Shown here piece by piece: positions 1 to 64,000 of a DNA stretch of 64,000 bases. The notes beneath the pieces are model-generated. The model did no database searches. It was not told where the DNA came from and was given only the letters and a program-made list of their open reading frames with translations. Location of the stretch: the NCBI GenBank assembly GCA_023664865.1, contig JAMPEU010000008.1, forward strand, positions 57,617-121,616, given 5' to 3'. The stretch is from Butyrivibrio sp. (lineage in GTDB: Bacteria; Bacillota; Clostridia; Lachnospirales; Lachnospiraceae). Numbering within the stretch: position 1 is the stretch's first letter; each line of letters opens with the position of its first letter. A program made the translations under genes and the position numbers.

Positions 1-2
1 GT

Positions 3-218
3 GAGATTGACGTGCTGGTTGAGGAAGCATGGAAGGTCGAGGGAGTTATCGGCTCGCGTATAACGGGCGGCGGATTCGGCGGCTGTACGGTCAGCATTGT
101 AAAAGACGAGGCGGTAGAAGAATTTAAAGCAAAAGTGGGCGCGGCGTATAAGGAAAGAGTTGGAAAGAGCGCGGACTTCTATGTAGTGGAAATCGGGGAT
201 GGACCGGCTAAAATCTGA
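3..218 (+). CDS. galK: Galactokinase, C-terminal fragment (cut by window start)
   Basis: This is the last 71 codons of a GHMP-family kinase, open at the window edge. The stretch RITGGGFGGCTVSIV is the glycine-rich GHMP motif 3 of galactokinase, which phosphorylates galactose to galactose-1-phosphate in the cytoplasm. The typical tail follows (YKERVGKSADFYVVEIGDG). The identification is strengthened by galT lying downstream on the same strand, so the two make a Leloir-pathway operon. They are separated by palindromic element A1. Only the C-terminus is visible, so completeness of the gene cannot be judged. Confidence 0.9.
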   Translation, partial: EIDVLVEEAWKVEGVIGSRITGGGFGGCTVSIVKDEAVEEFKAKVGAAYKERVGKSADFYVVEIGDGPAKI

Positions 219-225
219 GTATTTT

Positions 226-396
226 ACGTTGTACAATATATACAAAACAACGTAGGGCACGCTTTCGCTACGTTGCCGCCAGTAGCGGTACTAAGCTCGA
301 AAATACCTCGCTAAGTACCGACGGCGCCAGATAATTTACGAAGTAAATTTTCTGTTGAGTACCCTACTTATGTTTTGTATATATTGTACAACTCAC
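226..396 (+). repeat. Palindromic element family A, copy 1 (A1)
   Basis: This imperfect inverted repeat lies between galK and galT. The outer arms are gttgtacaatatatacaaaa on the left and its reverse complement on the right, followed by gtaggg/ccctac. The inner hairpin is built from agcggtactaag and ctaagtaccg. Copies A2 (21081-21227) and A3 (29603-29746, inverted) have the same arms and inner hairpin. A1 is about 24 bp longer because mini-palindrome C sits in its right half. The left arm is also self-complementary (acgttgt...acaacgt). It has no coding capacity and resembles a MITE or REP-like element. Confidence 0.85.
328..356 (+). repeat. Mini-palindrome C nested in A1
   Basis: This 29-bp near-palindrome (arms cagataatttac and gtaaattttctg) interrupts element A1. 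Copies A2 and A3 go directly from the inner hairpin to the right arm at this point. The identical 29 bp, reverse-complemented, interrupts element B3 at 24875-24903. Presence in one copy of each of two element families and absence from their sisters indicates an insertion event. Confidence 0.8.
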
Positions 397-463
397 ACTA
401 TGAAATTATGAGTTTTGCAATTATCTATGCGAATTTAATTAATAGGAGGAGAGTCATATAATT

Positions 464-1972
464 ATGATTTATTATAATATAAAAAAGTTAGTAGAATACG
501 GATTAATAACAGGATTGATTGAAGAGGCGGATAGGATATATACGACTAACAGGTTGCTTGAATTATTTAAGCTGGACGAGCCGGACGAAGAAACTGAAAA
601 TGATGCCGCTGTCACAATGACTGTGGACGAACTCGAAACCGTGTTAGGCGAAATGTTGGATTATGCTTATGAGCATGGAATAATGACGGAGAACAGTGTA
701 GTATACCGCGATTTGTTTGACACAAAGATTATGAGCATGCTGGTGCCAAGACCAAGTGAAGTTATAGCGGAGTTTGAGGCTGAATACGAGCAGAGTCCGC
801 AGGCAGCTACGGATTATTTCTATAAACTCAGTCAGGACACAGACTATATCAGAAGATACAGAATCAGTAAGGATATGAAGTGGGTTGCTTCTACCAAGTA
901 TGGGGACTTAGACATAACGATTAATCTGTCTAAGCCGGAGAAAGATCCGAAGGCGATTGCGGCGGCTAAGAGCGCGAAACAGAGCGGATATCCTAAGTGT
1001 CTGCTCTGCATGGAGAATGAGGGCTATGCGGGGCGCGTCAATCATCCGGCAAGGCAGAACCACAGAATTATCCCGGTAACGATTAACGGGAGCAGATGGG
1101 GATTCCAGTATTCGCCGTATGTATATTATAACGAGCATTGTATAGTTTTTAATTCCAAGCACATTCCGATGAAGATTGAGCATGACACTTTCTGTAAGCT
1201 GTTTGATTTCGTCAAGCAGTTTCCGCATTATTTTGTGGGTTCCAATGCCGACTTGCCGATTGTGGGCGGTTCGATTTTAAGTCACGACCATTTTCAGGGC
1301 GGACACTACGAATTTGCCATGGCGAAAGCGCCTGTGGAAAGAACTTTTACGGTAAAAGGTTTTGAAGATGTAGAGGCAGGAGTTGTAAACTGGCCGATGT
1401 CGGTTATCCGCATCGCCTCAAAAGATACGGACAGGCTCATTGCGCTTGCTGACGTGGTTTTGAATAAGTGGCGGGGATACACAGATGAAGACGCGTTTAT
1501 TTTTGCTGAGACAGATGGGGAGCCGCACAATACGATTACGCCGATTGCCAGAAAACGAGGGGATAAATTCGAGCTGGATTTGGTTCTGCGCAACAACATT
1601 ACCACTAAGGAGCATCCGTTAGGAGTATACCATCCGCACGCAGAGCTGCACCATATCAAGAAAGAGAATATCGGTCTTATCGAGGTTATGGGGCTTGCAG
1701 TCCTTCCGGCAAGATTGAAGGACGAGATGGAGAGGCTGTCAAGTGCGATTCTTGAGGGAAAAGATATCCGCAGCGATGAGCTTTTAGAGAAACACGCGGA
1801 TTGGGTAAACGAATTTCTTCCTAAATATACGGATGTAAATAAAGATAACATTATGGATATTCTACACAAAGAAATAGGATATGTATTTATGAAGGTGCTT
1901 GAAGACTCAGGAGTATATAAACGCACGGAAGAAGGTCAGGCGGCGTTTGACAGATTTATCGGAAGCCTGTAA
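464..1972 (+). CDS. galT: UDP-glucose--hexose-1-phosphate uridylyltransferase
   Basis: Exchanges UMP between UDP-glucose and galactose-1-phosphate in the Leloir pathway. At 502 aa it is the long Firmicute type (GalT class II), with its own N-terminal helical extension. The stretch GGSILSHDHFQGGHYEFAMA (near residue 270) carries the His-x-His-type active-site signature of this type, and LGVYHPHAELHHIKKENIG gives a second conserved His cluster. The start is set by taggagga 13-14 nt upstream of ATG 464. It follows galK on the same strand, and a hairpin terminator lies just after its stop, so galK-galT probably ends the transcript here. Confidence 0.95.
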   Translation: MIYYNIKKLVEYGLITGLIEEADRIYTTNRLLELFKLDEPDEETENDAAVTMTVDELETVLGEMLDYAYEHGIMTENSVVYRDLFDTKIMSMLVPRPSEVIAEFEAEYEQSPQAATDYFYKLSQDTDYIRRYRISKDMKWVASTKYGDLDITINLSKPEKDPKAIAAAKSAKQSGYPKCLLCMENEGYAGRVNHPARQNHRIIPVTINGSRWGFQYSPYVYYNEHCIVFNSKHIPMKIEHDTFCKLFDFVKQFPHYFVGSNADLPIVGGSILSHDHFQGGHYEFAMAKAPVERTFTVKGFEDVEAGVVNWPMSVIRIASKDTDRLIALADVVLNKWRGYTDEDAFIFAETDGEPHNTITPIARKRGDKFELDLVLRNNITTKEHPLGVYHPHAELHHIKKENIGLIEVMGLAVLPARLKDEMERLSSAILEGKDIRSDELLEKHADWVNEFLPKYTDVNKDNIMDILHKEIGYVFMKVLEDSGVYKRTEEGQAAFDRFIGSL

Positions 1973-1975
1973 GAA

Positions 1976-2000
1976 AACGGCGGGGAAATTCCCCGCCGTT
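1976..2000. terminator. GC-rich hairpin after galT
   Basis: Perfect inverted repeat aacggcgggg / ccccgccgtt with a short A/T loop, four bases after the galT stop and between convergent genes. The downstream T tract is weak (cggttt), so termination on the plus strand is likely but not certain. It could also serve the minus-strand gene that ends at 2052. Confidence 0.7.
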
Positions 2001-2051
2001 CGGTTTAGTTGCACCAATAATTTCGCTTTTATTCTTTGATTCTATCAATTT

Positions 2052-2861
2052 CTAAGTTATGATAGCCGTACCGCTGTGAATGGCTCTAAGTTTTTCTCCC
2101 ATTATCGGCTTCATCAGCTCAAAAGCCTGCTGCCCCGTACAGTGTCCGGTATAAAAAACTGTCTCAAGCTGCTGTAATTCTTCTGCGGTTTTCCTTATTT
2201 CTTCAATCTCCGTATCTGTATATCCGCTTTTTTTCATCATATGAAATCCGCTGATAACAGTTGTCGGCAGGCAGCCGTATCTTTCCTTGAAACTGTCCAA
2301 TATATTTAAAATGCCGTTATGCGCGCAGCCTGAAAGCAATACTATTTCATTATTCTGCTTGATAACGAGGCATTGTTCATGCTCAAATTCGTCCTGTATG
2401 TCTGCTCCGTTTACCCGCTTTTTCAAAGAAAGATTGCTCTTGGGCCAAAGCCTTCTGCCCCTTATATTCGCCATAAATGAAACTTCATCGTCTATTGCCA
2501 TATCGCCATCAATCTTATGCACCTGCGGCAAATCCGAGATACGTTTATCAATCCCTATGTATCGCTCATTGTGATAATAATCACCGTCAGCATTTTTCTG
2601 CATATAGATTGCAGCGTCCGGACATATTTTTATAAAATCCATAATGCCTCCGGCATGGTCGTAGTGACCGTGGCTGAGAATTAGTGTATCAACCTTTGCC
2701 AAATCTATTCCCAGCGTCCGTGCATTTTCAAGGAATGAGCCGCTCGCCCCTGTATCAAGTAAAAGTTTGTGCTTCTTTGTTTCAATATAGATGCTTAAGC
2801 CATGTTCATATTTACAGCCCGGCAGACCACAGCTATCCTCGATTATTGTTATTATTCTCAT
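2052..2861 (-). CDS. MBL-fold metallo-hydrolase (COG1237-like)
   Basis: This 269-aa protein has the metallo-beta-lactamase signature SHGHYDHAGG (His64, His66, Asp68, His69) plus the later metal-site blocks GCAHNGI, GFHM and YTGHCTGQ. Its length and layout match the group annotated as 7,8-dihydropterin-6-methyl-4-(beta-D-ribofuranosyl)aminobenzene-5'-phosphate synthase-like hydrolases. The true substrate of bacterial members is mostly unknown. It is cytoplasmic, with no signal peptide. It is read toward galT and lies 22 bp beyond the amidase stop on the same strand, so the two may be co-transcribed. Confidence 0.8.
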   Translation of the reverse strand: MRIITIIEDSCGLPGCKYEHGLSIYIETKKHKLLLDTGASGSFLENARTLGIDLAKVDTLILSHGHYDHAGGIMDFIKICPDAAIYMQKNADGDYYHNERYIGIDKRISDLPQVHKIDGDMAIDDEVSFMANIRGRRLWPKSNLSLKKRVNGADIQDEFEHEQCLVIKQNNEIVLLSGCAHNGILNILDSFKERYGCLPTTVISGFHMMKKSGYTDTEIEEIRKTAEELQQLETVFYTGHCTGQQAFELMKPIMGEKLRAIHSGTAIIT

Positions 2862-2883
2862 TGTTTGTTAGTCCTTTTCCCTT

Positions 2884-3930
2884 CTAACCGCTGTACGCTG
2901 CCACATCCGCAAGCAGCTTTTCCCACTTATCCTCATGCTCAACATAATACAGCGGACACATCTTCCCGCCACAGTCATAGTGTCTTAAGATATCTGTACA
3001 ATCCAGCTTGTATTCCTGAACCAGCCACGCCAGAAGATGCACCAGCGAATCATAAGTTTCCTGCGTAAATTCGCCGTCGTCGTCCAGATAGCAGCACTCT
3101 ATGGAAATCGAGTCCGCATTTCTTGTCATAACTGCATACGCCTGTTCATCGAGCGGAATACACTGCAATATTTCCCCTTCATATCCGATAATAAGGTGCG
3201 CGCTTGCTGAGCGTTCGTGCGTCTGCTCCAGATTGGCAAAGTAACTCCTGTTCTGTGCTGCGCTCGTTTTAGGATTAGCCGTATAATGCACAAAAATATT
3301 TTTTACCTTTTCAATCTCCGTCCCCGGTCTGGAATAATCGTTCACATTTAAAAGATCAACCTCTATATCAGGCTTCGCGATTTTATCATTTTCTTTCAAA
3401 ATCCTATCGGTTACAACATCATCTGAATTTGCCGGAGATATATCCGGTACTTTCCTTTCCTGCACGAACCTGTAAATCAGTCCGGCAAACAACACAATAA
3501 GTACAAGTACGGATATAAGCATCACGCCCGCCAGTATTCGACATAGATATACCCGCCTTATCCTCGCCTTTCTGCGCTGCTCGGCACGTATTCTTTCAGC
3601 CTCGCTGAGTACGCGCTTTCTTCGCTGCGTACTTATGTATTCGACGCTTCTATCAGGTCTAACCGACCTGCTCCTTCTTCCCGCGTCAATATATTCTATT
3701 CTCCTTGCGGGTTCTCTTCTGCGCTGCGTAGTTCCACTTTGCTCAGACTTTATTCTGTGTTCCGACTCTCTTCTCTGCTCAGATTTTATCCTTTGCTCTG
3801 GTTCTCTTCTGCGTTCCGGCTCTCTTCTCTGCTCAGGCGTTCTCCTTCGTCCCGCTTCTCCTCTCCGTTCCGGCGCAGACGTCTCCCATAATATAAGTTC
3901 ACTCTTTTTCTTGTGTACACTATTTCCCAC
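2884..3930 (-). CDS. Membrane-anchored N-acetylmuramoyl-L-alanine amidase with Arg/Glu repeat tail
   Basis: The 348-aa protein has three parts. Residues 1-130 are a very basic, predicted cytoplasmic region with tandem six-residue repeats. Residues about 131-154 form a single transmembrane helix. The rest is an external amidase_2 (T7-lysozyme-like) domain. Likely zinc ligands are His215 (FVHYTANP), His317 (RHYD) and Cys325 (KMCP), with Glu278 in SISIE as the catalytic acid. It should cleave the MurNAc-L-Ala bond of peptidoglycan while tethered to the membrane. The long charged N-terminal tail is unusual for this family and its role is unknown. It may bind nucleic acid, acidic lipid or a partner. 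Confidence 0.8.
   Translation of the reverse strand: MGNSVHKKKSELILWETSAPERRGEAGRRRTPEQRREPERRREPEQRIKSEQRRESEHRIKSEQSGTTQRRREPARRIEYIDAGRRSRSVRPDRSVEYISTQRRKRVLSEAERIRAEQRRKARIRRVYLCRILAGVMLISVLVLIVLFAGLIYRFVQERKVPDISPANSDDVVTDRILKENDKIAKPDIEVDLLNVNDYSRPGTEIEKVKNIFVHYTANPKTSAAQNRSYFANLEQTHERSASAHLIIGYEGEILQCIPLDEQAYAVMTRNADSISIECCYLDDDGEFTQETYDSLVHLLAWLVQEYKLDCTDILRHYDCGGKMCPLYYVEHEDKWEKLLADVAAYSG
3745..3834 (-). repeat. 18-bp repeats encoding a hexapeptide (EQRREP-like)
   Basis: Codons 33-62 of the amidase gene encode five in-frame six-residue units: EQRREP, ERRREP, EQRIKS, EQRRES, EHRIKS. Degenerate units continue to about residue 80 (QRRREP, ARRIEY). The DNA repeats are imperfect 18-mers, which suggests expansion by slippage or unequal recombination and possible length variation between strains. 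Confidence 0.8.
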
Positions 3931-4164
3931 GGTGTCTACTCTCCCCCACGGTATTTTTATGCGTCAATAATAGCATACTTATCTCTATAATATCTCTAAG
4001 CGCAGCCATTCAATAAATGTCAGTAAATGCACAAACCAAACCTACTGAATAGCTGCCTTTAATATGCCGCGTGCAGCATACCCTATATATAATAGACGTT
4101 TTATTTTAAGAAAAAGTCTCAACTTTTTTAATTTTTTTAAAAATTTTTTTATTTTTTTAGCTTT

Positions 4165-6513
4165 TCAATTTTCTTGCTCAAGATATTCCACTATCCTGTT
4201 ATATAAATCGGTAAAGTCCTCCTTATTTTCAGAGCAGGGGAAAAGTTCTCCGAACAGCTCTTCCATTTCTGCTCTGGAATAGTGGTAGTGGTATGCCATG
4301 CCCAATACCGCAGTGTCGGGGGGATTTACATCAGTTATCACTATATTGCACTGCGATAAATTCTCAATCGAGGCAAACATAAGTGCCGCACCCATAAACC
4401 GCATATCCTCTTCTTCCGCGCCATAACTTCCATTCAAGTTATAATAGAGGGTAACTTCGTATGGTTCCGAGTTGGTATCCATTGACAAGTATTGATAACT
4501 CAGCGCGGCTGTTGTCGGAATCGCGCCTGCTATCTGCGTCGTCCTTACATTGTCGCCCACATAAGGAGTCCGGTTTTTCAACATAGTATCAAGCGATTCC
4601 TGAATAGTCTTCGTGCTTACGGAAAGTATACGCACATCAGCCAGTATCCCTTCCAGTATATTATTCATATTTGTAAGTTCCGCCTGAATCTGCTGCTCCG
4701 CATCCGCATTATCGGCAGGCACATACAGATAACAAGGTTTTGTTTCTCCCGCTATCATATATGTTGTGATGGTTTCATGCGGCAAATAGACATATTCAGT
4801 CTCATCATACTCATATTCAATTTGTTCATCAGGAAGCGTTTCGTTGATTATCTCCTCATTGGCTGCGGAATCCACTCCTTCCTCAGCAGGCGTATATGTG
4901 TGTACGCTTGCATTGCTGTCCGTTCCGACTGCCCCGCCTTTAGCCTCTATCTCTTCATATGGGAGATTTATCAGTTCTGTCTCTACCGCTTCCGGCGCGG
5001 GAATCGGCTGCATGCCGCTCAGACTATCGCTGGCTGTATAAGTCGTCTCATCATCATTGATGTCTATTCCCGGCACTCCTTCCGAAGAGCCTATCTCATT
5101 CGGTATATACGTCTTACTCTCCTCCTCATAGTTCGGCTCTTCTTCCGTCGGGTATTCATGGTACTCATGATATACCTCTACCTTCGAACCATCTGTTATA
5201 ATAATTATCCCATTAGAAAGCATCCTCTTGGCTCTCGCCTGACTCGCCAACGCAGCATTTGCACCATAATTTCCAAGCGTGATTACTATTTTCTCTTCTG
5301 CAAGCTTCACAGCGTCCTCATATGGCAGCATACAGAAACGACCGATTTCCCTATCGGAATCCGTATGATACACAATGATATCCGTATTGTTTTCGCTACG
5401 GTAATATGATTTGCCTGCAAAATAATCCGGGAACGTCACCTGAAAACAGTCCGTTGTCACAGTCATTGAGCCTTCTTCCAAAAGATATATCTTCTCCGAC
5501 TGCTCTTTTGCCTGCGTAAAAGTTAATACCGCCGCCGCGCACACTACCACAAGCACAGGCAGCAGTGCAAGCATCAGCTTTCGCGGTTTAGCCGCTATCC
5601 TGCTGACTCTCTCCTTAATATCTTTTGCCCCGCCGGTCATAGTCGTCGCCGCACACGCGATATCAGACGCTTTGGTCTTTCTGGTGATAAGCGATATGAG
5701 CGTCTTGCCGTAAGCCACACGTTCTTCTTCACCCAACAATTTAATTGCAGCCTCGTCACACGCAAGCTCGCAGTCCTGCTTAGACATAGCCGCGGCAATC
5801 CATACAAGCGGATTGAACCAATAAACCGCCAGCAGGATACAGCGCAGCGCAGACCAAAAAATATCTTTATTTCTATAATGGCAGTATTCGTGCGCAATAA
5901 CATGCTTAAGCTTTTCGTCGTCCTCTATCGCCGCCTCTGATAAATATATCGCCTGATTTCCAGGCATACCATACAGACAGGGAGAAGACAGACTTTTCAC
6001 CAGATATACCGGCATCAGCTTGGCTGACTCAAAGCCTTCCTTTTCATATCTGATGCGCTCCCTGCGCAGCCTATGCGCAAAGTTTATATTGACAGCAGCC
6101 ATCCATACCCCTGCTGCCGCAATTCCCACATACCACACCATTCTGAAAAAAACAGCGTGTGAAGATATAGCGTTTGACGCAGCATATATGATATCTGATA
6201 CAACCGAGTCTGTATTTGCCGCGATATGACCGCCTTCTTCTAAAATTGGCAGGCCATTCGGGGCAATGACGTTATCCTGTTGCGTTTCCGGCTGCGCCGC
6301 TTCCACTACCCTGTCAGCCACGCTTATAATGTTTAAGCTGCTCTTGGGCAGAATATTCGGGAAAACAAGCGCTGCTGCCGGTATGATTAACCTCGCCGCC
6401 ACTATCAGCCATAACGCATACTGCAGACGCGCGCTGATATGCCCCTTGCATAGTTTCCTAATCAGCATGATACATAAAATTAATATTGAAGATGTTACAA
6501 TCGTCTCTACCAT
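4165..6513 (-). CDS. BlaR1/MecR1-like M56 membrane metallopeptidase with long extracellular domain
   Basis: This 782-aa protein begins with membrane helices and carries the zinc-protease motif HEYCH (His208-Glu209...His212) in a cytoplasmic loop, as in the M56 family that cleaves BlaI-type repressors. A last helix near residues 310-330 leads to a 450-residue outer region rich in Glu, Thr and Tyr. That region shows no penicillin-binding motifs (no SxxK/KTG pair visible), so it probably senses something other than beta-lactams. It starts 2 bp after the blaI-like gene and is clearly co-transcribed with it. Expected role: a signal sensor that inactivates the partner repressor. Confidence 0.85.
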   Translation of the reverse strand: MVETIVTSSILILCIMLIRKLCKGHISARLQYALWLIVAARLIIPAAALVFPNILPKSSLNIISVADRVVEAAQPETQQDNVIAPNGLPILEEGGHIAANTDSVVSDIIYAASNAISSHAVFFRMVWYVGIAAAGVWMAAVNINFAHRLRRERIRYEKEGFESAKLMPVYLVKSLSSPCLYGMPGNQAIYLSEAAIEDDEKLKHVIAHEYCHYRNKDIFWSALRCILLAVYWFNPLVWIAAAMSKQDCELACDEAAIKLLGEEERVAYGKTLISLITRKTKASDIACAATTMTGGAKDIKERVSRIAAKPRKLMLALLPVLVVVCAAAVLTFTQAKEQSEKIYLLEEGSMTVTTDCFQVTFPDYFAGKSYYRSENNTDIIVYHTDSDREIGRFCMLPYEDAVKLAEEKIVITLGNYGANAALASQARAKRMLSNGIIIITDGSKVEVYHEYHEYPTEEEPNYEEESKTYIPNEIGSSEGVPGIDINDDETTYTASDSLSGMQPIPAPEAVETELINLPYEEIEAKGGAVGTDSNASVHTYTPAEEGVDSAANEEIINETLPDEQIEYEYDETEYVYLPHETITTYMIAGETKPCYLYVPADNADAEQQIQAELTNMNNILEGILADVRILSVSTKTIQESLDTMLKNRTPYVGDNVRTTQIAGAIPTTAALSYQYLSMDTNSEPYEVTLYYNLNGSYGAEEEDMRFMGAALMFASIENLSQCNIVITDVNPPDTAVLGMAYHYHYSRAEMEELFGELFPCSENKEDFTDLYNRIVEYLEQEN

Positions 6514-6515
6514 GA

Positions 6516-6902
6516 TTATTTTCCTCTTCCTTTCTTTTCCGCCTGCTCCAAAATCTCATACAACTGCGCAATATCTTCTTTGCTAAGAGCCTCGTCCGCT
6601 ACCATGGCGTTCACCATCATGCCTATGCTGCCCTTATATACCTTATTCAAAAATCCCCTTGTCTCCCGAATAGATGCCTCGTTTCGCGAAATAAGCGGAT
6701 AAAACTGTTTCGCACGCCCATTCACCTTAAACGCAACAGCCCCCTTCTTCTCAAGTCTTCCCAGCATGGTGATAATTATATGTTTATCCCAGCCGGTCTC
6801 ACCCTGAAGATGCGCCGTCAACTCCGTTATGGTTCTTTCTCCCTGCTCCCACAGCACATTCATAATCTTCCATTCCCCATCCGATAAGTTTACATTTTTC
6901 AT
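6516..6902 (-). CDS. BlaI/MecI/CopY-family repressor
   Basis: A 128-aa winged-helix protein. The N-terminal block LSDGEWKIMNVLWEQGERTITEL and the following recognition region (HIIITMLGRLEKKGAV) are typical of penicillinase repressors. The C-terminal part forms the dimer domain normally clipped by the M56 partner, whose gene follows immediately. It probably represses its own operon from the upstream region 7109-7156. Target genes beyond the operon cannot be told from the sequence. Confidence 0.9.
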   Translation of the reverse strand: MKNVNLSDGEWKIMNVLWEQGERTITELTAHLQGETGWDKHIIITMLGRLEKKGAVAFKVNGRAKQFYPLISRNEASIRETRGFLNKVYKGSIGMMVNAMVADEALSKEDIAQLYEILEQAEKKGRGK

Positions 6903-6965
6903 GGTTTTATCTATGCTCCTTTCGATAGCTCCAGTATTTAGACTATTACAAAACTATCATTTGCT

Positions 6966-7056
6966 GTCACGAGTTCAGTAAAAATGAATAAAAACGGGGC
7001 TCCAATGCCTGAAAAGCGGTAAGTCGCCCCTTATTTTATTCATTTTTACTGAACTC
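6966..7056 (-). repeat. Palindromic element family B, copy 1 (B1)
   Basis: A 91-bp palindrome in the leader of the blaI/M56 operon. Read on the minus strand, the outer arms are gagttcagtaaaaatgaat and its exact complement. The inner stem is ggggc/gcccc, and the apical loop gacttaccgcttttcaggca is shared with B2, B3 and B4. The outer arms differ in sequence from the other copies yet remain fully complementary. A further inverted repeat (tagactattacaaaact at 6942-6958 against agttttgtaattgtcta at 7073-7089) encloses the whole copy. Confidence 0.9.
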
Positions 7057-7108
7057 TGATTACTAAAACAGAGTTTTGTAATTGTCTAACTTTGTCCTGC
7101 TTATGTAT

Positions 7109-7126
7109 GGTATACTTCCGTATACC
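7109..7126. promoter_or_regulatory. Candidate operator ggtatacttccgtatacc
   Basis: Perfect 7+4+7 palindrome placed directly downstream of the -10 box of the minus-strand promoter at 7128-7156, where a repressor would block initiation. A further ggtatac half-site lies at 7141-7147, inside the promoter spacer. By position it is the best candidate for the BlaI-like repressor, though the sequence differs from the classic TACA-TGTA consensus of BlaI/MecI. Confidence 0.55.
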
Positions 7127-7127
7127 T

Positions 7128-7156
7128 ATTATTGCATATTGGTATACATATGTCAA
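7128..7156 (-). promoter_or_regulatory. Promoter of the blaI-like/M56 operon
   Basis: On the minus strand TTGACA (7156-7151), a 17-bp spacer and AATAAT (7133-7128). The transcript would run through the ggtatac palindrome and element B1 before reaching the regulator gene at 6902, giving a leader of about 220 nt. Confidence 0.65.
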
Positions 7157-7202
7157 CCTCTTTTTATTCAACCAGAAAAAAATTTTCTCTCTCTTTGAAA
7201 AA

Positions 7203-7257
7203 TGATGCAACTTTGATGCAATTTTGATGAAAATATGATGCAAGCCTCTTGTAGAAT
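7203..7257 (+). promoter_or_regulatory. Four 11-bp direct repeats (tgatgcaa) before a -10 box
   Basis: The octamer tgatgcaa, or the variant tgatgaaa, starts at 7203, 7214, 7225 and 7236, a strict 11-bp period. The -10-like tagaat lies at 7252-7257 and no good -35 box is present. Tandem repeats on one face of the helix in place of a -35 box are the usual layout for activation by OmpR/PhoB-type response regulators. One more tgatgcaa occurs at 7271. This should control the lipoprotein gene at 7315. Confidence 0.7.
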
Positions 7258-7314
7258 GGATATTGGATACTGATGCAAAAATTTCACAGACTAAAATAAA
7301 AATGGGGGATTACC

Positions 7315-8526
7315 GTGAAAAAAACCTTAAGAAAAATGAGCGTTGCGCTTCTTATAATATTGCAAATGAGTTTAATATGGGGGTGCGGCATCACGCCGAT
7401 AGAGCAGATGCAGGCCGAGAGCAGTAATGTTATGACAAGTGGCGAGAATGATAGTGTTATGTCAGATACCGAAAGCGATAATACTTTGCTGAACGACAAA
7501 AACAATACTGTTTTGTCAAATGCTAAAGATGCGAATGCTCTGTCCAATGCTAAAAGCAATAATACTCTGCTTGATGCCGAACCAAAAGACAACAAATCAG
7601 GCAATGTGCTTTCAGATAACGAAGAAACTATGGAAATCGAGAATAACTCAGAAAACGCTAATCAGGCGGATATAAATAAAAATCTGTTTTACGAAAAAGC
7701 TGACAGCCAGCATATAAACCGTTCAAGCGCGGATGCATACTTCCAAACCCTTATCGATGACGACATTTTTCAAGACGACAGCATGGCGCTTACCGGACTT
7801 ATAATAGAAGATATGGACGGAAACGGTCAGAATGACATGCTTATCACAGTAGCCTATGCAAAAGAAATTCAGTGGTACGGCTCCGGCTGCCTATGGATTT
7901 ATATGAACGACGACGAACCGTACTGCTTTGCAGAAGAAGACTGCTCTTATCACGGATATTTCGATGTTTTCTCGGCGGATATTGATAACGACGAAAATAC
8001 AGAAATCGTATTCAGCGCGCAGGGTTCAGGCTGCGGCGCGGTCGGCGACTCCTACAAGGCAATTTTTAAATATAAAGACCATCATATAGAAAGAATGGAA
8101 CTTCCTTCCACGCTTAATTCAGATTACGACTGCGGTATTACTGTTACAATAAGCCAAACGTCCGATGAAAACAGTTATTACGCATACTGCCCTTACTTTG
8201 ACGAAATGATTTCTTTTAGCGCACTCAATTCCATGGAGCCGCCAAGTTCCACACGCACAGTCGGCGGCAATGTGCGGGGCTTTTTCGACCTTAAATGCGT
8301 GGAATATGAAGGGAAAAACGCGCTTCAGGCCTCGGAATACTTAAATGGAGAAGGCGGCATCGTACATTGCGTTGCCACGGCGCAATTTCTGATTGTCTGG
8401 GACGAGAACGGTGAGCCGAGCGTAGCTAAATGGTGGATTTTGATGGATGGGGATTCTTCAAATGATGGCTCTTCCGGCAAAATTGCCTATGCGGACGAAT
8501 CATTGGCCGCGATGCTGCATGGGTGA
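7315..8526 (+). CDS. Secreted lipoprotein with Asn/Asp-rich linker and FG-GAP/EF-like segments
   Basis: GTG start preceded by gggggat. The N-terminus is a lipoprotein signal peptide ending in LIWGC, so the protein should be anchored to the outer face of the membrane. Residues about 35-115 are low complexity with degenerate repeats (NNTVLSNAK, DANALSNAK, SNNTLLDAE). The C-terminal domain has two VCBS/FG-GAP-like blocks with calcium-loop character (EDMDGNGQND and ADIDNDENTE). I do not recognise a specific function. The upstream 11-bp repeats suggest induction by a two-component system. Confidence 0.75.
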   Translation: MKKTLRKMSVALLIILQMSLIWGCGITPIEQMQAESSNVMTSGENDSVMSDTESDNTLLNDKNNTVLSNAKDANALSNAKSNNTLLDAEPKDNKSGNVLSDNEETMEIENNSENANQADINKNLFYEKADSQHINRSSADAYFQTLIDDDIFQDDSMALTGLIIEDMDGNGQNDMLITVAYAKEIQWYGSGCLWIYMNDDEPYCFAEEDCSYHGYFDVFSADIDNDENTEIVFSAQGSGCGAVGDSYKAIFKYKDHHIERMELPSTLNSDYDCGITVTISQTSDENSYYAYCPYFDEMISFSALNSMEPPSSTRTVGGNVRGFFDLKCVEYEGKNALQASEYLNGEGGIVHCVATAQFLIVWDENGEPSVAKWWILMDGDSSNDGSSGKIAYADESLAAMLHG

Positions 8527-8562
8527 GCAAAAGTCGTGCCACTGTCTATTGGTATAATCGTG

Positions 8563-8613
8563 TATGCCATGACTACGGCGCAATTCCCGATTATATGGGA
8601 TAATCACAACTAA
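8563..8613 (+). pseudogene. Remnant of a duplicated lipoprotein C-terminus
   Basis: In frame, this stretch encodes YAMTTAQFPIIWDNHN and a stop. It parallels HCVATAQFLIVWDENG inside the lipoprotein gene just upstream (8371-8418), including the identical 11-mer acggcgcaatt. It looks like the decayed end of a tandem paralogue. It is too short to be a gene. Confidence 0.4.
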
Positions 8614-8637
8614 GCAAAAATGGAAAAATGGATTGAT

Positions 8638-9618
8638 TTATCGTTCGACATGCCAATATCTCCGAATTTGTTCCGTCGTAAGATTGTCTGAAAAATTCTT
8701 CTTAAGCTGCAAAAAACGCTCCAAATCCATTAATATAGCATACAATATGGCACGTTCCTCAAATTCTTCCCTTGTGACAGGAAGATGGGACTCCTTCATC
8801 TGTAAAAGCAGTTCCGATAACGATTCAAGCAATGCCTTGGCATTATTGGACTCCCCGAAAGTAACGCCTATTTCATGAATAAACCCTGAAATTTGCCCCG
8901 CCTGCGGCGGAATCTTCCGGATACTGACAATTTTCTTGTAAATCTCTTTTAGCACAGCGCACTGCTGTTCCCGCATATTCATATAAGCGATAAAATATTC
9001 CGACTCTTGAAAAAACGTATTATTAGTATAATCAAGCGCCTGCTTTTTACCTATAGAAACATCGGACGCAAGCTTATCAAAACATGTACCCGTGTAATCC
9101 GATTTATCTTCTTTTTGTATATATTCCGACATGCGGAAAAGCACGTTTCGTAAATCCTCTTCCAATATCCGCTGCATCTTGCGGATTTCCTTTACCTTAC
9201 CCGGCATATAAAGATTAAGCAGCGTGCCGATTCCTGCGCCGATACACAGCAGCATTGCCTCATTCCCTACTACAGAAAACGACATATCTTTCTTCGCCAG
9301 ATAATGCGTAACAAGAACCGCATTAGTGGAAACGGCATTGCTAAGACCTAACGGTTTACAGCAGATGGCAAAGAGAAACAGGAAGATACCGAAAGAAACT
9401 ACCCGGTATCCGACAAAATTAAATACCGCATATGCAAGGATTACCGCCAGCAAAAACGCCGCAATCCGCTTGATGGATATAGCAATGGTTTCTTTGGTCG
9501 TGTCCTGTATCGTCAAAAGCGTGATAATGCCCGCAGACGCGCTATAATCTAATCCAAGCGCATCGGCGAGCAGCATAGCCGCCGCGCTCCCGACGGCGAT
9601 TTTGATGATTTTTAGCAT
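8638..9618 (-). CDS. Aromatic-acid exporter (FUSC/ArAE-like) membrane protein
   Basis: A 326-aa protein. Four to five closely packed N-terminal hydrophobic segments (about residues 1-140) are followed by a long helical cytoplasmic domain. This is the layout of the bacterial ArAE_1/ArAE_1_C group (formerly DUF939) related to fusaric-acid and aromatic-acid exporters. The N-terminal motif GSAAAMLLADALGLDYSASA and the block ITLLTIQDTTKETI are typical of that group. It stands alone, convergent with the lipoprotein gene. Substrate unknown. Confidence 0.8.
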   Translation of the reverse strand: MLKIIKIAVGSAAAMLLADALGLDYSASAGIITLLTIQDTTKETIAISIKRIAAFLLAVILAYAVFNFVGYRVVSFGIFLFLFAICCKPLGLSNAVSTNAVLVTHYLAKKDMSFSVVGNEAMLLCIGAGIGTLLNLYMPGKVKEIRKMQRILEEDLRNVLFRMSEYIQKEDKSDYTGTCFDKLASDVSIGKKQALDYTNNTFFQESEYFIAYMNMREQQCAVLKEIYKKIVSIRKIPPQAGQISGFIHEIGVTFGESNNAKALLESLSELLLQMKESHLPVTREEFEERAILYAILMDLERFLQLKKNFSDNLTTEQIRRYWHVER

Positions 9619-9720
9619 GATGTCATTTTACTTCCCAATATCCGTTTTTATTTGCTCCGTGTCGTATTATTATGCCCGCTTTTTTAACCTTCAAGACATT
9701 GCGAATTATAAAAGCATAAA

Positions 9721-9924
9721 TCAAATACTCTTTTCGGCATCTTCCATAATACTTAATTCCGTGAAATCATCACTTGAATGAATAAAAACCCGTCTTAAAT
9801 AGTCTAAACCTCCATCAACACTACAACGACCACATTTGCAAGAAACAAAATTATTCCTATAAGTAGATTCAATAATATCCCCACACAGATTGCATTGTAC
9901 AACATTCTTGATAATCTTCTGCAC
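9721..9924 (-). CDS. Small cysteine-cluster protein (DUF7695-like)
   Basis: The open frame extends further upstream, but I place the start at GTG 9924 because gaggtgg sits 5 nt before it and the sequence before that looks non-coding. The 67-aa product has a zinc-ribbon-like pattern: CNLCGDIIES, then CKCGRCSVDGGLDYLRR. From memory this matches the small family named DUF7695. It is the first gene of the accessory region on this side. Function unknown. Confidence 0.65.
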   Translation of the reverse strand: MQKIIKNVVQCNLCGDIIESTYRNNFVSCKCGRCSVDGGLDYLRRVFIHSSDDFTELSIMEDAEKSI

Positions 9925-10063
9925 AGTTACCACCTCGGCTATATAATACATCGGTTCGGAGGCTATGGCAACGATAAAGTGTTTACTTTCAGCCTTTATT
10001 TCATGGCAATGTTGATTTATTTGCGATAAGATGCTACAATTGTAATTGATATAACATAATAAA

Positions 10064-10408
10064 TTGAAAATTATAGAAAAAAATATGCTGTATCTTGGGA
10101 CAACAATAGGTGGACTAAATATTATCAAAGCAATTTCAAAATCTCATACATCAGGGAAAGCGGTTGCTTATTTTAACGGAGACAGATGCTATGCTTTAGT
10201 TTGCTGTCAAGACAAGTGCGAAAAGCATGCACTTTATTATCATCTACGATAAGCGTTCGCTTTACAAGCATTAAAAAGTTTCTTAAGCAGCAATCCGCTT
10301 TTTAGCTTTCCAGCAGATGGAACATTTGGGGATTTATCCGAATATGAACGCACCACTCTCTGCAAAATGAACCAATCCGAGTATATCTGGCAGGTCCTTG
10401 CCAAATGA
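10064..10408 (+). pseudogene. Broken gene with an in-frame stop (unknown family)
   Basis: The frame from 10064 encodes MLYLGTTIGGLNIIKAISKS followed by a coherent sequence to YYHLR. It then meets TAA at 10250-10252 and continues in the same frame for 51 more residues (AFALQALKSFL ... MNQSEYIWQVLAK) to TGA at 10406. No ribosome-binding site is obvious before either candidate start. The composition of both halves looks protein-like, so I read it as a gene lost by a nonsense change or a fused deletion scar. I do not recognise the family. Confidence 0.4.
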
Positions 10409-10445
10409 GCGACTTTGTGCCAATATGCCCATCTCCTACTACTGT

Positions 10446-11657
10446 TCAATAGTTGAACTCAATCCCTGTCACCACGGAATTGAAATCGCAAGCGGGCAGT
10501 GCCTCGAAGTAATCTGTTCGAAGTCCAACATCCAGCACATACATGAATGCTGCGAAATCATAAATAATCGGTTCACCTTTGTTCGCCATAATATTCTTTC
10601 TGATACTTTCTGTCTTGGCAATGAGACAGGTGTACTGATACTGCTTGTCAATAACCTGAGTATTCCCATTCGGATGCGCTTTCTGTAAATGCTGCCCACT
10701 GGTCAGCGCGATAAGATTCTCGATGTAGTCGGCAATCTCCGCAAACTCGTTCTGTGGGAAAATATGATGCATATGCGTTGCTTTCTCCCCAACAGAGAAA
10801 CGATCCAGTACTTCCGACAGTCCCGCACAATGAGCATCATTGAACTTGCGGAGATACTTCATTGCCCTGCTAATACGGTACTGATACATTTGCTCCGTCT
10901 TCGGCTGCGGATTGAAATCACCACGAGCAACATTCTTATCCTTGCCTACGGCATCATCTCTCCAATTAGTCTGGTTATACATGATTTTATCGTAGGTAAT
11001 CATAGACTTTGAAAGATACCCCTTTTCCACACCCTTCTTATGAAACTTACATGCAAGCGGATTCAAGACCTTGATAAAGATACGATTTGCTTCCACCGTC
11101 GTATTGATAGGCGTATATTTGATGCAGAAATCAGAGAACTTAGTCTTCAATTCCTGCAGAGACTCTTTTGTCTGCAACTCAAAAAAAGTCTCGAAATTAT
11201 CCCACAGGTCGCTGTCTTTCAGCGTCTTTTCAATGTAGAGACATAGAAACTCAAAAGAGTTACGCTCACGGAGAGCAATGTACTCCAGCACATCCATATT
11301 CTCTACACTGAACTGGATGGTGTTACATATCACGCCGTCCTCGCGCAAAACCCCAGCCGCCGCCAGCATCTTCATCGGCTGGCGAAAGAACTTGTTGTAC
11401 TCATCGAGTGTTGTTCTTATAGTCGGATCGGGCTTGCCGAACAGATGCTGTACGTTTTCTATCGCATATTCGGAATGCCAGATATCCGGCGACTGGAACG
11501 GTTGCTGACCTCCATTCTGAATGTAGTCAACGATGCAATCCGCCACAAAACAGACCGCATCCAAGGCGCACTTCTGGTCAATCCAGCGACCATTCCTAGT
11601 TTTACGGATGTCACATTCATGCTCATCCAAAAATCTCTGTAAAATTTTATTCGTCAT
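10446..11657 (-). CDS. HNH-type restriction endonuclease (candidate type II/IIS)
   Basis: The 403-aa protein has a C-terminal HNH nuclease motif: MHHIFPQNEF (His297-His298), Asn314 in IENLIALTSG, and His323/His328 in GQHLQKAHPNG. The N-terminal region (DIRKTRNGRWIDQKC, FVADCIVDY) is likely the DNA-recognition part. It starts inside the end of the methyltransferase gene, with an 11-nt overlap (atgacgaataa), so the two are translated together as a restriction-modification pair. The recognition site cannot be read from the sequence. Confidence 0.75.
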   Translation of the reverse strand: MTNKILQRFLDEHECDIRKTRNGRWIDQKCALDAVCFVADCIVDYIQNGGQQPFQSPDIWHSEYAIENVQHLFGKPDPTIRTTLDEYNKFFRQPMKMLAAAGVLREDGVICNTIQFSVENMDVLEYIALRERNSFEFLCLYIEKTLKDSDLWDNFETFFELQTKESLQELKTKFSDFCIKYTPINTTVEANRIFIKVLNPLACKFHKKGVEKGYLSKSMITYDKIMYNQTNWRDDAVGKDKNVARGDFNPQPKTEQMYQYRISRAMKYLRKFNDAHCAGLSEVLDRFSVGEKATHMHHIFPQNEFAEIADYIENLIALTSGQHLQKAHPNGNTQVIDKQYQYTCLIAKTESIRKNIMANKGEPIIYDFAAFMYVLDVGLRTDYFEALPACDFNSVVTGIEFNY

Positions 11658-14172
11658 CTTCTTTTAACACCCCATAAAAATACACACTTGTCTTATCAAC
11701 ATTGATGGACTGCGTTGACAGATTTCTTGCAATTCCATAGAACCGCCTGTATTCCTCCGTGGAGAAATAAGCCCTTTGTCTCCTTGTAAGCCGCAAAGGT
11801 TTCTTCGGAATCAAAACCGCGACAGAGCCATCTGGGATAGTTCCAGGAAGATTCTCAATCACCCGCGGATTATAGGTCATGTTCGGCGTAAGGTAAACAC
11901 TGTCATCATTCACATACCGATAGGCGGAAAGGCCGACAGCCTTTTTCTCCGGCAGATAGACATCATAATCCGAAATGTGCGTGACGCCTTGTCCGTCATC
12001 ATCAATATTCCGCGCCTTGATTACCCACAGGGAAGAAGATCCCTGTTCCTGACTTGTAATCGACTTCGTGATTTGCCTGTCCCGAAACACGGAAAACACA
12101 TCAAACAACAGTTTATCCGCCACCACGTCAAACTCCTCATCCCGGTAAATGATAAAGTAAGGAAACCTCTTATCCGTCAAGTAGGACTGCTCCCGAACTG
12201 ATTTGCGATTAAACTTCATGCTATAAACCGTAGTTTCTTTCGGCTTCATCCTTGGATATACAATAAGGCACATGGTTTCAATCGACACCCCGGTGAAACC
12301 ACAACGTCCGAAATCAATGATAGTTTCCATTCTCATCTGGCGCAGAAGATCCCTTGTGTCCGCAAATTCATCTGTACTAAGTAATGTCTTGTTCAGCACC
12401 AATGCAACACAGTCACTGCAGTGGATACATTTTTCCAAAAACATCTCCGAGAGATTATTGGTAACCCGATTTGCGTTTGACGCAATACCCAATTCAATCT
12501 CCAGCGTCCTTTCCTTCAGCTTCGAAAACGGCGGATTTCCAACCGCCAAATCATACCGATACATCGTGTGATAAGTAAGGAAATCCTGACATACCCGGTT
12601 GATTGTAAAGTTCTGCGGGATGTCAAGTTTCTCCAGCATGATATTGAGAGTTTCAATGCTGTCTAAATCAATGTCCACTACATCAAGAATAACATGGGGG
12701 ACATCCCCATACTTCTTAAAGAGAAAAGGTATGAAACTGCCCGCTCCTACAGACGGCTCTAATATCCGAATCTCATCCTTACTGAATGTCGGCAGACTTC
12801 CCATAATCTCGTTCACAATGAACTTATTGGTATAAAATGCAGCATTCTTTTCCCTGCGGGCATTGCAAAGCTCTGTAATCCGCATAAGCGATGCCACATC
12901 CAGCGCAAGGGGATTATTTCTCAAAAAAGCACACAGACTTTTTCGCTCGTCCAGATGATTGTCTACAATGATTCTATTGATTTCAACCGACTCACACCTT
13001 TTCTGTTCCAGCTTGCTACGAATTGCCATGGCAAGTTGGCGCATGATTTCAGTTGGCACAGCTTCGCCCAAGCACTGCCGGATGTTCATTTCATGATTTT
13101 TATAGATGTCCTGCTTTTCCTTGTACGAGAGTACGTTCAGTTCCTCAAGGCTCATATCCACCCATCTAAAATCGTTAGGAATCGTCATCATCGCCATGAG
13201 TTCTCGGATGCTATAAACCCTGTCCTGCTCCGGGTGAATCGTATTCTGTGCCGCCAACTGGTCATTGCGAGTATGCACACATTGAATAAAGCGATCCCAG
13301 GGTTGCCTTGTGTATTTATCCCTATTTTTCCTAATGTTCTCAACAATCTTGCCGCCTAACACCCTGTGTGGACGCTTGGCAGGATCAGCATTGTCAAATG
13401 CGGATTCACCTTCCTTTAAGTCGTGAATCCACTCACGCATTTCAGGCTTATATGTACGGAACGCATGGTAAAAATCTTTAGTGCAGATTTCGCCCCATTC
13501 CAACCTTGGGAAATCATAAATTACTTCCCGTAGCGTCTTCTCTGGTCTGAACTCCGGGTAAAGGTCATACGGCGTGATGTTATTCCGATACTCCTTATCC
13601 ACACCAATCATCAATGTCCGTGTCCGCGAGGAGTTCGAGCCGTAATTCATAAAGTTCAGAATCCGCCCAGAAATGATGTAGTTCTTTCCGAGGACCTCCC
13701 TGACATACTCGCCAATAGATACCGTCCGCCCATCAGGCGTGATACAGAGCGTCTTTTGAAACGCCATGACATTCTCAAGGATAAAGAACCTCGGATTAAT
13801 CTGACAGATAATCTCAACAGACTCAACTACAAGGCTGTTCCTGCTTATATCTTTGTTATTCTTTTTATGATTAATGACGCTGATGCCCTGACAAGGCGGC
13901 GTAGCAATGATGACATCCACACGGTCATTCCCTTTTTTCTCCCATCTGTGGATTTCATCGTAAATTCTCTGCTTAATCTCATCGGATGTGATATCGCCGA
14001 CAATATAGCCAGAGTCGTATTCACATTTATGATTACAACGCTGCACCTGCATCCGCCGTTCGATGATCTCGTTGGTAGCAATGCAGTGATATCCTTCTAT
14101 CTGGAAACCGTGACAGCCAACACCAGCCGAACTAAACAGCGTCACATACGTCATACTATTATCTTTTAACAT
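11647..14172 (-). CDS. Fused DNA methyltransferase: C5-cytosine plus N6-adenine domains
   Basis: I start at ATG 14172 because ggagg lies 6 nt upstream; product 841 aa. The N-terminal half is a C5-cytosine methyltransferase: motif I TLFSSAGVG (12-20), PPCQG with the catalytic Cys (92-96), ENV (133-135), SRTRTLMIGV (motif VIII), and RVYSIRELMAMMTIP and NIRQCLGEAVP (motifs IX-X). The C-terminal half is an amino-methyltransferase: ILEPSVGAGSF (motif I, 470-480) and VGNPPFSK (motif IV, 544-551), then a target-recognition-like tail. Two activities in one chain fit an asymmetric site whose two strands need different methylation. Confidence 0.88.
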   Translation of the reverse strand: MLKDNSMTYVTLFSSAGVGCHGFQIEGYHCIATNEIIERRMQVQRCNHKCEYDSGYIVGDITSDEIKQRIYDEIHRWEKKGNDRVDVIIATPPCQGISVINHKKNNKDISRNSLVVESVEIICQINPRFFILENVMAFQKTLCITPDGRTVSIGEYVREVLGKNYIISGRILNFMNYGSNSSRTRTLMIGVDKEYRNNITPYDLYPEFRPEKTLREVIYDFPRLEWGEICTKDFYHAFRTYKPEMREWIHDLKEGESAFDNADPAKRPHRVLGGKIVENIRKNRDKYTRQPWDRFIQCVHTRNDQLAAQNTIHPEQDRVYSIRELMAMMTIPNDFRWVDMSLEELNVLSYKEKQDIYKNHEMNIRQCLGEAVPTEIMRQLAMAIRSKLEQKRCESVEINRIIVDNHLDERKSLCAFLRNNPLALDVASLMRITELCNARREKNAAFYTNKFIVNEIMGSLPTFSKDEIRILEPSVGAGSFIPFLFKKYGDVPHVILDVVDIDLDSIETLNIMLEKLDIPQNFTINRVCQDFLTYHTMYRYDLAVGNPPFSKLKERTLEIELGIASNANRVTNNLSEMFLEKCIHCSDCVALVLNKTLLSTDEFADTRDLLRQMRMETIIDFGRCGFTGVSIETMCLIVYPRMKPKETTVYSMKFNRKSVREQSYLTDKRFPYFIIYRDEEFDVVADKLLFDVFSVFRDRQITKSITSQEQGSSSLWVIKARNIDDDGQGVTHISDYDVYLPEKKAVGLSAYRYVNDDSVYLTPNMTYNPRVIENLPGTIPDGSVAVLIPKKPLRLTRRQRAYFSTEEYRRFYGIARNLSTQSINVDKTSVYFYGVLKEDDE

Positions 14173-14190
14173 AGGAATCCTCCGCAAACG

Positions 14191-14391
14191 CTATTTTTTA
14201 TATTCCACAATGTCACCGAAATCCGCATCCAAAACCTCGCATATTTTCTCAAGCACCGTCATTGTCACTTCCTGATCTTTCTTCATCCGCGTGACCGTGT
14301 TTGGTGCGATGTCAGCAGCTCTTCGCATTTCGGCAACGCTCATATTTTTATCTATCAGCAACTTCCATAATCTATTATATGAAACTGACAT
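14191..14391 (-). CDS. Small XRE-family regulator, probable restriction-modification controller
   Basis: A 66-aa single-domain helix-turn-helix protein (NMSVAEMRRAADIAPNTVTR, then MTVLEKICEVLDADFGDIVEY), the size and type of C proteins that time restriction-modification expression. ATG 14391 has ggagga upstream. It is the first gene of the operon, 18 bp before the methyltransferase start, and the promoter and palindrome at 14465-14517 lie just upstream. A housekeeping XRE role cannot be excluded. Confidence 0.8.
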   Translation of the reverse strand: MSVSYNRLWKLLIDKNMSVAEMRRAADIAPNTVTRMKKDQEVTMTVLEKICEVLDADFGDIVEYKK

Positions 14392-14464
14392 ATATGTCCT
14401 CCAACTCTAACCCATTTCAACTGGTATCACTCGGCATTCTGTAAGTCACAAGAACCTACCACTC

Positions 14465-14493
14465 ATTATAGCGCAATCTCATGGTCGTCGCAA
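14465..14493 (-). promoter_or_regulatory. Promoter of the restriction-modification operon
   Basis: On the minus strand TTGCGA (14493-14488), a 17-bp spacer and a consensus TATAAT (14470-14465). The transcript would begin about 65 nt before the controller gene. Confidence 0.75.
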
Positions 14494-14499
14494 TAGTTT

Positions 14500-14517
14500 T
14501 TCGCACTTTATTGCGAA
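14500..14517. promoter_or_regulatory. Palindrome ttcgca-N6-tgcgaa upstream of the -35 box
   Basis: Perfect 6+6+6 inverted repeat immediately upstream of the -35 element of the restriction-modification promoter. The related sequence ttgcga recurs in the -35 box itself. This is the usual place for an activator C-box, so it is a candidate binding site for the 66-aa XRE protein. Confidence 0.5.
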
Positions 14518-14520
14518 ATT

Positions 14521-15057
14521 TTATTTACCTCTTTCGAGAACGCCTGTTCTGCGCAAATTTAGGGCAGTTTCTTGGAAATCTTGACACTCTGAAAGATAGC
14601 CCATAGTTTTAAGCATAGAGAAAATTTTACCCACAGCTTCTAAATAATCAGATGCCAATACTAAGCCAATTCCATCAAACATAATTGACACTTCCGGCTT
14701 TGTATCCTCTGTGGCTTTAGCCACTACATCTAAATATTTTTTTAACAACTCTTTAATTCTTTTTCTGTCACTATCCCGTTGTGCTTCAATCGTTAGATAA
14801 TGCGCTTCATTGCCTAATAGTCTACAATTATTGGCATCATAATATTGTACTATACATTCTTGAATTTCTTGATGTTTTGTATACCATAATCTTGTTTGTG
14901 GTTGATATGTAAAAACATATCGCGGAATATTTATTACAAAATTCTGCACATGTTCCGGATAACGATATAATGGTATTCTCCGCAAAAAACAAATGTTCAT
15001 GCTGCTGCACTTATTACAATTAAGATATTCAAGCATATTTTTATAATTATAATTCAT
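14521..15057 (-). CDS. Unknown protein between the restriction-modification and IetAS-like genes
   Basis: Start placed at ATG 15057 behind aaggagagg; product 178 aa. The N-terminus has a cysteine cluster (CNKCSSMNIC). The rest is mixed helix and strand, with no signal peptide or membrane helix and no motif I recognise. It is transcribed with the flanking defence genes: its stop lies just before the restriction-modification promoter and its start 68 bp after the subtilase gene. It may be a third component of the subtilase/ATPase system or an independent defence gene. Confidence 0.6.
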   Translation of the reverse strand: MNYNYKNMLEYLNCNKCSSMNICFLRRIPLYRYPEHVQNFVINIPRYVFTYQPQTRLWYTKHQEIQECIVQYYDANNCRLLGNEAHYLTIEAQRDSDRKRIKELLKKYLDVVAKATEDTKPEVSIMFDGIGLVLASDYLEAVGKIFSMLKTMGYLSECQDFQETALNLRRTGVLERGK

Positions 15058-15124
15058 AAGATTTCCTCTCCTTTTCACAAATTATATAGTTTTCGTATAT
15101 TTTTAAATTATATATTCCTATTCC

Positions 15125-17398
15125 TTACTCCCACTCCACATCTTCCTCCGCTTTCGCATAGACATCTAACCGGTTCTCGACATCAAGCCTATTGACAATC
15201 CAGCCTTTTGCCATGCACATCTTGATAAAATCATCTATGCGGTTTTTTCCATACATTTCTTTAAGCGTAATTACCACGCCGAATTGCAATGCCTCTCTAT
15301 TTTTAGGCGTTGTACGGTCTTTTGTGTAAATGCCAAGCCCCCACATTCCGGCATCATATGATTTTCTCGGCACGGCACGCTCCTTTATTTCTTCGCAGAG
15401 TCGTTTCACATTGTCCCACTTACGATAGATGCTTCTGGCTTCTTCTTCATAAATAATTTGTCCTTCTTCGGTCTGTTTGTTATCATCAATAGAATAAATT
15501 GTGGATTTTTCTCTAACTGTTTTTACCCTGCCGAAATGAATATCCATTTCCGTACTCGTATAATCAACTCCCTGATTTCTATCGCAAGGCGGAAAATAAA
15601 TCAATACAGCCCTCGCATAAAATGGGTGCCTACCATTAACTACCGGAACAGGCAGATTATATGTGTATGTCTCATAATCTTCTGCCGTTCCCATTATGAC
15701 GAACTTAATCTCATCATCTTTGGTATTAAGAATGTCTTCAATGCGTCTGGGTACGACGCCGTAGCCTAATGTATCCGATACTGCTCCATTACTTCTCCAA
15801 GCGGCTGCAGAATCAATAATTAAAGCTTTAGCAATTTCCCGACTGAGTCCCATGACATGAATAAGGTATGCTAACTTTCTGGATATCCACGACGCTGCAA
15901 ATGATGTTCCGACTCTATATACCGCCCCCAAATCATTAACGCAGACGGCAATCTGTTCATCCTGCCTTGTGCCGTCTCCCCCATAATAACTAATATCCGG
16001 CTTATGAAAAAAGGAAAGCACAGGACCTCTTCTTGCATAAGATGCCGGTTTTTCTTCAAAATCTACTGAATTTACCACAATCGAATTTAGCGAGTCCGCC
16101 GGTGAACCCACTTTCATATCCGAATGTTGTTTTCCATCCGGCGTATTTGTTCCTGCGACCACGAAAATTACATCATATTCACTCTGAATACGGTCTAACT
16201 CCGCCGCTTCGGGGGAAATGAAATTATCTTTAATCGGCTCCGGTGAGCCTAATGACAAATTCCATACTTTTATATCCCTATTGCCTGCCACAATATCTTT
16301 TATATTTCTCAAAACTGCGAATGAACTAAACCCTGACTGTCTGGAAACGCCGAAATGCCGCACCTTGAATCTTCCGCAGCCATCGTCCAGCCGCGGATTC
16401 CCTTTAGGACCGTCTACTATGATAGATGTTACTGCCGTTCCGTGATAAAAATCTTCCACTTCCAAGTCGATTTCCGGCGGCAGCATATTTCGATATTCCA
16501 CCCATTCATGAAAATACACGTTTTCGTCAAAATGAGTATCTATCACGCCTATCGTAGGCTCATTTGTGGGCTTTGGTATGATTATCCCACTATCTTTTTC
16601 TATCTTTTCATCAGAAATATCTTCCAGCCTTATTTGCGAAAAGTCTCTAACACTCATAGCAATCAAATATGGCGCTTTACTGTATAATAATTGAGCTTCA
16701 TCAGGCGATAGCAAAATCGTTGTCCCATCAATAATTCTTGTTTCCAAAATATTAATGCCAAACTTCGCTAATAGTTTTTTTGTCTCAACATTTGTCTTAT
16801 ATATAGTGATAATGCTCTCTTCTGTAACAGGCTCGTCATTCATATCTATATCGAAATATTCAACAAAAAAAGCATCTAAGACAGTATATAAAAAATTCGT
16901 TTTTTTCATATCCTGACGTGTATACGGATATTCCTTCCCCAACTTTTCAGTATGTTCTGCAGTGATTTTCCCGCTATAATCTTCTTGTATGATTTTGGAC
17001 GCAAGGACTAAATTATTTATTGCCCTGTCTATTGCGTCTATCTGAACATAATGAGTAAAAATATGTTTATGGATTTCACTTCCATTCGCAGTGGTTTCTG
17101 TCGCAAACTTTGCCCCACGAATTGATTCCGCCGGAGATTTGCCTTTTTCAGAGAGCAAAATTCTTAAACGGTTGCTCTTCGCAACAACGCGGATATAATG
17201 TACGCTGACAATCGCTCCTTCAATATCCCGATTTTTACTCCAATATTCTTTGATTCGCCTGAGTTGCTCTGCAAGTTCATTTAAATGCAGGGACGTTACG
17301 TTTTGGTTTGCCGGAAGTTTTGCCTGACCGAATCCGGCATCGTTTTTTCTTTTTTCAAATCTTCCCTTTAGTTGTAATATATTATTAATCTTCTTCAC
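15125..17398 (-). CDS. Subtilisin-like S8 serine peptidase, IetS-type
   Basis: A 757-aa cytoplasmic protein with no signal peptide. It has a 280-residue N-terminal extension, then a subtilase domain: Asp287 (GVIDTH), His319 (YHGTAV), oxyanion Asn418 (VAGTN) and Ser499 (GTSFAAS), all present. A C-terminal domain of about 200 residues follows. Its start overlaps the AAA+ gene by 14 nt, the arrangement of the anti-phage pair IetAS (ATPase plus serine protease). Inference: the ATPase senses infection or unfolds a target and the protease cuts it. Confidence 0.85.
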   Translation of the reverse strand: MKKINNILQLKGRFEKRKNDAGFGQAKLPANQNVTSLHLNELAEQLRRIKEYWSKNRDIEGAIVSVHYIRVVAKSNRLRILLSEKGKSPAESIRGAKFATETTANGSEIHKHIFTHYVQIDAIDRAINNLVLASKIIQEDYSGKITAEHTEKLGKEYPYTRQDMKKTNFLYTVLDAFFVEYFDIDMNDEPVTEESIITIYKTNVETKKLLAKFGINILETRIIDGTTILLSPDEAQLLYSKAPYLIAMSVRDFSQIRLEDISDEKIEKDSGIIIPKPTNEPTIGVIDTHFDENVYFHEWVEYRNMLPPEIDLEVEDFYHGTAVTSIIVDGPKGNPRLDDGCGRFKVRHFGVSRQSGFSSFAVLRNIKDIVAGNRDIKVWNLSLGSPEPIKDNFISPEAAELDRIQSEYDVIFVVAGTNTPDGKQHSDMKVGSPADSLNSIVVNSVDFEEKPASYARRGPVLSFFHKPDISYYGGDGTRQDEQIAVCVNDLGAVYRVGTSFAASWISRKLAYLIHVMGLSREIAKALIIDSAAAWRSNGAVSDTLGYGVVPRRIEDILNTKDDEIKFVIMGTAEDYETYTYNLPVPVVNGRHPFYARAVLIYFPPCDRNQGVDYTSTEMDIHFGRVKTVREKSTIYSIDDNKQTEEGQIIYEEEARSIYRKWDNVKRLCEEIKERAVPRKSYDAGMWGLGIYTKDRTTPKNREALQFGVVITLKEMYGKNRIDDFIKMCMAKGWIVNRLDVENRLDVYAKAEEDVEWE

Positions 17399-18431
17399 CG
17401 CCCTTCAACTCTCTTGAAACGCTGCTTTTTGACTTTTTCGTCAATATTTCTATTTCCCTGACTGTAAACCCTTGTTCCTGCAAAAGTTTCAAATTTTCCG
17501 GTTTTTCTTCGCAGACCGCATAATACAGCCGTCTAAAATAATCCATGCCGTCCTGTATATCACTAAATGCTACTGATGCTTTAATCAGATTTTTTAAATC
17601 GCCGGGATAACGCATTTTATCCGATAACTTCATTATTTTTCTAAATAGTCTTATGTCCCGGTTTCCTAATTTCAGCTTATCTAAATATCTGTTAAGCATT
17701 TTTTCGGCTATGTCCATCAGGTCGTCTTCTGAATATCTGTTAAAATCAATAACGCTGTCAAACCTTCTTATAAGAGCCTTATCGAAATGTTCAAATAGGT
17801 TCGTCGTCGCTACAAGCACCACATTTTCATTCATGCGCTCAAATGCTTTTAATAACGCCGACGTCGCGCGCCCCATTTCCCTATGGTCATTTGAATTTGT
17901 ACGGTCAAGCGCCAGTGCATCTATTTCATCAAAAAGCACAACTACCTTATCAGGCTGTACAAACCCGTTAATTTCCTTAAACAATTCAGACAAATTTTTC
18001 TGCGTCTGCCCTAATTTACTGTCAACCACGGAAGAAAAATCTATCATATATATTTCTCTATTTAAAATCCGTGCTAATTGTTTTACTGCTTCTGTCTTTC
18101 CCGTACCCGGCGCACCTTGAAAAAGAAATTTGTTAATGCCTATATGTCTCTCAACAGCATTGACAACTCCCAGAAGGTCTTGTGTAATTTCGTCCGGAAG
18201 TAACAGCATATCCTCTTTTGCTTCAATTTTTTCAAAAAAAGCAGATTCATTCTCTGACATCTGCGGAACAAAAGTGTTGACATTTGACATTAATGACATA
18301 ATGTATTCTGCAAGCTGATAATCTCCCGCTTGGTCGAAATCTTTCGCTATCTCATAAGCTTCGCTCCGAAAAGCGGCGTCATTCTTCTCAGCATAATATT
18401 TTACCAGATTAATTACATTCTTCTTCTTCAT
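17385..18431 (-). CDS. AAA+ ATPase, IetA-type partner of the subtilase
   Basis: A 348-aa AAA+ protein: Walker A GAPGTGKT (106-113), Walker B VVVLFDEID (163-171), sensor-1 Asn211 in VATTN, and an arginine-finger-like IRRFD (221-225). The N-terminal 90 residues are helical and the C-terminus has a small basic tail. First gene of the pair, behind its own consensus promoter at 18515-18543, and overlapping the subtilase gene by 14 nt. The gene pair, order and overlap support assignment to the IetAS defence type. Confidence 0.85.
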   Translation of the reverse strand: MKKKNVINLVKYYAEKNDAAFRSEAYEIAKDFDQAGDYQLAEYIMSLMSNVNTFVPQMSENESAFFEKIEAKEDMLLLPDEITQDLLGVVNAVERHIGINKFLFQGAPGTGKTEAVKQLARILNREIYMIDFSSVVDSKLGQTQKNLSELFKEINGFVQPDKVVVLFDEIDALALDRTNSNDHREMGRATSALLKAFERMNENVVLVATTNLFEHFDKALIRRFDSVIDFNRYSEDDLMDIAEKMLNRYLDKLKLGNRDIRLFRKIMKLSDKMRYPGDLKNLIKASVAFSDIQDGMDYFRRLYYAVCEEKPENLKLLQEQGFTVREIEILTKKSKSSVSRELKGGEED

Positions 18432-18514
18432 AACGCATTATCTCCCTATAAATCTCATACCAGGTAATTATTATTCTATTCTTGAATCTGGCATTACCTA
18501 TTGATTTATATACA

Positions 18515-18543
18515 ATTGTAGTTTGTTGGGACAAATATGTCAA
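18515..18543 (-). promoter_or_regulatory. Promoter of the AAA+/subtilase operon
   Basis: On the minus strand TTGACA (18543-18538), exactly 17 bp, TACAAT (18520-18515). It lies 40 bp beyond the HlyD-family stop, so the defence operon has its own start and does not depend on the ABC operon upstream. Confidence 0.75.
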
Positions 18544-18583
18544 TAGTAGGACAATTATTTCAAAGCAAAAAAGAAGAGGTCTG

Positions 18584-20011
18584 TCAATACCTGACAACCT
18601 CTCCATTCTTCACTTCCGCCGTTGACGAAACGACTATGCAGCTGCTATCGTCCAGCGCCCCTTCCAACGCCGCCCAGTTTTCATTCTCGTCCAGCACTTT
18701 TACGGATATCTGCTCCACATAATACTCCATGCCAAGAATCCCTTCCCGCTCCTTCACCACATACACATAATTTCTGGCGTCTGATGTTTGGTGGACTGCG
18801 GCAGGCGTTATACAACAGGGATATTTCTCACCGGGTTCGGAATGCCTCATTGTGCCTGATAGTCCGGGCGTACCCACTCCGTCGGGAAGATTCGCATAGA
18901 GTTCATAGCTGCCCGGCACACTATCACTCTCAACCAGATAATCTATCTTAAAGTCCTCGCTCTTACTGCTACCGTCCAGTTTCAGGGATATCATGTCATT
19001 CAGCCCGATATATTTTTTCTGCTCCTTATCAATGACGGCTTTAAACTGGCAGGGTACGGTATCATCGGCAAAAAGCATTACCGCCGTATCAGGCGTCCTG
19101 CTGCCTATGCTTATATAAATATCCGTGATTAACCCTTCCCTTTCGGCGCTAATCTGCCCTTCCGCATCTTTGATTGCCTGATACTCGCCAAGTTCCGCCT
19201 GAATTACAGACAGCTCTTCCTGTAAACCGGCAAGCGTCGCCTGCAAGTCCGACATTTCAAGCTGACATGCCTCAAGCGTCGTATCCACCTGATCAGGGAA
19301 GTTTATATCATCTATCCGCCGCTGCGCCTCCTTCATATTATTAGCCCTATTCCATTTGGCGTCCCCTTCCGCATATGCCGCCGCCTGCAGGGCGTCTTCA
19401 AGCTCTTCCTCGCTGCGCCCGTCTTCCTCACTGTAGTTTTCCAACGCATCTTCCGCCTCGCTTACCTCATTCGACGCTCTCCCGACCAATGTATCTTCAT
19501 GCCTTGCCAAAGCGTCATAATCTTCTTTTGCCCGCTGCGCCTCTATTATCTTCTCCACAGCCGCAATCTCCCTATTGAGAGCAAGCGTATCAATCTGCAG
19601 CTGTTTCTCGGAAATCTGCGTCTGCTGCCCGGATATCTTCAGCTGCTGCGCGGCAATCTCCTGCCGCTTGCCTTCCATAATCTCTTCCAAGTCTTCCATA
19701 TCTATTGTAAAAAGCACATCGCCTTCTTCCACCCTATCGCCGACAGTCACGTCAATTCTGTCTATGCGCAGCCCGCTCATGGCATTGATAGGGTTCTTAT
19801 TTCCCGCAATGACTATCCCTTCCGCCTCCACGATATGCTCCACATATTTCTGCTCGATGCCCTCCGTCGTAACTACAGGCAGCCGTGACACATATATGCT
19901 TTTGGAAATAACCGTACACAGCCACATAAACGCAAGAAATATCAAAAAGCCCACTACCATTTTTTTCTTCCTATTTTCCACGCTATTTTCCTCCTGCTTT
20001 TCACTCTTCAT
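18584..20011 (-). CDS. HlyD-family membrane-fusion adaptor
   Basis: A 475-aa protein with one N-terminal transmembrane helix (VVGFLIFLAFMWLCTVIS). A biotinyl-lipoyl-like half (GLRIDRIDVTVGDRVEEGDV) is followed by a long coiled coil (about residues 110-300, rich in Gln/Glu/Ala) and a beta-barrel/C-terminal part. This is the architecture of ABC or RND periplasmic adaptors, which in Gram-positives link a membrane transporter to the wall. No cognate efflux permease or ATPase is next to it. It ends an operon of sugar-ABC genes, an odd partner. Element B2 lies just upstream. Confidence 0.8.
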   Translation of the reverse strand: MKSEKQEENSVENRKKKMVVGFLIFLAFMWLCTVISKSIYVSRLPVVTTEGIEQKYVEHIVEAEGIVIAGNKNPINAMSGLRIDRIDVTVGDRVEEGDVLFTIDMEDLEEIMEGKRQEIAAQQLKISGQQTQISEKQLQIDTLALNREIAAVEKIIEAQRAKEDYDALARHEDTLVGRASNEVSEAEDALENYSEEDGRSEEELEDALQAAAYAEGDAKWNRANNMKEAQRRIDDINFPDQVDTTLEACQLEMSDLQATLAGLQEELSVIQAELGEYQAIKDAEGQISAEREGLITDIYISIGSRTPDTAVMLFADDTVPCQFKAVIDKEQKKYIGLNDMISLKLDGSSKSEDFKIDYLVESDSVPGSYELYANLPDGVGTPGLSGTMRHSEPGEKYPCCITPAAVHQTSDARNYVYVVKEREGILGMEYYVEQISVKVLDENENWAALEGALDDSSCIVVSSTAEVKNGEVVRY

Positions 20012-20041
20012 ATTTCCTTAACTACAATTTTTCTGTACCCA

Positions 20042-20131
20042 GAGCTTAGATGAAATAAACAAAATAAGGGGCGACTTACCGCTTTTCAGGCATGGAGCTC
20101 CGTTTTTGTTTATTTCATCTAAGCTCGTGAC
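20042..20131 (+). repeat. Palindromic element family B, copy 2 (B2)
   Basis: A 90-bp palindrome between the second permease gene and the HlyD gene. The outer arms are gagcttagatgaaataaac and its exact complement. The inner stem ggggc/gctcc has one G-T wobble, and the loop gacttaccgcttttcaggca is as in B1, B3 and B4. It is oriented opposite to transcription of the operon. Confidence 0.9.
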
Positions 20132-20142
20132 ACTAAATAATT

Positions 20143-21018
20143 TCATTCCTTCAACCCCGAAAAAATAATCCCCTGTTCCAGATAGTCCTGCCCCCAGACG
20201 AACACAAACACAGCCGGGATAAGCGTAATAAGCGATGCCACGAAAGCATAGCCCGCCCGCGCCCATGTAATCTCCGGCAGATATAAGGACAAAGGCCACA
20301 ACGCTTTATCCTCTATGAACGCCATCGGCTGCTCCATCATATTCCAATATTCCAGAAAACCCAGCGTCACCGCTGACAGCAGCCCGCTTTTTCCCAGCGG
20401 CATCCCTAATTTTATAAAAATCCCTATTTCTCCGGCTCCGTCTATCCTTGCCGCCTCGAACAACTGCGGCGGAATACAGCGAAACCCGCCATATGTAAGG
20501 AATATGGGAAAAGTTGAAAATACCGCGGGCAGGATAACCGCCTGCTGCGTATTTAAAAGCCCCAGACTTTCAAGGGCAAGATAACTTGAAAGCATCGTGA
20601 CCTGAAAAGGCAGGAGCATAAGCACGACATATAACGCAAACAACAGCCTTGAACCCTTTACTTTATATACGGCAAACGCCCACGCCGCAGGCACGCCGAT
20701 TATAAGCTGCCCTATCAGGATACAGCCCGTTATTTTAATAGAGTTCCAGAAAAGCACGAAAAACTGCGGCGTCATAAATAAAAGACTGGCATAATTCTCA
20801 AAGGTTGGATAATCCGGCACGATTTTCCAGCCGATATACTCCTCTCCGCCCGCAAAAACAGGCGTCAGATACAGCCTTAACTCTCCATCGCCCATCACGG
20901 AGCCTGTTATCAGCAGGATAATAGGGAGAAAAGTGAAAAGCGCGGGGATAAGAAGAGTTATTGTGGTTATTTCGGTTTTTATCATGTTTTTAATATTCTT
21001 AATATTCTTCACTTCCAC
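20143..21018 (-). CDS. Carbohydrate ABC transporter permease (MalG type)
   Basis: GTG start with aaaggagaa upstream; 291 aa. About six transmembrane segments are present. The EAA loop EAARIDGAGEIGIFIKLGMP is the docking site for the ATPase. It would form the channel together with the 21562-22443 permease and receive substrate from the 22403-24817 binding protein. No ATP-binding gene is nearby, so a shared ATPase (MsmX-like) elsewhere in the genome is likely. It is separated from the other permease by palindromes A2 and D, an unusual gap within an operon. Confidence 0.9.
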   Translation of the reverse strand: MEVKNIKNIKNMIKTEITTITLLIPALFTFLPIILLITGSVMGDGELRLYLTPVFAGGEEYIGWKIVPDYPTFENYASLLFMTPQFFVLFWNSIKITGCILIGQLIIGVPAAWAFAVYKVKGSRLLFALYVVLMLLPFQVTMLSSYLALESLGLLNTQQAVILPAVFSTFPIFLTYGGFRCIPPQLFEAARIDGAGEIGIFIKLGMPLGKSGLLSAVTLGFLEYWNMMEQPMAFIEDKALWPLSLYLPEITWARAGYAFVASLITLIPAVFVFVWGQDYLEQGIIFSGLKE

Positions 21019-21080
21019 ACTTCTCCTTTCTTTCTATCCTGTACATTAAGCATTTGCTAAACAACACTCTTTAATAGGCT

Positions 21081-21227
21081 ACGTTGTACAATATATACAA
21101 AACAACGTAGGGCACGCTCCCGCTGCATTGCCGCCAGTAGCGGTACATAAGGTGCTAAAATACAGCACCTAAGTACCGACGGCGGCAGAGCGCCCTGCTT
21201 ATGTTTTGTATATATTGTACAACTCAC
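21081..21227 (+). repeat. Palindromic element family A, copy 2 (A2)
   Basis: A 147-bp inverted repeat with the same arms as A1 (acgttgtacaatatataca at the left; the complement ending in gtacaactcac at the right). The inner hairpin is agcggtac...gtaccg. It lacks mini-palindrome C. It lies between the two permease genes, opposite in orientation to their transcription. Confidence 0.9.
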
Positions 21228-21365
21228 ACTTTGAAATAGTAATTTTTCACAATTATTTATTCTGCACATATATTTATAAAATCTATTTCCCTAATACTCC
21301 AACAAGTATCATTCTAAAACTTCCTAACTTATATCATTGATATCAATGTATTGATGAGTTGTTGG

Positions 21366-21517
21366 GCGACATGGACTCATATGCTTCCTCTTGAGGTCCT
21401 TGGAAAACGCCGGTACTTAGTGAAAAAGCCTGCCTTTCGGCTTTTGAACTTAGTACCGCTGCGATTTTCCACGGAGTGAGAACGTGCCTCAAGTGGAAGC
21501 ATATGAGTCCATGTCGC
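21366..21517. repeat. Large palindrome D
   Basis: Arms of about 31 bp (gcgacatggactcatatgct continuing to cttgagg) pair with one mismatch. A second short stem (tggaaaa/ttttcca) and an inner hairpin ccggtacttag / cttagtaccg follow. The inner hairpin is the same as in family A. Only one copy is present in the window. With A2 it fills the 543-bp gap between the two permease genes, which holds no gene. Confidence 0.8.
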
Positions 21518-21561
21518 ATTCCACCACATACCCCGTTTTCTACCTGAACACCTAACTTCTA

Positions 21562-22443
21562 CTATGTCTCTCTATCCCACATCCGCTGCAACACCATAAT
21601 CACCACAAACAAAAACCCGCCCACGCAGACCGCTGCAGCCGCCATCTTATCAAAGTCCAGCCCAACGAACCAGTTATTAAACAAATGCTGCAGCAAATAT
21701 ATATCCTGCTGCGGATAAGCCCCCGCGACCAGATAGGCTTCTCTATATATCTTGAACGAATTTAAAAACGAAAGAATCACTATGGTATACAAACTGCCAA
21801 GCAGGTTGGGGAGCATAATCCTAAAAAAGCATTGTACCCCCGACGCACCATCTACCTTTGCCGCCTCTATCATTTCATTAGGAATACCCATAATTCCGGC
21901 AAGCCACAGGACTACCGTGTAGCCCGTGTTTTTCCACAGGTAGCTGAACACCAGTACCCATAAGGCTGCGCCGCTCCCCAGATAATCCGTATTCACTTCG
22001 CCCCACAGTCCGCTCCACTCTCCTAACCGCGTCAGCGCAAGATTCAGAAACCCTTGCCTGTAGAAAAACATCTTCCACACGAGTACAATCGTCGCCGTCG
22101 GCATGGCGAGCGGAAACAGATACAGGGATTTAATAACGCCCTTATTCTTTAATTTACTAAGCGGCAGTGCAATCATAAGCCCGACTATGACTAACAGCGG
22201 AATGCAGATTCCGGTAAAGCGGAAAGTGTTTTTTACCGCAAGCCTGAACGCATGATTAGCAAAAATCGTGCGGTAATTCTGCACTCCGGTAAACCGGTTA
22301 GTAACTGCCGTAGTAAATGAACGTTTTATCACGTCTAAAAACGGAACCAGCACGAAAACCGCTACTCCAAGCAGGCTGGGCGTCATAAACAGGAAGAATA
22401 TTCTATTCCGCCATATAGATTGAAATTTTCTTCTCAATCTCAT
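21562..22443 (-). CDS. Sugar ABC transporter permease (MalF type)
   Basis: A 293-aa inner-membrane protein with six transmembrane segments and the EAA loop EAAKVDGASGVQCFFRIMLP. The gene starts 41 nt inside the end of the binding-protein gene, with no later Met before the first helix, so the two are translationally coupled. Partner of the MalG-type permease downstream. The sugar cannot be told from the sequence. Confidence 0.9.
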   Translation of the reverse strand: MRLRRKFQSIWRNRIFFLFMTPSLLGVAVFVLVPFLDVIKRSFTTAVTNRFTGVQNYRTIFANHAFRLAVKNTFRFTGICIPLLVIVGLMIALPLSKLKNKGVIKSLYLFPLAMPTATIVLVWKMFFYRQGFLNLALTRLGEWSGLWGEVNTDYLGSGAALWVLVFSYLWKNTGYTVVLWLAGIMGIPNEMIEAAKVDGASGVQCFFRIMLPNLLGSLYTIVILSFLNSFKIYREAYLVAGAYPQQDIYLLQHLFNNWFVGLDFDKMAAAAVCVGGFLFVVIMVLQRMWDRET

Positions 22444-24817
22444 TCACCGCTTCCTCAAGGCTCATATGCCCTCCTAAATATGACGCGCCCGTCTGGTAAA
22501 CCGCATCCTCCAGCGTAACATCTTCTATATACGGAGTGCGCAGTTCTTCCATACATTTCTTAAGCGCTGCTATATCGTCTTCGTCAGACTGATACACTAC
22601 AAATGTCATCTCAATTCCGTCAGGATCACCACCGCCTATATATCCATAAGCCCCATCTTCGCCCAGCCAGCTTTCATCAACTGCAAAGCTCTCCATAAAC
22701 GCCGACTTATTTACCGCAATGCCGTAATAGAGCTTGGACTGGTTCTCTTTGCCCAGACACAGCCGCACAAACTCTTCCGCCGCTACGGAATTTCCTGATG
22801 CCGCGCTTATGCCAAGCAGAGTTTTGGCACAGAAAACATTACTGCTCTGTCCGTTCATCATCTTCCACTTGCTCTCTTCAAATCCTTTCACTTTATTTAT
22901 AGAATGAAGATCATCATATCCGCTGAATACAATGTCTGCCATTGCCCCCGATACCAGTTCCCGCATTCCACATGTATAGCTCAGCCCATCTATACTTGTT
23001 CTAAAATACCGTGATTCTTCCCGCGTTTCGTCAAAGTTTTTCTCCCAATATGCATTAGTATCCGCATACTGCTTAACTTTCTCCGTAGACGCGCCTTCCA
23101 TCTGCGCATCATATATTCTCTTGCTCTGCGCCAGAAATTCCTCTATTGCCTCTCTATCAAGTTCGCCGCCCACAGTCCATGCCGGAACGCACACCATTGC
23201 AAAATAGCGCAATATTCCTTTTTCCGAATAAATACCAAACAAATCCTTGCCCGGCTTATCTTCTCTGATTTTTTCCGCCATATCTGCTATACCGGTCAGG
23301 TCATTTGCTCCTGATATATATTTTTCATCTCCCGCTATAACCGGAATCTGAATTTCACAGGGCATTGCATACGTCTTATCGCCCTTTTTCATCGCCTGTA
23401 CGATATTCTCAAATACTTCGTCTTCGCCGCTTAAGCTGCTTAAAATTCCGCTTAAATCGGTCAACAAGCCTTTTTCAATATATGAGTCCATCGGCAAGCC
23501 GTCTAAAATCAGGATATCCGGACCATTTCCCGACATAATCTCTGTATTAAGGCTCTTTATCGCGTCCTCTCTGGTCGCCGCGCCGCCTGTCTCCATGCCG
23601 ACTTCATACTCGATGGAAATATCCGTATGTATGGTCTGATATAATGCTATCGCCTGACGCACGGTATCATTTTCTTTCAGGCTGTATATCTTAAGCCTGT
23701 CGCTCGGCACAGTCGCCACATTAGCATCGTAAGTATAACGCACAAGCCTGCCGCCGCTGAATATAGTAAGAAATTCATTATTTTCCAGCATAACCATACC
23801 ATATATGCCATATGCGGGATTGCCAAATGTGCTAAGGCTGCCCTCGATAAGCTGTTCAACCGTGCTGCCGCCTATCGCATGACGGTGCAGGCCTTTTTTG
23901 CCTGCTATATACATAACTCCGTCTTCGCCGTTAAAATAATGCACCGCATAAGTTTCTTCACCGCTGAAAGCATTGCCGCTTGGATAATACTCGTTAATGA
24001 AATCTTCCAAACATTCATCTTTGACATATTCCTTCTTCTCTATATCATAGAGCAGCGGAGCGCTGTATCTTGCCCCATCTATCAGCATAAGACTGCCATA
24101 GAAACGGATATACTCCGGACCGCTCTCCTGCAGCGTCACAAAAAGCTCGCAGCTTCCATCGGATTTTACCTCATATACATTACTGTTACCCAGAACACCG
24201 GCAAAAACCCTTCCGTCGTCCGATACTCCTACACCGCGGAAATAGCTATCTCCCTCCGCTGGAAGAGCTGCAATGATTTCCGTTCCGTCCGGTTTAAAAA
24301 TATACAAATCCATCTTAAAAATCCCTGACTCTTCCGAGTTTGATTCGCTGGCGCGTATAACCGCGGCAGTACCGTCCGCTCCGAAGGCGATTGCGCTAAT
24401 ATAGACTTTCTCCTCAAGCAGCTTGGTATGCCATGCAAAATTATCTTCCTGCCATGTCTCGCCGTTATCCTCCGAAATCAGAAATCTTGCGTCCGCGTCG
24501 GCAATAATAATTCTACCGTCATTCAATTTATACATTCTGTTAAATCCGACAAGACTATCCGACATATCCGTAACAGTCTCCACATACCGCCCCATAGCGA
24601 TATTTCCGTCAGTTTGCTGCGGCGTCTGTGTGCCGTCCCCACTCCCGCTGTTTTCGGGAATTATTTCTTCCGGCGCACCTGTTGCATTTATTCCACTCGT
24701 ATTATTACTATTACCTGTGCTATTATCTGCGCCTGTTTTGCCGCAGCCCGCCAGACATATGACTAACATCACCATTGCCAGCAGCGCCGCCGACATTCTT
24801 TTTGCTTTCATTTTCAT
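22403..24817 (-). CDS. Lipoprotein solute-binding protein fused to a propeller-like N-terminal domain
   Basis: 804 aa. The lipoprotein signal ends in CLAGC. A Ser/Asn/Thr-rich linker is followed by about 300 residues of repeated beta-strand units. These include a sialidase-type Asp-box-like stretch (RFLISEDNGETWQED), as in beta-propellers. From about residue 390 it becomes a family-1 extracellular solute-binding protein (LKIYSLKENDTVRQAIALYQ, GPDILILDGLPMDSYIEKGL). Normal binding proteins are about 420 aa, so the N-terminal half is an extra domain. It starts the ABC operon and overlaps the permease gene by 41 nt. Confidence 0.85.
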   Translation of the reverse strand: MKMKAKRMSAALLAMVMLVICLAGCGKTGADNSTGNSNNTSGINATGAPEEIIPENSGSGDGTQTPQQTDGNIAMGRYVETVTDMSDSLVGFNRMYKLNDGRIIIADADARFLISEDNGETWQEDNFAWHTKLLEEKVYISAIAFGADGTAAVIRASESNSEESGIFKMDLYIFKPDGTEIIAALPAEGDSYFRGVGVSDDGRVFAGVLGNSNVYEVKSDGSCELFVTLQESGPEYIRFYGSLMLIDGARYSAPLLYDIEKKEYVKDECLEDFINEYYPSGNAFSGEETYAVHYFNGEDGVMYIAGKKGLHRHAIGGSTVEQLIEGSLSTFGNPAYGIYGMVMLENNEFLTIFSGGRLVRYTYDANVATVPSDRLKIYSLKENDTVRQAIALYQTIHTDISIEYEVGMETGGAATREDAIKSLNTEIMSGNGPDILILDGLPMDSYIEKGLLTDLSGILSSLSGEDEVFENIVQAMKKGDKTYAMPCEIQIPVIAGDEKYISGANDLTGIADMAEKIREDKPGKDLFGIYSEKGILRYFAMVCVPAWTVGGELDREAIEEFLAQSKRIYDAQMEGASTEKVKQYADTNAYWEKNFDETREESRYFRTSIDGLSYTCGMRELVSGAMADIVFSGYDDLHSINKVKGFEESKWKMMNGQSSNVFCAKTLLGISAASGNSVAAEEFVRLCLGKENQSKLYYGIAVNKSAFMESFAVDESWLGEDGAYGYIGGGDPDGIEMTFVVYQSDEDDIAALKKCMEELRTPYIEDVTLEDAVYQTGASYLGGHMSLEEAVNEIEKKISIYMAE

Positions 24818-24860
24818 TTTGATATACTTGCTCCTCTCATTTCTTTGATTTGAATAGCTA

Positions 24861-24978
24861 GAGTTTAGTCAAAAAACAGAAAATTTACTTCGTAAATTAT
24901 CTGTAACAAAATAAGGAGCGACTTACCGCTTTTCAGGCATTGGAGCTCCGTTTTTGTTCATTTTAGCTGAACTCGTGA
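24861..24978 (+). repeat. Palindromic element family B, copy 3 (B3), interrupted by C
   Basis: Just upstream of the binding-protein gene. The right half (ggagctccg, then gttcattttagctgaactc) and loop are as in B4. The left arm begins gagtttagtcaaaa and is split by mini-palindrome C before aacaaaataaggagc resumes. This makes it 118 bp instead of about 91. Confidence 0.85.
24875..24903 (-). repeat. Mini-palindrome C nested in B3
   Basis: Exact reverse complement of the 29 bp at 328-356 in A1. It sits inside the left arm of B3, which the sister copies show as continuous. Confidence 0.8.
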
Positions 24979-25039
24979 AAGCAAATTTCAACTTGCTTTA
25001 TCATTGTTATAGCAGATTAATCTCTAAGAAATCTCTAAT

Positions 25040-25080
25040 ATAAAAACCGGAAGGAGTAATTTATATACTTCTTCCGGTTT
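25040..25080 (-). terminator. Intrinsic terminator of the AAA/PD-(D/E)XK operon
   Basis: On the minus strand a stem of ten pairs (aaaccggaag/cttccggttt), extended after one mismatch by agta/tact, is followed by a T-rich tract (ttttta). It lies 73 bp after the stop of the small gene at 25153. Confidence 0.75.
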
Positions 25081-25152
25081 AATAGCGTGTATTCTGCTGT
25101 GGCAGGACTTAATTATTTTGTTTTACTATACATCTAACAGAATTTATTCCAT

Positions 25153-25335
25153 TTATGCCCTCTTAACACTATTATTTCTTGGCGGATTGACTCTTCTAAA
25201 CTTCATGGCTCTTTCCGGCGTAGTTTCAGGGCAATCCTTGTCAAAAACAATCGGCTTTTCTCTGGCAATTTTTAATTCTTCCATTTCTTCTTCTGAAAAA
25301 GCTAATTTTTTGAAAATATTTATCCAATAAGACAC
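25153..25335 (-). CDS. Small unknown protein coupled to the AAA/nuclease gene
   Basis: GTG start at 25335 with gagggg 5 nt upstream, overlapping the end of the preceding gene by 16 nt. The 60-aa product has an acidic helix (FSEEEMEELKIAREKPIVF) and a basic tail (PERAMKFRRVNPPR). It is followed by a clear terminator, so it is the last gene of a two-gene unit. It resembles small antitoxin-like or regulatory partners in length and charge, but I know no specific family. Confidence 0.5.
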   Translation of the reverse strand: MSYWINIFKKLAFSEEEMEELKIAREKPIVFDKDCPETTPERAMKFRRVNPPRNNSVKRA

Positions 25336-27056
25336 TTTTTCCCCTCAAATGCGAACCCGTACTTCCTGATGCGCTCCGGGGCAATCCCTTCCGCAGTCAG
25401 TTTTGCATCATACCGTTTCTCCTCAATCTGTGCAAGGGCATTTGCAACAGTCTGTTCAAGGTCTTTTTCTTTCAAAGGCTTATGCACTTTGAACTCAATT
25501 ATATATGCGCAGTCCTTCTCTCTGTTTTTCGGTGTCAGCATGATGTCATAACGTCCAAATCCGCTTTCCCTGTTTGATGTAATCTCAAATCTTCCGGCAA
25601 GTTCGACCATCAGCCCCAGTACAAAACCGTGATAAAAACGTTCAGGTGCATCTTCTTCGGATACATTTTTAGCAATATCAAAATTTGAAAAACTGTGCAA
25701 TGCAATCTTGTTCATGAATTCGTTCATTCCATCTAAATCATTTATCAGAAATGCCTTGATAAATTCACTGTAGTACACTTCTGCATCATTTTTAAACCAT
25801 CCCTTTACCATTTTACGGAACATCCGTCTTACTTCCATGTTTGTGACCGTCAGCGTGTACCATGTATCGCCTTCCCCACCAATTCCATCCTCGTCCGAAT
25901 CCTGTGTTTTTACATCCAACACTTTTAAGTATCCTGTCGCAAGCAAAAGACTCCACACTGCATCCGCATTGCCATTCAACTGGTCAAACACAACTTTTTC
26001 ATCAATTTCAGCCTCAAAGCTTTTACCCTGCAAAAGGTCTTCCATTGTCTGCTTGATGTTCGGGCTTCCCTGTTTTATAAGCTGGTTTACAAGAGCATTT
26101 CCGCTTGTGTTTGACCAGTAGGTATCGTATTTTCCTTTTTCATTAATAAATGATACGATTGACCACGGATTATAAATGTCTGTACAGGCGCCAAATGTAA
26201 ATCCATCGTACCACCTCTTTACTTTTGCTGTATGCTCCCCCAATCCGGCATCATCAAGCGCCGTAAAGACTTCTTTTTCCGTAAATCCAAAAGATGTCAT
26301 ATACCTGTCAGATGTGGTTGTTATGACTTTGAGGTTATTCATGCCTGTAAAAATACTTTCTTTTGCGATTCTTGTAATTCCCGTAATCAGCCCGCGTTCA
26401 AGGTATTCGTTTGTCTTAAACGTGGAATTGAACAGACCGCTAAAAAAGTGTACCGCCTTTTCCCAGTATCCAAAAATCCATGCGTCATGCATCGGTGTGT
26501 CATATTCATCCAGGATAATGAGCACATTCTTATTATAATATCGCTGCATGAATCCAGTCATTAAGTGTATGGCATCCATAGCCAGTTCACTGCTCATTCC
26601 AGGTTTTATATTCTGATAGTGTTCCCTTTCTTTTTCATTCAACAGATTTCCTTCCAGTAAATATTCATTTTTATTATATAAATCAGTGATTACCTGGCCA
26701 ATTCTGAATATCATCCCTTCATATGACGTTGCTTTGACATTTGCAAAACTCAAAAAGATTACCGGAAACGTTCCCTGCAATTCCCTATATTTATATTCCC
26801 CGTCAGGAGATGTTTTCTCCCATATGGACAATCCTTCAAACAAATCAGCCCTGCCCGCATACTTATTGGAGAAAAAACACTCCGCCATACTCATGTTCAG
26901 CGTCTTCCCAAACCTGCGCGGACGCGTGATCAGTGTGACTTTATCCGCATATTCCCACCATTCCCTGATAAAATCCGTCTTGTCGATATAAAATATATGT
27001 TTTGTCCTTACTTCCTCAAAATCCTGATATCCGAGCCCTGCCTTATTCTCGTTCAT
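25320..27056 (-). CDS. AAA-ATPase-like protein with C-terminal PD-(D/E)XK nuclease domain (DUF1703 type)
   Basis: Start placed at ATG 27056 behind ggtgagg; 578 aa. The N-terminal AAA-like module has YIDKTDFIREWW, the Walker-A-like ITRPRRFGKTLNMSM and the Walker-B-like VLIILDEYDTPM. The C-terminus has the PD-(D/E)XK core: GRYDIMLTP, then YIIEFKV, then QIEEKRY. This family is abundant in gut Bacteroidetes and Clostridia, often in many copies. Its role is unsettled (mobile or defence-related ATPase-nuclease). It lies between the ABC operon and a two-component system, possibly as an insertion. Confidence 0.85.
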   Translation of the reverse strand: MNENKAGLGYQDFEEVRTKHIFYIDKTDFIREWWEYADKVTLITRPRRFGKTLNMSMAECFFSNKYAGRADLFEGLSIWEKTSPDGEYKYRELQGTFPVIFLSFANVKATSYEGMIFRIGQVITDLYNKNEYLLEGNLLNEKEREHYQNIKPGMSSELAMDAIHLMTGFMQRYYNKNVLIILDEYDTPMHDAWIFGYWEKAVHFFSGLFNSTFKTNEYLERGLITGITRIAKESIFTGMNNLKVITTTSDRYMTSFGFTEKEVFTALDDAGLGEHTAKVKRWYDGFTFGACTDIYNPWSIVSFINEKGKYDTYWSNTSGNALVNQLIKQGSPNIKQTMEDLLQGKSFEAEIDEKVVFDQLNGNADAVWSLLLATGYLKVLDVKTQDSDEDGIGGEGDTWYTLTVTNMEVRRMFRKMVKGWFKNDAEVYYSEFIKAFLINDLDGMNEFMNKIALHSFSNFDIAKNVSEEDAPERFYHGFVLGLMVELAGRFEITSNRESGFGRYDIMLTPKNREKDCAYIIEFKVHKPLKEKDLEQTVANALAQIEEKRYDAKLTAEGIAPERIRKYGFAFEGKKCLIG

Positions 27057-27359
27057 ATGATACCTCACCCCTGTCTGCAATTGTTCCCATCTCATTATCA
27101 TTATACACAATACTGGCTTTTTTCACAATATCGGCTTAAACGCTTACCACGGAAAACGCATGACAACATTCCATATCGCGGCAATTACCAAGGCATTAGG
27201 GTACAAGGGCATACCAGTATGAAGAATTATAAAAATTTTTTAGAGAATAATTAGAGATTCCTATGTTATGATAAAATATAATAGCATCAGCCAAACACAG
27301 ACTCACGCCTTGCGAAAAGATACTCGAGCTTACAGATTGAGTAAGAACGGAGGCTCATT
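27057..27359. other. Intergenic region before the response regulator
   Basis: About 300 bp without a convincing gene. A -10-like tataat occurs at 27277-27282 without a good -35 box and could start the response-regulator transcript. No repeat or palindrome was noticed. Confidence 0.4.
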
Positions 27360-28028
27360 ATGCGGATTTTACTTGCCGAAGACGACAAACAACTAAACAG
27401 CGCCCTTGCATACCGTCTGGAATCGGAAGGTTTCAGCGTGGACGCCTGCCTTGATGGTGAAGAGGCGCTCTACTATGGCGAACAGAATATTTATGATATT
27501 ATATTATTAGACAGAATGTTGCCCCATATGGAAGGAACTGATGTTTTATCAGCTTTGAGAAAGGCGGGCATTACCACGCCCGTCATTCTGATTACGGCGT
27601 TAGGCTCTTTATCCGATAAAGTAAGCGGACTGGACTTAGGCGCGGACGATTATCTTGTCAAGCCCTTCGAGTTTGAAGAACTTCTTGCCAGAATCCGCTG
27701 CGTCGCCAGAAGACCGCATACCATAACCGAAAATGACTCGCTGACGGTCGAGGATATTACATGGCAGCCAGCCGAGTGCATACTGACAGGTCCTTCCGGC
27801 TGCTGCACCCTGTCCAAGAGGGAATCCGCCCTTCTTGAAACATTTCTGCGCGCCAGAGGGCAGACGCTCCCAAGAAACACTTTACTGCTTAAAGTCTGGG
27901 GACCGGACAGCGATGTTGAAGACGGCAATCTGGACAACTACATCCATTTCCTGCGCAGACGCTTACAGATAACGGGCAGCCGCCTTAAAATCCTGACTAT
28001 ACGCGGTATCGGATATAGCCTACAATAA
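27360..28028 (+). CDS. OmpR/PhoB-family response regulator
   Basis: 222 aa. The receiver domain has acidic residues in LLAEDDK, the phosphoacceptor Asp in IILLDRMLP (about residue 51) and Lys in YLVKPFEF. A winged-helix DNA-binding domain follows (LSKRESALLETFLRARGQTL ... VWGPDSDVEDGNLDNYIHFL). RBS ggagg before the ATG. The kinase gene follows on the same strand after element B4. Targets are unknown; regulators of this class bind 11-bp-spaced direct repeats like those at 7203-7243, but a link is only a guess. Confidence 0.93.
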   Translation: MRILLAEDDKQLNSALAYRLESEGFSVDACLDGEEALYYGEQNIYDIILLDRMLPHMEGTDVLSALRKAGITTPVILITALGSLSDKVSGLDLGADDYLVKPFEFEELLARIRCVARRPHTITENDSLTVEDITWQPAECILTGPSGCCTLSKRESALLETFLRARGQTLPRNTLLLKVWGPDSDVEDGNLDNYIHFLRRRLQITGSRLKILTIRGIGYSLQ

Positions 28029-28063
28029 TGGCAGATAATCGCAAAACTCTATTTCCATACCCA

Positions 28064-28154
28064 GAGTTTAACCAGAATAAACAAAATAAGGAGCGACTTA
28101 CCGCTTTTCAGGCATTGGAGCTCCGTTTTTGTTTATTTTGGTTAAACTCGTGAC
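28064..28154 (+). repeat. Palindromic element family B, copy 4 (B4)
   Basis: A 91-bp palindrome filling the gap between response regulator and kinase. The outer arms are gagtttaaccagaataaac and gtttattttggttaaactc, with a single G-T wobble. The inner stem is ggagc/gctcc, and the shared loop is gacttaccgcttttcaggca. Read in the direction of transcription, the inner stem is followed by a T-rich run (gtttttgttt), so it could act as a weak terminator within the operon. Confidence 0.9.
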
Positions 28155-28187
28155 AGCAATAATAATTTTATGAAAGGAAACCCCATT

Positions 28188-29483
28188 ATGTTTAAAAAAG
28201 TCCATCTGCGCCTGACTCTATTATGCGCGGGAAGCACAGCCGCTATCATGATTGTTATGTCGCTCGCCTACTTATATATATCGGAGCAGAACCTTAATAA
28301 AAATCAGGTTCAGTCATTTGAAAACGATATTAATACAATTGCCACTAATCTTGAGCATCAAAACGTAATCACTATGGAATGGCTCTCCAAAATGGAGGCG
28401 CAGAACAATTATATATTCTTTATTATTGATAACGGCATCCCTTTTCTCTACAACAGTTTAAGCGACTTAGGTGAAAGCGTTTCCAAAAGCCTGCTCCTTG
28501 ATGAATTTCTTGATATCAGGCAGACAACCGCCGCCGATTACGGCGTTTATTACTCAAGCAACGGCTCTAAAGTGCAAATCGACTATAACTATACCTTCAC
28601 CTCGCCTTCCACGGGTACAGACTATCTTGCGGGAGTAATCAGGCTCGGTGATAAATCCACGCTAGAGATAATTGTGCTTTCTTCTGAATATGCGTTGAAA
28701 AGCCAGCTCCGGGGACAGCGTTTCCGTTTCCTTATTATTGACATTGCCGCAATATTGCTGCTTACCGCTTTTGCATGGTTTTTTACAGGCAGGCTTTTAA
28801 AGCCCATCTTGGAAAACCAACAAAATCAAATCCAATTTATCGCCTCGGCGTCACACGAGCTGCGCACGCCGCTTGCCGTTATCCTGTCAACCGCCGAGTG
28901 CTGCCGCAATGCTTCGCAAGAAGAACTGGACGGTTTTCTTAACACGATAAATAAAGAAACCCTCCATATGTCCGCCCTGCTCGACGATATGCTCACCCTT
29001 TTTGGCTCTGACGGTCAGCATTTTCCTGTCAAAATGCAGCCTGTAGAAATGGATACGCTGGTTATTAATTCCTACGAATCATTTCTGCCGCTGGCAAAGC
29101 AAAAATCCATCGACCTTGCTGTAAGTCTGCCGGAAGAACCTCTGCCGACATACCCTGCCGACTCACAGCGAATCAGCCAAGTTATCGCCATCCTTATACA
29201 AAACGCCATCAGCTATACTCAGGAAGGGGGAAAAATAGCGCTATCCCTTTCCTATAATAAATCACACTTCTATATCTCCGTCACCGATAACGGCATCGGG
29301 ATTCCCGATGAAGATAAGAAGAAGATTTTCGACCGTTTCTATCGCGCAGAAAAATCCCGCAATTCTAAAGAGCATTTCGGTCTGGGACTCTCCATCGCCT
29401 ATGAAATCATACAGGCGCATGGCGGCAGCATCACAGTATCAGACGCCGCCGATGGCGGCAGCGTTTTCACGGTTATACTCTAA
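28188..29483 (+). CDS. Sensor histidine kinase
   Basis: Start placed at ATG 28188 with aaagga upstream; 431 aa. Two membrane helices (about residues 8-30 and 175-195) bracket an extracellular sensing domain of about 140 residues. HisKA contains the phosphorylated His in SASHELRTPLAVILS. The HATPase domain has the N box (IAILIQNAISYT), G1 (DNGIGIPDEDKKKIFDRFYR) and G2 (HFGLGLSIA). Forms a two-component system with the regulator upstream; ligand unknown. Confidence 0.93.
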   Translation: MFKKVHLRLTLLCAGSTAAIMIVMSLAYLYISEQNLNKNQVQSFENDINTIATNLEHQNVITMEWLSKMEAQNNYIFFIIDNGIPFLYNSLSDLGESVSKSLLLDEFLDIRQTTAADYGVYYSSNGSKVQIDYNYTFTSPSTGTDYLAGVIRLGDKSTLEIIVLSSEYALKSQLRGQRFRFLIIDIAAILLLTAFAWFFTGRLLKPILENQQNQIQFIASASHELRTPLAVILSTAECCRNASQEELDGFLNTINKETLHMSALLDDMLTLFGSDGQHFPVKMQPVEMDTLVINSYESFLPLAKQKSIDLAVSLPEEPLPTYPADSQRISQVIAILIQNAISYTQEGGKIALSLSYNKSHFYISVTDNGIGIPDEDKKKIFDRFYRAEKSRNSKEHFGLGLSIAYEIIQAHGGSITVSDAADGGSVFTVIL

Positions 29484-29602
29484 GCTGATTATACTCTAAT
29501 TTATCACAATCTCTCAGCCATCTTACATTAATTCGCTTATTGTCACCAAAAATCAGATATGCTATAATTTATATAATAATTGCAAAATTCATTCTTCATA
29601 GC

Positions 29603-29746
29603 GTGAGTTGTACAATATATACAAAACATAAGTAGGGTGCTCTGCCACCGTCGGTACTTAGCGAGGTTCTTTCGAGCTTAGTACCGCTACTGGTGGCAAT
29701 GCAGCGTAAGCGTGCCCTACGTTGTTTTGTATATATTGTACAACGT
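29603..29746 (-). repeat. Palindromic element family A, copy 3 (A3, inverted)
   Basis: A 144-bp copy in the orientation opposite to A1 and A2. The arms gttgtacaatatatacaaaa are retained, as are agcggtactaag/ctaagtaccg and the linking gtaggg/ccctac segments. The flank ataattgcaaaattcattct resembles the flank of A1. It lies in the leader of the gene at 29775. Confidence 0.9.
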
Positions 29747-29774
29747 AAAATATTAAACACAAAAAGGAGAAACT

Positions 29775-30353
29775 ATGGAACCGCAAAAGATTAAAAAAAC
29801 AAGCGTACCCTACTTACTTGCATGTATTTGTATCCCGATACTCGCGATTGTATTTATGACATTTATCGGCATATTCTTCCTAACATCAGAAATAGCCTCT
29901 GCCATAATGATGCTTTCTGTTCTTGCATCAATCTTATGGTGGGTACTCGGAATCAAGAAAGTATATGATAAGAAAAAAGATGAAAAGTTCAAAGAACTTG
30001 ATGCGACAGGCTTTAACCGCAACCATACTTTTAATAGCGACAACTGCGCAGTCGCCATCGATATAGCAAACGGCAAAATCGCCATAGTTTTTAAATGGAA
30101 TCCCTCACAACTTTATGTACTTCCCGCCAACAGAATCACGAAAATCTGGGTTGACGACGGCAATCACATTGGCGGTACAAGCCGCGTAAGTTTTCTTTTT
30201 ATCGTAGACGGAATAAAAATCAGGGTAAATACATTTATCTCCAACAAAGTTTGGAGCATGAAGAGCAACAACGTCCTGGAAGCCATCTCCAAAGCTGACA
30301 TGATGGCGGCGGCTCTTAACAATGCGGCTATGGCTGCACAAAACCCCCGGTAA
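29775..30353 (+). CDS. Unknown membrane protein with PH-like soluble domain
   Basis: 192 aa. Two N-terminal transmembrane helices (about 12-34 and 40-60) are followed by a basic stretch and a soluble beta-rich domain (AVAIDIANGKIAIVF, SFLFIVDGIKIRVNTF) of PH/GRAM-like appearance. RBS aaaaggagaa. It probably forms a unit with the zinc-ribbon protein gene 29 bp downstream. No function recognised. Confidence 0.65.
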   Translation: MEPQKIKKTSVPYLLACICIPILAIVFMTFIGIFFLTSEIASAIMMLSVLASILWWVLGIKKVYDKKKDEKFKELDATGFNRNHTFNSDNCAVAIDIANGKIAIVFKWNPSQLYVLPANRITKIWVDDGNHIGGTSRVSFLFIVDGIKIRVNTFISNKVWSMKSNNVLEAISKADMMAAALNNAAMAAQNPR

Positions 30354-30382
30354 ACCGGCAAATTAAGAAGGGCAGGCGTAGC

Positions 30383-30724
30383 ATGGGAGTATTTAGTGCG
30401 ATTACAAAGCATTTTAAAATTAACTGGTGTAGAAATTGCAAAGCCGAAATGGCTGCGATGTACAAGCGGCTTTATTGGATGCCCATGACAGTAGGACATT
30501 ATGCAGAACATAAAGACGCCGATTATTATCTGAAAAATCTCAAACCGCTTATGAATATAGCGCAAATCCCGCCGGGCTATTATGCCTGCGATGCAAGCAT
30601 GTACCGCTGCCCCGGCTGCGGAAGACGCATTACAGTAATGACTCCTTTTCTCCAAGTTAGGAACGAAGAGAAAACGGAGTCGCATATCATCTTTGAAAAT
30701 GGGGAATTAGACGCCCTCTTTTAG
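30383..30724 (+). CDS. Unknown protein with zinc-ribbon motifs
   Basis: 113 aa. It has two cysteine pairs typical of a zinc ribbon (CRNCKAEM at residues 16-23 and CPGCGRRI near residue 76). The middle part is aromatic ([20 protein letters not shown]). The gene is 29 bp after the preceding one and overlaps the convergent proS stop by 4 nt. Function unknown. Confidence 0.6.
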
Positions 30725-32151
30725 TACGCCCTTCCCCAATATACCATTTTCTTTGCCGGTCTGCCGCAGCATACGCACACGTCCGCTAACTGCTCCTGCT
30801 CAAACGGCATACACCTGCTGGTAACGGCAAGTTCTTCTTTAATCTTATCTTCACATTCCTTACTTTCACACCACATCGCTTTAACAAAGCCGGACTTTTC
30901 TTCAAAGGTCTTGCGAAATTCCGCCATGTCTTTTGCCACGTAGGTATGATTATCCCTATGCGCTCTGGCGCGCTCAAGCATCTCCGTCTGCATCTTATCA
31001 AGGATTTCACCGGCTCTTGTTTCCAGTTCGCTAAGGGGAACTTCTAATTTCTCGCCGGTATCGCGGCGGCATATCACGCATTTATCCGCCTCAATGTCCT
31101 TCGGTCCGATTTCTATACGAATCGGGATTCCCCTCATCTCCTGCTCAGAGAATTTCCAGCCCGGACTCTTATCTGCATCGTCCACTTTTACACGGAAATT
31201 ACTCAGCCTGTCTTTTAACTCGAACGCCTTATCCAGCACGCCTTCTTTCTTCTGCTGAATCGGAATAATCATAATCTGCGTAGGCGCAACCTTCGGCGGA
31301 AGAACCAGTCCCGAATTATCGCCATGCACCATGATAACGGCGCCTATCAGCCTTGTCGTCATGCCCCATGAAGTCTGATGCACATATTTCAATTTATTAT
31401 CTTTATCGGTAAACTGCACTCCAAACGCCTTAGCAAAACCGTCTCCAAAGTTATGGCTGGTTCCTGCCTGCAGCGCCTTTCCATCGTGCATAAGCGCCTC
31501 TATTGCATATGTGGCAATCGCGCCTGCGAATTTCTCTTTATCGGTCTTGCGTCCTTTTATAACGGGAATAGCAAGAACATTCTCGCAAAAGTAAGCATAC
31601 ACGTTCAACATCTGAATTGTTCTTTCTTCCGCCTCTTCCACGGTCGCATGCGCCGTATGCCCTTCCTGCCATAAAAACTCACGGCTCCTTAAAAACGGTC
31701 TGGTTTCCTTCTCCCAGCGCACCACAGAACACCACTGATTGCATAACTGCGGCAGATCACGGTAAGACTGCACGGTATTCTTATAGTAATCGCAGAAAAG
31801 CGTTTCCGAAGTAGGCCTTACGCACAATCTCTCCTGTAAAGGCTGCTGTCCGCCATGCGTCACCCATGCCACCTCTGGCGCAAAGCCTTCTACATGGTCT
31901 TTCTCTTTATTCAAAAGACTCTCCGGTATAAACATCGGTAAATATACGTTCTGAACGCCTGTCGCCTTGAACATTGCGTCAAGCTGCTGTTGTATAAGCT
32001 CCCATATCGCATATCCCGCCGGCCTGAACACCATGCAGCCCTTTACGCTTGTATAGTCGATTAATTCCGCCTTTTTTACCACATCGGTATACCATTGCGC
32101 GAAATCATCTTCCATAGATGTTATTTCTTCCACTAATTTTTTGTCTGCCAT
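30721..32151 (-). CDS. proS: Prolyl-tRNA synthetase (short archaeal/eukaryote-type)
   Basis: 476 aa. Class II synthetase: motif 2 [25 protein letters not shown], motif 3 [18 protein letters not shown], and a C-terminal anticodon-binding domain. The C-terminus is zinc-binding-like ([18 protein letters not shown]) and ends in Tyr. It lacks the editing insertion of the long bacterial form. Charges tRNA-Pro in the cytoplasm. It follows pgi by 24 bp on the same strand, so the two are probably co-transcribed. Confidence 0.95.
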
Positions 32152-32175
32152 CTTCCCGTCCTCAATATCTAATCT

Positions 32176-33522
32176 TTATAATCTCTTAAGCAGTTCTTCC
32201 CTCTGCGCCTCGTATCCCGGCTTGCCGAGCAGCGCGAACATATTCTTCTTGTAGCTTTCCACGCCCGGCTGGTTGAACGGATTCACCCCCAGCAGATATC
32301 CGCTGACGCCGCAGGCAAACTCAAAGAAATAGAACAATTCGCCTAAATAAAATTCATTTACTTCCGGAACATTAACCACGAAGTTAGGAACCTGTCCGTC
32401 GGTATGTGCCAGAATAGTTCCGTTCATCGCGCTCTTATTTACGAAATCCACGCTTTTCCCCGCAAGGTAATTAAGTCCGTCCAAATCCACGGGCTCTTTT
32501 CCGATTAAAATCTCTTCCCTGCTGGTCTCAATATTCAATACCGTTTCAAACATAGTCCTTGAACCGTCCTGAATGAACTGCCCCATTGAATGTAAATCAG
32601 TCGTCAAGTCCACGCTTGCCGGGAAGATGCCTTTCTGGTCTTTTCCTTCGGACTCGCCGTACAGCTGTTTCCACCACTCTGAAACATAGTGTGCGCTGGG
32701 TTCATAATTGGCAAGAATCTCGATTACTTTGCCTTTTCTTAACATGATGTTGCGAAGCGCCGCATACTTTAAAGCGTCGTTTTCTTCAAACCCGGCTTCA
32801 AGCGCAATTTTTCTTCCTTCCGCCGCGCCTTCCATCAATTTATCAATATCCGCTCCCGAAACCGCTATCGGCAGCAGTCCGACTGCCGTAAGCACGGAAA
32901 ATCTGCCGCCTACATCATCCGGCACTACAAATGACTCATAACCCTCTTCTGTGGCAAGGTTTTTAAGCGAGCCTTTCGCCTTGTCGGTTGTGGCATAAAT
33001 TCTCTTTGCCGCACCTTCTTTGCCGTATTTCTTCTCCGCCATCTCTTTAAATACGCGGAATGCAATCGCAGGCTCTGTCGTCGTGCCTGACTTGGATATC
33101 ATATTTATGGAGAAATCCCTGTCGCCGATTACGTCAATCAGGTGCTTAATATATGTGGAACTGATTGAATTGCCGACGAAATATATCTCCGGCGTCTTAC
33201 GAATTGACTTATCCACTACGTTATAGAAACTGTGTCTTAAGAACTCTATAGCCGCCCTTGCACCCAGATATGAACCGCCGATGCCGATTACCAGCAGCAC
33301 TTCCGAATCGCTCTGGATTTTAGCCGCCGCTTTCTTAATCCTTGCAAATTCTTCCTTATCATAATCAACCGGAAGGTCAATCCAGCCAAGGAAGTCGTTC
33401 CCCGCGCCTGTTTTACCTACAAGCACTTCCTTTGCATCCAAGGCAAGTTTCTTCATTGATTCCACTTCATTATCTTTTACAAATGAAGCCGCTTTAGAAT
33501 AATCAAATGTAATTTTTCCCAT
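32176..33522 (-). CDS. pgi: Glucose-6-phosphate isomerase
   Basis: 448 aa starting at ATG 33522, with aaggagag 7 nt upstream (a GTG directly before it is a less likely start). Signature blocks: [28 protein letters not shown] (sugar-phosphate site), [14 protein letters not shown], and [20 protein letters not shown] with the catalytic Lys. Interconverts glucose-6-phosphate and fructose-6-phosphate in glycolysis. Its leader carries a 31-bp perfect palindrome downstream of the promoter, suggesting control. Confidence 0.96.
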
Positions 33523-33555
33523 CACTTATCTCTCCTTTTTGGTTCTTTATAACTG

Positions 33556-33586
33556 TAGTAAACGACATTTGTCATGTCGTTTACTA
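33556..33586. promoter_or_regulatory. 31-bp perfect palindrome in the pgi leader
   Basis: Arms tagtaaacgacat / atgtcgtttacta are 13 bp and perfectly matched around a 5-nt centre. It lies between the -10 box (33595-33600) and the pgi ribosome-binding site, so it could be a repressor operator at the start site or an mRNA hairpin. It has no T tract, so a terminator is unlikely. Confidence 0.65.
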
Positions 33587-33594
33587 TTACTCTA

Positions 33595-33623
33595 AGTGTA
33601 GCATTGCCTGTAATGTTTTTCAA
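33595..33623 (-). promoter_or_regulatory. Probable pgi-proS promoter
   Basis: On the minus strand TTGAAA (33623-33618), 17 bp, TACACT (33600-33595). The -35 box overlaps the last codon and stop of the upstream small gene. Confidence 0.55.
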
Positions 33624-33922
33624 GGATTAAAATTACCGGCTTTTATCGCGCGCAGCCAGTTTAAATTCCTCACCTCTACAGCCCCGTCGGGAAAGTCGAT
33701 TTCTTTCCACGGAGACCTTGTACACTGTGCTTTTACGCTGCACTCTTTACAGGCACGCTTGTTTGCGTACCTTATATCTCCGTTTTTCCTCGCGCATTTC
33801 TTCCTGAGTATCTCTCCAGTAGGGCAGTAAACACGGTCTTTTTCCACATCCCTTACAAAATAGCCTTCTGCCGCCTTTTCCCGCAGCTGCTCTTCCGTCC
33901 GGCGATTATCGTCTTTTGCCAT
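33620..33922 (-). CDS. Stand-alone zinc-finger protein derived from an IS1182-type transposase
   Basis: 100 aa. The cysteine block YCPTGEILRKKC...RACKECSVKAQCT matches the middle zinc-binding segment of IS1182-family transposases. The catalytic DDE core is absent. It has its own start and an upstream gtgagga, no frameshift, and no inverted repeats nearby, so it looks like a kept fragment and not a fresh insertion remnant. Possible DNA-binding protein. It lies between murG and pgi on the same strand. Confidence 0.6.
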   Translation of the reverse strand: MAKDDNRRTEEQLREKAAEGYFVRDVEKDRVYCPTGEILRKKCARKNGDIRYANKRACKECSVKAQCTRSPWKEIDFPDGAVEVRNLNWLRAIKAGNFNP

Positions 33923-33974
33923 ATAATGTCCTCACTTTATATTTATTTCCTGTAACTGTTCAACGCCTTCACAA

Positions 33975-35063
33975 TTATTGTTTTTTATCATTGCCGCCTG
34001 CTGCCACTTCCTCGATAACAGAAATAATAGTGCCGATTGCATCCCTTTGCGAACTTTTACGCATAGCGTCAATATAAGTCATTCTGGTGAAATACAGTTC
34101 CTGAACCTTCTCCACCAAAAGCTTAACCGTCAAATCGTCTTCATCCACCACGATACTGAACCCTTGGGACTCAAACGACTTCGCGTTTAAAATCTGGTCT
34201 CCCCTGCTGCTTGCCGATGGCAATGGAATAAGAAGGTTCGGCTTTTTAAGCGCGAGCAGTTCATTAATTGCATTTGCCCCCGCTCTGGAAATGACGATAT
34301 CCGCCATCGCGAATATGTCCTTTAGCTCCGATTTAATATATTCAAACTGCTTATAGCCTTTGGTTGTCAAAAGAAGGTTATCCATCTTTTCTTTACCGCA
34401 CAAGTGTACAATCTGGAAATCTTCAAGCAGCTCCGGCAGCGCATCTCTGACTGCCTGATTGATTGCCGCCGAGCCTTGGCTTCCGCCGATAACCATTATG
34501 ACAGGCTTGGATTCGTCGAAACCGCACAACTCATATGCCGCCTCTTTTTTCCCTTTTATAAGTTCTTCGCGAATCGGCGAACCGGTAAGGATTGCTTTAT
34601 CTGCGGGAAGATTTTTCAGTGTCTCTGGGAAATTGCAGCACACCTTTTTAGCTACCGGAATACAAAGCTTATTTGCAAGTCCCGGCGTCATATCTGACTC
34701 ATGCACGATACAAGGAATTTTCAAAGACACCGCCGCACGTACCACGGGTACGCTGACAAAGCCCCCTTTGGAAAAAACGACGTCCGGCTTAATCGCTTTT
34801 AAGTATTTCTTTGCCTCGCTCATTCCCTTTAATACGCGGAACGGATCGGAAAAATTCTTAGGATCAAAGTATCTGCGGAATTTACCCGTCGCTATCCCGT
34901 AGTACGGAATGTCAAAATCTTCAATCAGTTTCTTCTCTATGCCGTCGTATGAACCCATATAAAAAATTTCATAGCCCAGCTCCTTTAGCTTTGGCATAAT
35001 CGCAATATTTGGTGTAACATGTCCGGCAGTACCGCCGCCGGTCAATACGATTTTTTTACCCAT
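33975..35063 (-). CDS. murG: UDP-GlcNAc:lipid-I N-acetylglucosaminyltransferase
   Basis: 362 aa. GT28 glycosyltransferase: N-terminal GGGTAGHVTPNIAI, middle PVIMVIGGSQGSAAINQAV and C-terminal ADIVISRAGANAINELLAL, which is the UDP-sugar site. Adds GlcNAc to lipid I to make lipid II at the inner membrane face. It lies outside a division/cell-wall cluster here, next to a TSCPD protein gene. The long C-terminus and PLPSASSRGDQ motif fit Clostridial MurG. Confidence 0.93.
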   Translation of the reverse strand: MGKKIVLTGGGTAGHVTPNIAIMPKLKELGYEIFYMGSYDGIEKKLIEDFDIPYYGIATGKFRRYFDPKNFSDPFRVLKGMSEAKKYLKAIKPDVVFSKGGFVSVPVVRAAVSLKIPCIVHESDMTPGLANKLCIPVAKKVCCNFPETLKNLPADKAILTGSPIREELIKGKKEAAYELCGFDESKPVIMVIGGSQGSAAINQAVRDALPELLEDFQIVHLCGKEKMDNLLLTTKGYKQFEYIKSELKDIFAMADIVISRAGANAINELLALKKPNLLIPLPSASSRGDQILNAKSFESQGFSIVVDEDDLTVKLLVEKVQELYFTRMTYIDAMRKSSQRDAIGTIISVIEEVAAGGNDKKQ

Positions 35064-35086
35064 ACGAAAAAAGCCTCCTATAAATA

Positions 35087-35335
35087 TTAATTCGCATTTT
35101 CCGCCATTGCTTCAAGAGCGCATGCCAGTTGGTCGGGACATGATGTATTCTTAAACCCGCATTTTATTCCTTTCAGCCTTTGGATGGCGTCTTCCGTCCT
35201 CATGCCTACAACCAGTCTGGAAATACCCTGCGTATTGCCATTGCAGCCTCCTGTAAACTCAACGGATTTGATAACTCCATTTTCTACTTCGATATCAATC
35301 GCCTTAGAACATACTCCTTGTGGATTATACTTCAT
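35087..35335 (-). CDS. TSCPD-domain protein (TIGR03905 type)
   Basis: Start set at ATG 35335 (product MKYNPQGVCSK...) because ggaggg lies about 8 nt upstream; 82 aa. Conserved features: GVCSKAIDIEV, FTGGCNGNTQGISRLV and the C-terminal TSCPDQLACAL, the domain also found at the end of B12-type ribonucleotide reductases. The cysteines suggest metal binding. Function unknown. It is 23 bp before murG and probably co-transcribed with it. Confidence 0.85.
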   Translation of the reverse strand: MKYNPQGVCSKAIDIEVENGVIKSVEFTGGCNGNTQGISRLVVGMRTEDAIQRLKGIKCGFKNTSCPDQLACALEAMAENAN

Positions 35336-35548
35336 GATGATAGCCCTCCCCATAAATTAATTATTTCTACTATACCATAAAATAAATCTACTTTCCAGTC
35401 CTTAGCGACATAATCAGACAAATTCTGGAAGCCGATACGCCCTGTATTGTCGAAAGCCGTATAAATTCTTGGACGGGTTACAGGGGCGGAATTATTGAGA
35501 TTGCAATTTATTCTGTTCTATAATATTTGCAGGACTTATGGATAAGCC

Positions 35549-36379
35549 ATGGAGCAGCCGCTTAGCCACAATGAAAGGAGTATGGACAGCAATATGATTC
35601 AAATTATCTTTAAACAGCCGGAATTTATGATTCCTATAATAATCCTAATCTTATTAAGTATAATATGCCAAATCAGCATGGGTGTGCTCTGCCATAAACT
35701 TATCCGGGAAACGGAAAATATGTCTTCTACCAAAAATAAAACCCTGCAGCAGCTAAAGCTGAAATTCTCAAGCTGCTGCCAATTACACGACGGCATGTCC
35801 AATGTCCCGGTATTTGTGGACAAGTACATAAATAAGGCAAAAATATACGGCATTTCATTATCCACCCTGAAACATCTGTCGGGACAGCTTGTCCTGCTGT
35901 CTATTCTTATTGCCGGAATCGCCGCCTGCCGGGAAATTACTGCAGACGAATCCGTCATATATATTGTTCCTTATTATGTAGTAAGTTTTCTGGGATTATA
36001 CTGCTATTTTGCGATTTCTTCCCTTGTAGACATCGCAGGAAAGACAAATGCGCTGCGCACTAATCTGATTGATTTTTTTGAGAACCATCTGTCAAGCCGC
36101 CTTGAACAGACTTCTCTTGATTTGAAACTTATTCAGAGCGATAATGCGGCTGCCTTACAGGGCGATGGCGCATCTATGACAGCGGTGCAGGCGGACATCT
36201 TAGTCAAGCCGCATGATAATCTAACGGCAGCGACATTCGATAATCCTGCTGAAAATCAAGCTGATAATAATGCTGACCAAAGCGTTTCTCCGACGAACGC
36301 GCCTATAACTACAATGCCCGTACTTTCCGGTTCAGAGGCTCAGGAGTTGGAAACGCTTCTGAAAGAATTTCTCGCTTGA
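35549..36379 (+). CDS. Unknown membrane protein with a disordered C-terminal tail
   Basis: Up to 276 aa. The start is uncertain: aaaggag lies too close to ATG 35582 and somewhat far from ATG 35594. One helix sits near the N-terminus (FMIPIIILILLSIICQISMG), two more near residues 112-160, and the last 90 residues are polar low complexity (Asn, Ala, Asp). The middle motif LKHLSGQLVLLSILIAGIAA is a membrane segment. No family recognised. Confidence 0.55.
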   Translation: MEQPLSHNERSMDSNMIQIIFKQPEFMIPIIILILLSIICQISMGVLCHKLIRETENMSSTKNKTLQQLKLKFSSCCQLHDGMSNVPVFVDKYINKAKIYGISLSTLKHLSGQLVLLSILIAGIAACREITADESVIYIVPYYVVSFLGLYCYFAISSLVDIAGKTNALRTNLIDFFENHLSSRLEQTSLDLKLIQSDNAAALQGDGASMTAVQADILVKPHDNLTAATFDNPAENQADNNADQSVSPTNAPITTMPVLSGSEAQELETLLKEFLA

Positions 36380-36508
36380 TTGCAATATATATTTTTTATA
36401 TCTTGACACCTTCCAGCCAGTCGCACATAATATAACCAAAAGCAGTACACATTGTAAGATGTATGGCTGACATTCCTAGAATAATGCCATGCCGGAAAGG
36501 ACATACAT

Positions 36509-37585
36509 ATGACAACACTTCAATATTTTGCGGCTGATTGCAGCCATGCTAAGCATGTAGGAAGGACTCTTTTTCATGATAGCATACTCTGGCTTGCGCT
36601 TTCGGGCAGCGGCATTGAATTTGATTTTCAGGGAAAGCATCTGGAACTGCTGATATTAGGCGACGACAATGCGTCCGCTGCAGATGCCCCTATTCAGGAC
36701 AAAGCTCGTATCGGCGTTATAATCGACGGTGTGCGCGTTATTGACGATATGGTTACGGCAGCAGAAAAGAAATATACGCTGATTGATACGGCGTCACAGC
36801 ATACATATCATGTACAAGTGATAAAGCTGTCCGAAGCTCCCATGTCAATTGTCGGAATAAAACAGCTTATAACAAATTCAAATGCAACGATTACACCGAC
36901 TCCGCCTAAGGCACGCCTCATAGAGTTTATCGGCGACTCAATCACCTGCGGGTACGGAGTGGACGACAACAATTTGGAACATACTTTTTCTACCGAAACA
37001 GAAGATGTAACTAAAGCCTACGCCTATCTGACCGCGCAGGCGCTGCAATCAGATTACAGCATGGTATCATACAGCGGACACGGCATTATCTCCGGATATA
37101 CTGAATCCGATGAAAAATTAGAAGACGAACTGGTTCCGCCATACTACCATATGATAGGTTTTTCAAGGGGAACTTATAAAAATACGCAGATTATGAGTGC
37201 TGATTGGGATTTTTCAGCTTTTAAACCGGACTTAGTTGTAATTAATCTGGGAACTAACGACGACAGTTATTGTCAGGATAAGGAAGACAGGCAGGAAGAG
37301 TTCGCAGCCTCTTATCTGGACTTTCTTAAAGAAATCCGCAAGAATAACCCCGATGCCGTTTTGCTTTGTACATACGGAATTATGAACCAGCGGTTATATC
37401 CTTATATAGAAAAGGCGGTTGCCGCATATAAAAATGAAACTAACGATGTAAATATTCATTCTCTGAAATTTGAGATGCAGCAGGAAAGCGACGGTTATGT
37501 AGTTGATTACCACCCGAATTTTGGCACTCACTGCAGGTCAGCGTGGAGACTGATTCAGGAAATAAAGGAGATTATGAATTGGTAA
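36509..37585 (+). CDS. SGNH/GDSL carbohydrate esterase, CE2-like
   Basis: 358 aa. An N-terminal jelly-roll domain (about 1-130) is followed by an SGNH hydrolase: block I FIGDSITCGYGV (Ser144), block III VINLGTNDDS, block V DYHPNFGTH supplying Asp/His. This two-domain layout is that of CE2 acetyl-xylan or oligosaccharide esterases. No signal peptide is evident, so it probably acts inside the cell on imported acetylated sugars. It lies upstream of an O-acyltransferase pair with the opposite chemistry. Confidence 0.8.
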   Translation: MTTLQYFAADCSHAKHVGRTLFHDSILWLALSGSGIEFDFQGKHLELLILGDDNASAADAPIQDKARIGVIIDGVRVIDDMVTAAEKKYTLIDTASQHTYHVQVIKLSEAPMSIVGIKQLITNSNATITPTPPKARLIEFIGDSITCGYGVDDNNLEHTFSTETEDVTKAYAYLTAQALQSDYSMVSYSGHGIISGYTESDEKLEDELVPPYYHMIGFSRGTYKNTQIMSADWDFSAFKPDLVVINLGTNDDSYCQDKEDRQEEFAASYLDFLKEIRKNNPDAVLLCTYGIMNQRLYPYIEKAVAAYKNETNDVNIHSLKFEMQQESDGYVVDYHPNFGTHCRSAWRLIQEIKEIMNW

Positions 37586-37592
37586 AAAACGA

Positions 37593-37626
37593 GCCGCCGC
37601 TTTCACAATTAAAATTGCAGGGCGGC
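37593..37626 (+). terminator. Hairpin after the CE2-like gene
   Basis: Outer stem gccgcc/ggcggc and inner stem caatt/aattg, eight bases after the stop. No long T tract follows, so efficiency is uncertain. Confidence 0.4.
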
Positions 37627-37745
37627 AGCTTGTTTAATCTATATAAATTTAAATAATTTTTTGGCGAAGCTATTGGAACCGAGTACCCCCTGTAAACAAC
37701 CCCACAGCTTCTTTTTGATATAAATAGTGTAGCAGGAAATTATGT

Positions 37746-37910
37746 CTAAATCATGTCAAAATAATAAAAGAAATCTAAACTTTCTAAATGATTTATAATA
37801 GTTACATTATTCCGTACCATCTCGCCTGTCGGCGTGCTTTCGCTGCAGCCTGTTATCGCCATAAGAAGGAATGCGCTTAAAAAAATTTTAACTATATTTT
37901 TTTTAACCAT
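37746..37910 (-). CDS. Very small lipoprotein (54 aa) or truncated lipoprotein gene
   Basis: On the minus strand ATG 37910 follows gcggagatgtaagt. It encodes MVKKNIVKIFLSAFLLMAIT, then Gly-Cys: a lipoprotein signal with lipobox AITGC. The mature part is only 33 residues (SESTPTGEMVRNN and on) before TAG 37746-37748. It could be a genuine peptide lipoprotein or the 5' end of a decayed longer gene. The rest of the 37586-38167 gap is AT-rich and shows nothing else certain. Confidence 0.5.
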   Translation of the reverse strand: MVKKNIVKIFLSAFLLMAITGCSESTPTGEMVRNNVTIINHLESLDFFYYFDMI

Positions 37911-38167
37911 ACTTACATCTCCGCTTCTTTATAATAATCCCCATTCTTACTCAACTTGCATGTAAAAAATTTATTTTTCATACTATTATCCAGTCATTAT
38001 TATGGGAATATTATCATTGTATCCATTTTCCTTATTTGGTATACTATTCCATATTAATAAATCATTATTATATTGCATTAATAACTATTAGTTATCACTC
38101 ATAGTTGCCTGGCGGCATGAATAGTGATAACCCTCTTCCACATTAAAATATATTACCGGGAGCGCAT

Positions 38168-39676
38168 ATGCTGTTTAACTCTTTTATATTTATTTTTATA
38201 TTTCTGCCGCTTACGCTAATCGGCTGGTATGCACTAAACCACTATAGGCGTTATGAGACTGCGAAGTTCTTTTTAACCGCTATGTCTTTGTGGTTCTACG
38301 GATACTTTAATTTGTCTTACCTTGCAATCATTATAGTAAGCATCGCTGCCAATTATTTATTAAGTCTGCTTCTTACTCTGGATAAAAACGCGCTATGGGC
38401 GCGGATAAAGCGTCGTTTCTGTTTATTTGCAGGAATCATCTTTAATCTGGGGCTGCTTTTTTATTTCAAATATTATGACTTTTTTATAGAAAATATTAAC
38501 GCCGTCTTTCATGCGGATTTTACGCTTAAAAATATCCTGCTGCCGCTTGGCATAAGCTTTTTCACCTTCCAACAGCTCTCTTATATCATAGACAGGTGTA
38601 TGGATAGGGCAGGGCATTACCCGCTTATTACCTACGCGGCTTACGTCACCTTTTTCCCGCAGCTGATTGCCGGGCCTATCGTACTGCACACGGAAATGAT
38701 TCCTCAGCTTGAGAATGTTGCTAACCGCAGATTTAATGCCCGCAGCTTTGCGCAGGGCATCATTCTTTTCGTCCTCGGACTTGGTAAAAAGGTTCTGATT
38801 GCGGACGTTCTTGCGCTTGTCGCCAACTACGGCTTTGAGCAAGTTTATTATCTTGACGCGGTTTCAGCGCTGCTTGTCATTCTGGCTTATGCTTTTGAAC
38901 TTTACTTTGATTTCAGCGGATATTCCGATATGGCTATGGGGCTGGGAAGAATGTTCAATATTATCCTTCCGGCAAACTTCAACTCACCGTACAAGTCCTG
39001 TTCATTCAAGGAAGCATGGCAAAGATGGCACATAACCCTGACGAGGTTTTTTACCACATATGTGTATATTCCACTTGGCGGCAATAGAAAAGGCAGGCTG
39101 CGGACGATTATAAATATTCTTATAGTCTTTTTATTAAGCGGGCTATGGCATGGCGCGGCGTGGACGTTTGTTGTATGGGGCGTCCTGCATGGCGTTCTGG
39201 TTGCCTGGGACAATCTGGGAATCGTCGGCGTCAAAGGACGGGAAGAAAAGCGTCCCTCGAAATATCACATTCCGGCGTGGCTCGGCTGGCTTGTCACCTT
39301 TACCGTCTTTAATCTGTTATGGGTATTTTTCCGCAGCGAAAACCTTCCTGATGCAGTTCAGATGTTTAAAAACCTTGCCGGGTTTAAATATACCGGGAAA
39401 GTTTTCGACATCGCCGCAAAGATGGATATTGCCGAATTTTATATTGTAAAAAAGGCTTTGCAGGTTATCGCGCCAAATATGATAAATTATGCATTTGTAC
39501 TGCTCCTTGTCTTTTATCTGCTGCTGTCGTTTTTCCTTATTTTCCGCAAAAATGCGCGGGAGATTGCAGAAGACGGAATTTTAAGTTCAGGTAAATGCTG
39601 GGGCATATGTATTATTTTTATATGGTGCATTATTTCACTATCGCAGGTCAGCACATTTTTGTATTTCAATTTTTAA
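38168..39676 (+). CDS. MBOAT-family O-acyltransferase (AlgI/DltB-like)
   Basis: 502 aa, about ten transmembrane helices. Family motifs: FFPQLIAGPIV, SCSFKEAWQRWHITLTRFFTTYVYIPLGGNRKG and the catalytic-His block SGLWHGAAWTFVVWG. It should pass acyl (usually acetyl) groups across the membrane for transfer to a surface polysaccharide. The next gene encodes the SGNH-like partner, as in alginate or PatA/AlgX-type systems. The polymer modified is unknown. Confidence 0.9.
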   Translation: MLFNSFIFIFIFLPLTLIGWYALNHYRRYETAKFFLTAMSLWFYGYFNLSYLAIIIVSIAANYLLSLLLTLDKNALWARIKRRFCLFAGIIFNLGLLFYFKYYDFFIENINAVFHADFTLKNILLPLGISFFTFQQLSYIIDRCMDRAGHYPLITYAAYVTFFPQLIAGPIVLHTEMIPQLENVANRRFNARSFAQGIILFVLGLGKKVLIADVLALVANYGFEQVYYLDAVSALLVILAYAFELYFDFSGYSDMAMGLGRMFNIILPANFNSPYKSCSFKEAWQRWHITLTRFFTTYVYIPLGGNRKGRLRTIINILIVFLLSGLWHGAAWTFVVWGVLHGVLVAWDNLGIVGVKGREEKRPSKYHIPAWLGWLVTFTVFNLLWVFFRSENLPDAVQMFKNLAGFKYTGKVFDIAAKMDIAEFYIVKKALQVIAPNMINYAFVLLLVFYLLLSFFLIFRKNAREIAEDGILSSGKCWGICIIFIWCIISLSQVSTFLYFNF

Positions 39677-39745
39677 TTAAGCTTATAAAGATTAGGCATC
39701 TGCGTAACTGCCTATGTCTTGGAACGCCGGAAGGAGTTGTTTGTT

Positions 39746-40795
39746 ATGGAGCAGAAGTTTATTAAATCTTTTTTTATAAGAAGTGCGGCATTACTTTTTG
39801 CCATAATCGCGGTTATTGTTATATTTGACCCTTTTTACCAATACCACAAACCGCTTCCGGGGCTTAAAAGCGTGCTTACGGACAAAGAATACCAATGCGT
39901 CGGAACTTTACGCAACTTCGACTATGACAGCCTTATAGTCGGTTCGTCCGTATGCGAAAACTATAACAACCGCTGGTTCAGCGACGGTTTTGACTGCACG
40001 GCGATAAAGGCTATCCGCTCATATGGCGCAACCGCGGATTTATGTTATCTGCTTGATATTGCTTATCAGAGCCATGACATAAAATATGTTTTTTATAATA
40101 TTGATCCGCCTTCCCTCTGCGCCGATACGGAGACTACTTTTGAGCTTACCGGCTGCCCGATGTATCTGTATGATACGAATTACCTTAACGATGTGCCTTA
40201 TGTCCTTAACAAAGACATATTAATGGAAAAAATACCCTACATGCTCTTTTTCTCCCTGCAAAAGGATTATGACGAAGGGACTTCCTACAACTGGGCGCAG
40301 GATAAAAGTTTCAATGCAGAACAGACTCTGGGTTTTTACGGACGACCTTCAACCGTCACCCCCATGTATGAGGAAACCCGTCACGCGGATAAGCTTGCCG
40401 AAAACATAGAATTATTGACCTCGCTTATAGAGGCGCACCCCGAAACTAATTTTAAATTTTTCTTCTCGCCCTATTCGATGCTCTGGTGGGACTACAACTG
40501 CCGCAGCGGGGAACGCGACGCCTATCTTTATAACGAAGAGCAGGCGGTTGCCGCCATTTTGCAGTACGAAAACACGGAGGTCTATTTTTATCAGGGCGAA
40601 GAAGAGATTATTGTAAATCTGGATAATTATATGGACCCTATCCATTTTTCAGCCGACATTAACCACTTGCTTTGTGATAAAATGATAGCGGGCGAAGGAA
40701 GGCTGACCTTGGATAATTATAAAGATGCGATTCAAAGCATGTATGAGCTGACGGAGAAAATAGAGGGAGAGTATATTTTGGAATATTTTCCCTGA
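39746..40795 (+). CDS. Membrane-anchored SGNH-like acyltransferase partner of MBOAT
   Basis: Start set at ATG 39746 behind aaggag; 349 aa. One N-terminal anchor helix (SAALLFAIIAVIVIF) leads to a large extracellular domain with DSLIVGSSVCEN (nucleophile Ser in GSS). Near the C-terminus is NYMDPIHFSADINHLL, supplying the Asp-His of an SGNH/DltD/AlgX-type site. It follows the MBOAT gene by 69 bp. Together they form a two-component O-acylation system at the cell surface. Confidence 0.75.
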   Translation: MEQKFIKSFFIRSAALLFAIIAVIVIFDPFYQYHKPLPGLKSVLTDKEYQCVGTLRNFDYDSLIVGSSVCENYNNRWFSDGFDCTAIKAIRSYGATADLCYLLDIAYQSHDIKYVFYNIDPPSLCADTETTFELTGCPMYLYDTNYLNDVPYVLNKDILMEKIPYMLFFSLQKDYDEGTSYNWAQDKSFNAEQTLGFYGRPSTVTPMYEETRHADKLAENIELLTSLIEAHPETNFKFFFSPYSMLWWDYNCRSGERDAYLYNEEQAVAAILQYENTEVYFYQGEEEIIVNLDNYMDPIHFSADINHLLCDKMIAGEGRLTLDNYKDAIQSMYELTEKIEGEYILEYFP

Positions 40796-40879
40796 TTGCA
40801 CAAAGTATACAATCTCATTTATAAATGGTTAGTTTTGTAATTAGCTAATCTAAAATATATTATACGAGGAGGAAGTATA

Positions 40880-41632
40880 GTGAAATTAATATCATGGAAT
40901 GTAAACGGGCTCAGGGCTTGCGTGGGCAAGGGATTTATGGATTTCTTTAATGCAGAAAATGCTGACATCTTCTGTCTTCAGGAAACCAAATTGCAGGAAG
41001 GGCAGATTAATCTGGAACTTCCCGGCTATTATCAGTATTGGAATTATGCCGAGAAAAAGGGCTATTCAGGTACGGCGGTTTTTACTAAAAATGAGCCGCT
41101 CTCCGTTACATACGGAATAGGCGTAGAAGAACATGACCACGAAGGACGCGTAATCACGCTTGAATTTCCGGATTTCTATATGGTTACGGTATACACGCCC
41201 AACTCGCAGGACGGTCTTGCAAGGCTGTCTTACCGTATGAAATGGGAAGATGATTTTCTTCTTTATATAAAAGGGCTTGAAAAAAATAAGCCTGTCATTT
41301 TCTGCGGCGACTTAAACGTGGCGCATAAGGAAATCGACCTTAAAAACCCGAAAACCAACCGCAAAAATCCGGGCTTTACAGACGAAGAACGCGAAAAATT
41401 TACGGTTATTACAGAGTCGGGGCTTATTGATACATTCCGCTATTTTTACCCCGATTTGGAAAATGCCTATTCATGGTGGTCCTACCGTTTCCATGCAAGG
41501 GAAAAGGATACAGGCTGGCGCATCGACTACTTCGTAGCCTCCGAATGCCTCAAGGACAGGCTTAAAGACGCCGTTATCTACAAAGAAATAATGGGTTCCG
41601 ACCACTGTCCGGTAGGGCTGCTGCTTAAATAA
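40880..41632 (+). CDS. xth: Exodeoxyribonuclease III / AP endonuclease
   Basis: GTG start behind gaggagga; 250 aa. Endonuclease-exonuclease-phosphatase fold: [26 protein letters not shown] (catalytic Glu), [35 protein letters not shown] and the final [11 protein letters not shown]. Repairs abasic sites and trims 3' ends of DNA. Typical length and complete active site. It stands alone between the acyltransferase pair and a convergent esterase gene. Confidence 0.95.
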
Positions 41633-41677
41633 GCACCACAGTAAGCAGTAAAGCATCAACCTTAAAAAGCCGCATTC

Positions 41678-42571
41678 TCAAATTGTTAGAAACTCTTTGA
41701 AAAAGTTACACTCTTCATCATTACACAGCTTAGCTGCGTCCAACTTCATATTGCAATGGAATACATGTCCGAGTTTATTATTACAGTCTCCATAGAACCT
41801 GTAAACAAAAGGCACATTGCAGGACGCAAGCTTGGCTGCCATGAGCGGCGCCTGTTCTCTTAGGAAGTCCCCTACGGAAGTCATGAGAAAAACAGGCGGA
41901 TATTTTTCCGTCACATGACGGATTACATTAATCAATTCAAGCTCTTTAGGGTTTCCTTGTTCTTCCAGAAAATCCGCCATTAAAAGTTTCGTCCGCTCGT
42001 CCGTGAAATCCCCTTCTAGCGTCATCTCATATTTGCCGCAGTTGAGCGCAATCGCCGCAGGCACAAATCCGTCAGGCGCTTTAAAAGGATACTCCGCCGC
42101 ATATTCCTTATTCGTGCAGATATCTGTGTAAAGTCCGAGAATATGCGCTCCTGCAGAGTCGCCGACCGCGAATATATGCGACGTATCAAATCCATATTCC
42201 TTATCATGGTTCAAAACCCATGTAAACACCAGATTCGTATCCTCTAATGGCGCAGGAAATTTATATTCCGGCGCTAAACGATATGTGAAGTTTACTACCG
42301 CAAATCCCCTCTGCGCCAGACTCATACAATAATATTGGTAAAGCTCTTTATCGCCATACACCCATGCGCCGCCGTGTACGCTCACAATCACAGGCAGCCG
42401 CATCCCCTCTTTATCCTTCGGGCGGTATACGTCTAATAACTGCCACTTAGGGTTATCGCCATACATGATATCATCATACCGCACTATATCATCAGGCGTA
42501 ACCAAGCCGGCATCTCTTATGTCGTCGGATTTTTTAAATTCTTTTCTGACACTATCGCTTACGTTGGACAT
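41678..42571 (-). CDS. Alpha/beta-hydrolase esterase (HSL type)
   Basis: 297 aa. Oxyanion motif VSVHGGAWVYGD, nucleophile elbow VGDSAGAHI, an Asp in the SVGDFL region and a C-terminal His in LGHVFHCN complete the triad. This is the hormone-sensitive-lipase/BD-FAE group of carboxylesterases. Cytoplasmic, with no signal sequence. Substrate unknown. Confidence 0.85.
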   Translation of the reverse strand: MSNVSDSVRKEFKKSDDIRDAGLVTPDDIVRYDDIMYGDNPKWQLLDVYRPKDKEGMRLPVIVSVHGGAWVYGDKELYQYYCMSLAQRGFAVVNFTYRLAPEYKFPAPLEDTNLVFTWVLNHDKEYGFDTSHIFAVGDSAGAHILGLYTDICTNKEYAAEYPFKAPDGFVPAAIALNCGKYEMTLEGDFTDERTKLLMADFLEEQGNPKELELINVIRHVTEKYPPVFLMTSVGDFLREQAPLMAAKLASCNVPFVYRFYGDCNNKLGHVFHCNMKLDAAKLCNDEECNFFKEFLTI

Positions 42572-42670
42572 TTGGAGTTCCTCGCTTTCTCATATATATC
42601 CGTTCAGCCCACGCCATTCGCAAAATCGCGCGTTCCGCGCTTCCCATTTCATAATGCTCTGGCTGAACTG

Positions 42671-43930
42671 TTATTTTGCCATTTTATTGATATAACTCGT
42701 CTTGTTCTTGGAATACATAATCTTCTGGCTATGATAAAGCCCATAATAGCCTGAAAACATATAGCTGAACGCTACCGCCAGCAAATAATACGGCATTCCC
42801 GCATAGCCGAATAATTCAAAACTTACAAGCAGCGACGAAAGCGGGCAGTTGGTTACGCCGCAGAATACAGCCGCCATTCCAACCGCGGTACACAGCATCG
42901 GTGAAAATCCAATCAGATTTCCGAACAGACAGCCAAACGCCGCTCCGATGCAGAAAGACGGAACAATCTCTCCGCCTTTATATCCTGCGCCCAAAGTCAG
43001 TGCCGTAAAAATCATTTTCATAATGAAAGTTGCCGGGGCGACATTTCCATTCATGCAGACCGCAACCACATCAATGCCCGAACCGTTATAACGCTGGTCG
43101 CCCACGATAAATGTCAACACGGCAATTATACAGCCGCCTGCAATAATCCTTACAAACGAGTTTTTGAAAAATTTCTTATACATATGCCCCGCCTGATGCA
43201 GCAGTACGCAGAACAGTATACTCACAAAGGCGCAGAGAATCGCCAGCACGGAAATCTTTACCGCCGAGCTGACTGTAAATGCAGGTGCAGCATCAACAGG
43301 GAAAAACTCAGCTTCCGCGCCGAAATATTCAGCAATGCCGTGCGCGATAAACGATGCTATCACGCAGGGTACAAGCGCGGAATAGTGCATAATGCCTACG
43401 CTCACTACTTCCATCGAGAATACCGCGGCAGCCATCGGCGTACCAAACAATGCCGAAAACGCGGCGCTCATGCCGCACATAGTCATAACGTGCCTGTCCT
43501 TATCATCAAAGTGAAACCAGATGCCCAGCTTATTGCCAATGCTCCCGCCAATCTGCAGCGCCGCCCCTTCTCTTCCGGCAGAACCGCCGAACAGATGCGT
43601 TATCAGAGTGGAGAAGAAAATCAGCGGAGTCATACGCAGCGGCAGATTATCCCCGGAGTGAATCGACGATAATACTAAATTAGTTCCGGTGCTGTCTTCA
43701 TCGCGCAGGAGCTTGTATGCCCCTACAATCAAAACACCGCCTATCGGCAGCAGCCAGACAATCCACGGATTCTTCGCACGCGTCTGCGTTACAAACGCCA
43801 TGCAGAAGGAGAACAGCGTCCCGACTCCTCCCACCACGACTCCTGAAACAGCCGCAAAAACAATCCATTTCATAGAATCCTTAAGGTAGTATAACCCGTT
43901 AATAACTTGTTGTTTGATATGTTCTTTCAT
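42671..43930 (-). CDS. ClC-family chloride (or fluoride) transporter
   Basis: 419 aa, about ten to twelve membrane helices. The signature GGSAGREGAALQIGGSIGN has the gating Glu in GREG. A later block GAGYKGGEIVPSFCIGAAFG corresponds to the GxFxP region. The first anion-binding motif (usually GSGIP) reads STGTNLVLSS, so selectivity may differ from canonical chloride exchangers. No CBS domains. It stands alone. Confidence 0.88.
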   Translation of the reverse strand: MKEHIKQQVINGLYYLKDSMKWIVFAAVSGVVVGGVGTLFSFCMAFVTQTRAKNPWIVWLLPIGGVLIVGAYKLLRDEDSTGTNLVLSSIHSGDNLPLRMTPLIFFSTLITHLFGGSAGREGAALQIGGSIGNKLGIWFHFDDKDRHVMTMCGMSAAFSALFGTPMAAAVFSMEVVSVGIMHYSALVPCVIASFIAHGIAEYFGAEAEFFPVDAAPAFTVSSAVKISVLAILCAFVSILFCVLLHQAGHMYKKFFKNSFVRIIAGGCIIAVLTFIVGDQRYNGSGIDVVAVCMNGNVAPATFIMKMIFTALTLGAGYKGGEIVPSFCIGAAFGCLFGNLIGFSPMLCTAVGMAAVFCGVTNCPLSSLLVSFELFGYAGMPYYLLAVAFSYMFSGYYGLYHSQKIMYSKNKTSYINKMAK

Positions 43931-44141
43931 ATGTACATCAGACTCCCTCTATCGTATATTATAATGTCATAAGTTATATTTCGGAACTTTTACTCTGAAA
44001 AGGCAAACCACTGTTAATATACAATCTCAGATGCAGCTAACTTAAATCATCCCAATGCTGAACTATTGAACTTATTATAATCGCATAAACGCCAAATATC
44101 AATAAGTACATGCAGTAATTCTCCGTGCATTATCGCTCCTA

Positions 44142-44203
44142 AATAAATTTTTATTGTTTTTCAATAAATTTTTATTGACAATCAGATTCGGCTATGCTAT
44201 ATT
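44142..44203 (+). promoter_or_regulatory. Promoter with two 15-bp operator-like repeats
   Basis: TTGACA (44175-44180), exactly 17 bp, TATATT (44198-44203). The palindromic 15-mer aataaatttttattg occurs at 44142-44156 and 44163-44177, 21 bp apart (two helical turns), the second overlapping the -35 box. This suggests negative autoregulation by the XRE protein encoded at 44743. The gap 43931-44274 holds nothing else clear. Confidence 0.7.
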
Positions 44204-44274
44204 ATGGAAAATGATATAAGAAATGCCCTATGGCATGATATTTTTACTGGCAATGCACAAATTGAGAAAGGAGC

Positions 44275-44733
44275 ATGATTATCCCCATGAAAGACAAACT
44301 TACCCTATTCACCAAATACCTATTAGATTTTATGAACTACTCAGGCATACTTGTTATCGTAACCCTACCTCTTAGCATTAAACTCTACAGCAGATTCAAC
44401 ACTTACTTTGCCGATAACTATTATTCTATTCTGGTGGTATTTTTCCTTGCGGGCATATTCGCCTTACTGATTGTCCGCGAGCTGCGCAAAATGTTTAAGT
44501 CTGTGATAAATGACGACTGCTTTATCAGGGAAAACGTAAGAAGCCTTGAAAAAATGAGCATCTACAGTTTCTTTATTGCAATTATCATGGCGTGTCGGCT
44601 TTTTATCTATATAACGCCGTCCGTCTTGATTCTAATTCTGGTATTCGTAATCGCGGGGCTGTTCAGCAAAGTGCTTGCACAGGTCTTCGATAAGGCTGTA
44701 ACTTATAAACTGGAAAACGATTTGACTATATAG
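44275..44733 (+). CDS. DUF2975 membrane protein
   Basis: Up to 152 aa. Four transmembrane segments separated by short loops. The loop between helices 2 and 3 (FKSVINDDCFIRENVRSLEKMSIYSFF) is the hallmark of DUF2975 proteins. These typically sit directly before a small XRE regulator gene, as here (9-bp gap). Start uncertain between ATG 44275 and ATG 44287. Function unknown; the pair is thought to be a regulatory module. Confidence 0.85.
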   Translation: MIIPMKDKLTLFTKYLLDFMNYSGILVIVTLPLSIKLYSRFNTYFADNYYSILVVFFLAGIFALLIVRELRKMFKSVINDDCFIRENVRSLEKMSIYSFFIAIIMACRLFIYITPSVLILILVFVIAGLFSKVLAQVFDKAVTYKLENDLTI

Positions 44734-44742
44734 GAGGGCGCC

Positions 44743-44976
44743 ATGTCAATAATAATTAATCTCGACGTTATGATGGCGATGCGCAAGAAAAGCCTCACGG
44801 AGCTTGCCGGCGAAGTGGACATTACCCTTGCCAATCTGTCCATTTTAAAAAATAACAAAGCTAAAGCAGTACGTTTCTCCACGCTGGAGGCAATCTGCAA
44901 GGCGCTTAACTGTCAGCCCGGCGATATCATTCAGTATGTCGATGATGAAGACGAGCCGCCGGAAATAACACAGTAA
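44743..44976 (+). CDS. Small XRE/YozG-type regulator
   Basis: 77 aa helix-turn-helix protein (VMMAMRKKSLTELAGEVDIT, then RFSTLEAICKALNCQPGDII) with an acidic tail. RBS aggaggg. Forms a conserved pair with the DUF2975 gene just upstream, and is likely to bind the repeated sites at 44142-44177. Confidence 0.9.
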   Translation: MSIIINLDVMMAMRKKSLTELAGEVDITLANLSILKNNKAKAVRFSTLEAICKALNCQPGDIIQYVDDEDEPPEITQ

Positions 44977-45019
44977 ATATACAATTTAACAGACAATTCA
45001 TTATTTTAGGAGGATTACC

Positions 45020-46657
45020 ATGAACAATCAACAATTTTCAACACCAACTCCCTACGCACAGGGGACACAACAGCCTTACCCAAGCACTCAAATGTATCAG
45101 TCAATAACCGAGCCGGACGAAGAAACCATTATGACGAAAAACATGAAGCGTCAATTCCCATTCTTTGGTCTTGCTAGCGCAATTTATGCCGTTTTCTACG
45201 CATTATGCCTATATAAAAACACTTCGGGGATTACCTACCCTTTTTTCGTTATCGGAACCCTTTGTTATTTCTTCTTATCTATGAAAAAGCTAGGGGTTCC
45301 ATTCAAAAAAAGCAGTCTTTTTTACGTCGTTAGCATTGTACTGTTGGGAATTTCCAACTGCTGCACGGCTTCTTTGCAGCTTCTTCTCTTAAACAAAGCC
45401 GGTATATTCCTTTTAAGCCTTATCCTTATGCTGCACACTATTTATCAGGATAAGTCATGGAGTATATCTAAATATGTCAGCGCAATTGGCCGTACCCTCG
45501 GCGGTATTTTTGCCTGCCTTTTAAGCCCCTTTGAAGACATGGTTTCTTTTTTTGATGCCCAAAAACAATCAATTAAAGAAAAAAATAACAATTTTATCTA
45601 TATTTTAATCGGCGTGGCAATCGCCATTCCGCTGCTTGCAGTCATTATTGCCTTGTTATGCAGCGCGGATATCGTATTTCATAAGATGCTAAACCAACTC
45701 TTTCTGGATTTCAGCTTTGCGGAAAGTTTTTCGGAGCTTTTTAAAATAACGCTGTTGATTGTCGTTGTATTTTTCGTATCCTATGCGCTGTTGACCGCAT
45801 TATGCCAAAAGAAAGTTTCTGAAGAAGACACAGATAAAAGAGTTTTTGAGCCTTTAATCGCGATAGTCGTCACCGGAATGTTATCGGTAGTCTATCTTAT
45901 GTTCAGCCTGGTTCAAATCCTGTATTTATTTATCGGAAATATGCAGCTGCCCGACGGCTATACTTATTCCGCCTACGCGAGACAGGGTTTCTTCCAGCTT
46001 CTCGCCGTATGTATACTGAACCTTATCATTGTACTGCTTTGTCTCGGACTTTTTAAAGACAACATGATATTAAAAGTAATTCTTACTATTATAAGCGGCT
46101 GCACCTTTATTATGATTCTTTCGAGCGCCTTAAGGATGTTTATGTATATCGCGCAATATAATCTGACTTTCCTGCGTATTTTTGTTTTATGGGCGCTTGT
46201 GGTCATATTTCTACTGATGTGCGGCGTAACCGCTTATATATATTTCCACCGTTTTCCATTGTTTTTCTATAGCGTTGCGGTTACGACTGTCCTTTATATC
46301 GGACTGTCATTCGCCCACCCGGACTACTGGATTGCCTTATATAATCTGAACCCGCCGTTTAGTTATGAACAAACTGATAATATCGGCTACAGTTACGCCT
46401 ATATCACAAGCCTGTCCGCGGATGCCGCACCGATTATACTGGATAAAAGATACAATCCATATCTTAGTCTTCCTATGGAAATGATGAAGGAATCCGCCGT
46501 GTTTGATGAAGGAGATACTTCCTATGTAGATACAAATACAAATGACCGCCTTACCTATTATTATTACAAGAGAATTTTTAATGATTCAGAGAATATGAAT
46601 ATCAGGAATTTTAACTTTTCCGTATATATTGCACATCGGGTAAGTGAAGACTATTAG
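45020..46657 (+). CDS. DUF4153/DUF4173-type polytopic membrane protein
   Basis: 545 aa. The N-terminal 40 residues are Gln/Pro/Thr-rich and cytoplasmic. About twelve helices follow, with the motifs LAVCILNLIIVLLCLG and ISGCTFIMILSSALRMFMYI and a C-terminal soluble segment. The layout fits the DUF4153/DUF4173 families. It is 43 bp after the XRE gene with its own aggagg, probably in the same transcript. A perfect hairpin follows. Function unknown. Confidence 0.75.
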   Translation: MNNQQFSTPTPYAQGTQQPYPSTQMYQSITEPDEETIMTKNMKRQFPFFGLASAIYAVFYALCLYKNTSGITYPFFVIGTLCYFFLSMKKLGVPFKKSSLFYVVSIVLLGISNCCTASLQLLLLNKAGIFLLSLILMLHTIYQDKSWSISKYVSAIGRTLGGIFACLLSPFEDMVSFFDAQKQSIKEKNNNFIYILIGVAIAIPLLAVIIALLCSADIVFHKMLNQLFLDFSFAESFSELFKITLLIVVVFFVSYALLTALCQKKVSEEDTDKRVFEPLIAIVVTGMLSVVYLMFSLVQILYLFIGNMQLPDGYTYSAYARQGFFQLLAVCILNLIIVLLCLGLFKDNMILKVILTIISGCTFIMILSSALRMFMYIAQYNLTFLRIFVLWALVVIFLLMCGVTAYIYFHRFPLFFYSVAVTTVLYIGLSFAHPDYWIALYNLNPPFSYEQTDNIGYSYAYITSLSADAAPIILDKRYNPYLSLPMEMMKESAVFDEGDTSYVDTNTNDRLTYYYYKRIFNDSENMNIRNFNFSVYIAHRVSEDY

Positions 46658-46672
46658 CCTTCGCCAGTGAAA

Positions 46673-46705
46673 AGAGACTGTTACGCCAATAATGTAACAG
46701 TCTCT
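46673..46705. terminator. Perfect 12-bp hairpin between convergent genes
   Basis: agagactgttac / gtaacagtctct with a 9-nt loop, 16 bp after the DUF4173-like gene and before the convergent secreted-protein gene. The position fits a bidirectional terminator, although the T tracts are short. Confidence 0.7.
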
Positions 46706-46720
46706 ATAAATTAAGAACAC

Positions 46721-47188
46721 TTAATGCAGACATTTAACATAATCAATCTGGTTGTCAAGACCCTCCTGCAGGCAAAAACCGCATTTCTTACAGTAGATTC
46801 CTTTATAAATATACATAGTACAACCACTACCTTGCTGTTCATGGTGATATCTGCTTGTATTTATATATTCGTGGGAGCATGAACGGGCAGCCTCTTCGTC
46901 CATGTCAGTAATAGCATACTGATTACCATATTCATCAATTATTATGTCAGGCGACAATGTAAAATCAAGTTGCATCAAAATATAATCCAGCTCAAAAGGA
47001 GACTGTGCCTCATCAAACACAATATACATATCGCCTATACCGTCATTAACCTCATAAGACGGCACATTGCGGTAGACTGAAACCGGTTGATAAGCCAATA
47101 CGGATATCGGCGTTGACAAGGCGGTTAAGAATATCACCAGCGCGGTTATAACCTTTCGATAAGGCGATTTGTGATTTTTTCTTGTCAT
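46721..47188 (-). CDS. Secreted cysteine-containing protein, candidate export substrate
   Basis: Start set at ATG 47188 behind aaaggaga; 155 aa. A Sec signal peptide (KVITALVIFLTALSTPISVLA) precedes a mature domain of about 120 residues. Its C-terminus has His/Cys spacing (CSHEY, YHHEQQGSGC, YCKKCGFC, KCLH), suggesting disulphides or a metal site. It is divergent from the lactococcin-972-type ABC genes. It is larger than a typical lactococcin 972 (about 90 aa), so a bacteriocin role is a guess. Confidence 0.6.
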   Translation of the reverse strand: MTRKNHKSPYRKVITALVIFLTALSTPISVLAYQPVSVYRNVPSYEVNDGIGDMYIVFDEAQSPFELDYILMQLDFTLSPDIIIDEYGNQYAITDMDEEAARSCSHEYINTSRYHHEQQGSGCTMYIYKGIYCKKCGFCLQEGLDNQIDYVKCLH

Positions 47189-47284
47189 AAATAACAATCT
47201 CTCCTTTGTCTGTTTTTTATTGGCAGAAAAAGCATCTGCAAACAGCAGATTTATATCGTTCTGATACAATGTCAATGAGATATA

Positions 47285-47313
47285 TTGACTACACGGTTAT
47301 AAATTGATATGAT
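47285..47313 (+). promoter_or_regulatory. Promoter of the ABC export cluster
   Basis: TTGACT (47285-47290), 17-bp spacer, TATGAT (47308-47313), about 90 nt before the first gene of the operon. Confidence 0.65.
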
Positions 47314-47400
47314 TAGTAAAATTATTTTTATACAAAATCATTTATTGTAACGAGTTTCACAAATGCCTGTAAAGTAACATGAAGATGAGAGAAAAATATC

Positions 47401-47910
47401 ATGCTTGATAAAAAATGGAAAAAAGTTTTATTTGTCCTTGCCACTATATTCATTCTATACAGCGCGGTATGGAGCGCATATGTGACATACCGCTATGAGC
47501 CGTTTCGCAAAAAACTCGGCACTACAGTCGGGGTCAGCAAATCATATCTGCAAAAAGACAGATATACCTATAGCGTATTTAAACCTCATTTTTTATCTTT
47601 CACGGGAAATCTGCATATTTCCGAATATATCACGTCAGACGATAATCAGGACGAGGCGGTGTCTGCGGATTTGATTATCTGGCCCCACGGAATCAATGAT
47701 TATGAAATAATGGTTGGAATTATCACGACAACTACATATAATAATGGTCATTCAACGCATAGTATCTGTACGAACATGACGCTTGATAAAGATATGAACC
47801 TATTAGACGACACGCCGGAAAACAGGGCATTGTACGAACAAAATCTGGATAAAATAGAGAATTTATATCACCTTGCATATGATATGTGGGGGATTTTGGA
47901 GTTGCCATAG
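47401..47910 (+). CDS. Unknown single-pass membrane protein in the export cluster
   Basis: 169 aa. One N-terminal helix (VLFVLATIFILYSAVWSAYV) leads to an extracellular domain of about 140 residues with mixed strands (LIIWPHGINDYEIMVGIITT). RBS is weak. First gene of the operon, 43 bp before the large permease. It may be an immunity or accessory protein of the transporter; no family recognised. Confidence 0.6.
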   Translation: MLDKKWKKVLFVLATIFILYSAVWSAYVTYRYEPFRKKLGTTVGVSKSYLQKDRYTYSVFKPHFLSFTGNLHISEYITSDDNQDEAVSADLIIWPHGINDYEIMVGIITTTTYNNGHSTHSICTNMTLDKDMNLLDDTPENRALYEQNLDKIENLYHLAYDMWGILELP

Positions 47911-47953
47911 GGTACACAAATTTGCGGAGCAAGAAAGGGGTGCGGCTATTGTA

Positions 47954-49903
47954 ATGAAGTTTGTCAGGTATTTATTCAGCGGCTTACTAATTGCCGCGGC
48001 ATTATGTATCAGTTGTGACCTTTTTCAAATATTCCTATACGCTTTTGATGATTTCTGGCAGACTTCTTTTTATGTAAAGGAAGAAATTAATACAGAACAG
48101 ATGAAGGAGCAGATTTTTGAATCTGCAAAAGGATACGGATTAGAAGTCATTTATATAGATAAGCGTATCATGGGAGATTATTACACACAGGTAGACATTT
48201 ATTGCAGTAACGACGCCAAAGAAATGTTTGCCAAAGAATACCAGTTAAAAGAAGGGCATTACGGCAGCCTTCTTTCAGGATGGGCGGATATATTTTTTCA
48301 TCCGACAAAAGAACTGGACAGGGAATTAATGATAAAAGACGCTGAAGGTTATTATCTCTTGGGGCAGACGGAAAATGCTATAGAGTATAAAGCTGCTTTG
48401 GTCGATACTTACGGCGGCAGTATGCCACGCCCGAAAGAAAGGGACAGCATACGTGAAACCCTCGTACAGCTTATTTGGATTTGGTTTGCAGTCGGCGTTC
48501 TAATCTGGCTATTGACATATTATAAAACTGTAAGGATTAGAAAAGAAATCGTGGTACGGTTATCGTTGGGCGAATCCATAGGCATAATCGTATTATGCCA
48601 TTCCATTAAGGATGCCTTGTGGTATTGCGGTTGCTTTTTGCTTACGTCATTAATTGTCTATCGTACATATCACTGTCTGTTTTTGGTAAATTATGCGGCA
48701 GCAGCCTTAGCTGTTATTATCTTAGGCTCAGTTTTGATTTATGCTTCACTGCTGCGCTGCGATATCAAGTTAGGATTCTCAGGAATAAAAATGTCTCAGA
48801 AACTTCTGGATGTAAGTTATGTCCTCAAAACAATACTTACTTTCGCACTTGCCGTCTCCGCAGCGTCAACAATCGCCCTATGGGTAAACTATTCTGAAAT
48901 GGAAAAGCAAAGGGAGTTCTATGAAACGCGTAAAGAATATTTTTATTTAACTTTAGCAGGACCGTCCGGATTCAAGGATTCAATCAATACCGATGAAACA
49001 TGGTTTTACAGAAATTATTTTTCCAAGTTCGATATGCAGTTTGCATGCGGTAACGGCAGTTATGACATAACGAACCAGAGTAAGCTCGCAATTTGTATAA
49101 ATGCCAATATGAAAGACTATCTGTGTGAAAATCTGCCTTCCGTGGCGGACGAAATCAGTAAAAGCAAGGCATGTGTGCTGATTCCGGAGCAGGAAACCAT
49201 GTCTGACGAAACATTAAATTTCCTAATCGGCATTTCAGCGGACTTTGCCAATCTGCAAAGAGAAGACGCGCAGGCAATTTACTACAGCGACCGCGCGTAT
49301 ATAATTAATTATGATGTATACAAGGGCTATGTCAGGTCATATTGCCCTGTGATTATTTACAATAACTGTATCGAAGACGCCAGACCGATTGAAGAAGGTC
49401 AGTCTATATTTGAATTAGATTTCAGTAAGGTTATGATGAAACCGGACATTGCGGAGTTGGAAAATTTCTGCACGGAGTATGAATACAGATATGTGTTGGA
49501 AAACGTATGGCTTACTTTTGAACATGAACTGAACAATCTGAAAAGAGGGGCGTTTATGAATATGCTCCTTCTGCTATTCCAATGCGTGGTAGAATTGTGT
49601 CTGAGTTTCGCCATTATCCGCTTAGAATTTGAAACGAACCGCCTCGAAATCATGGTAAAGAAGATACTCGGCTATTCCGTAATAGGAAGAATTAAAAAGC
49701 AGCTGATACTGACCTTAGTATCTGGAGTTATCGGAATTATTGCGGCAGTAATATTCTATACAATCTTTAGCCTCGCCCACATCGGTATTGTGTGCGTCGT
49801 TATTTTAAGTTTAATGCTTATTGAATTATCTGTGATAACATGTAAATTTCTCCATATGGAAAAAGAGAGTATACAAAAAACACTGAAAGGCGGATTTATA
49901 TAA
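47954..49903 (+). CDS. Large ABC permease of the bacteriocin-associated type (DUF1430-like)
   Basis: Start set at ATG 47954; 649 aa. Layout: an N-terminal helix, an extracellular domain of about 150 residues, three or four central helices (about 180-330), a second extracellular domain, and three C-terminal helices. The last segment (NRLEIMVKKILGYSVIGRI, then helices) is the FtsX/MacB-like domain. This length and order match the integral membrane proteins linked to lactococcin-972 clusters. The stop overlaps the ATPase start (taatg). Confidence 0.75.
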   Translation: MKFVRYLFSGLLIAAALCISCDLFQIFLYAFDDFWQTSFYVKEEINTEQMKEQIFESAKGYGLEVIYIDKRIMGDYYTQVDIYCSNDAKEMFAKEYQLKEGHYGSLLSGWADIFFHPTKELDRELMIKDAEGYYLLGQTENAIEYKAALVDTYGGSMPRPKERDSIRETLVQLIWIWFAVGVLIWLLTYYKTVRIRKEIVVRLSLGESIGIIVLCHSIKDALWYCGCFLLTSLIVYRTYHCLFLVNYAAAALAVIILGSVLIYASLLRCDIKLGFSGIKMSQKLLDVSYVLKTILTFALAVSAASTIALWVNYSEMEKQREFYETRKEYFYLTLAGPSGFKDSINTDETWFYRNYFSKFDMQFACGNGSYDITNQSKLAICINANMKDYLCENLPSVADEISKSKACVLIPEQETMSDETLNFLIGISADFANLQREDAQAIYYSDRAYIINYDVYKGYVRSYCPVIIYNNCIEDARPIEEGQSIFELDFSKVMMKPDIAELENFCTEYEYRYVLENVWLTFEHELNNLKRGAFMNMLLLLFQCVVELCLSFAIIRLEFETNRLEIMVKKILGYSVIGRIKKQLILTLVSGVIGIIAAVIFYTIFSLAHIGIVCVVILSLMLIELSVITCKFLHMEKESIQKTLKGGFI

Positions 49904-50511
49904 TGATAGAGATTAAGCATTTATCTAAAAGCTTTGATGAAAAGCAACTGTTTGAGGATTTTAATTTAACTATAGGTGACGGAGAGTTCGTTGTCTTTTG
50001 GGGAGAGAGCGGCTGCGGAAAAACAACCCTTCTCAATATGATAGGTTCATTGGAAAAAATCGATAGCGGTGAAATCCTTGTAAACCATAAGGATATTTTT
50101 CTTAGGAAAAACCAGCGGGAATATTTAAAAAACGAAGTCGGATTTTTATTCCAGAATTTCGCGCTGATTGAAGCAAAAACCGTGCGGGAAAATCTGGAAA
50201 TGGTAAAAAAACAAACCCGCGCTGAATATACAGTGGAGCAAGCTTTAGCGTATGTAGGCTTATCAGACGTTATAGATAAAAAAGTATACAAGCTCTCAGG
50301 CGGAGAACAGCAGCGGGTTGCCCTTGCAAGGCTAATGATTAAAAAATGTTCCATCATATTAGCAGACGAGCCTACAGGTTCGCTTGATGCAAACAATGCG
50401 GATAGGGTGATGGAATTATTAAAATCGTTAAACGGCATGGGAAAAACCGTTATCTTGGTAACGCATGTTGAAAAGTACAAGCAGATGGGGTTTCGGACAA
50501 TAGAAATATAA
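49903..50511 (+). CDS. ABC transporter ATPase, lactococcin-972 export type
   Basis: 202 aa: Walker A GESGCGKTT, Q-loop FLFQNFALIEAKTVRENL, signature KLSGGEQQRVALARLM, Walker B CSIILADEPTGSLD, switch His in VTHVEKY. The phrase FQNFALIE..TV.ENL and the short length fit the family described as putative bacteriocin export ATPases of the lactococcin 972 group (TIGR03608). Cytoplasmic partner of the permease before it, sharing one nucleotide with it. Confidence 0.85.
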   Translation: MIEIKHLSKSFDEKQLFEDFNLTIGDGEFVVFWGESGCGKTTLLNMIGSLEKIDSGEILVNHKDIFLRKNQREYLKNEVGFLFQNFALIEAKTVRENLEMVKKQTRAEYTVEQALAYVGLSDVIDKKVYKLSGGEQQRVALARLMIKKCSIILADEPTGSLDANNADRVMELLKSLNGMGKTVILVTHVEKYKQMGFRTIEI

Positions 50512-50527
50512 TCCCGCGGGATAACTT

Positions 50528-51883
50528 CTACTCCCTGCCCTTCTGCATCTCATGGATTACGCTAAGTCCTATAGGCACTGATATCGCCAGCGTCAATACG
50601 TCTGATACCGCCTGGCACATCTCCACTCCGGTAAGCCCAAACAAACGTGGAAGAATATAAATAAGCGGAATAAAGCAAAGCCCCTGTCTTGCCGAGGCGA
50701 CTATTGACGCTTTCAATCCTTTTCCTATCGACTGTAACATCATGTTGCACATTACAATCCATGCGTTCAGCGGAAAAGCTGCCGCCTGATACCGCAGCGC
50801 CGCCGTTCCGACCACGATTACCTCCGGGTCTCCTTTTCTAAACAATGCTACCACTTCCGGCGCAAAAATAATTCCCGCGCCGCCTATAACGATTAAGAAT
50901 AACAGCGCATATTTTACGCAGAACCAAAATGCCTCAAGCACCCTGTCATATTTTCCCGCTCCGTAGTTAAATCCGCATACCGGCTGAAATCCCTGTCCGA
51001 ATCCAATCAGCGCAGAGTTGGCAAACATCGCTACCCTTGACACAATGGACATTCCAGCGATGGCCGCGTCGCCATAGACGCCCGCCGCATGATTCAAACA
51101 GATTGTCGCCACGCTTGCAAGCCCCTGTCTGCACAGCGAAGGTGTGCCGCCGCGTATAATTTCCTTATAATAATGAAGGCTCGGCCTGAAATTACGGAAA
51201 CGAATCTGGATATTTCCGCCTTTTTTTATCATAATAATAAGGATAATGAAACTTACATACTGGCTGATTACCGTAGCTAACGCCGCTCCCGCGATTCCCA
51301 GTCCGCATGTGAAAATCAGCAGCGGATCCAAAATAATATTGAGTACCGCCCCTGACACTATCCCTATCATGGCATAAAAAGCGCTCCCCTGAAAACGCAT
51401 CTGATTATTCAGAACCAGCGAAGAAGTCATTGCCGGCGCGCCTATCAAAATTATTCCCAGATAAGAGATGGTATAGGGCAGTATCGTATCCGTAGAACCG
51501 AGCGCATATGCAAGCGGCCTGACAAAAATCAAGCCTGCTGCCATCATTACTATCCCCGCGATAAACGCAGAAAAAAATCCTATCGACGACATTTTCTCCG
51601 CCTCTTCAAGTTCCTGCGAGCCAAGCTTTCTGGATATGTAATTGCCGGAACCATGCCCGAAGAAAAATCCGACTGACTGGATAACCGCCATCATGGAAAA
51701 CACAATGCCTACGGCTCCGGTCGCCTGCGTATTGATTTTCCCTACGAAAAACGTGTCCGCCATATTATAAAACGAAGTAATCAACATACTTAAAATGGTC
51801 GGTCCCGCCAGCGAACATACCAGCGTCCTTACAGGCGTCTCCAACATATATTTTCTTTTCTCTTCCGCATTATTAAATTTCAT
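50528..51883 (-). CDS. MATE-family multidrug efflux transporter
   Basis: 451 aa, twelve helices in two repeats. Motifs: PTILSMLITSFYNMADTFFV at the N-terminus, GTPSLCRQGLASVATICLN in the middle, QGFQPVCGFNYGAGKYDRV. This is the MepA/DinF-like cation-coupled exporter family. Convergent with the ABC export cluster, 17 bp apart. Substrate unknown. Confidence 0.92.
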   Translation of the reverse strand: MKFNNAEEKRKYMLETPVRTLVCSLAGPTILSMLITSFYNMADTFFVGKINTQATGAVGIVFSMMAVIQSVGFFFGHGSGNYISRKLGSQELEEAEKMSSIGFFSAFIAGIVMMAAGLIFVRPLAYALGSTDTILPYTISYLGIILIGAPAMTSSLVLNNQMRFQGSAFYAMIGIVSGAVLNIILDPLLIFTCGLGIAGAALATVISQYVSFIILIIMIKKGGNIQIRFRNFRPSLHYYKEIIRGGTPSLCRQGLASVATICLNHAAGVYGDAAIAGMSIVSRVAMFANSALIGFGQGFQPVCGFNYGAGKYDRVLEAFWFCVKYALLFLIVIGGAGIIFAPEVVALFRKGDPEVIVVGTAALRYQAAAFPLNAWIVMCNMMLQSIGKGLKASIVASARQGLCFIPLIYILPRLFGLTGVEMCQAVSDVLTLAISVPIGLSVIHEMQKGRE

Positions 51884-52127
51884 GATAATCTCCCATTCTT
51901 ACACAACCTGTGGATTTATATGCCAATGACATCTGCTATGACTGAACAAATATTGCACAGCACATTTAGATATACATGAATTTTTAATTTTCAATTTAAA
52001 CCCTGCTGCATGTAAGTATAAAATAAAATATTTCTTCTATAATAATATATTAATAGCGCAGTTTTTACAAATATAAAATGAGAATTGCAAAAATATCAAT
52101 ATTAATATATTATGAATATATACCTCT

Positions 52128-52147
52128 TTTGGTTAGTTTCAACCAAA
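52128..52147. promoter_or_regulatory. Operator-like palindrome upstream of the flavoredoxin gene
   Basis: tttggtt-agtttc-aaccaaa, arms of 7 bp. A -35-like ttgact lies at 52175-52180, with -10 candidates tatact (52197-52202) or tactat (52199-52204). The palindrome sits 28 bp upstream of the -35 box, a place for an HxlR/MarR-type regulator. The rest of the 51884-52226 gap is AT-rich with no gene seen. Confidence 0.45.
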
Positions 52148-52226
52148 TAAACAACCCCATGTGCAAGCAGTCACTTGACTTGTTGTTCGCGGGAATTATA
52201 CTATGTGCAATCAGAAAGGAATAACT

Positions 52227-52838
52227 ATGAACCAGAAAGCTTTTTTCCAATTATCCTATGGTCTGTATGTAGCGGCTTCAAAATCGGAGCAGAAAATGAA
52301 CGGCTGCATCATCAACACGGTAACGCAAGTTGCAGATAATCCGAAGCGGGTTATTCTTGCAATAAATAAGAACAACCTTACAGGCGAAATTGTTAGGGAG
52401 TCAGGAATCGTATCGATTTCGGTACTTTCCGAAACCGCGCCTTTTTCCCTTTTTCAGCATTTCGGCTTTCAAAGCGGCAGGGAAGTTGATAAATTTGTAG
52501 GCGTTAATTTTGCCATGACGAAACAGGAACTGCCATACTTAACCGAGCATACTACCGCTTACTTTGACTGCAAAGTTATAAACTCCTATGACTTAGGCAC
52601 GCATACGATGTTTCTTGCTGAGGTATTGGACGCCGATGTTATTTCCAATGAAAAGGCGATGACTTACTCTTATTACCACGAAGCAGTTAAACCCAAACCG
52701 TCTTCAACTAAAACGGAGACTTCAAAAGGCTGGCGTTGCACAGTCTGCGGTTATGTATACGAGGGCGAGGAACTTCCGCCCGACTTCGTATGTCCGTGGT
52801 GCAAGCACGGCGCGGATGATTTCGAGAAAATAGTGTAA
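52227..52838 (+). CDS. Flavin reductase-like protein fused to rubredoxin
   Basis: Start set at ATG 52227 behind gaaagga; 203 aa. Residues 1-150 form an FMN-binding split-barrel flavin-reductase domain (NGCIINTVTQVADNPKRVIL, YFDCKVINS). After a short Lys/Ser/Thr linker the C-terminus is a rubredoxin with two CxxC pairs (WRCTVCGYVYEGEELPPDF, CPWCKHGADDF). Likely an electron-transfer or oxygen-detoxifying protein of anaerobes. The -35/-10 region just upstream is short, giving a 20-nt leader. Confidence 0.9.
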   Translation: MNQKAFFQLSYGLYVAASKSEQKMNGCIINTVTQVADNPKRVILAINKNNLTGEIVRESGIVSISVLSETAPFSLFQHFGFQSGREVDKFVGVNFAMTKQELPYLTEHTTAYFDCKVINSYDLGTHTMFLAEVLDADVISNEKAMTYSYYHEAVKPKPSSTKTETSKGWRCTVCGYVYEGEELPPDFVCPWCKHGADDFEKIV

Positions 52839-53564
<726 letters not shown>

Positions 53565-53599
53565 TCAAAAAATATGTTTTTATGAGGGAGGAAATTACA

Positions 53600-54280
53600 A
53601 TGCAGTACAGAGTTATCGGAGACACAATGCCGGCAGTAGAGGTGCTTTTTGATGCGCCGGGAGAATCAATGTATACGCAGTCGGGCGGTATGGCTTGGAT
53701 GAGCGAAGGAATCACTATGGATTCCAACATGAGGGGCGGACTTGGAAAGAGCATCGGCAGAATGTTTTCCGGCGAGTCGCTTTTTATGGCTACATATAAG
53801 GCTGAACGTCCCGGCAGCATGGTTGCTTTCGCTTCTACGGTGGCAGGCGAAGTTCTTCCAATCGATGTAGGCGCATGCGGCGGCATGATTTGCCAGAAGG
53901 GCGCTTTCCTGTGCGCTCAGGAATCCGTAAACTTAAACGTAACGTTCACTAAGAAGTTTTCTGCAGGCTTATTCGGCGGCGAAGGCTTTATCCTTCAGGA
54001 TATCAGCGGAACAGGCATGGTTTTCCTTGAGATTGATGGAAATAAAGTAGAGAAAAACTTAGCGCCCGGTGAAGTGCTTAAGGTAGATACCGGTAATGTA
54101 GTAGCTTTTGAGCGGTCAGTACAGTATGAAGTTGAGACGGTTAAAGGCCTTAAAAATATCTTCTTAGGCGGCGAAGGTTTATTCTTAACCAAGCTCACAG
54201 GACCGGGACGCGTTATCTTACAGACACAGAACTTCAACGAATTTGCAGGAAGAATTATAAGGCTGGTTCCGTCGAGATAG
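53600..54280 (+). CDS. AIM24 / TIGR00266-family protein
   Basis: Start set at ATG 53600 behind gggagg; 226 aa. The family is recognised by MQYRVIGDTMPAVEVLF at the start, SMYTQSGGMAWMS, and repeated beta-strand blocks such as GEGLFLTKLTGPGRVILQT. It forms a double-stranded beta-helix-like fold. Function in bacteria is unclear. It stands alone before the trp operon. Confidence 0.88.
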   Translation: MQYRVIGDTMPAVEVLFDAPGESMYTQSGGMAWMSEGITMDSNMRGGLGKSIGRMFSGESLFMATYKAERPGSMVAFASTVAGEVLPIDVGACGGMICQKGAFLCAQESVNLNVTFTKKFSAGLFGGEGFILQDISGTGMVFLEIDGNKVEKNLAPGEVLKVDTGNVVAFERSVQYEVETVKGLKNIFLGGEGLFLTKLTGPGRVILQTQNFNEFAGRIIRLVPSR

Positions 54281-54299
54281 GAAAATAATAAAAAAATAA

Positions 54300-54328
54300 T
54301 TGACATTTTTCCCGCGCCGCGTTATTAT
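54300..54328 (+). promoter_or_regulatory. Promoter of the trp operon
   Basis: TTGACA (54300-54305), exactly 17 bp, TATTAT (54323-54328), leading directly into the T-box leader. It lies only 20 bp after the preceding stop codon. Confidence 0.8.
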
Positions 54329-54339
54329 ATAAAAAATTC

Positions 54340-54546
54340 AATAGCACCAAAACCGTTGACGCGGAAGTAAAGGTGATAATGCTCCTACAGAGAGCCCGAT
54401 AAGCTGAGAGCGGGTGGAAAACAAGTCATCAAATGGGCCCGCCGAGGGTGGTATCCCGTTAAGAGTACAGTGTTTGCTGTAAATCAAGGTGGCACCGCGG
54501 ATAGTTAATATTCGTCCTTGACAATTTTTGTCAAGGGCGTTTTTTA
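54340..54546 (+). ncRNA. T-box leader, probably tRNA-Trp responsive
   Basis: The conserved antiterminator core aaggtggcaccgcgg lies at 54486-54500, and a Stem-I apical signature (agagagcc ... gctgagagc) at 54396-54420. The tggc of the T-box pairs with an acceptor end having discriminator G, as in tRNA-Trp. A candidate specifier TGG is at 54434-54436 in aaatggg. Uncharged tRNA-Trp would stabilise the antiterminator and let transcription pass the terminator at 54514-54545 into trpE. The assignment to Trp rests mainly on the operon and the T-box base. Confidence 0.88.
54514..54545 (+). terminator. T-box intrinsic terminator before trpE
   Basis: Stem tccttgacaa/ttgtcaaggg with loop tttt, followed by gcgtttttt. 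It overlaps the 3' part of the T-box and ends 18 bp before the trpE start, as expected for transcription attenuation. Confidence 0.9.
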
Positions 54547-54563
54547 GTTAAAAAGGAGATTAT

Positions 54564-56024
54564 ATGATTCAACCTGAACTTAATGTTTTAAAAGAACTGC
54601 AAAAGCAAAACGAGTATAAGACCGCTCCTGTCAGTATGGAAATTTTATCCGATATCAGAACACCTATTGAAGTTCTGCGTATCCTCAAAAATGTTTCCAG
54701 CCACTGTTATCTGCTTGAGTCTGTTTCAGACCATGAGAAATGGGGGCGTTACACCTTTTTGGGATATGAGCCGAGTCTGGAAATCACCTGTCAGAATGGA
54801 CATATGAAAGTCGGCGCATTATCGTTTGAGACTGACAACCCGGGAAAATATATACGTCAGGTTATTGAGGAGCATAAAAGCCCGCGATTTTCCAACCTTC
54901 CGCCCTTTACAGGCGGTCTGGTAGGCTATTTTTCCTATGATTACCTGAAATATGCAGAACCTTCGCTAAATCTGGACGCTGCCGACACGGAGGGCTTTAA
55001 AGATGTAGACCTTATGCTTTTTGATAAGGTGATAGCTTTTGATAATTTCAGGCAGAAAATTATATTAATTGTAAATATAAACCTTGATAGTGTAGATACC
55101 GAGTATAACCGCGCTGTCCTTGAGCTTAAGCAGATGGCGGAGCTTATAAGGAACGGTTCTCCGGCAGCAGATGTTCCCGGCAGATGCACTACTGATTTTA
55201 CTCCGCTTTTTAAAAAAGAAGAATATTGTTCAATGGTGGAGCGGGCTAAACACCACATCAAAGAGGGCGATATTTTCCAGATAGTCCTATCAAACCGTCT
55301 GGAAGCTGAGTTTGAGGGAAGCCTGCTTAATACTTACAGGGTGCTGCGTACTTTGAACCCGTCTCCGTATATGTTTTATTTTTCCAGCAGCGATATAGAG
55401 GTAGCGGGCGCTTCCCCGGAAACGCTTGTCAAGCTGGAAGACGGAGTCCTGCACACGTTTCCATTGGCGGGAACGCGCAAAAGGGGCAAAACCCCCGAAG
55501 AAGACAAGGCATTGGAAGAAGAGCTTCTTGCCGACCCTAAAGAACTTGCGGAGCATAATATGTTAGTGGACCTTGGCAGAAACGATATAGGTAAAATCAG
55601 CAAGTTTGGAACAGTCGAAGTTGAGAAGTATCATTGTATAGAAAAATACTCCCACGTCATGCACATTGGCTCAACCGTAAGGGGTGAAATCCGCGACAAT
55701 GAAGACGCTCTTTCGGCAATAGACGCGATTCTTCCGGCGGGAACATTGTCGGGCGCTCCTAAGATTAAGGCGTGCCAGCTTATCAATGATTTGGAAAACA
55801 ATAAGCGCGGTATATACGGCGGCGCTATAGGCTATCTTGATTTTACCGGCAATCTGGACACCTGTATAGCAATCCGAATCGCCTATAAAAAGAACAATAA
55901 GGTATTCATCCGCAGCGGCGCAGGTATTGTGGCGGATTCAGTTCCCGAATCGGAATTTCAGGAATGTCTGAATAAAGCGGCAGCAGTTGTCAAAGCGTTA
56001 AAGTCAGCCGAAGATACAGAGTAA
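54564..56024 (+). CDS. trpE: Anthranilate synthase component I
   Basis: 486 aa. The N-terminal domain has the feedback-site-like LLESVSDHEKWGRYTFLGYE. The chorismate-binding domain has FQIVLSNRLEAEF, GASPETLVKLEDGVLHTFPL, AGTRKRGKTPEEDKALEEEL and DLGRNDIGKIS. It also has HIGSTVRGEIRDNEDALSAI, the stretch PAGTLSGAPKIKACQLI, and near the end RSGAGIVADSVPESEFQECL. Makes anthranilate from chorismate with ammonia from TrpG. First gene of the trp operon behind the T-box; trpG follows 11 bp later. Confidence 0.97.
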   Translation: MIQPELNVLKELQKQNEYKTAPVSMEILSDIRTPIEVLRILKNVSSHCYLLESVSDHEKWGRYTFLGYEPSLEITCQNGHMKVGALSFETDNPGKYIRQVIEEHKSPRFSNLPPFTGGLVGYFSYDYLKYAEPSLNLDAADTEGFKDVDLMLFDKVIAFDNFRQKIILIVNINLDSVDTEYNRAVLELKQMAELIRNGSPAADVPGRCTTDFTPLFKKEEYCSMVERAKHHIKEGDIFQIVLSNRLEAEFEGSLLNTYRVLRTLNPSPYMFYFSSSDIEVAGASPETLVKLEDGVLHTFPLAGTRKRGKTPEEDKALEEELLADPKELAEHNMLVDLGRNDIGKISKFGTVEVEKYHCIEKYSHVMHIGSTVRGEIRDNEDALSAIDAILPAGTLSGAPKIKACQLINDLENNKRGIYGGAIGYLDFTGNLDTCIAIRIAYKKNNKVFIRSGAGIVADSVPESEFQECLNKAAAVVKALKSAEDTE

Positions 56025-56035
56025 GGGGGGTTAGT

Positions 56036-56602
56036 ATGATATTATTAATAGACAATTATGACAGCTTTTCCTATAATCTGTTTCAGCTTATAGGCTCTAT
56101 GAATCCTGATATAAAGGTAATCCGCAATGATGCGTTCTCCGTAAAGGAAATAGAGCAGATGGCTCCTAGCGCAATCGTCCTTTCTCCAGGTCCCGGCAAG
56201 CCGGAAGATGCGGGAGTCTGTATCGACGTAGTTAAGGAACTTGGCGGTAAAATCCCCATCCTGGGCGTATGTCTGGGGCATCAGGCTATCTGCACGGCTT
56301 ATGGCGGCACGGTATCCTACGCCAAAGAACTTATGCACGGAAAGCAGTCCGTAACCAAGCTGGATAAGGAATGTCCTATTTTCAGCGGGCTGCCTGAAAG
56401 CATACCCGTAGCAAGATACCATTCGCTCGCGCTTATTGAAGAAACCCTGCCCGAATGTCTTACCATTACGGCAAGGACGGACGACGGCGAAGTTATGGCA
56501 GTGCAGCATAAAGACTATCCTGTATATGGGCTGCAATTCCATCCCGAGTCCATACTCACGCCGGACGGATATGCCATAGTTAAAAACTTTTTAAATGATT
56601 AG
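56036..56602 (+). CDS. trpG: Anthranilate synthase component II (glutamine amidotransferase)
   Basis: 188 aa class I amidotransferase: LIDNYDSFSYNLFQLIG, SPGPGKPEDAG, catalytic Cys in ILGVCLGHQAI, and His-Glu in YGLQFHPESILT. Supplies ammonia to TrpE. It may also serve aminodeoxychorismate synthase, as in other Firmicutes. trpD follows after 111 bp of AT-rich sequence that shows no clear element. Confidence 0.96.
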   Translation: MILLIDNYDSFSYNLFQLIGSMNPDIKVIRNDAFSVKEIEQMAPSAIVLSPGPGKPEDAGVCIDVVKELGGKIPILGVCLGHQAICTAYGGTVSYAKELMHGKQSVTKLDKECPIFSGLPESIPVARYHSLALIEETLPECLTITARTDDGEVMAVQHKDYPVYGLQFHPESILTPDGYAIVKNFLND

Positions 56603-56713
56603 GATGCTTTTCACAACGCATTATTTAAATTTTAGCACTTTGTAAGGAATTAAGAGAATATATAAATATCAATATACAACAAGAATTATTTAAAAGAATG
56701 GAGGATTACTGTA

Positions 56714-57730
56714 ATGATTAAAGAAGCTATTATCAAAATCGTGGATAAGCAGGATTTGACCTATGATGAGGCATACGCGGTCATCAATGAAATAATGAGC
56801 GGGGAAACCACGCCTACGCAGAACGCCGCTTTTCTTGCCGCCCTTTCTACCAAAAGCACTAAGGCTGAAACGGTTGACGAAATCGCCGGCTGCGCCGCTG
56901 CCATGCGCAACCATGCCACTAAGGTAACGCATAATATGGACGTTTTGGAAATCGTAGGCACTGGCGGAGACGGAGCCCATAGCTTTAATATTTCTACCAC
57001 TTCTGCGCTTGTTGCCGCAGCGGGCGGAGTAAAAATAGCCAAGCACGGAAACCGCGCCGCTTCTTCAAGCTGCGGTACGGCAGACTGTCTGGAAGCATTG
57101 GGTGTAAATATCGACCAGTCTCCCGAAAAATGCGTCGAGCTGCTTGAAAAAGCCGGTATATGTTTCTTCTTTGCACAGAAATATCATACGTCGATGAAAT
57201 ATGTCGGCCCTATCCGTAAGGAACTCGGAATCCGTACCGTATTTAACATCTTAGGGCCACTCACCAATCCGGCTTCCCCTAACAGGCAGCTTTTGGGCGT
57301 CTACGACCAGTCTTTGGTAGAGCCGCTTGCAAGAGTGCTTACCAGTCTGGGCGTTAAGCGCGGCATGGTGGTTTATGGAATGGATAAGATGGATGAAATT
57401 TCCGCCAGTTCGTCTACTTATATATGTGAGTTTAATCAGGGCGAGTACCGCACCTATACCATAACGCCGGAAGATTTCGGGCTTACCGGTTGTAAAAAAG
57501 AAGAACTTGTAGGCGGAATGCCGGAAGAAAATGCGGCGATTACTATTTCCATACTCAAAGGTGAGCAAGGACCTAAGCGTACTGCCGTTCTTCTTAATGC
57601 AGGCGCAGCGCTTTACATTGCAGAAAAGGCGGAAAGCCTTGCGGACGGAGTGAAGCTTGCGGGAGAGCTTATTGATTCCGGGAAAGCGCTTGCTGTGTTG
57701 GAGGCGTTTAAGGCGGAGAGCAATAAATAG
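56714..57730 (+). CDS. trpD: Anthranilate phosphoribosyltransferase
   Basis: 338 aa. Signature: [14 protein letters not shown] (phosphoribosyl-pyrophosphate loop), [40 protein letters not shown] and [10 protein letters not shown]. Second step of the tryptophan pathway. RBS ggagg before the ATG; 9 bp before the trpC frame. Confidence 0.97.
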
Positions 57731-57745
57731 AAAAGGATTGTGAAT

Positions 57746-58531
57746 ATGGCTAATATTTTAGATAGCATAGCGGAATATGCAAGGGAGCGGGTACGCGTGG
57801 CGAAGGAAGTTCTTTCGCTGGAAGAAATAAAACGTCAGGCTCTTGACAAAAATTGTAATACAGGGTTTCCTTTTGAAAAGGCTCTTTCAAGCGAAGGCAT
57901 AAGTTTTATCTGTGAGTGCAAGAAGGCTTCACCGTCAAAGGGCATGATTGCAGAAGATTTTCCTTATATTGACATTGCCCGCGAATATGAGGCAGCGGGC
58001 GCGGCGTGTATTTCCGTTTTGACAGAGCCTAAATGGTTTCTTGGCAGGAATGAATATCTTAAGGAGATTGCGCAGGAAGTTTCCATACCGTGCATCCGCA
58101 AGGATTTTACTGTGGACGAGTACATGATATATGAAGCTAAGCTGCTTGGCGCAGCCGCGGTCCTGCTGATTTGCTCGCTGCTTCCTACCGAAACATTGAA
58201 GTATTACATTGAAGTCTGCGACAGCTTAGGGCTGTCGGCACTGGTTGAAGCCCATGATGAAACAGAAATTGCCTCCGCCATAGATTCAGGCGCACGTATC
58301 ATAGGCGTAAACAACAGAAATCTGAAAAATTTTTCGGTTGACATAAATAATAGCGGTCGGCTCCGTTCAATCGTTCCTAAAGACGTTCTGTTTGTTGCAG
58401 AAAGCGGAATACAGCGCCGTGAAGATGTGGAAGCTTTGGAACGCGCCCATGTGGACGCAGTCCTGATTGGCGAAACGCTTATGCGCGCCGCTGACAAAAA
58501 GGCTATGCTTGAAGTTTTAAAGGGAATGTAG
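57746..58531 (+). CDS. trpC: Indole-3-glycerol-phosphate synthase
   Basis: 261 aa TIM barrel starting at ATG 57746. Blocks: FICECKKASPSKGMIAEDF, ISVLTEPKWFLGRNEYL, IPCIRKDFTVDEYMIYEAKL, GVNNRNLKNFSVD and FVAESGIQ. Fourth enzyme of the pathway. 74 bp separate it from trpF. Confidence 0.96.
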   Translation: MANILDSIAEYARERVRVAKEVLSLEEIKRQALDKNCNTGFPFEKALSSEGISFICECKKASPSKGMIAEDFPYIDIAREYEAAGAACISVLTEPKWFLGRNEYLKEIAQEVSIPCIRKDFTVDEYMIYEAKLLGAAAVLLICSLLPTETLKYYIEVCDSLGLSALVEAHDETEIASAIDSGARIIGVNNRNLKNFSVDINNSGRLRSIVPKDVLFVAESGIQRREDVEALERAHVDAVLIGETLMRAADKKAMLEVLKGM

Positions 58532-58605
58532 CCTGACAATAGTTTGTACAGACGTTATTATAGTTTATGTGCATAAATTTGCAGGTTTAATAAAATGAGG
58601 TTTTT

Positions 58606-59208
58606 ATGACTAAGATTAAAATTTGCGGTCTTCAATCGGAAGATGATATTTCCTATGTGAATGAATTAAAGCCTGACTATATCGGTTTTGTATTTTTAAA
58701 AGGAAGACGGCGTTATATTACGCCCGAATATGCCGCACATCTGCGGAAGCTTTTAATTCCTTCTATTATAAGTGTCGGCGTATTTGTGAACGAGCCTATT
58801 GAAAGTGTGGCTGCGCTTTTGCGGAATGAAACCATTCAAATCGCCCAGCTCCACGGAGACGAAGACGCGGCTTATGCTAATGAGCTTAAACGCTTGTGCG
58901 GTAAGCCCATTATCAAAGCATTTATTATTAAATCAGAAGATGATATTAAAAAGGCGCTTGCCTATCCTGCCGATTATCTGCTCTTAGACAACGGGCTGGG
59001 GACGGGAGAAGCTTTCGACTGGTCTTTAGTACGGGATATAGATAAGCCGTTTTTCTTAGCCGGAGGTTTAAATCCCGCAAATGTAAAGGCTGCGATAGAT
59101 ATCACTAAGCCCTACGGAGTAGATACCAGCTCAGGAGTGGAGACAGAGCACCGTAAGGACTACAATAAAATTAAGGAATTTATAGAGGTGGTACGCAACA
59201 GAGTTTAG
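58606..59208 (+). CDS. trpF: Phosphoribosylanthranilate isomerase
   Basis: 200 aa TIM barrel: KIKICGLQSEDDISYVNEL with the catalytic Cys, IGFVFLKGRRRYI, QLHGDEDAAY, LLLDNGLGTGEAFDW, FFLAGGLNPANV and DTSSGVE. Note that the last codons and the TAG stop (59206-59208) lie within the left arm of palindromic element B5, so the element defines the protein's C-terminus (NRV). Confidence 0.95.
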   Translation: MTKIKICGLQSEDDISYVNELKPDYIGFVFLKGRRRYITPEYAAHLRKLLIPSIISVGVFVNEPIESVAALLRNETIQIAQLHGDEDAAYANELKRLCGKPIIKAFIIKSEDDIKKALAYPADYLLLDNGLGTGEAFDWSLVRDIDKPFFLAGGLNPANVKAAIDITKPYGVDTSSGVETEHRKDYNKIKEFIEVVRNRV

Positions 59209-59296
59209 ACAAAATGAACAAAATAAGGAGCGACTAGCCGAAATATTTATATTTCTTCTGCTTTCGGAGCTCTGTTTTTTACACTAAGCTCGTGAC
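59201..59296 (+). repeat. Palindromic element family B, copy 5 (B5), divergent loop
   Basis: A 96-bp copy between trpF and trpB. The left arm is gagtttagacaaaatgaac and the right arm ends in actaagctc, with at least one G-T wobble in the terminal seven pairs. The inner ggagcgact is retained, but the loop is different: it contains gccgaaat and a matching ttcgg, forming an alternative inner hairpin. A run of six T follows the inner stem in the direction of trp transcription. Confidence 0.8.
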
Positions 59297-59328
59297 TACC
59301 ATCTAATATTTTATAAAGGAGGCAGATT

Positions 59329-60519
59329 ATGTCAAATTCTAAAGGGCGCTTCGGAGTCCACGGCGGACAGTATATCCCCGAAACTCTGATGAACGCCGTA
59401 ATCGAACTGGAAGAAGCATATAACCGATATAAAGACGATGCCGATTTCAATAAGGAGCTTACTTATCTTTTCAACGAATATGCAGGCCGCCCCAGCCGTC
59501 TTTACTATGCGGAAAAAATGACGAAGGATTTAGGCGGGGCAAAAATCTATTTAAAAAGGGAAGATTTAAACCATACCGGCTCCCACAAGATTAATAATGT
59601 CTTAGGTCAGGCGCTCCTTGCCAAAAAGATGGGTAAAACCCGTCTTATTGCGGAAACAGGCGCAGGCCAGCACGGAGTTGCGACCGCTACCGCGGCGGCG
59701 TTACTTGGTATGGAGTGCGTAGTCTTTATGGGCGAAGAAGATACGAAAAGACAGGCGCTTAACGTATATAGGATGCGTCTTCTTGGTTCTGACGTTATTC
59801 CTGTTAAAACCGGCACCGCAACCCTTAAAGATGCGGTTTCCGAAGCAATGCGCGAATGGACGAGCCGTATCGACGACACACATTACTGCTTAGGCTCCGT
59901 TATGGGTCCTCACCCCTTCCCGACTATCGTAAGGGATTTTCAGTCGGTCATATCCCGCGAAATTAAGCAGCAGATATCAGAAAAAGAGGGCAGACTTCCT
60001 GATGTAGTTATGGCATGTGTGGGCGGCGGAAGTAATGCGATGGGAACTTTTTATCATTTCATAGAAGACAAATCAGTTGAACTGATTGGCTGCGAGGCAG
60101 CAGGACGCGGAATCGATACATTTGAAACCGCCGCTACCATAAATACGGGCAGGCTGGGTATATTCCACGGTATGAAATCATATTTCTGTCAGGATAAATA
60201 CGGACAAATCGCCCCTGTTTATTCGATATCCGCAGGTCTTGATTATCCGGGCATCGGTCCCGAACACGCCTGGCTGCATGATACAGGCAGGGCTAAGTAT
60301 GTTCCGATTACTGATGACGAGGCGGTCAACGCTTTTGAATATCTTTCACGCACCGAGGGCATTATTCCCGCTATTGAAAGCGCACACGCCATCGCACACG
60401 CTATGAAAATTGCGCCTGAATATTCATCAGATAAAATCATGGTAATTACTATTTCAGGACGCGGAGATAAAGACTGTGCCGCAATCGCGCGCTACAGAGG
60501 GGAGGATATCAATGAGTAG
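59329..60519 (+). CDS. trpB: Tryptophan synthase beta chain
   Basis: 396 aa PLP enzyme: [36 protein letters not shown] with the PLP Lys, [35 protein letters not shown] and the C-terminal ISGRGDKD. Joins indole and serine. RBS aaggagg. Overlaps trpA by 8 nt. Lies after element B5, so its expression relative to trpE-F may be modulated there. Confidence 0.97.
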
Positions 60520-61288
60520 AATATCAGAAGCTTTTGCACACGGCAAAGCATTTATACCTTTTATTACCTGCGGAGATCCCGATCTTGATACGACGAAGGA
60601 AATCGTCTTAAGCATGGCGGCAAACGGCGCGGATCTGATAGAACTTGGCATTCCTTTTTCAGACCCAACCGCAGAAGGACCTGTTATACAGGATGCTAAT
60701 CTTCGCGCTTTATCCGGCGGCGTTACCACAGATAAAATTTTCGACTTGGTAAGGCAGTTGCGTCAAGAAATTTCGATTCCGATGGTATTCATGACCTACG
60801 CCAATGTTATCTTTTCATACAGTGCGGAAAAATTTATCGGCATCTGCGCCGAGATAGGGATAGACGGGCTAATTCTTCCCGACCTTCCTTTTGAAGAAAA
60901 AGAAGAATTTGACGATATCTGCCAAAAATACGGAGTAGACCTTATTTCACTTATCGCGCCTACGTCTGATAACCGCATAGCTATGATTGCAAGCAAAGCC
61001 CAAGGCTTTATATATATTGTGTCCAGTCTGGGCGTTACAGGAGTGCGGAGCGAAATCAAAACCGATATCCCCGCCATTGTTAAGCTGATACGCGAAAGTA
61101 CCTCTGTTCCATGTGCGGTAGGCTTCGGCATATCCACTCCCGAACAGGCTGCAAAAATGGCGTCTATCTCCGACGGCGCTATCGTAGGCTCAGCCATCAT
61201 CAAGCTTGTCGCCCAATACGGAAAGGCTGCGGCAGCTCCAGTCGGAGAATATGTAAAAAACATGAAAGACGCCTTAAAGGCTATATAA
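60512..61288 (+). CDS. trpA: Tryptophan synthase alpha chain
   Basis: Start set at ATG 60512 behind ggggagg; 258 aa TIM barrel. Blocks: [35 protein letters not shown] (catalytic Glu), [18 protein letters not shown] with catalytic Asp, [10 protein letters not shown] and [13 protein letters not shown]. Cleaves indole-3-glycerol phosphate and channels indole to TrpB. Last gene of the operon; no strong terminator is visible before the convergent rubrerythrin gene. Confidence 0.97.
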
Positions 61289-61314
61289 TATCTATATTAT
61301 ATAGAAAAATTAAT

Positions 61315-61857
61315 TTAGTAGTTCTCTTCACGAACTTCAAAATAGCTCTGCGGATGATTGCATGTCGGACATACTTCAGGCACTTTTGTCCCAACAACAA
61401 TATGTCCGCAGTTGCGACATTCCCACACCTTCACTTCGCTCTTTTCAAATACTGCTGCCGTCTCCACATTCTTAAGCAGCGCACGGTATCTTTCCTCATG
61501 GTGTTTCTCAATAGCGCCTACAAGCCTGAACTTCTCGGCAAGTTCAGGGAATCCCTCTTCTTCCGCAGTTTTAGCGAAATTCTCATACATATCCGTCCAT
61601 TCAAAATTTTCGCCGTCTGCTGCTGCGCCAAGGTTTTCCTTTGTATCACCTATGCCTTTCAGCTCCTTAAACCACATCTTTGCATGTTCTTTTTCATTTT
61701 CCGCTGTCTTTAAGAATATGCCTGCAATCTGCTCATAACCTTCTTTTTTTGCCACTGAAGCAAAATAAGTGTACTTATTTCTTGCCTGTGATTCCCCTGC
61801 AAATGCAGCCTCAAGGTTTTTCTCCGTCTGTGTTCCCGAATATTTTGTTGCTCCCAT
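61315..61857 (-). CDS. Rubrerythrin
   Basis: 180 aa. The ferritin-like diiron domain has two ExxH-type helices ([20 protein letters not shown] and [20 protein letters not shown]). The C-terminal rubredoxin domain has CRNCGHIV and CPTCNHP. Reduces hydrogen peroxide in the cytoplasm of anaerobes. It has a near-perfect sigma-A promoter just upstream and faces trpA. Confidence 0.95.
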
Positions 61858-61918
61858 ATCTTATCCCTCCTGGTATTATAATATTAATCTGCTTGGGAAT
61901 TATCCCTAAAGTAGCAAA

Positions 61919-61947
61919 ATTATACCAATTAGGAGTATCATTGTCAA
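61919..61947 (-). promoter_or_regulatory. Consensus promoter of the rubrerythrin gene
   Basis: On the minus strand TTGACA (61947-61942), exactly 17 bp, TATAAT (61924-61919): a full consensus match. The -35 box overlaps the stop codon of the AraC-family gene upstream. Confidence 0.85.
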
Positions 61948-62849
61948 CTTTTTATTCTTCGGACAGGGCGAAGAACTTCATAGCCGATTACTTCCGGATA
62001 ATGGCGTTGGTAATCCTGACAGACATCTTCATTCCACTCATATCCCTTAGTTTTGGGATCAAAATTCCAAGCCAGAGTTTCGACTTTTCCCATTACTTCA
62101 CCGCAATCTTTCAGATAATCAAAAGGCGGATGGAAAAATACAAGATAATCGCTTGCCGGAATTTCTCTTACTTCAAAACCTTCCGGTATAGCCCCCTGAT
62201 AATCCGCAGGTACGCCGAAGCCATAGAAATAGCCTTTCCTGCCGTTTTCATAAAACCAGCCCGCCGTATGACAGGTAACAATCGGGTGCGAGACATGGCT
62301 CATACTGTCTATCGTTCCGCAAATACTGTCGCAGTCATGCCTGCCCCAAAAGCTCATATAATCGGCAGCGTCAATATCCCGTATGCCGACATACTTATGC
62401 GCCGGTATATGCTCTACACGAGTATGCGCTTCTGTTAATAATGTTTGATTCATAGTAGGTCCCCCTTTATTGATATAATGTTCAGGGAAAAAGACGACCT
62501 TTAAATTGGAAAGGGCAATGGGAACGGGATTTTTCCGATATGCCGCCGGTGTACATCCGAAGGCATTCATAAAAGCTCTCGTCAGAGCTTCCTGTGAGGA
62601 ATATCCATACTTAACCGCCACATCAAGAATACGGGCATCGGTATCTCTGATTTCCAATGCTGCCATGGCAAGCCTTCTTCCTGCAACGTAGCTTTTAAAT
62701 GTCATTCCTGCAATTTCATGAAAACGACTGGAACAGTAATACGGTGAATACCCAATTTGACTTGACATTTCCAGAAGAGAAGGGTTTTGTGTCAAATGTG
62801 TTTCTACCCAGTCTATCATTTTTTGCACAGTCTCATTCCATTCAAACAA
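61944..62849 (-). CDS. AraC-family regulator with GyrI-like effector domain
   Basis: TTG start at 62849 with ggagg 8-9 nt upstream; 301 aa. The N-terminal AraC double helix-turn-helix (LLEMSSQIGYSPYYCSSRFH ... VAVKYGYSSQEALTRAFMNA FGCTPAAYR) comes first. A GyrI/SOUL-like small-molecule-binding domain (HTRVEHIPAHKYVGIRDIDA ... PASDYLVFFHPPFDYLKDC) follows. This Rob/SoxS-like arrangement usually senses drugs or amphipathic compounds. Divergent from the TetR/MFS pair. Confidence 0.9.
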   Translation of the reverse strand: MFEWNETVQKMIDWVETHLTQNPSLLEMSSQIGYSPYYCSSRFHEIAGMTFKSYVAGRRLAMAALEIRDTDARILDVAVKYGYSSQEALTRAFMNAFGCTPAAYRKNPVPIALSNLKVVFFPEHYINKGGPTMNQTLLTEAHTRVEHIPAHKYVGIRDIDAADYMSFWGRHDCDSICGTIDSMSHVSHPIVTCHTAGWFYENGRKGYFYGFGVPADYQGAIPEGFEVREIPASDYLVFFHPPFDYLKDCGEVMGKVETLAWNFDPKTKGYEWNEDVCQDYQRHYPEVIGYEVLRPVRRIKS

Positions 62850-63031
62850 ATCTTTTTCCTCCCTGTAGGAAGTATATTAACATATTCACCGGTAGAAAGT
62901 TTTGATATAAGTTGCATTTATATTTTCCAAATAAAATTGTATAAAATTCCTACTGCAAAATCAATTAGTTTATTTATCAGCATTATAATATTTATAGCTA
63001 TTGCAAAAGTTTTAGAATAGTGATAGGATAG

Positions 63032-63052
63032 TTATTGAACGTAAGTCAATAA
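63032..63052. promoter_or_regulatory. Candidate TetR operator ttattga-N7-tcaataa
   Basis: Perfect 7-bp arms around a 7-bp centre, 27 bp before the TetR start and just upstream of its ribosome-binding site. The position suits autoregulation by the TetR protein. Confidence 0.5.
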
Positions 63053-63079
63053 TTATTTACAAAGGAGGTACGCTAAAAA

Positions 63080-63739
63080 TTGGCTAGACCTGTTAAAAAA
63101 TCACCAAATGAATGGCAAAAGGAAATTTTAAATGCTGCACAGAACTTGTTTATTTCTAAAGGATACGAGAAAACTTCAATCTCCGATATTATGAACATGG
63201 CAGGCGGAGCGAAAGGAATGTTTTATCGTTTTTTTCAAAGTAAAGAAGAAGTTATGCACGCATTAGGAAATCAGATGTTTTTTGAAAATAACCCTTTTGC
63301 TGCAATTAAAGAACGTGATGATTTGAATGGACTACAAAAGATTAGGGCGTTGCTTGTGCTAAACCAATCCGATGAAAAACGCAATCATCTGAATACGCAG
63401 GCAATTTCAATCCTAAAAGATTCACATATTTTAACCTCAGCAATAGAAGAAAACAGACGTGTACTGACTCCTTTATGGTTAGAATTGTTAGAGGAAGGAA
63501 AAAAAGATGGCTCTATCAAAACAGAATACACAAAAGAGCTTTCCGAACTTCTACCGCTCATCAACTTCTGGCTGACACCGACGGTATTTCCTGCAACGGC
63601 GGAAGAGTTACATCATAAATACCGTTGTGTAATAGAAATATTAGACCATATGGGACTGCCGATTTTCAGTGAAGAAGCTGTATCATTTACAGAAAAATTT
63701 ATTGATGATATTTCAGAAAAAGGAGAAAATAGGCTATGA
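63080..63739 (+). CDS. TetR-family regulator
   Basis: TTG start at 63080 (aaaggagg 11 nt upstream); 219 aa. N-terminal helix-turn-helix: NAAQNLFISKGYEKTSISDI, MNMAGGAKGMFYRFFQSKEE. The C-terminal part is a helical ligand domain. Its stop overlaps the start of the MFS gene by 4 nt (atga), so it very likely controls that pump. Confidence 0.9.
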   Translation: MARPVKKSPNEWQKEILNAAQNLFISKGYEKTSISDIMNMAGGAKGMFYRFFQSKEEVMHALGNQMFFENNPFAAIKERDDLNGLQKIRALLVLNQSDEKRNHLNTQAISILKDSHILTSAIEENRRVLTPLWLELLEEGKKDGSIKTEYTKELSELLPLINFWLTPTVFPATAEELHHKYRCVIEILDHMGLPIFSEEAVSFTEKFIDDISEKGENRL

Positions 63740-64000
63740 CACAAAAATTGTTTACAAAGAATTTTGTGCTTCTTATCTTAGGGCAGTCAACATCATTATT
63801 CGGAAATTTCATATTGAAACTTGCACTGTCTATGTATGTGTTGGAAGTAACGGGTTCAGCCGCTATATTTGCTGGGATATTGTCTGTTGCCATAATCCCA
63901 ACAATTGTTCTTTCTCCATTGGGCGGCATTCTTGCGGATAGGGCGGACAGGCGGAATATTATGGTTGCTCTTGACGGATTAACAGGTGTGTCGGTTTTAG
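63736..64000 (+). CDS. MFS transporter, N-terminal part (cut by window end)
   Basis: ATG 63736 in the overlap with the TetR gene. The 88 visible codons encode helix 1 (FVLLILGQSTSLFGNFILKL), helix 2 (AAIFAGILSVAIIPTIVL) and the MFS loop 2-3 motif GGILADRADRRNIM. This is the drug:proton antiporter-like group (MdfA/MefA type). Partner of the TetR regulator; substrate unknown. Confidence 0.88.
   Translation, partial: MTQKLFTKNFVLLILGQSTSLFGNFILKLALSMYVLEVTGSAAIFAGILSVAIIPTIVLSPLGGILADRADRRNIMVALDGLTGVSVL

Follow-up and report, generated by a model that had tools for sequence, protein, structure and literature searches.

Family B, a palindromic repeat with five copies in the window (the whole 64,000-nucleotide stretch of Butyrivibrio DNA analysed here), is on balance, and with modestly better than even confidence, read as a non-autonomous, MITE-like nested palindrome that is REPIN-like but not a REPIN and whose arms are kept matched at the level of DNA. 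Its layout joins three parts: the head TTTCAATAACCAGAG, a ~30-bp hairpin whose asymmetric core AAAATAAGGRGCGACTTACC...GGAGCYCCGTTTTT is conserved, and the tail CTCGTGACAGCA. The core pattern is expected by chance at 0.00 places within the window. In G000, the source genome of the window (G0xx handles denote relatives and L-numbers loci), the core pattern occurs at 104 places, against 1 for a reversed control, and the family amounts to ~100 copies (97 examined), which bears out the sequence-only reading of the palindrome as a multi-copy repeat of REP/MITE type. The elements are intergenic and too short for encoding a transposase, with 4 of 97 lying under a called open reading frame. Their distribution within the genus is patchy (6 of 25 genomes); none of 16 genomes of other families carries them, and phages, plasmids and viral contigs gave no family B match. 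Rfam returned nothing above the gathering score for family B in the window or at four loci (L189, L183, L164 and L007), where matches at E<=1 were limited to RNase P and a weak miRNA (mir-3338 at the L189 element, 26 bits, gathering score 95). The initial remark that no described family with this loop was known still stands, no known entry having been found, and family B, itself apparently new to description, is related in kind to the small mobile repeats of other bacteria.

All five copies proposed from the letters of the window were found where they had been placed, and they lie there together with related palindromes of families A and C:

228..392, strand not given: related family C palindrome, which includes the small hairpin and has its right terminal repeat at 411-426
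6940..7087, minus strand: B1 plus outer stem, with degenerate terminal inverted repeats AGACAATTACAAAACT / AGTTTTGTAATAGTCT
6966..7056, minus strand: copy B1, with head, inner hairpin with conserved core, and tail (model R1, 132 bits)
20042..20131, plus strand: copy B2; in G020 the orthologous site has a copy whose arms are different and self-paired
21083..21223, strand not given: related family C palindrome
21366..21517, strand not given: related family A palindrome
24861..24978, plus strand: copy B3, with a second hairpin interrupting the 5' arm
24877..24903, minus strand: small hairpin CAGATAATTTACGAAGTAAATTTTCTG inserted within B3; another exact copy at 328-354 (plus strand)
28033..28048, plus strand: AGATAATCGCAAAACT, the left-hand terminal inverted repeat of B4, with no right-hand partner seen by eye
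28064..28154, plus strand: copy B4
29607..29744, strand not given: related family C palindrome
59201..59296, plus strand: copy B5, with a variant loop and part of the 3' arm lost

The arms were originally described as differing between copies while each remains complementary to its own partner. Within the window this holds for B1, B2 and B4, which also have the loop described, but not for B3, where pairing is broken by the hairpin inserted in the 5' arm, or for B5, where the 3' arm is partly lost and the loop is another. Across G000, in the 80 of 97 copies whose arms a script could pair without gaps (17 were left out), Watson-Crick pairs form at 1435 of 1520 arm positions; swapping arms between copies 500 times gave a mean of 1077 (sd 12, maximum 1119). 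Compensated changes occur in 23 of 27 pairs over 84 copies, where none of 500 shuffles attained the covariation measures, and in 19 of 29 pairs over 24 copies from other species; the covariation claim, put to a statistical test, thus survives both the shuffle controls and a second species set. Double changes number 242 against 55 single-sided ones, a figure that is not a count of independent events because copies can owe a compensated change to common descent.

Covariation usually serves to prove conserved RNA structure, and a hairpin transcribed and selected as RNA, whether as a regulator, a terminator or a stabiliser of mRNA 3' ends, would accommodate its strength, the conserved internal-loop motif, the location of copies near a stop codon and close to where the following gene begins, and their strong orientation bias. 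A structured RNA should clearly prefer G-U over A-C in its variable pairs; at modest power, the observed counts were GT 25 versus AC 17 over 18 pairs (p=0.28), GT 30 versus AC 18 over 19 pairs with the outermost pair included (p=0.11), and GT 14 versus AC 12 in the 46 antisense copies. The remaining exceptions, which had been taken to be mostly G-T wobbles, are more mixed than that, the non-Watson-Crick positions of the 80 copies dividing into 30 GT, 18 AC and 37 others. Without a significant wobble excess, a DNA-level process or constraint fits better than an RNA fold, and from the earlier proposal of selection on a folded DNA or RNA hairpin the RNA part is not indicated. The occurrence of copies in both orientations, the absence of the family from 19 genomes out of 25 in the genus, the divergent loops of other species and the Rfam result also speak against an RNA function, which we regard as improbable.

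At the level of DNA, arm complementarity would most likely be maintained by template switching that copies one arm onto the other as the long palindrome is replicated. Template switching is described as homogenising the arms of inverted repeats and inverting their spacers (PMC8604942; PMC7202029). A DNA hairpin required for transposition possibly adds to the matching, and selection of that kind by itself, with a transposase recognising folded arms and core, could keep the arms paired without any copying. The lack of strand asymmetry among mismatches, the conservation of core, head and tail, and the exchange of cores between frames are all compatible with that simpler account. Copies that no longer move should nevertheless drift apart under it, whereas those common to G000 and its relative G020 are still paired at 7-17% flank divergence. 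Moreover, folding of four copies (L089, L126, L127 and L007), picked because an internal mismatch conserved elsewhere looked paired, found that mismatch paired in all four, as template switching predicts. Hairpin selection alone is a serious but minority possibility. Arm copying remains our preferred reading; the core survives in most copies though pure arm copying would erase it, so some selection on the core has to be assumed.

The hairpin is modular: there has been exchange, insertion and loss, and perhaps inversion, of its cores, arms and extra hairpins. Head, tail and core are each conserved. In some elements a different core, or no core at all, stands within this head and tail; L164 and L167 have a family A-type core in that position, and heads or tails stand in tandem at L013, L002 and L064. 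An inverted core was identified at L019 by score and at L177 by flank match. The inverse orientation was favoured in 10 of 100 scored copies, no excess over the roughly 12.6% of shuffles, and extreme inverse scores were confined to L019 (-7, 0.1% of shuffles) and L046 (-6), leaving inverted cores unsupported as a general feature beyond L019 and L177. A reading of the core as a tandem G.A motif resembling a kink-turn seems unlikely, the order of bulge and G.A differing by eye from that of k-turns. Among 98 loop rows in G000, a script assigned 82 to the type first described, 5 to a short form and 2 to ATATTTATAT; 5 of the 9 it left unparsed are of the first type by eye. The near-constancy of the loop extends to the source species and its neighbour and stops there, G010 and G004 copies carrying other loops. 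A row from L203, counted among the 98, appears spurious. Whether these features amount to a novel class of nested, core-exchanging hairpin elements is in our view rather doubtful. In such a class short cores would sit at the apices of palindromes whatever the palindrome sequence, and copying of one arm onto the other would rewrite the arms, giving a mobile family RNA-like covariation through DNA mutation and not through RNA function.

Copies do occur in both orientations, as had been noted, but with a strong antisense bias of 56 to 11 between co-directional genes. The probable cause is loss of the sense copies, whose GC stem with GTTTTT behind it would act as a terminator in that direction. 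Replication-strand bias is another possible cause: over 40 stretches and the window, a non-representative sample in which long-contig sense cases were included by choice, negative GC skew was recorded for 28 of the 34 antisense copies and for 4 of the 12 sense ones.

A minority of family B copies lie inside AGATAATTGCGAAACT terminal inverted repeats, and family C elements are bounded likewise. Among 76 anchored copies, a terminal repeat matching at least 11/16 is present on the left in 10 and on the right in 11 (2.7% and 2.1% in shuffled flanks), and 10 of the 11 right repeats share one offset of 12-13 bases. Both ends reach at least 11/16 in only 3 of 76, so that most copies may have moved without terminal repeats, or have decayed; they are clear at L189 and L201. 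Elements with AGATAATTGCGAAACT-type ends show target duplications of ~12 bp, the flanking direct repeats of 19 repeat pairs (L192 twice) having a mean score of 3.92 against 1.55 (sd 0.35, maximum 2.89) in 200 flank swaps. The duplication matches at 12/12 in L201 and 9/12 in L189, both with a B core, and is weak at L039; no clear one was found around B1 or L172. These duplications suggest transposase-driven movement of the elements with terminal repeats.

Mobilisation by a RAYT (TnpA_REP) or another Y1 transposase, as for REP/REPIN, would suit the high copy number, the extragenic hairpins and the compensated changes, which are reported from REPIN spacers and as common on both sides of REPIN hairpins (PMC3116915), and also the single Y1_Tnp match in G010, a genome rich in family B copies. 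No Y1_Tnp match was found in G000 or G020 (drafts, 97% and 94% complete), nor in G004, G006 or G023, while G022, without family B, has 16, so the linked TnpA_REP/IS200 gene envisaged at the outset did not materialise and a mobiliser of this kind is disfavoured. REPIN/REP families include GTAG and CGTC (PMC3733652); by eye, neither tag stands at the hairpin foot, the feet being ACCAGAG and CTCGTGAC, no GTAG tag was seen at the ends, and related elements are bounded by terminal inverted repeats and flanked by ~12-bp duplications. We consider a Y1-driven REP/REPIN origin very improbable. The mobiliser families searched were Y1_Tnp and DDE_Tnp_1. The latter has 2 matches in G000, and a DDE_Tnp_1 partner was not supported: none of eight DDE_Tnp_1 loci (several genomes), nor the G010 Y1 locus, is clearly bounded by the terminal repeat. 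L246 carries its own GAGGGTGTCCCAAAA repeats. The search for an autonomous element covered the first 100 of 151 listed repeat places in G000 and the first 100 of 114 in G020, the latter listing being weak because its control gave 64 against 114. Among these places there are 8 short inward pairs (48-230 bp) in G000 and 5 in G020, along with wider pairs, seven of 2.2-5.5 kb in G000 and two of 1.8 and 3.7 kb in G020. No transposase was present in wider pairs up to 4.6 kb among 17 scanned proteins, all ordinary genes (three from L192 and 14 of the 17 that were called across five stretches; the one pair above that length spans 5.5 kb), and no autonomous partner with the same ends was found among the places listed in these draft genomes.

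Comparison with known systems, drawn from the accessible parts of each source, places family B near several of them. Like REPIN/REP sequences (Bertels and Rainey 2011, PMC3116915), it has many extragenic copies and a hairpin and is non-autonomous and mobile. REPINs, however, combine conserved REP ends, a variable spacer and a RAYT (PMC3116915; PMC3733652), whereas family B has its conserved core at the tip and no Y1 transposase in G000, and its related copies, unlike REPINs, carry terminal inverted repeats with ~12-bp duplications. The BrickBuilt MITE of Porphyromonas gingivalis (PMC4596501), compared by description and not by sequence, shares the intergenic position, inverted-repeat ends (in some family B copies), and a leader and tail with internal tandem units, but family B differs in its covarying inner hairpin and exchangeable cores. 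Quasipalindromes corrected by template switching would share with it the copying of one arm to the other and spacer inversion, although those accounts treat a mutational process at single sites and not the reason why a family of mobile repeats covaries (PMC7202029; PMC8604942). Family B offers a within-genome record of change in long palindromes, in which 84 copies pass a covariation test yet show no significant strand preference among mismatches. If arm copying is true, tests of covariation on multi-copy palindromes would have to use a null model set at the DNA level. The family also hints at a transposition system that makes ~12-bp duplications.

Comparison with G020, which is ~90% identical to G000, showed the element to be absent there at the places of B1, B4, L072 and others, insertion and deletion being not always separable in such comparisons. 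At one place the whole element is reversed (L013/L146), and at another family B stands against family C (L148/L186); both pairs show reuse of places. L055 looks like a remnant.

Family B is a real MITE-like family of nested palindromes that is apparently undescribed so far, and its interesting part is how the arms stay matched. All five copies (B1-B5) claimed by the sequence-only reading were confirmed at their positions in the window, where chance expectation for the core pattern is none. Across G000, the 3.82 Mb, 180-contig genome containing the window, searching for the core pattern with up to 3 mismatches gave 67 forward hits and 37 reverse hits; the reversed pattern used as a control gave 0 and 1. 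We fetched 90 loci around about 100 pattern places (L numbers below denote sequence loci), and the 98 resulting script rows, less one spurious minus-strand row in the window, gave the 97 copies studied. A family B model was positive in 6 of 41 genomes, with at least 92 matches in G000, 71 in G010, 46 in the roughly 90% identical relative G020, 8 in G004, 3 in G006 and 1 in G023, and had no match in 19 other members of the genus or in 16 genomes of other families (E<=0.001, strict filters). The exact loop pattern was found in 15 stretches, all JAMPHY01, of a collection of 84,980 species genomes from which the organism's own or very near genomes may be missing. Within open-licence PMC, represented mostly by titles and the beginnings of abstracts, searching the text for the loop and terminal repeat returned no paper and topic searches nothing apparently describing family B, so that the earlier statement that no described family with this loop is known is borne out so far.

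Covariation of the stems was assessed in an alignment built from the 98 rows minus the spurious one and nine with an inserted small hairpin; 84 of these 88 aligned, with L019, L026, L069 and the second L084 copy omitted. The RNAalifold consensus contained 27 paired columns, 23 of them with compensated changes. Paired cells (96.9% versus 85.5% shuffled), double-changed cells (275 versus 71) and the score (0.355 versus 0.140) each reached values attained by 0 of 500 shuffles. Because the tested structure was derived from the same alignment, the test was repeated on 24 copies from G020, G010, G004 and G006, picked from 73 matches (duplicates and reverse-strand matches included) after exclusion of those with long ATATTTATAT loops or unusual arms; compensated changes were present in 19 of 29 pairs. 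The proposed stem covariation thus held against both the shuffles and this separate set. An ungapped count over 80 of the 97 copies, the other 17 having interrupted or unusual arms, found Watson-Crick pairs at 1435 of 1520 positions; once arms had been exchanged among copies, 1077 (sd 12) remained. These 80 copies carry 75 distinct 5' arms and, over 18 pairs, 242 double versus 55 single-sided changes, counted as cells rather than independent events.

A G-T mismatch on one strand is an A-C mismatch on the other, and selection on a fold of one strand should therefore make one of the two rarer. Over the same 18 pairs we counted 25 GT versus 17 AC (p=0.28), or 30 versus 18 when the outermost pair was added (p=0.11), and 14 versus 12 in the 46 of 80 copies that are antisense to both neighbours by ORF-based labels. 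Power is modest and GT is slightly ahead; the mismatch and change pattern agrees with a process or constraint at the DNA level and lends an RNA fold no support. Of the earlier proposal of a folded DNA or RNA hairpin, the DNA form is the better fit. Two papers (PMC8604942; PMC7202029) describe template switching by which arms are homogenised and spacers inverted.

Comparison with G020 showed how individual places differ. The window at 18500-30500 is syntenic with G020 at about 90% identity. The element is absent from G020 at the places of B1, B4, L072, L007/L069 (two G000 places aligning to a single G020 place) and L013 minus; L055 is an apparent remnant in this comparison, and the place of B3 holds a diverged short sequence. 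Arms are similar at the common places L022, L045, L063, L064 and L077, the difference at L043 and L061 is the small hairpin, and pair changes at the five countable shared places were double in 3 cases and single in 3. B2 and L070 have different arms at the same place in G020; for B2, both sides changed in seven pairs and one side in one, within flanks 91% identical. The entire element is reversed between the genomes at L013/L146, and L148/L186 is family B in G020 and family C in G000. Twelve of 24 G020 rows had no counterpart in the G000 sequence examined.

The loop that had been read as nearly constant is dominant in G000 and G020, and to that extent the reading stands; loops are shorter or otherwise different in the examined G010 and G004 copies, and longer in B5. 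Near-invariant throughout are AAAATAAGG, the GA opening and GA closing the loop region, and the GC stem. Four copies selected for this feature (L089, L126, L127 and L007) have a pair where the conserved internal mismatch normally lies. The head is conserved to about position -31 and the tail about 10 bases past the stem; a weaker signal appears at 18-19. Related palindromes in the window are as follows.

228-392: family C palindrome, arms GTTGTACAATATATACAAAACA, inner core conserved
21083-21223: family C palindrome, arms GTTGTACAATATATACAAAACA, inner core conserved
29607-29744: family C palindrome, arms GTTGTACAATATATACAAAACA, inner core conserved
21366-21517: family A palindrome, inner motif GGTACTTAG...CTTAGTACCG

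Head and tail within 320 bases of each other formed 62 pairs in the examined G000 sequence: 50 B copies, 2 with a family A-type core (L164, L167) and 10 others, among them L163 with its core deleted, L169 (17 nt) and L196 (19 nt) as bare palindromes, L172 as a B copy minus one base, and several apparent chance pairs. The B core also sits on unrelated, largely self-complementary arms at L007/L069, L026, L114, L096 and L189/L201, with L190 a version of the last lacking the core. Of 100 copies scored for core against flank orientation, 89 were usual and 10 better inverted, a rate not above the roughly 12.6% seen with shuffled flanks; the two extreme scores belonged to L019 (-7, reached by 0.1% of shuffles) and L046 (-6), and flank matching also singled out L019 and L177, the latter outside the scored set. 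Tandem units occur in L013, L002, L064, L084 and L078; those of L013 (around 1500, minus), L002 and L064 are about 28-38 bp and comprise the head half only or the tail half only. The small hairpin (CAGATAATTTACGAAGTAAATTTTCTG) lies inside either arm of B and C elements, at 328-354 and 24877-24903 in the window and in L040, L043, L053, L061, L074, L075, L079 and L080, and is missing from the G020 orthologous B copies at L043 and L061.

By simple ORF calls, 56 of the 97 copies are antisense to both flanking genes, 11 sense to both, 18 between divergent or convergent genes and 12 undetermined; the bias of 56 versus 11 (p=2e-8) would strengthen if sense calls that look wrong by eye, at least the one at L003, were corrected. 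Words resembling ribosome sites and directed away from the element, a measure that needs no ORF calls, were found on the left of 44 of 96 copies versus 3 in the control, with no excess on the right (15 of 96 versus 17). Such an antisense bias would follow if GCTCCGTTTTT acted as a terminator in the sense direction; a replication-strand cause may also lie behind it.

The outer stem of B1 is a degenerate form of AGATAATTGCGAAACT, the terminal repeat, which with up to 3 mismatches occurs 151 times in G000 versus 37 in the control and 114 versus 64 in G020. Its pairs enclose family C elements and two B-core elements, L189 and L201. Flanking direct repeats at 19 such pairs (L192 twice, a few probably chance) averaged 3.92 versus 1.55 with swapped flanks (sd 0.35, 200 shuffles); the best matched at 11-12 of 12 or 12 of 13 (L184, L185, L192, L201), and none was clear at B1, L172, L186, L187, L188 and others. 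Of the 76 script-anchored B copies, 10 have AGATAATTGCGAAACT at 11/16 or better on the left, 11 have it on the right and 3 on both sides. From terminal repeats and flanking duplications, transposition is therefore graded by element group: it is well supported for the superfamily and, via AGATAATTGCGAAACT ends, for a few family B cases, and we infer it for most B copies. No mobiliser turned up in these searches. The suggested link to a RAYT/IS200 transposase was not supported, with no Y1_Tnp match in G000 or G020. Among eight loci no DDE_Tnp_1 gene was clearly enclosed by the AGATAATTGCGAAACT repeat, and the 17 proteins scanned in those of the wider repeat pairs that span at most 4.6 kb included no transposase. 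L246 (G000:C103:9578-10324) carries a DDE_Tnp_1 gene with inverted repeats GAGGGTGTCCCAAAA bearing no relation to the palindrome ends.

Several family C elements have duplications of about 12 bp outside their AGATAATTGCGAAACT repeats, and the family C core is found on quite different arms at L183, L184, L185 and L187. By eye, the inner motif of family A is common to families A and C. An RNase P class A RNA gene at L183:680-1019 (minus strand) lies near a family C element.
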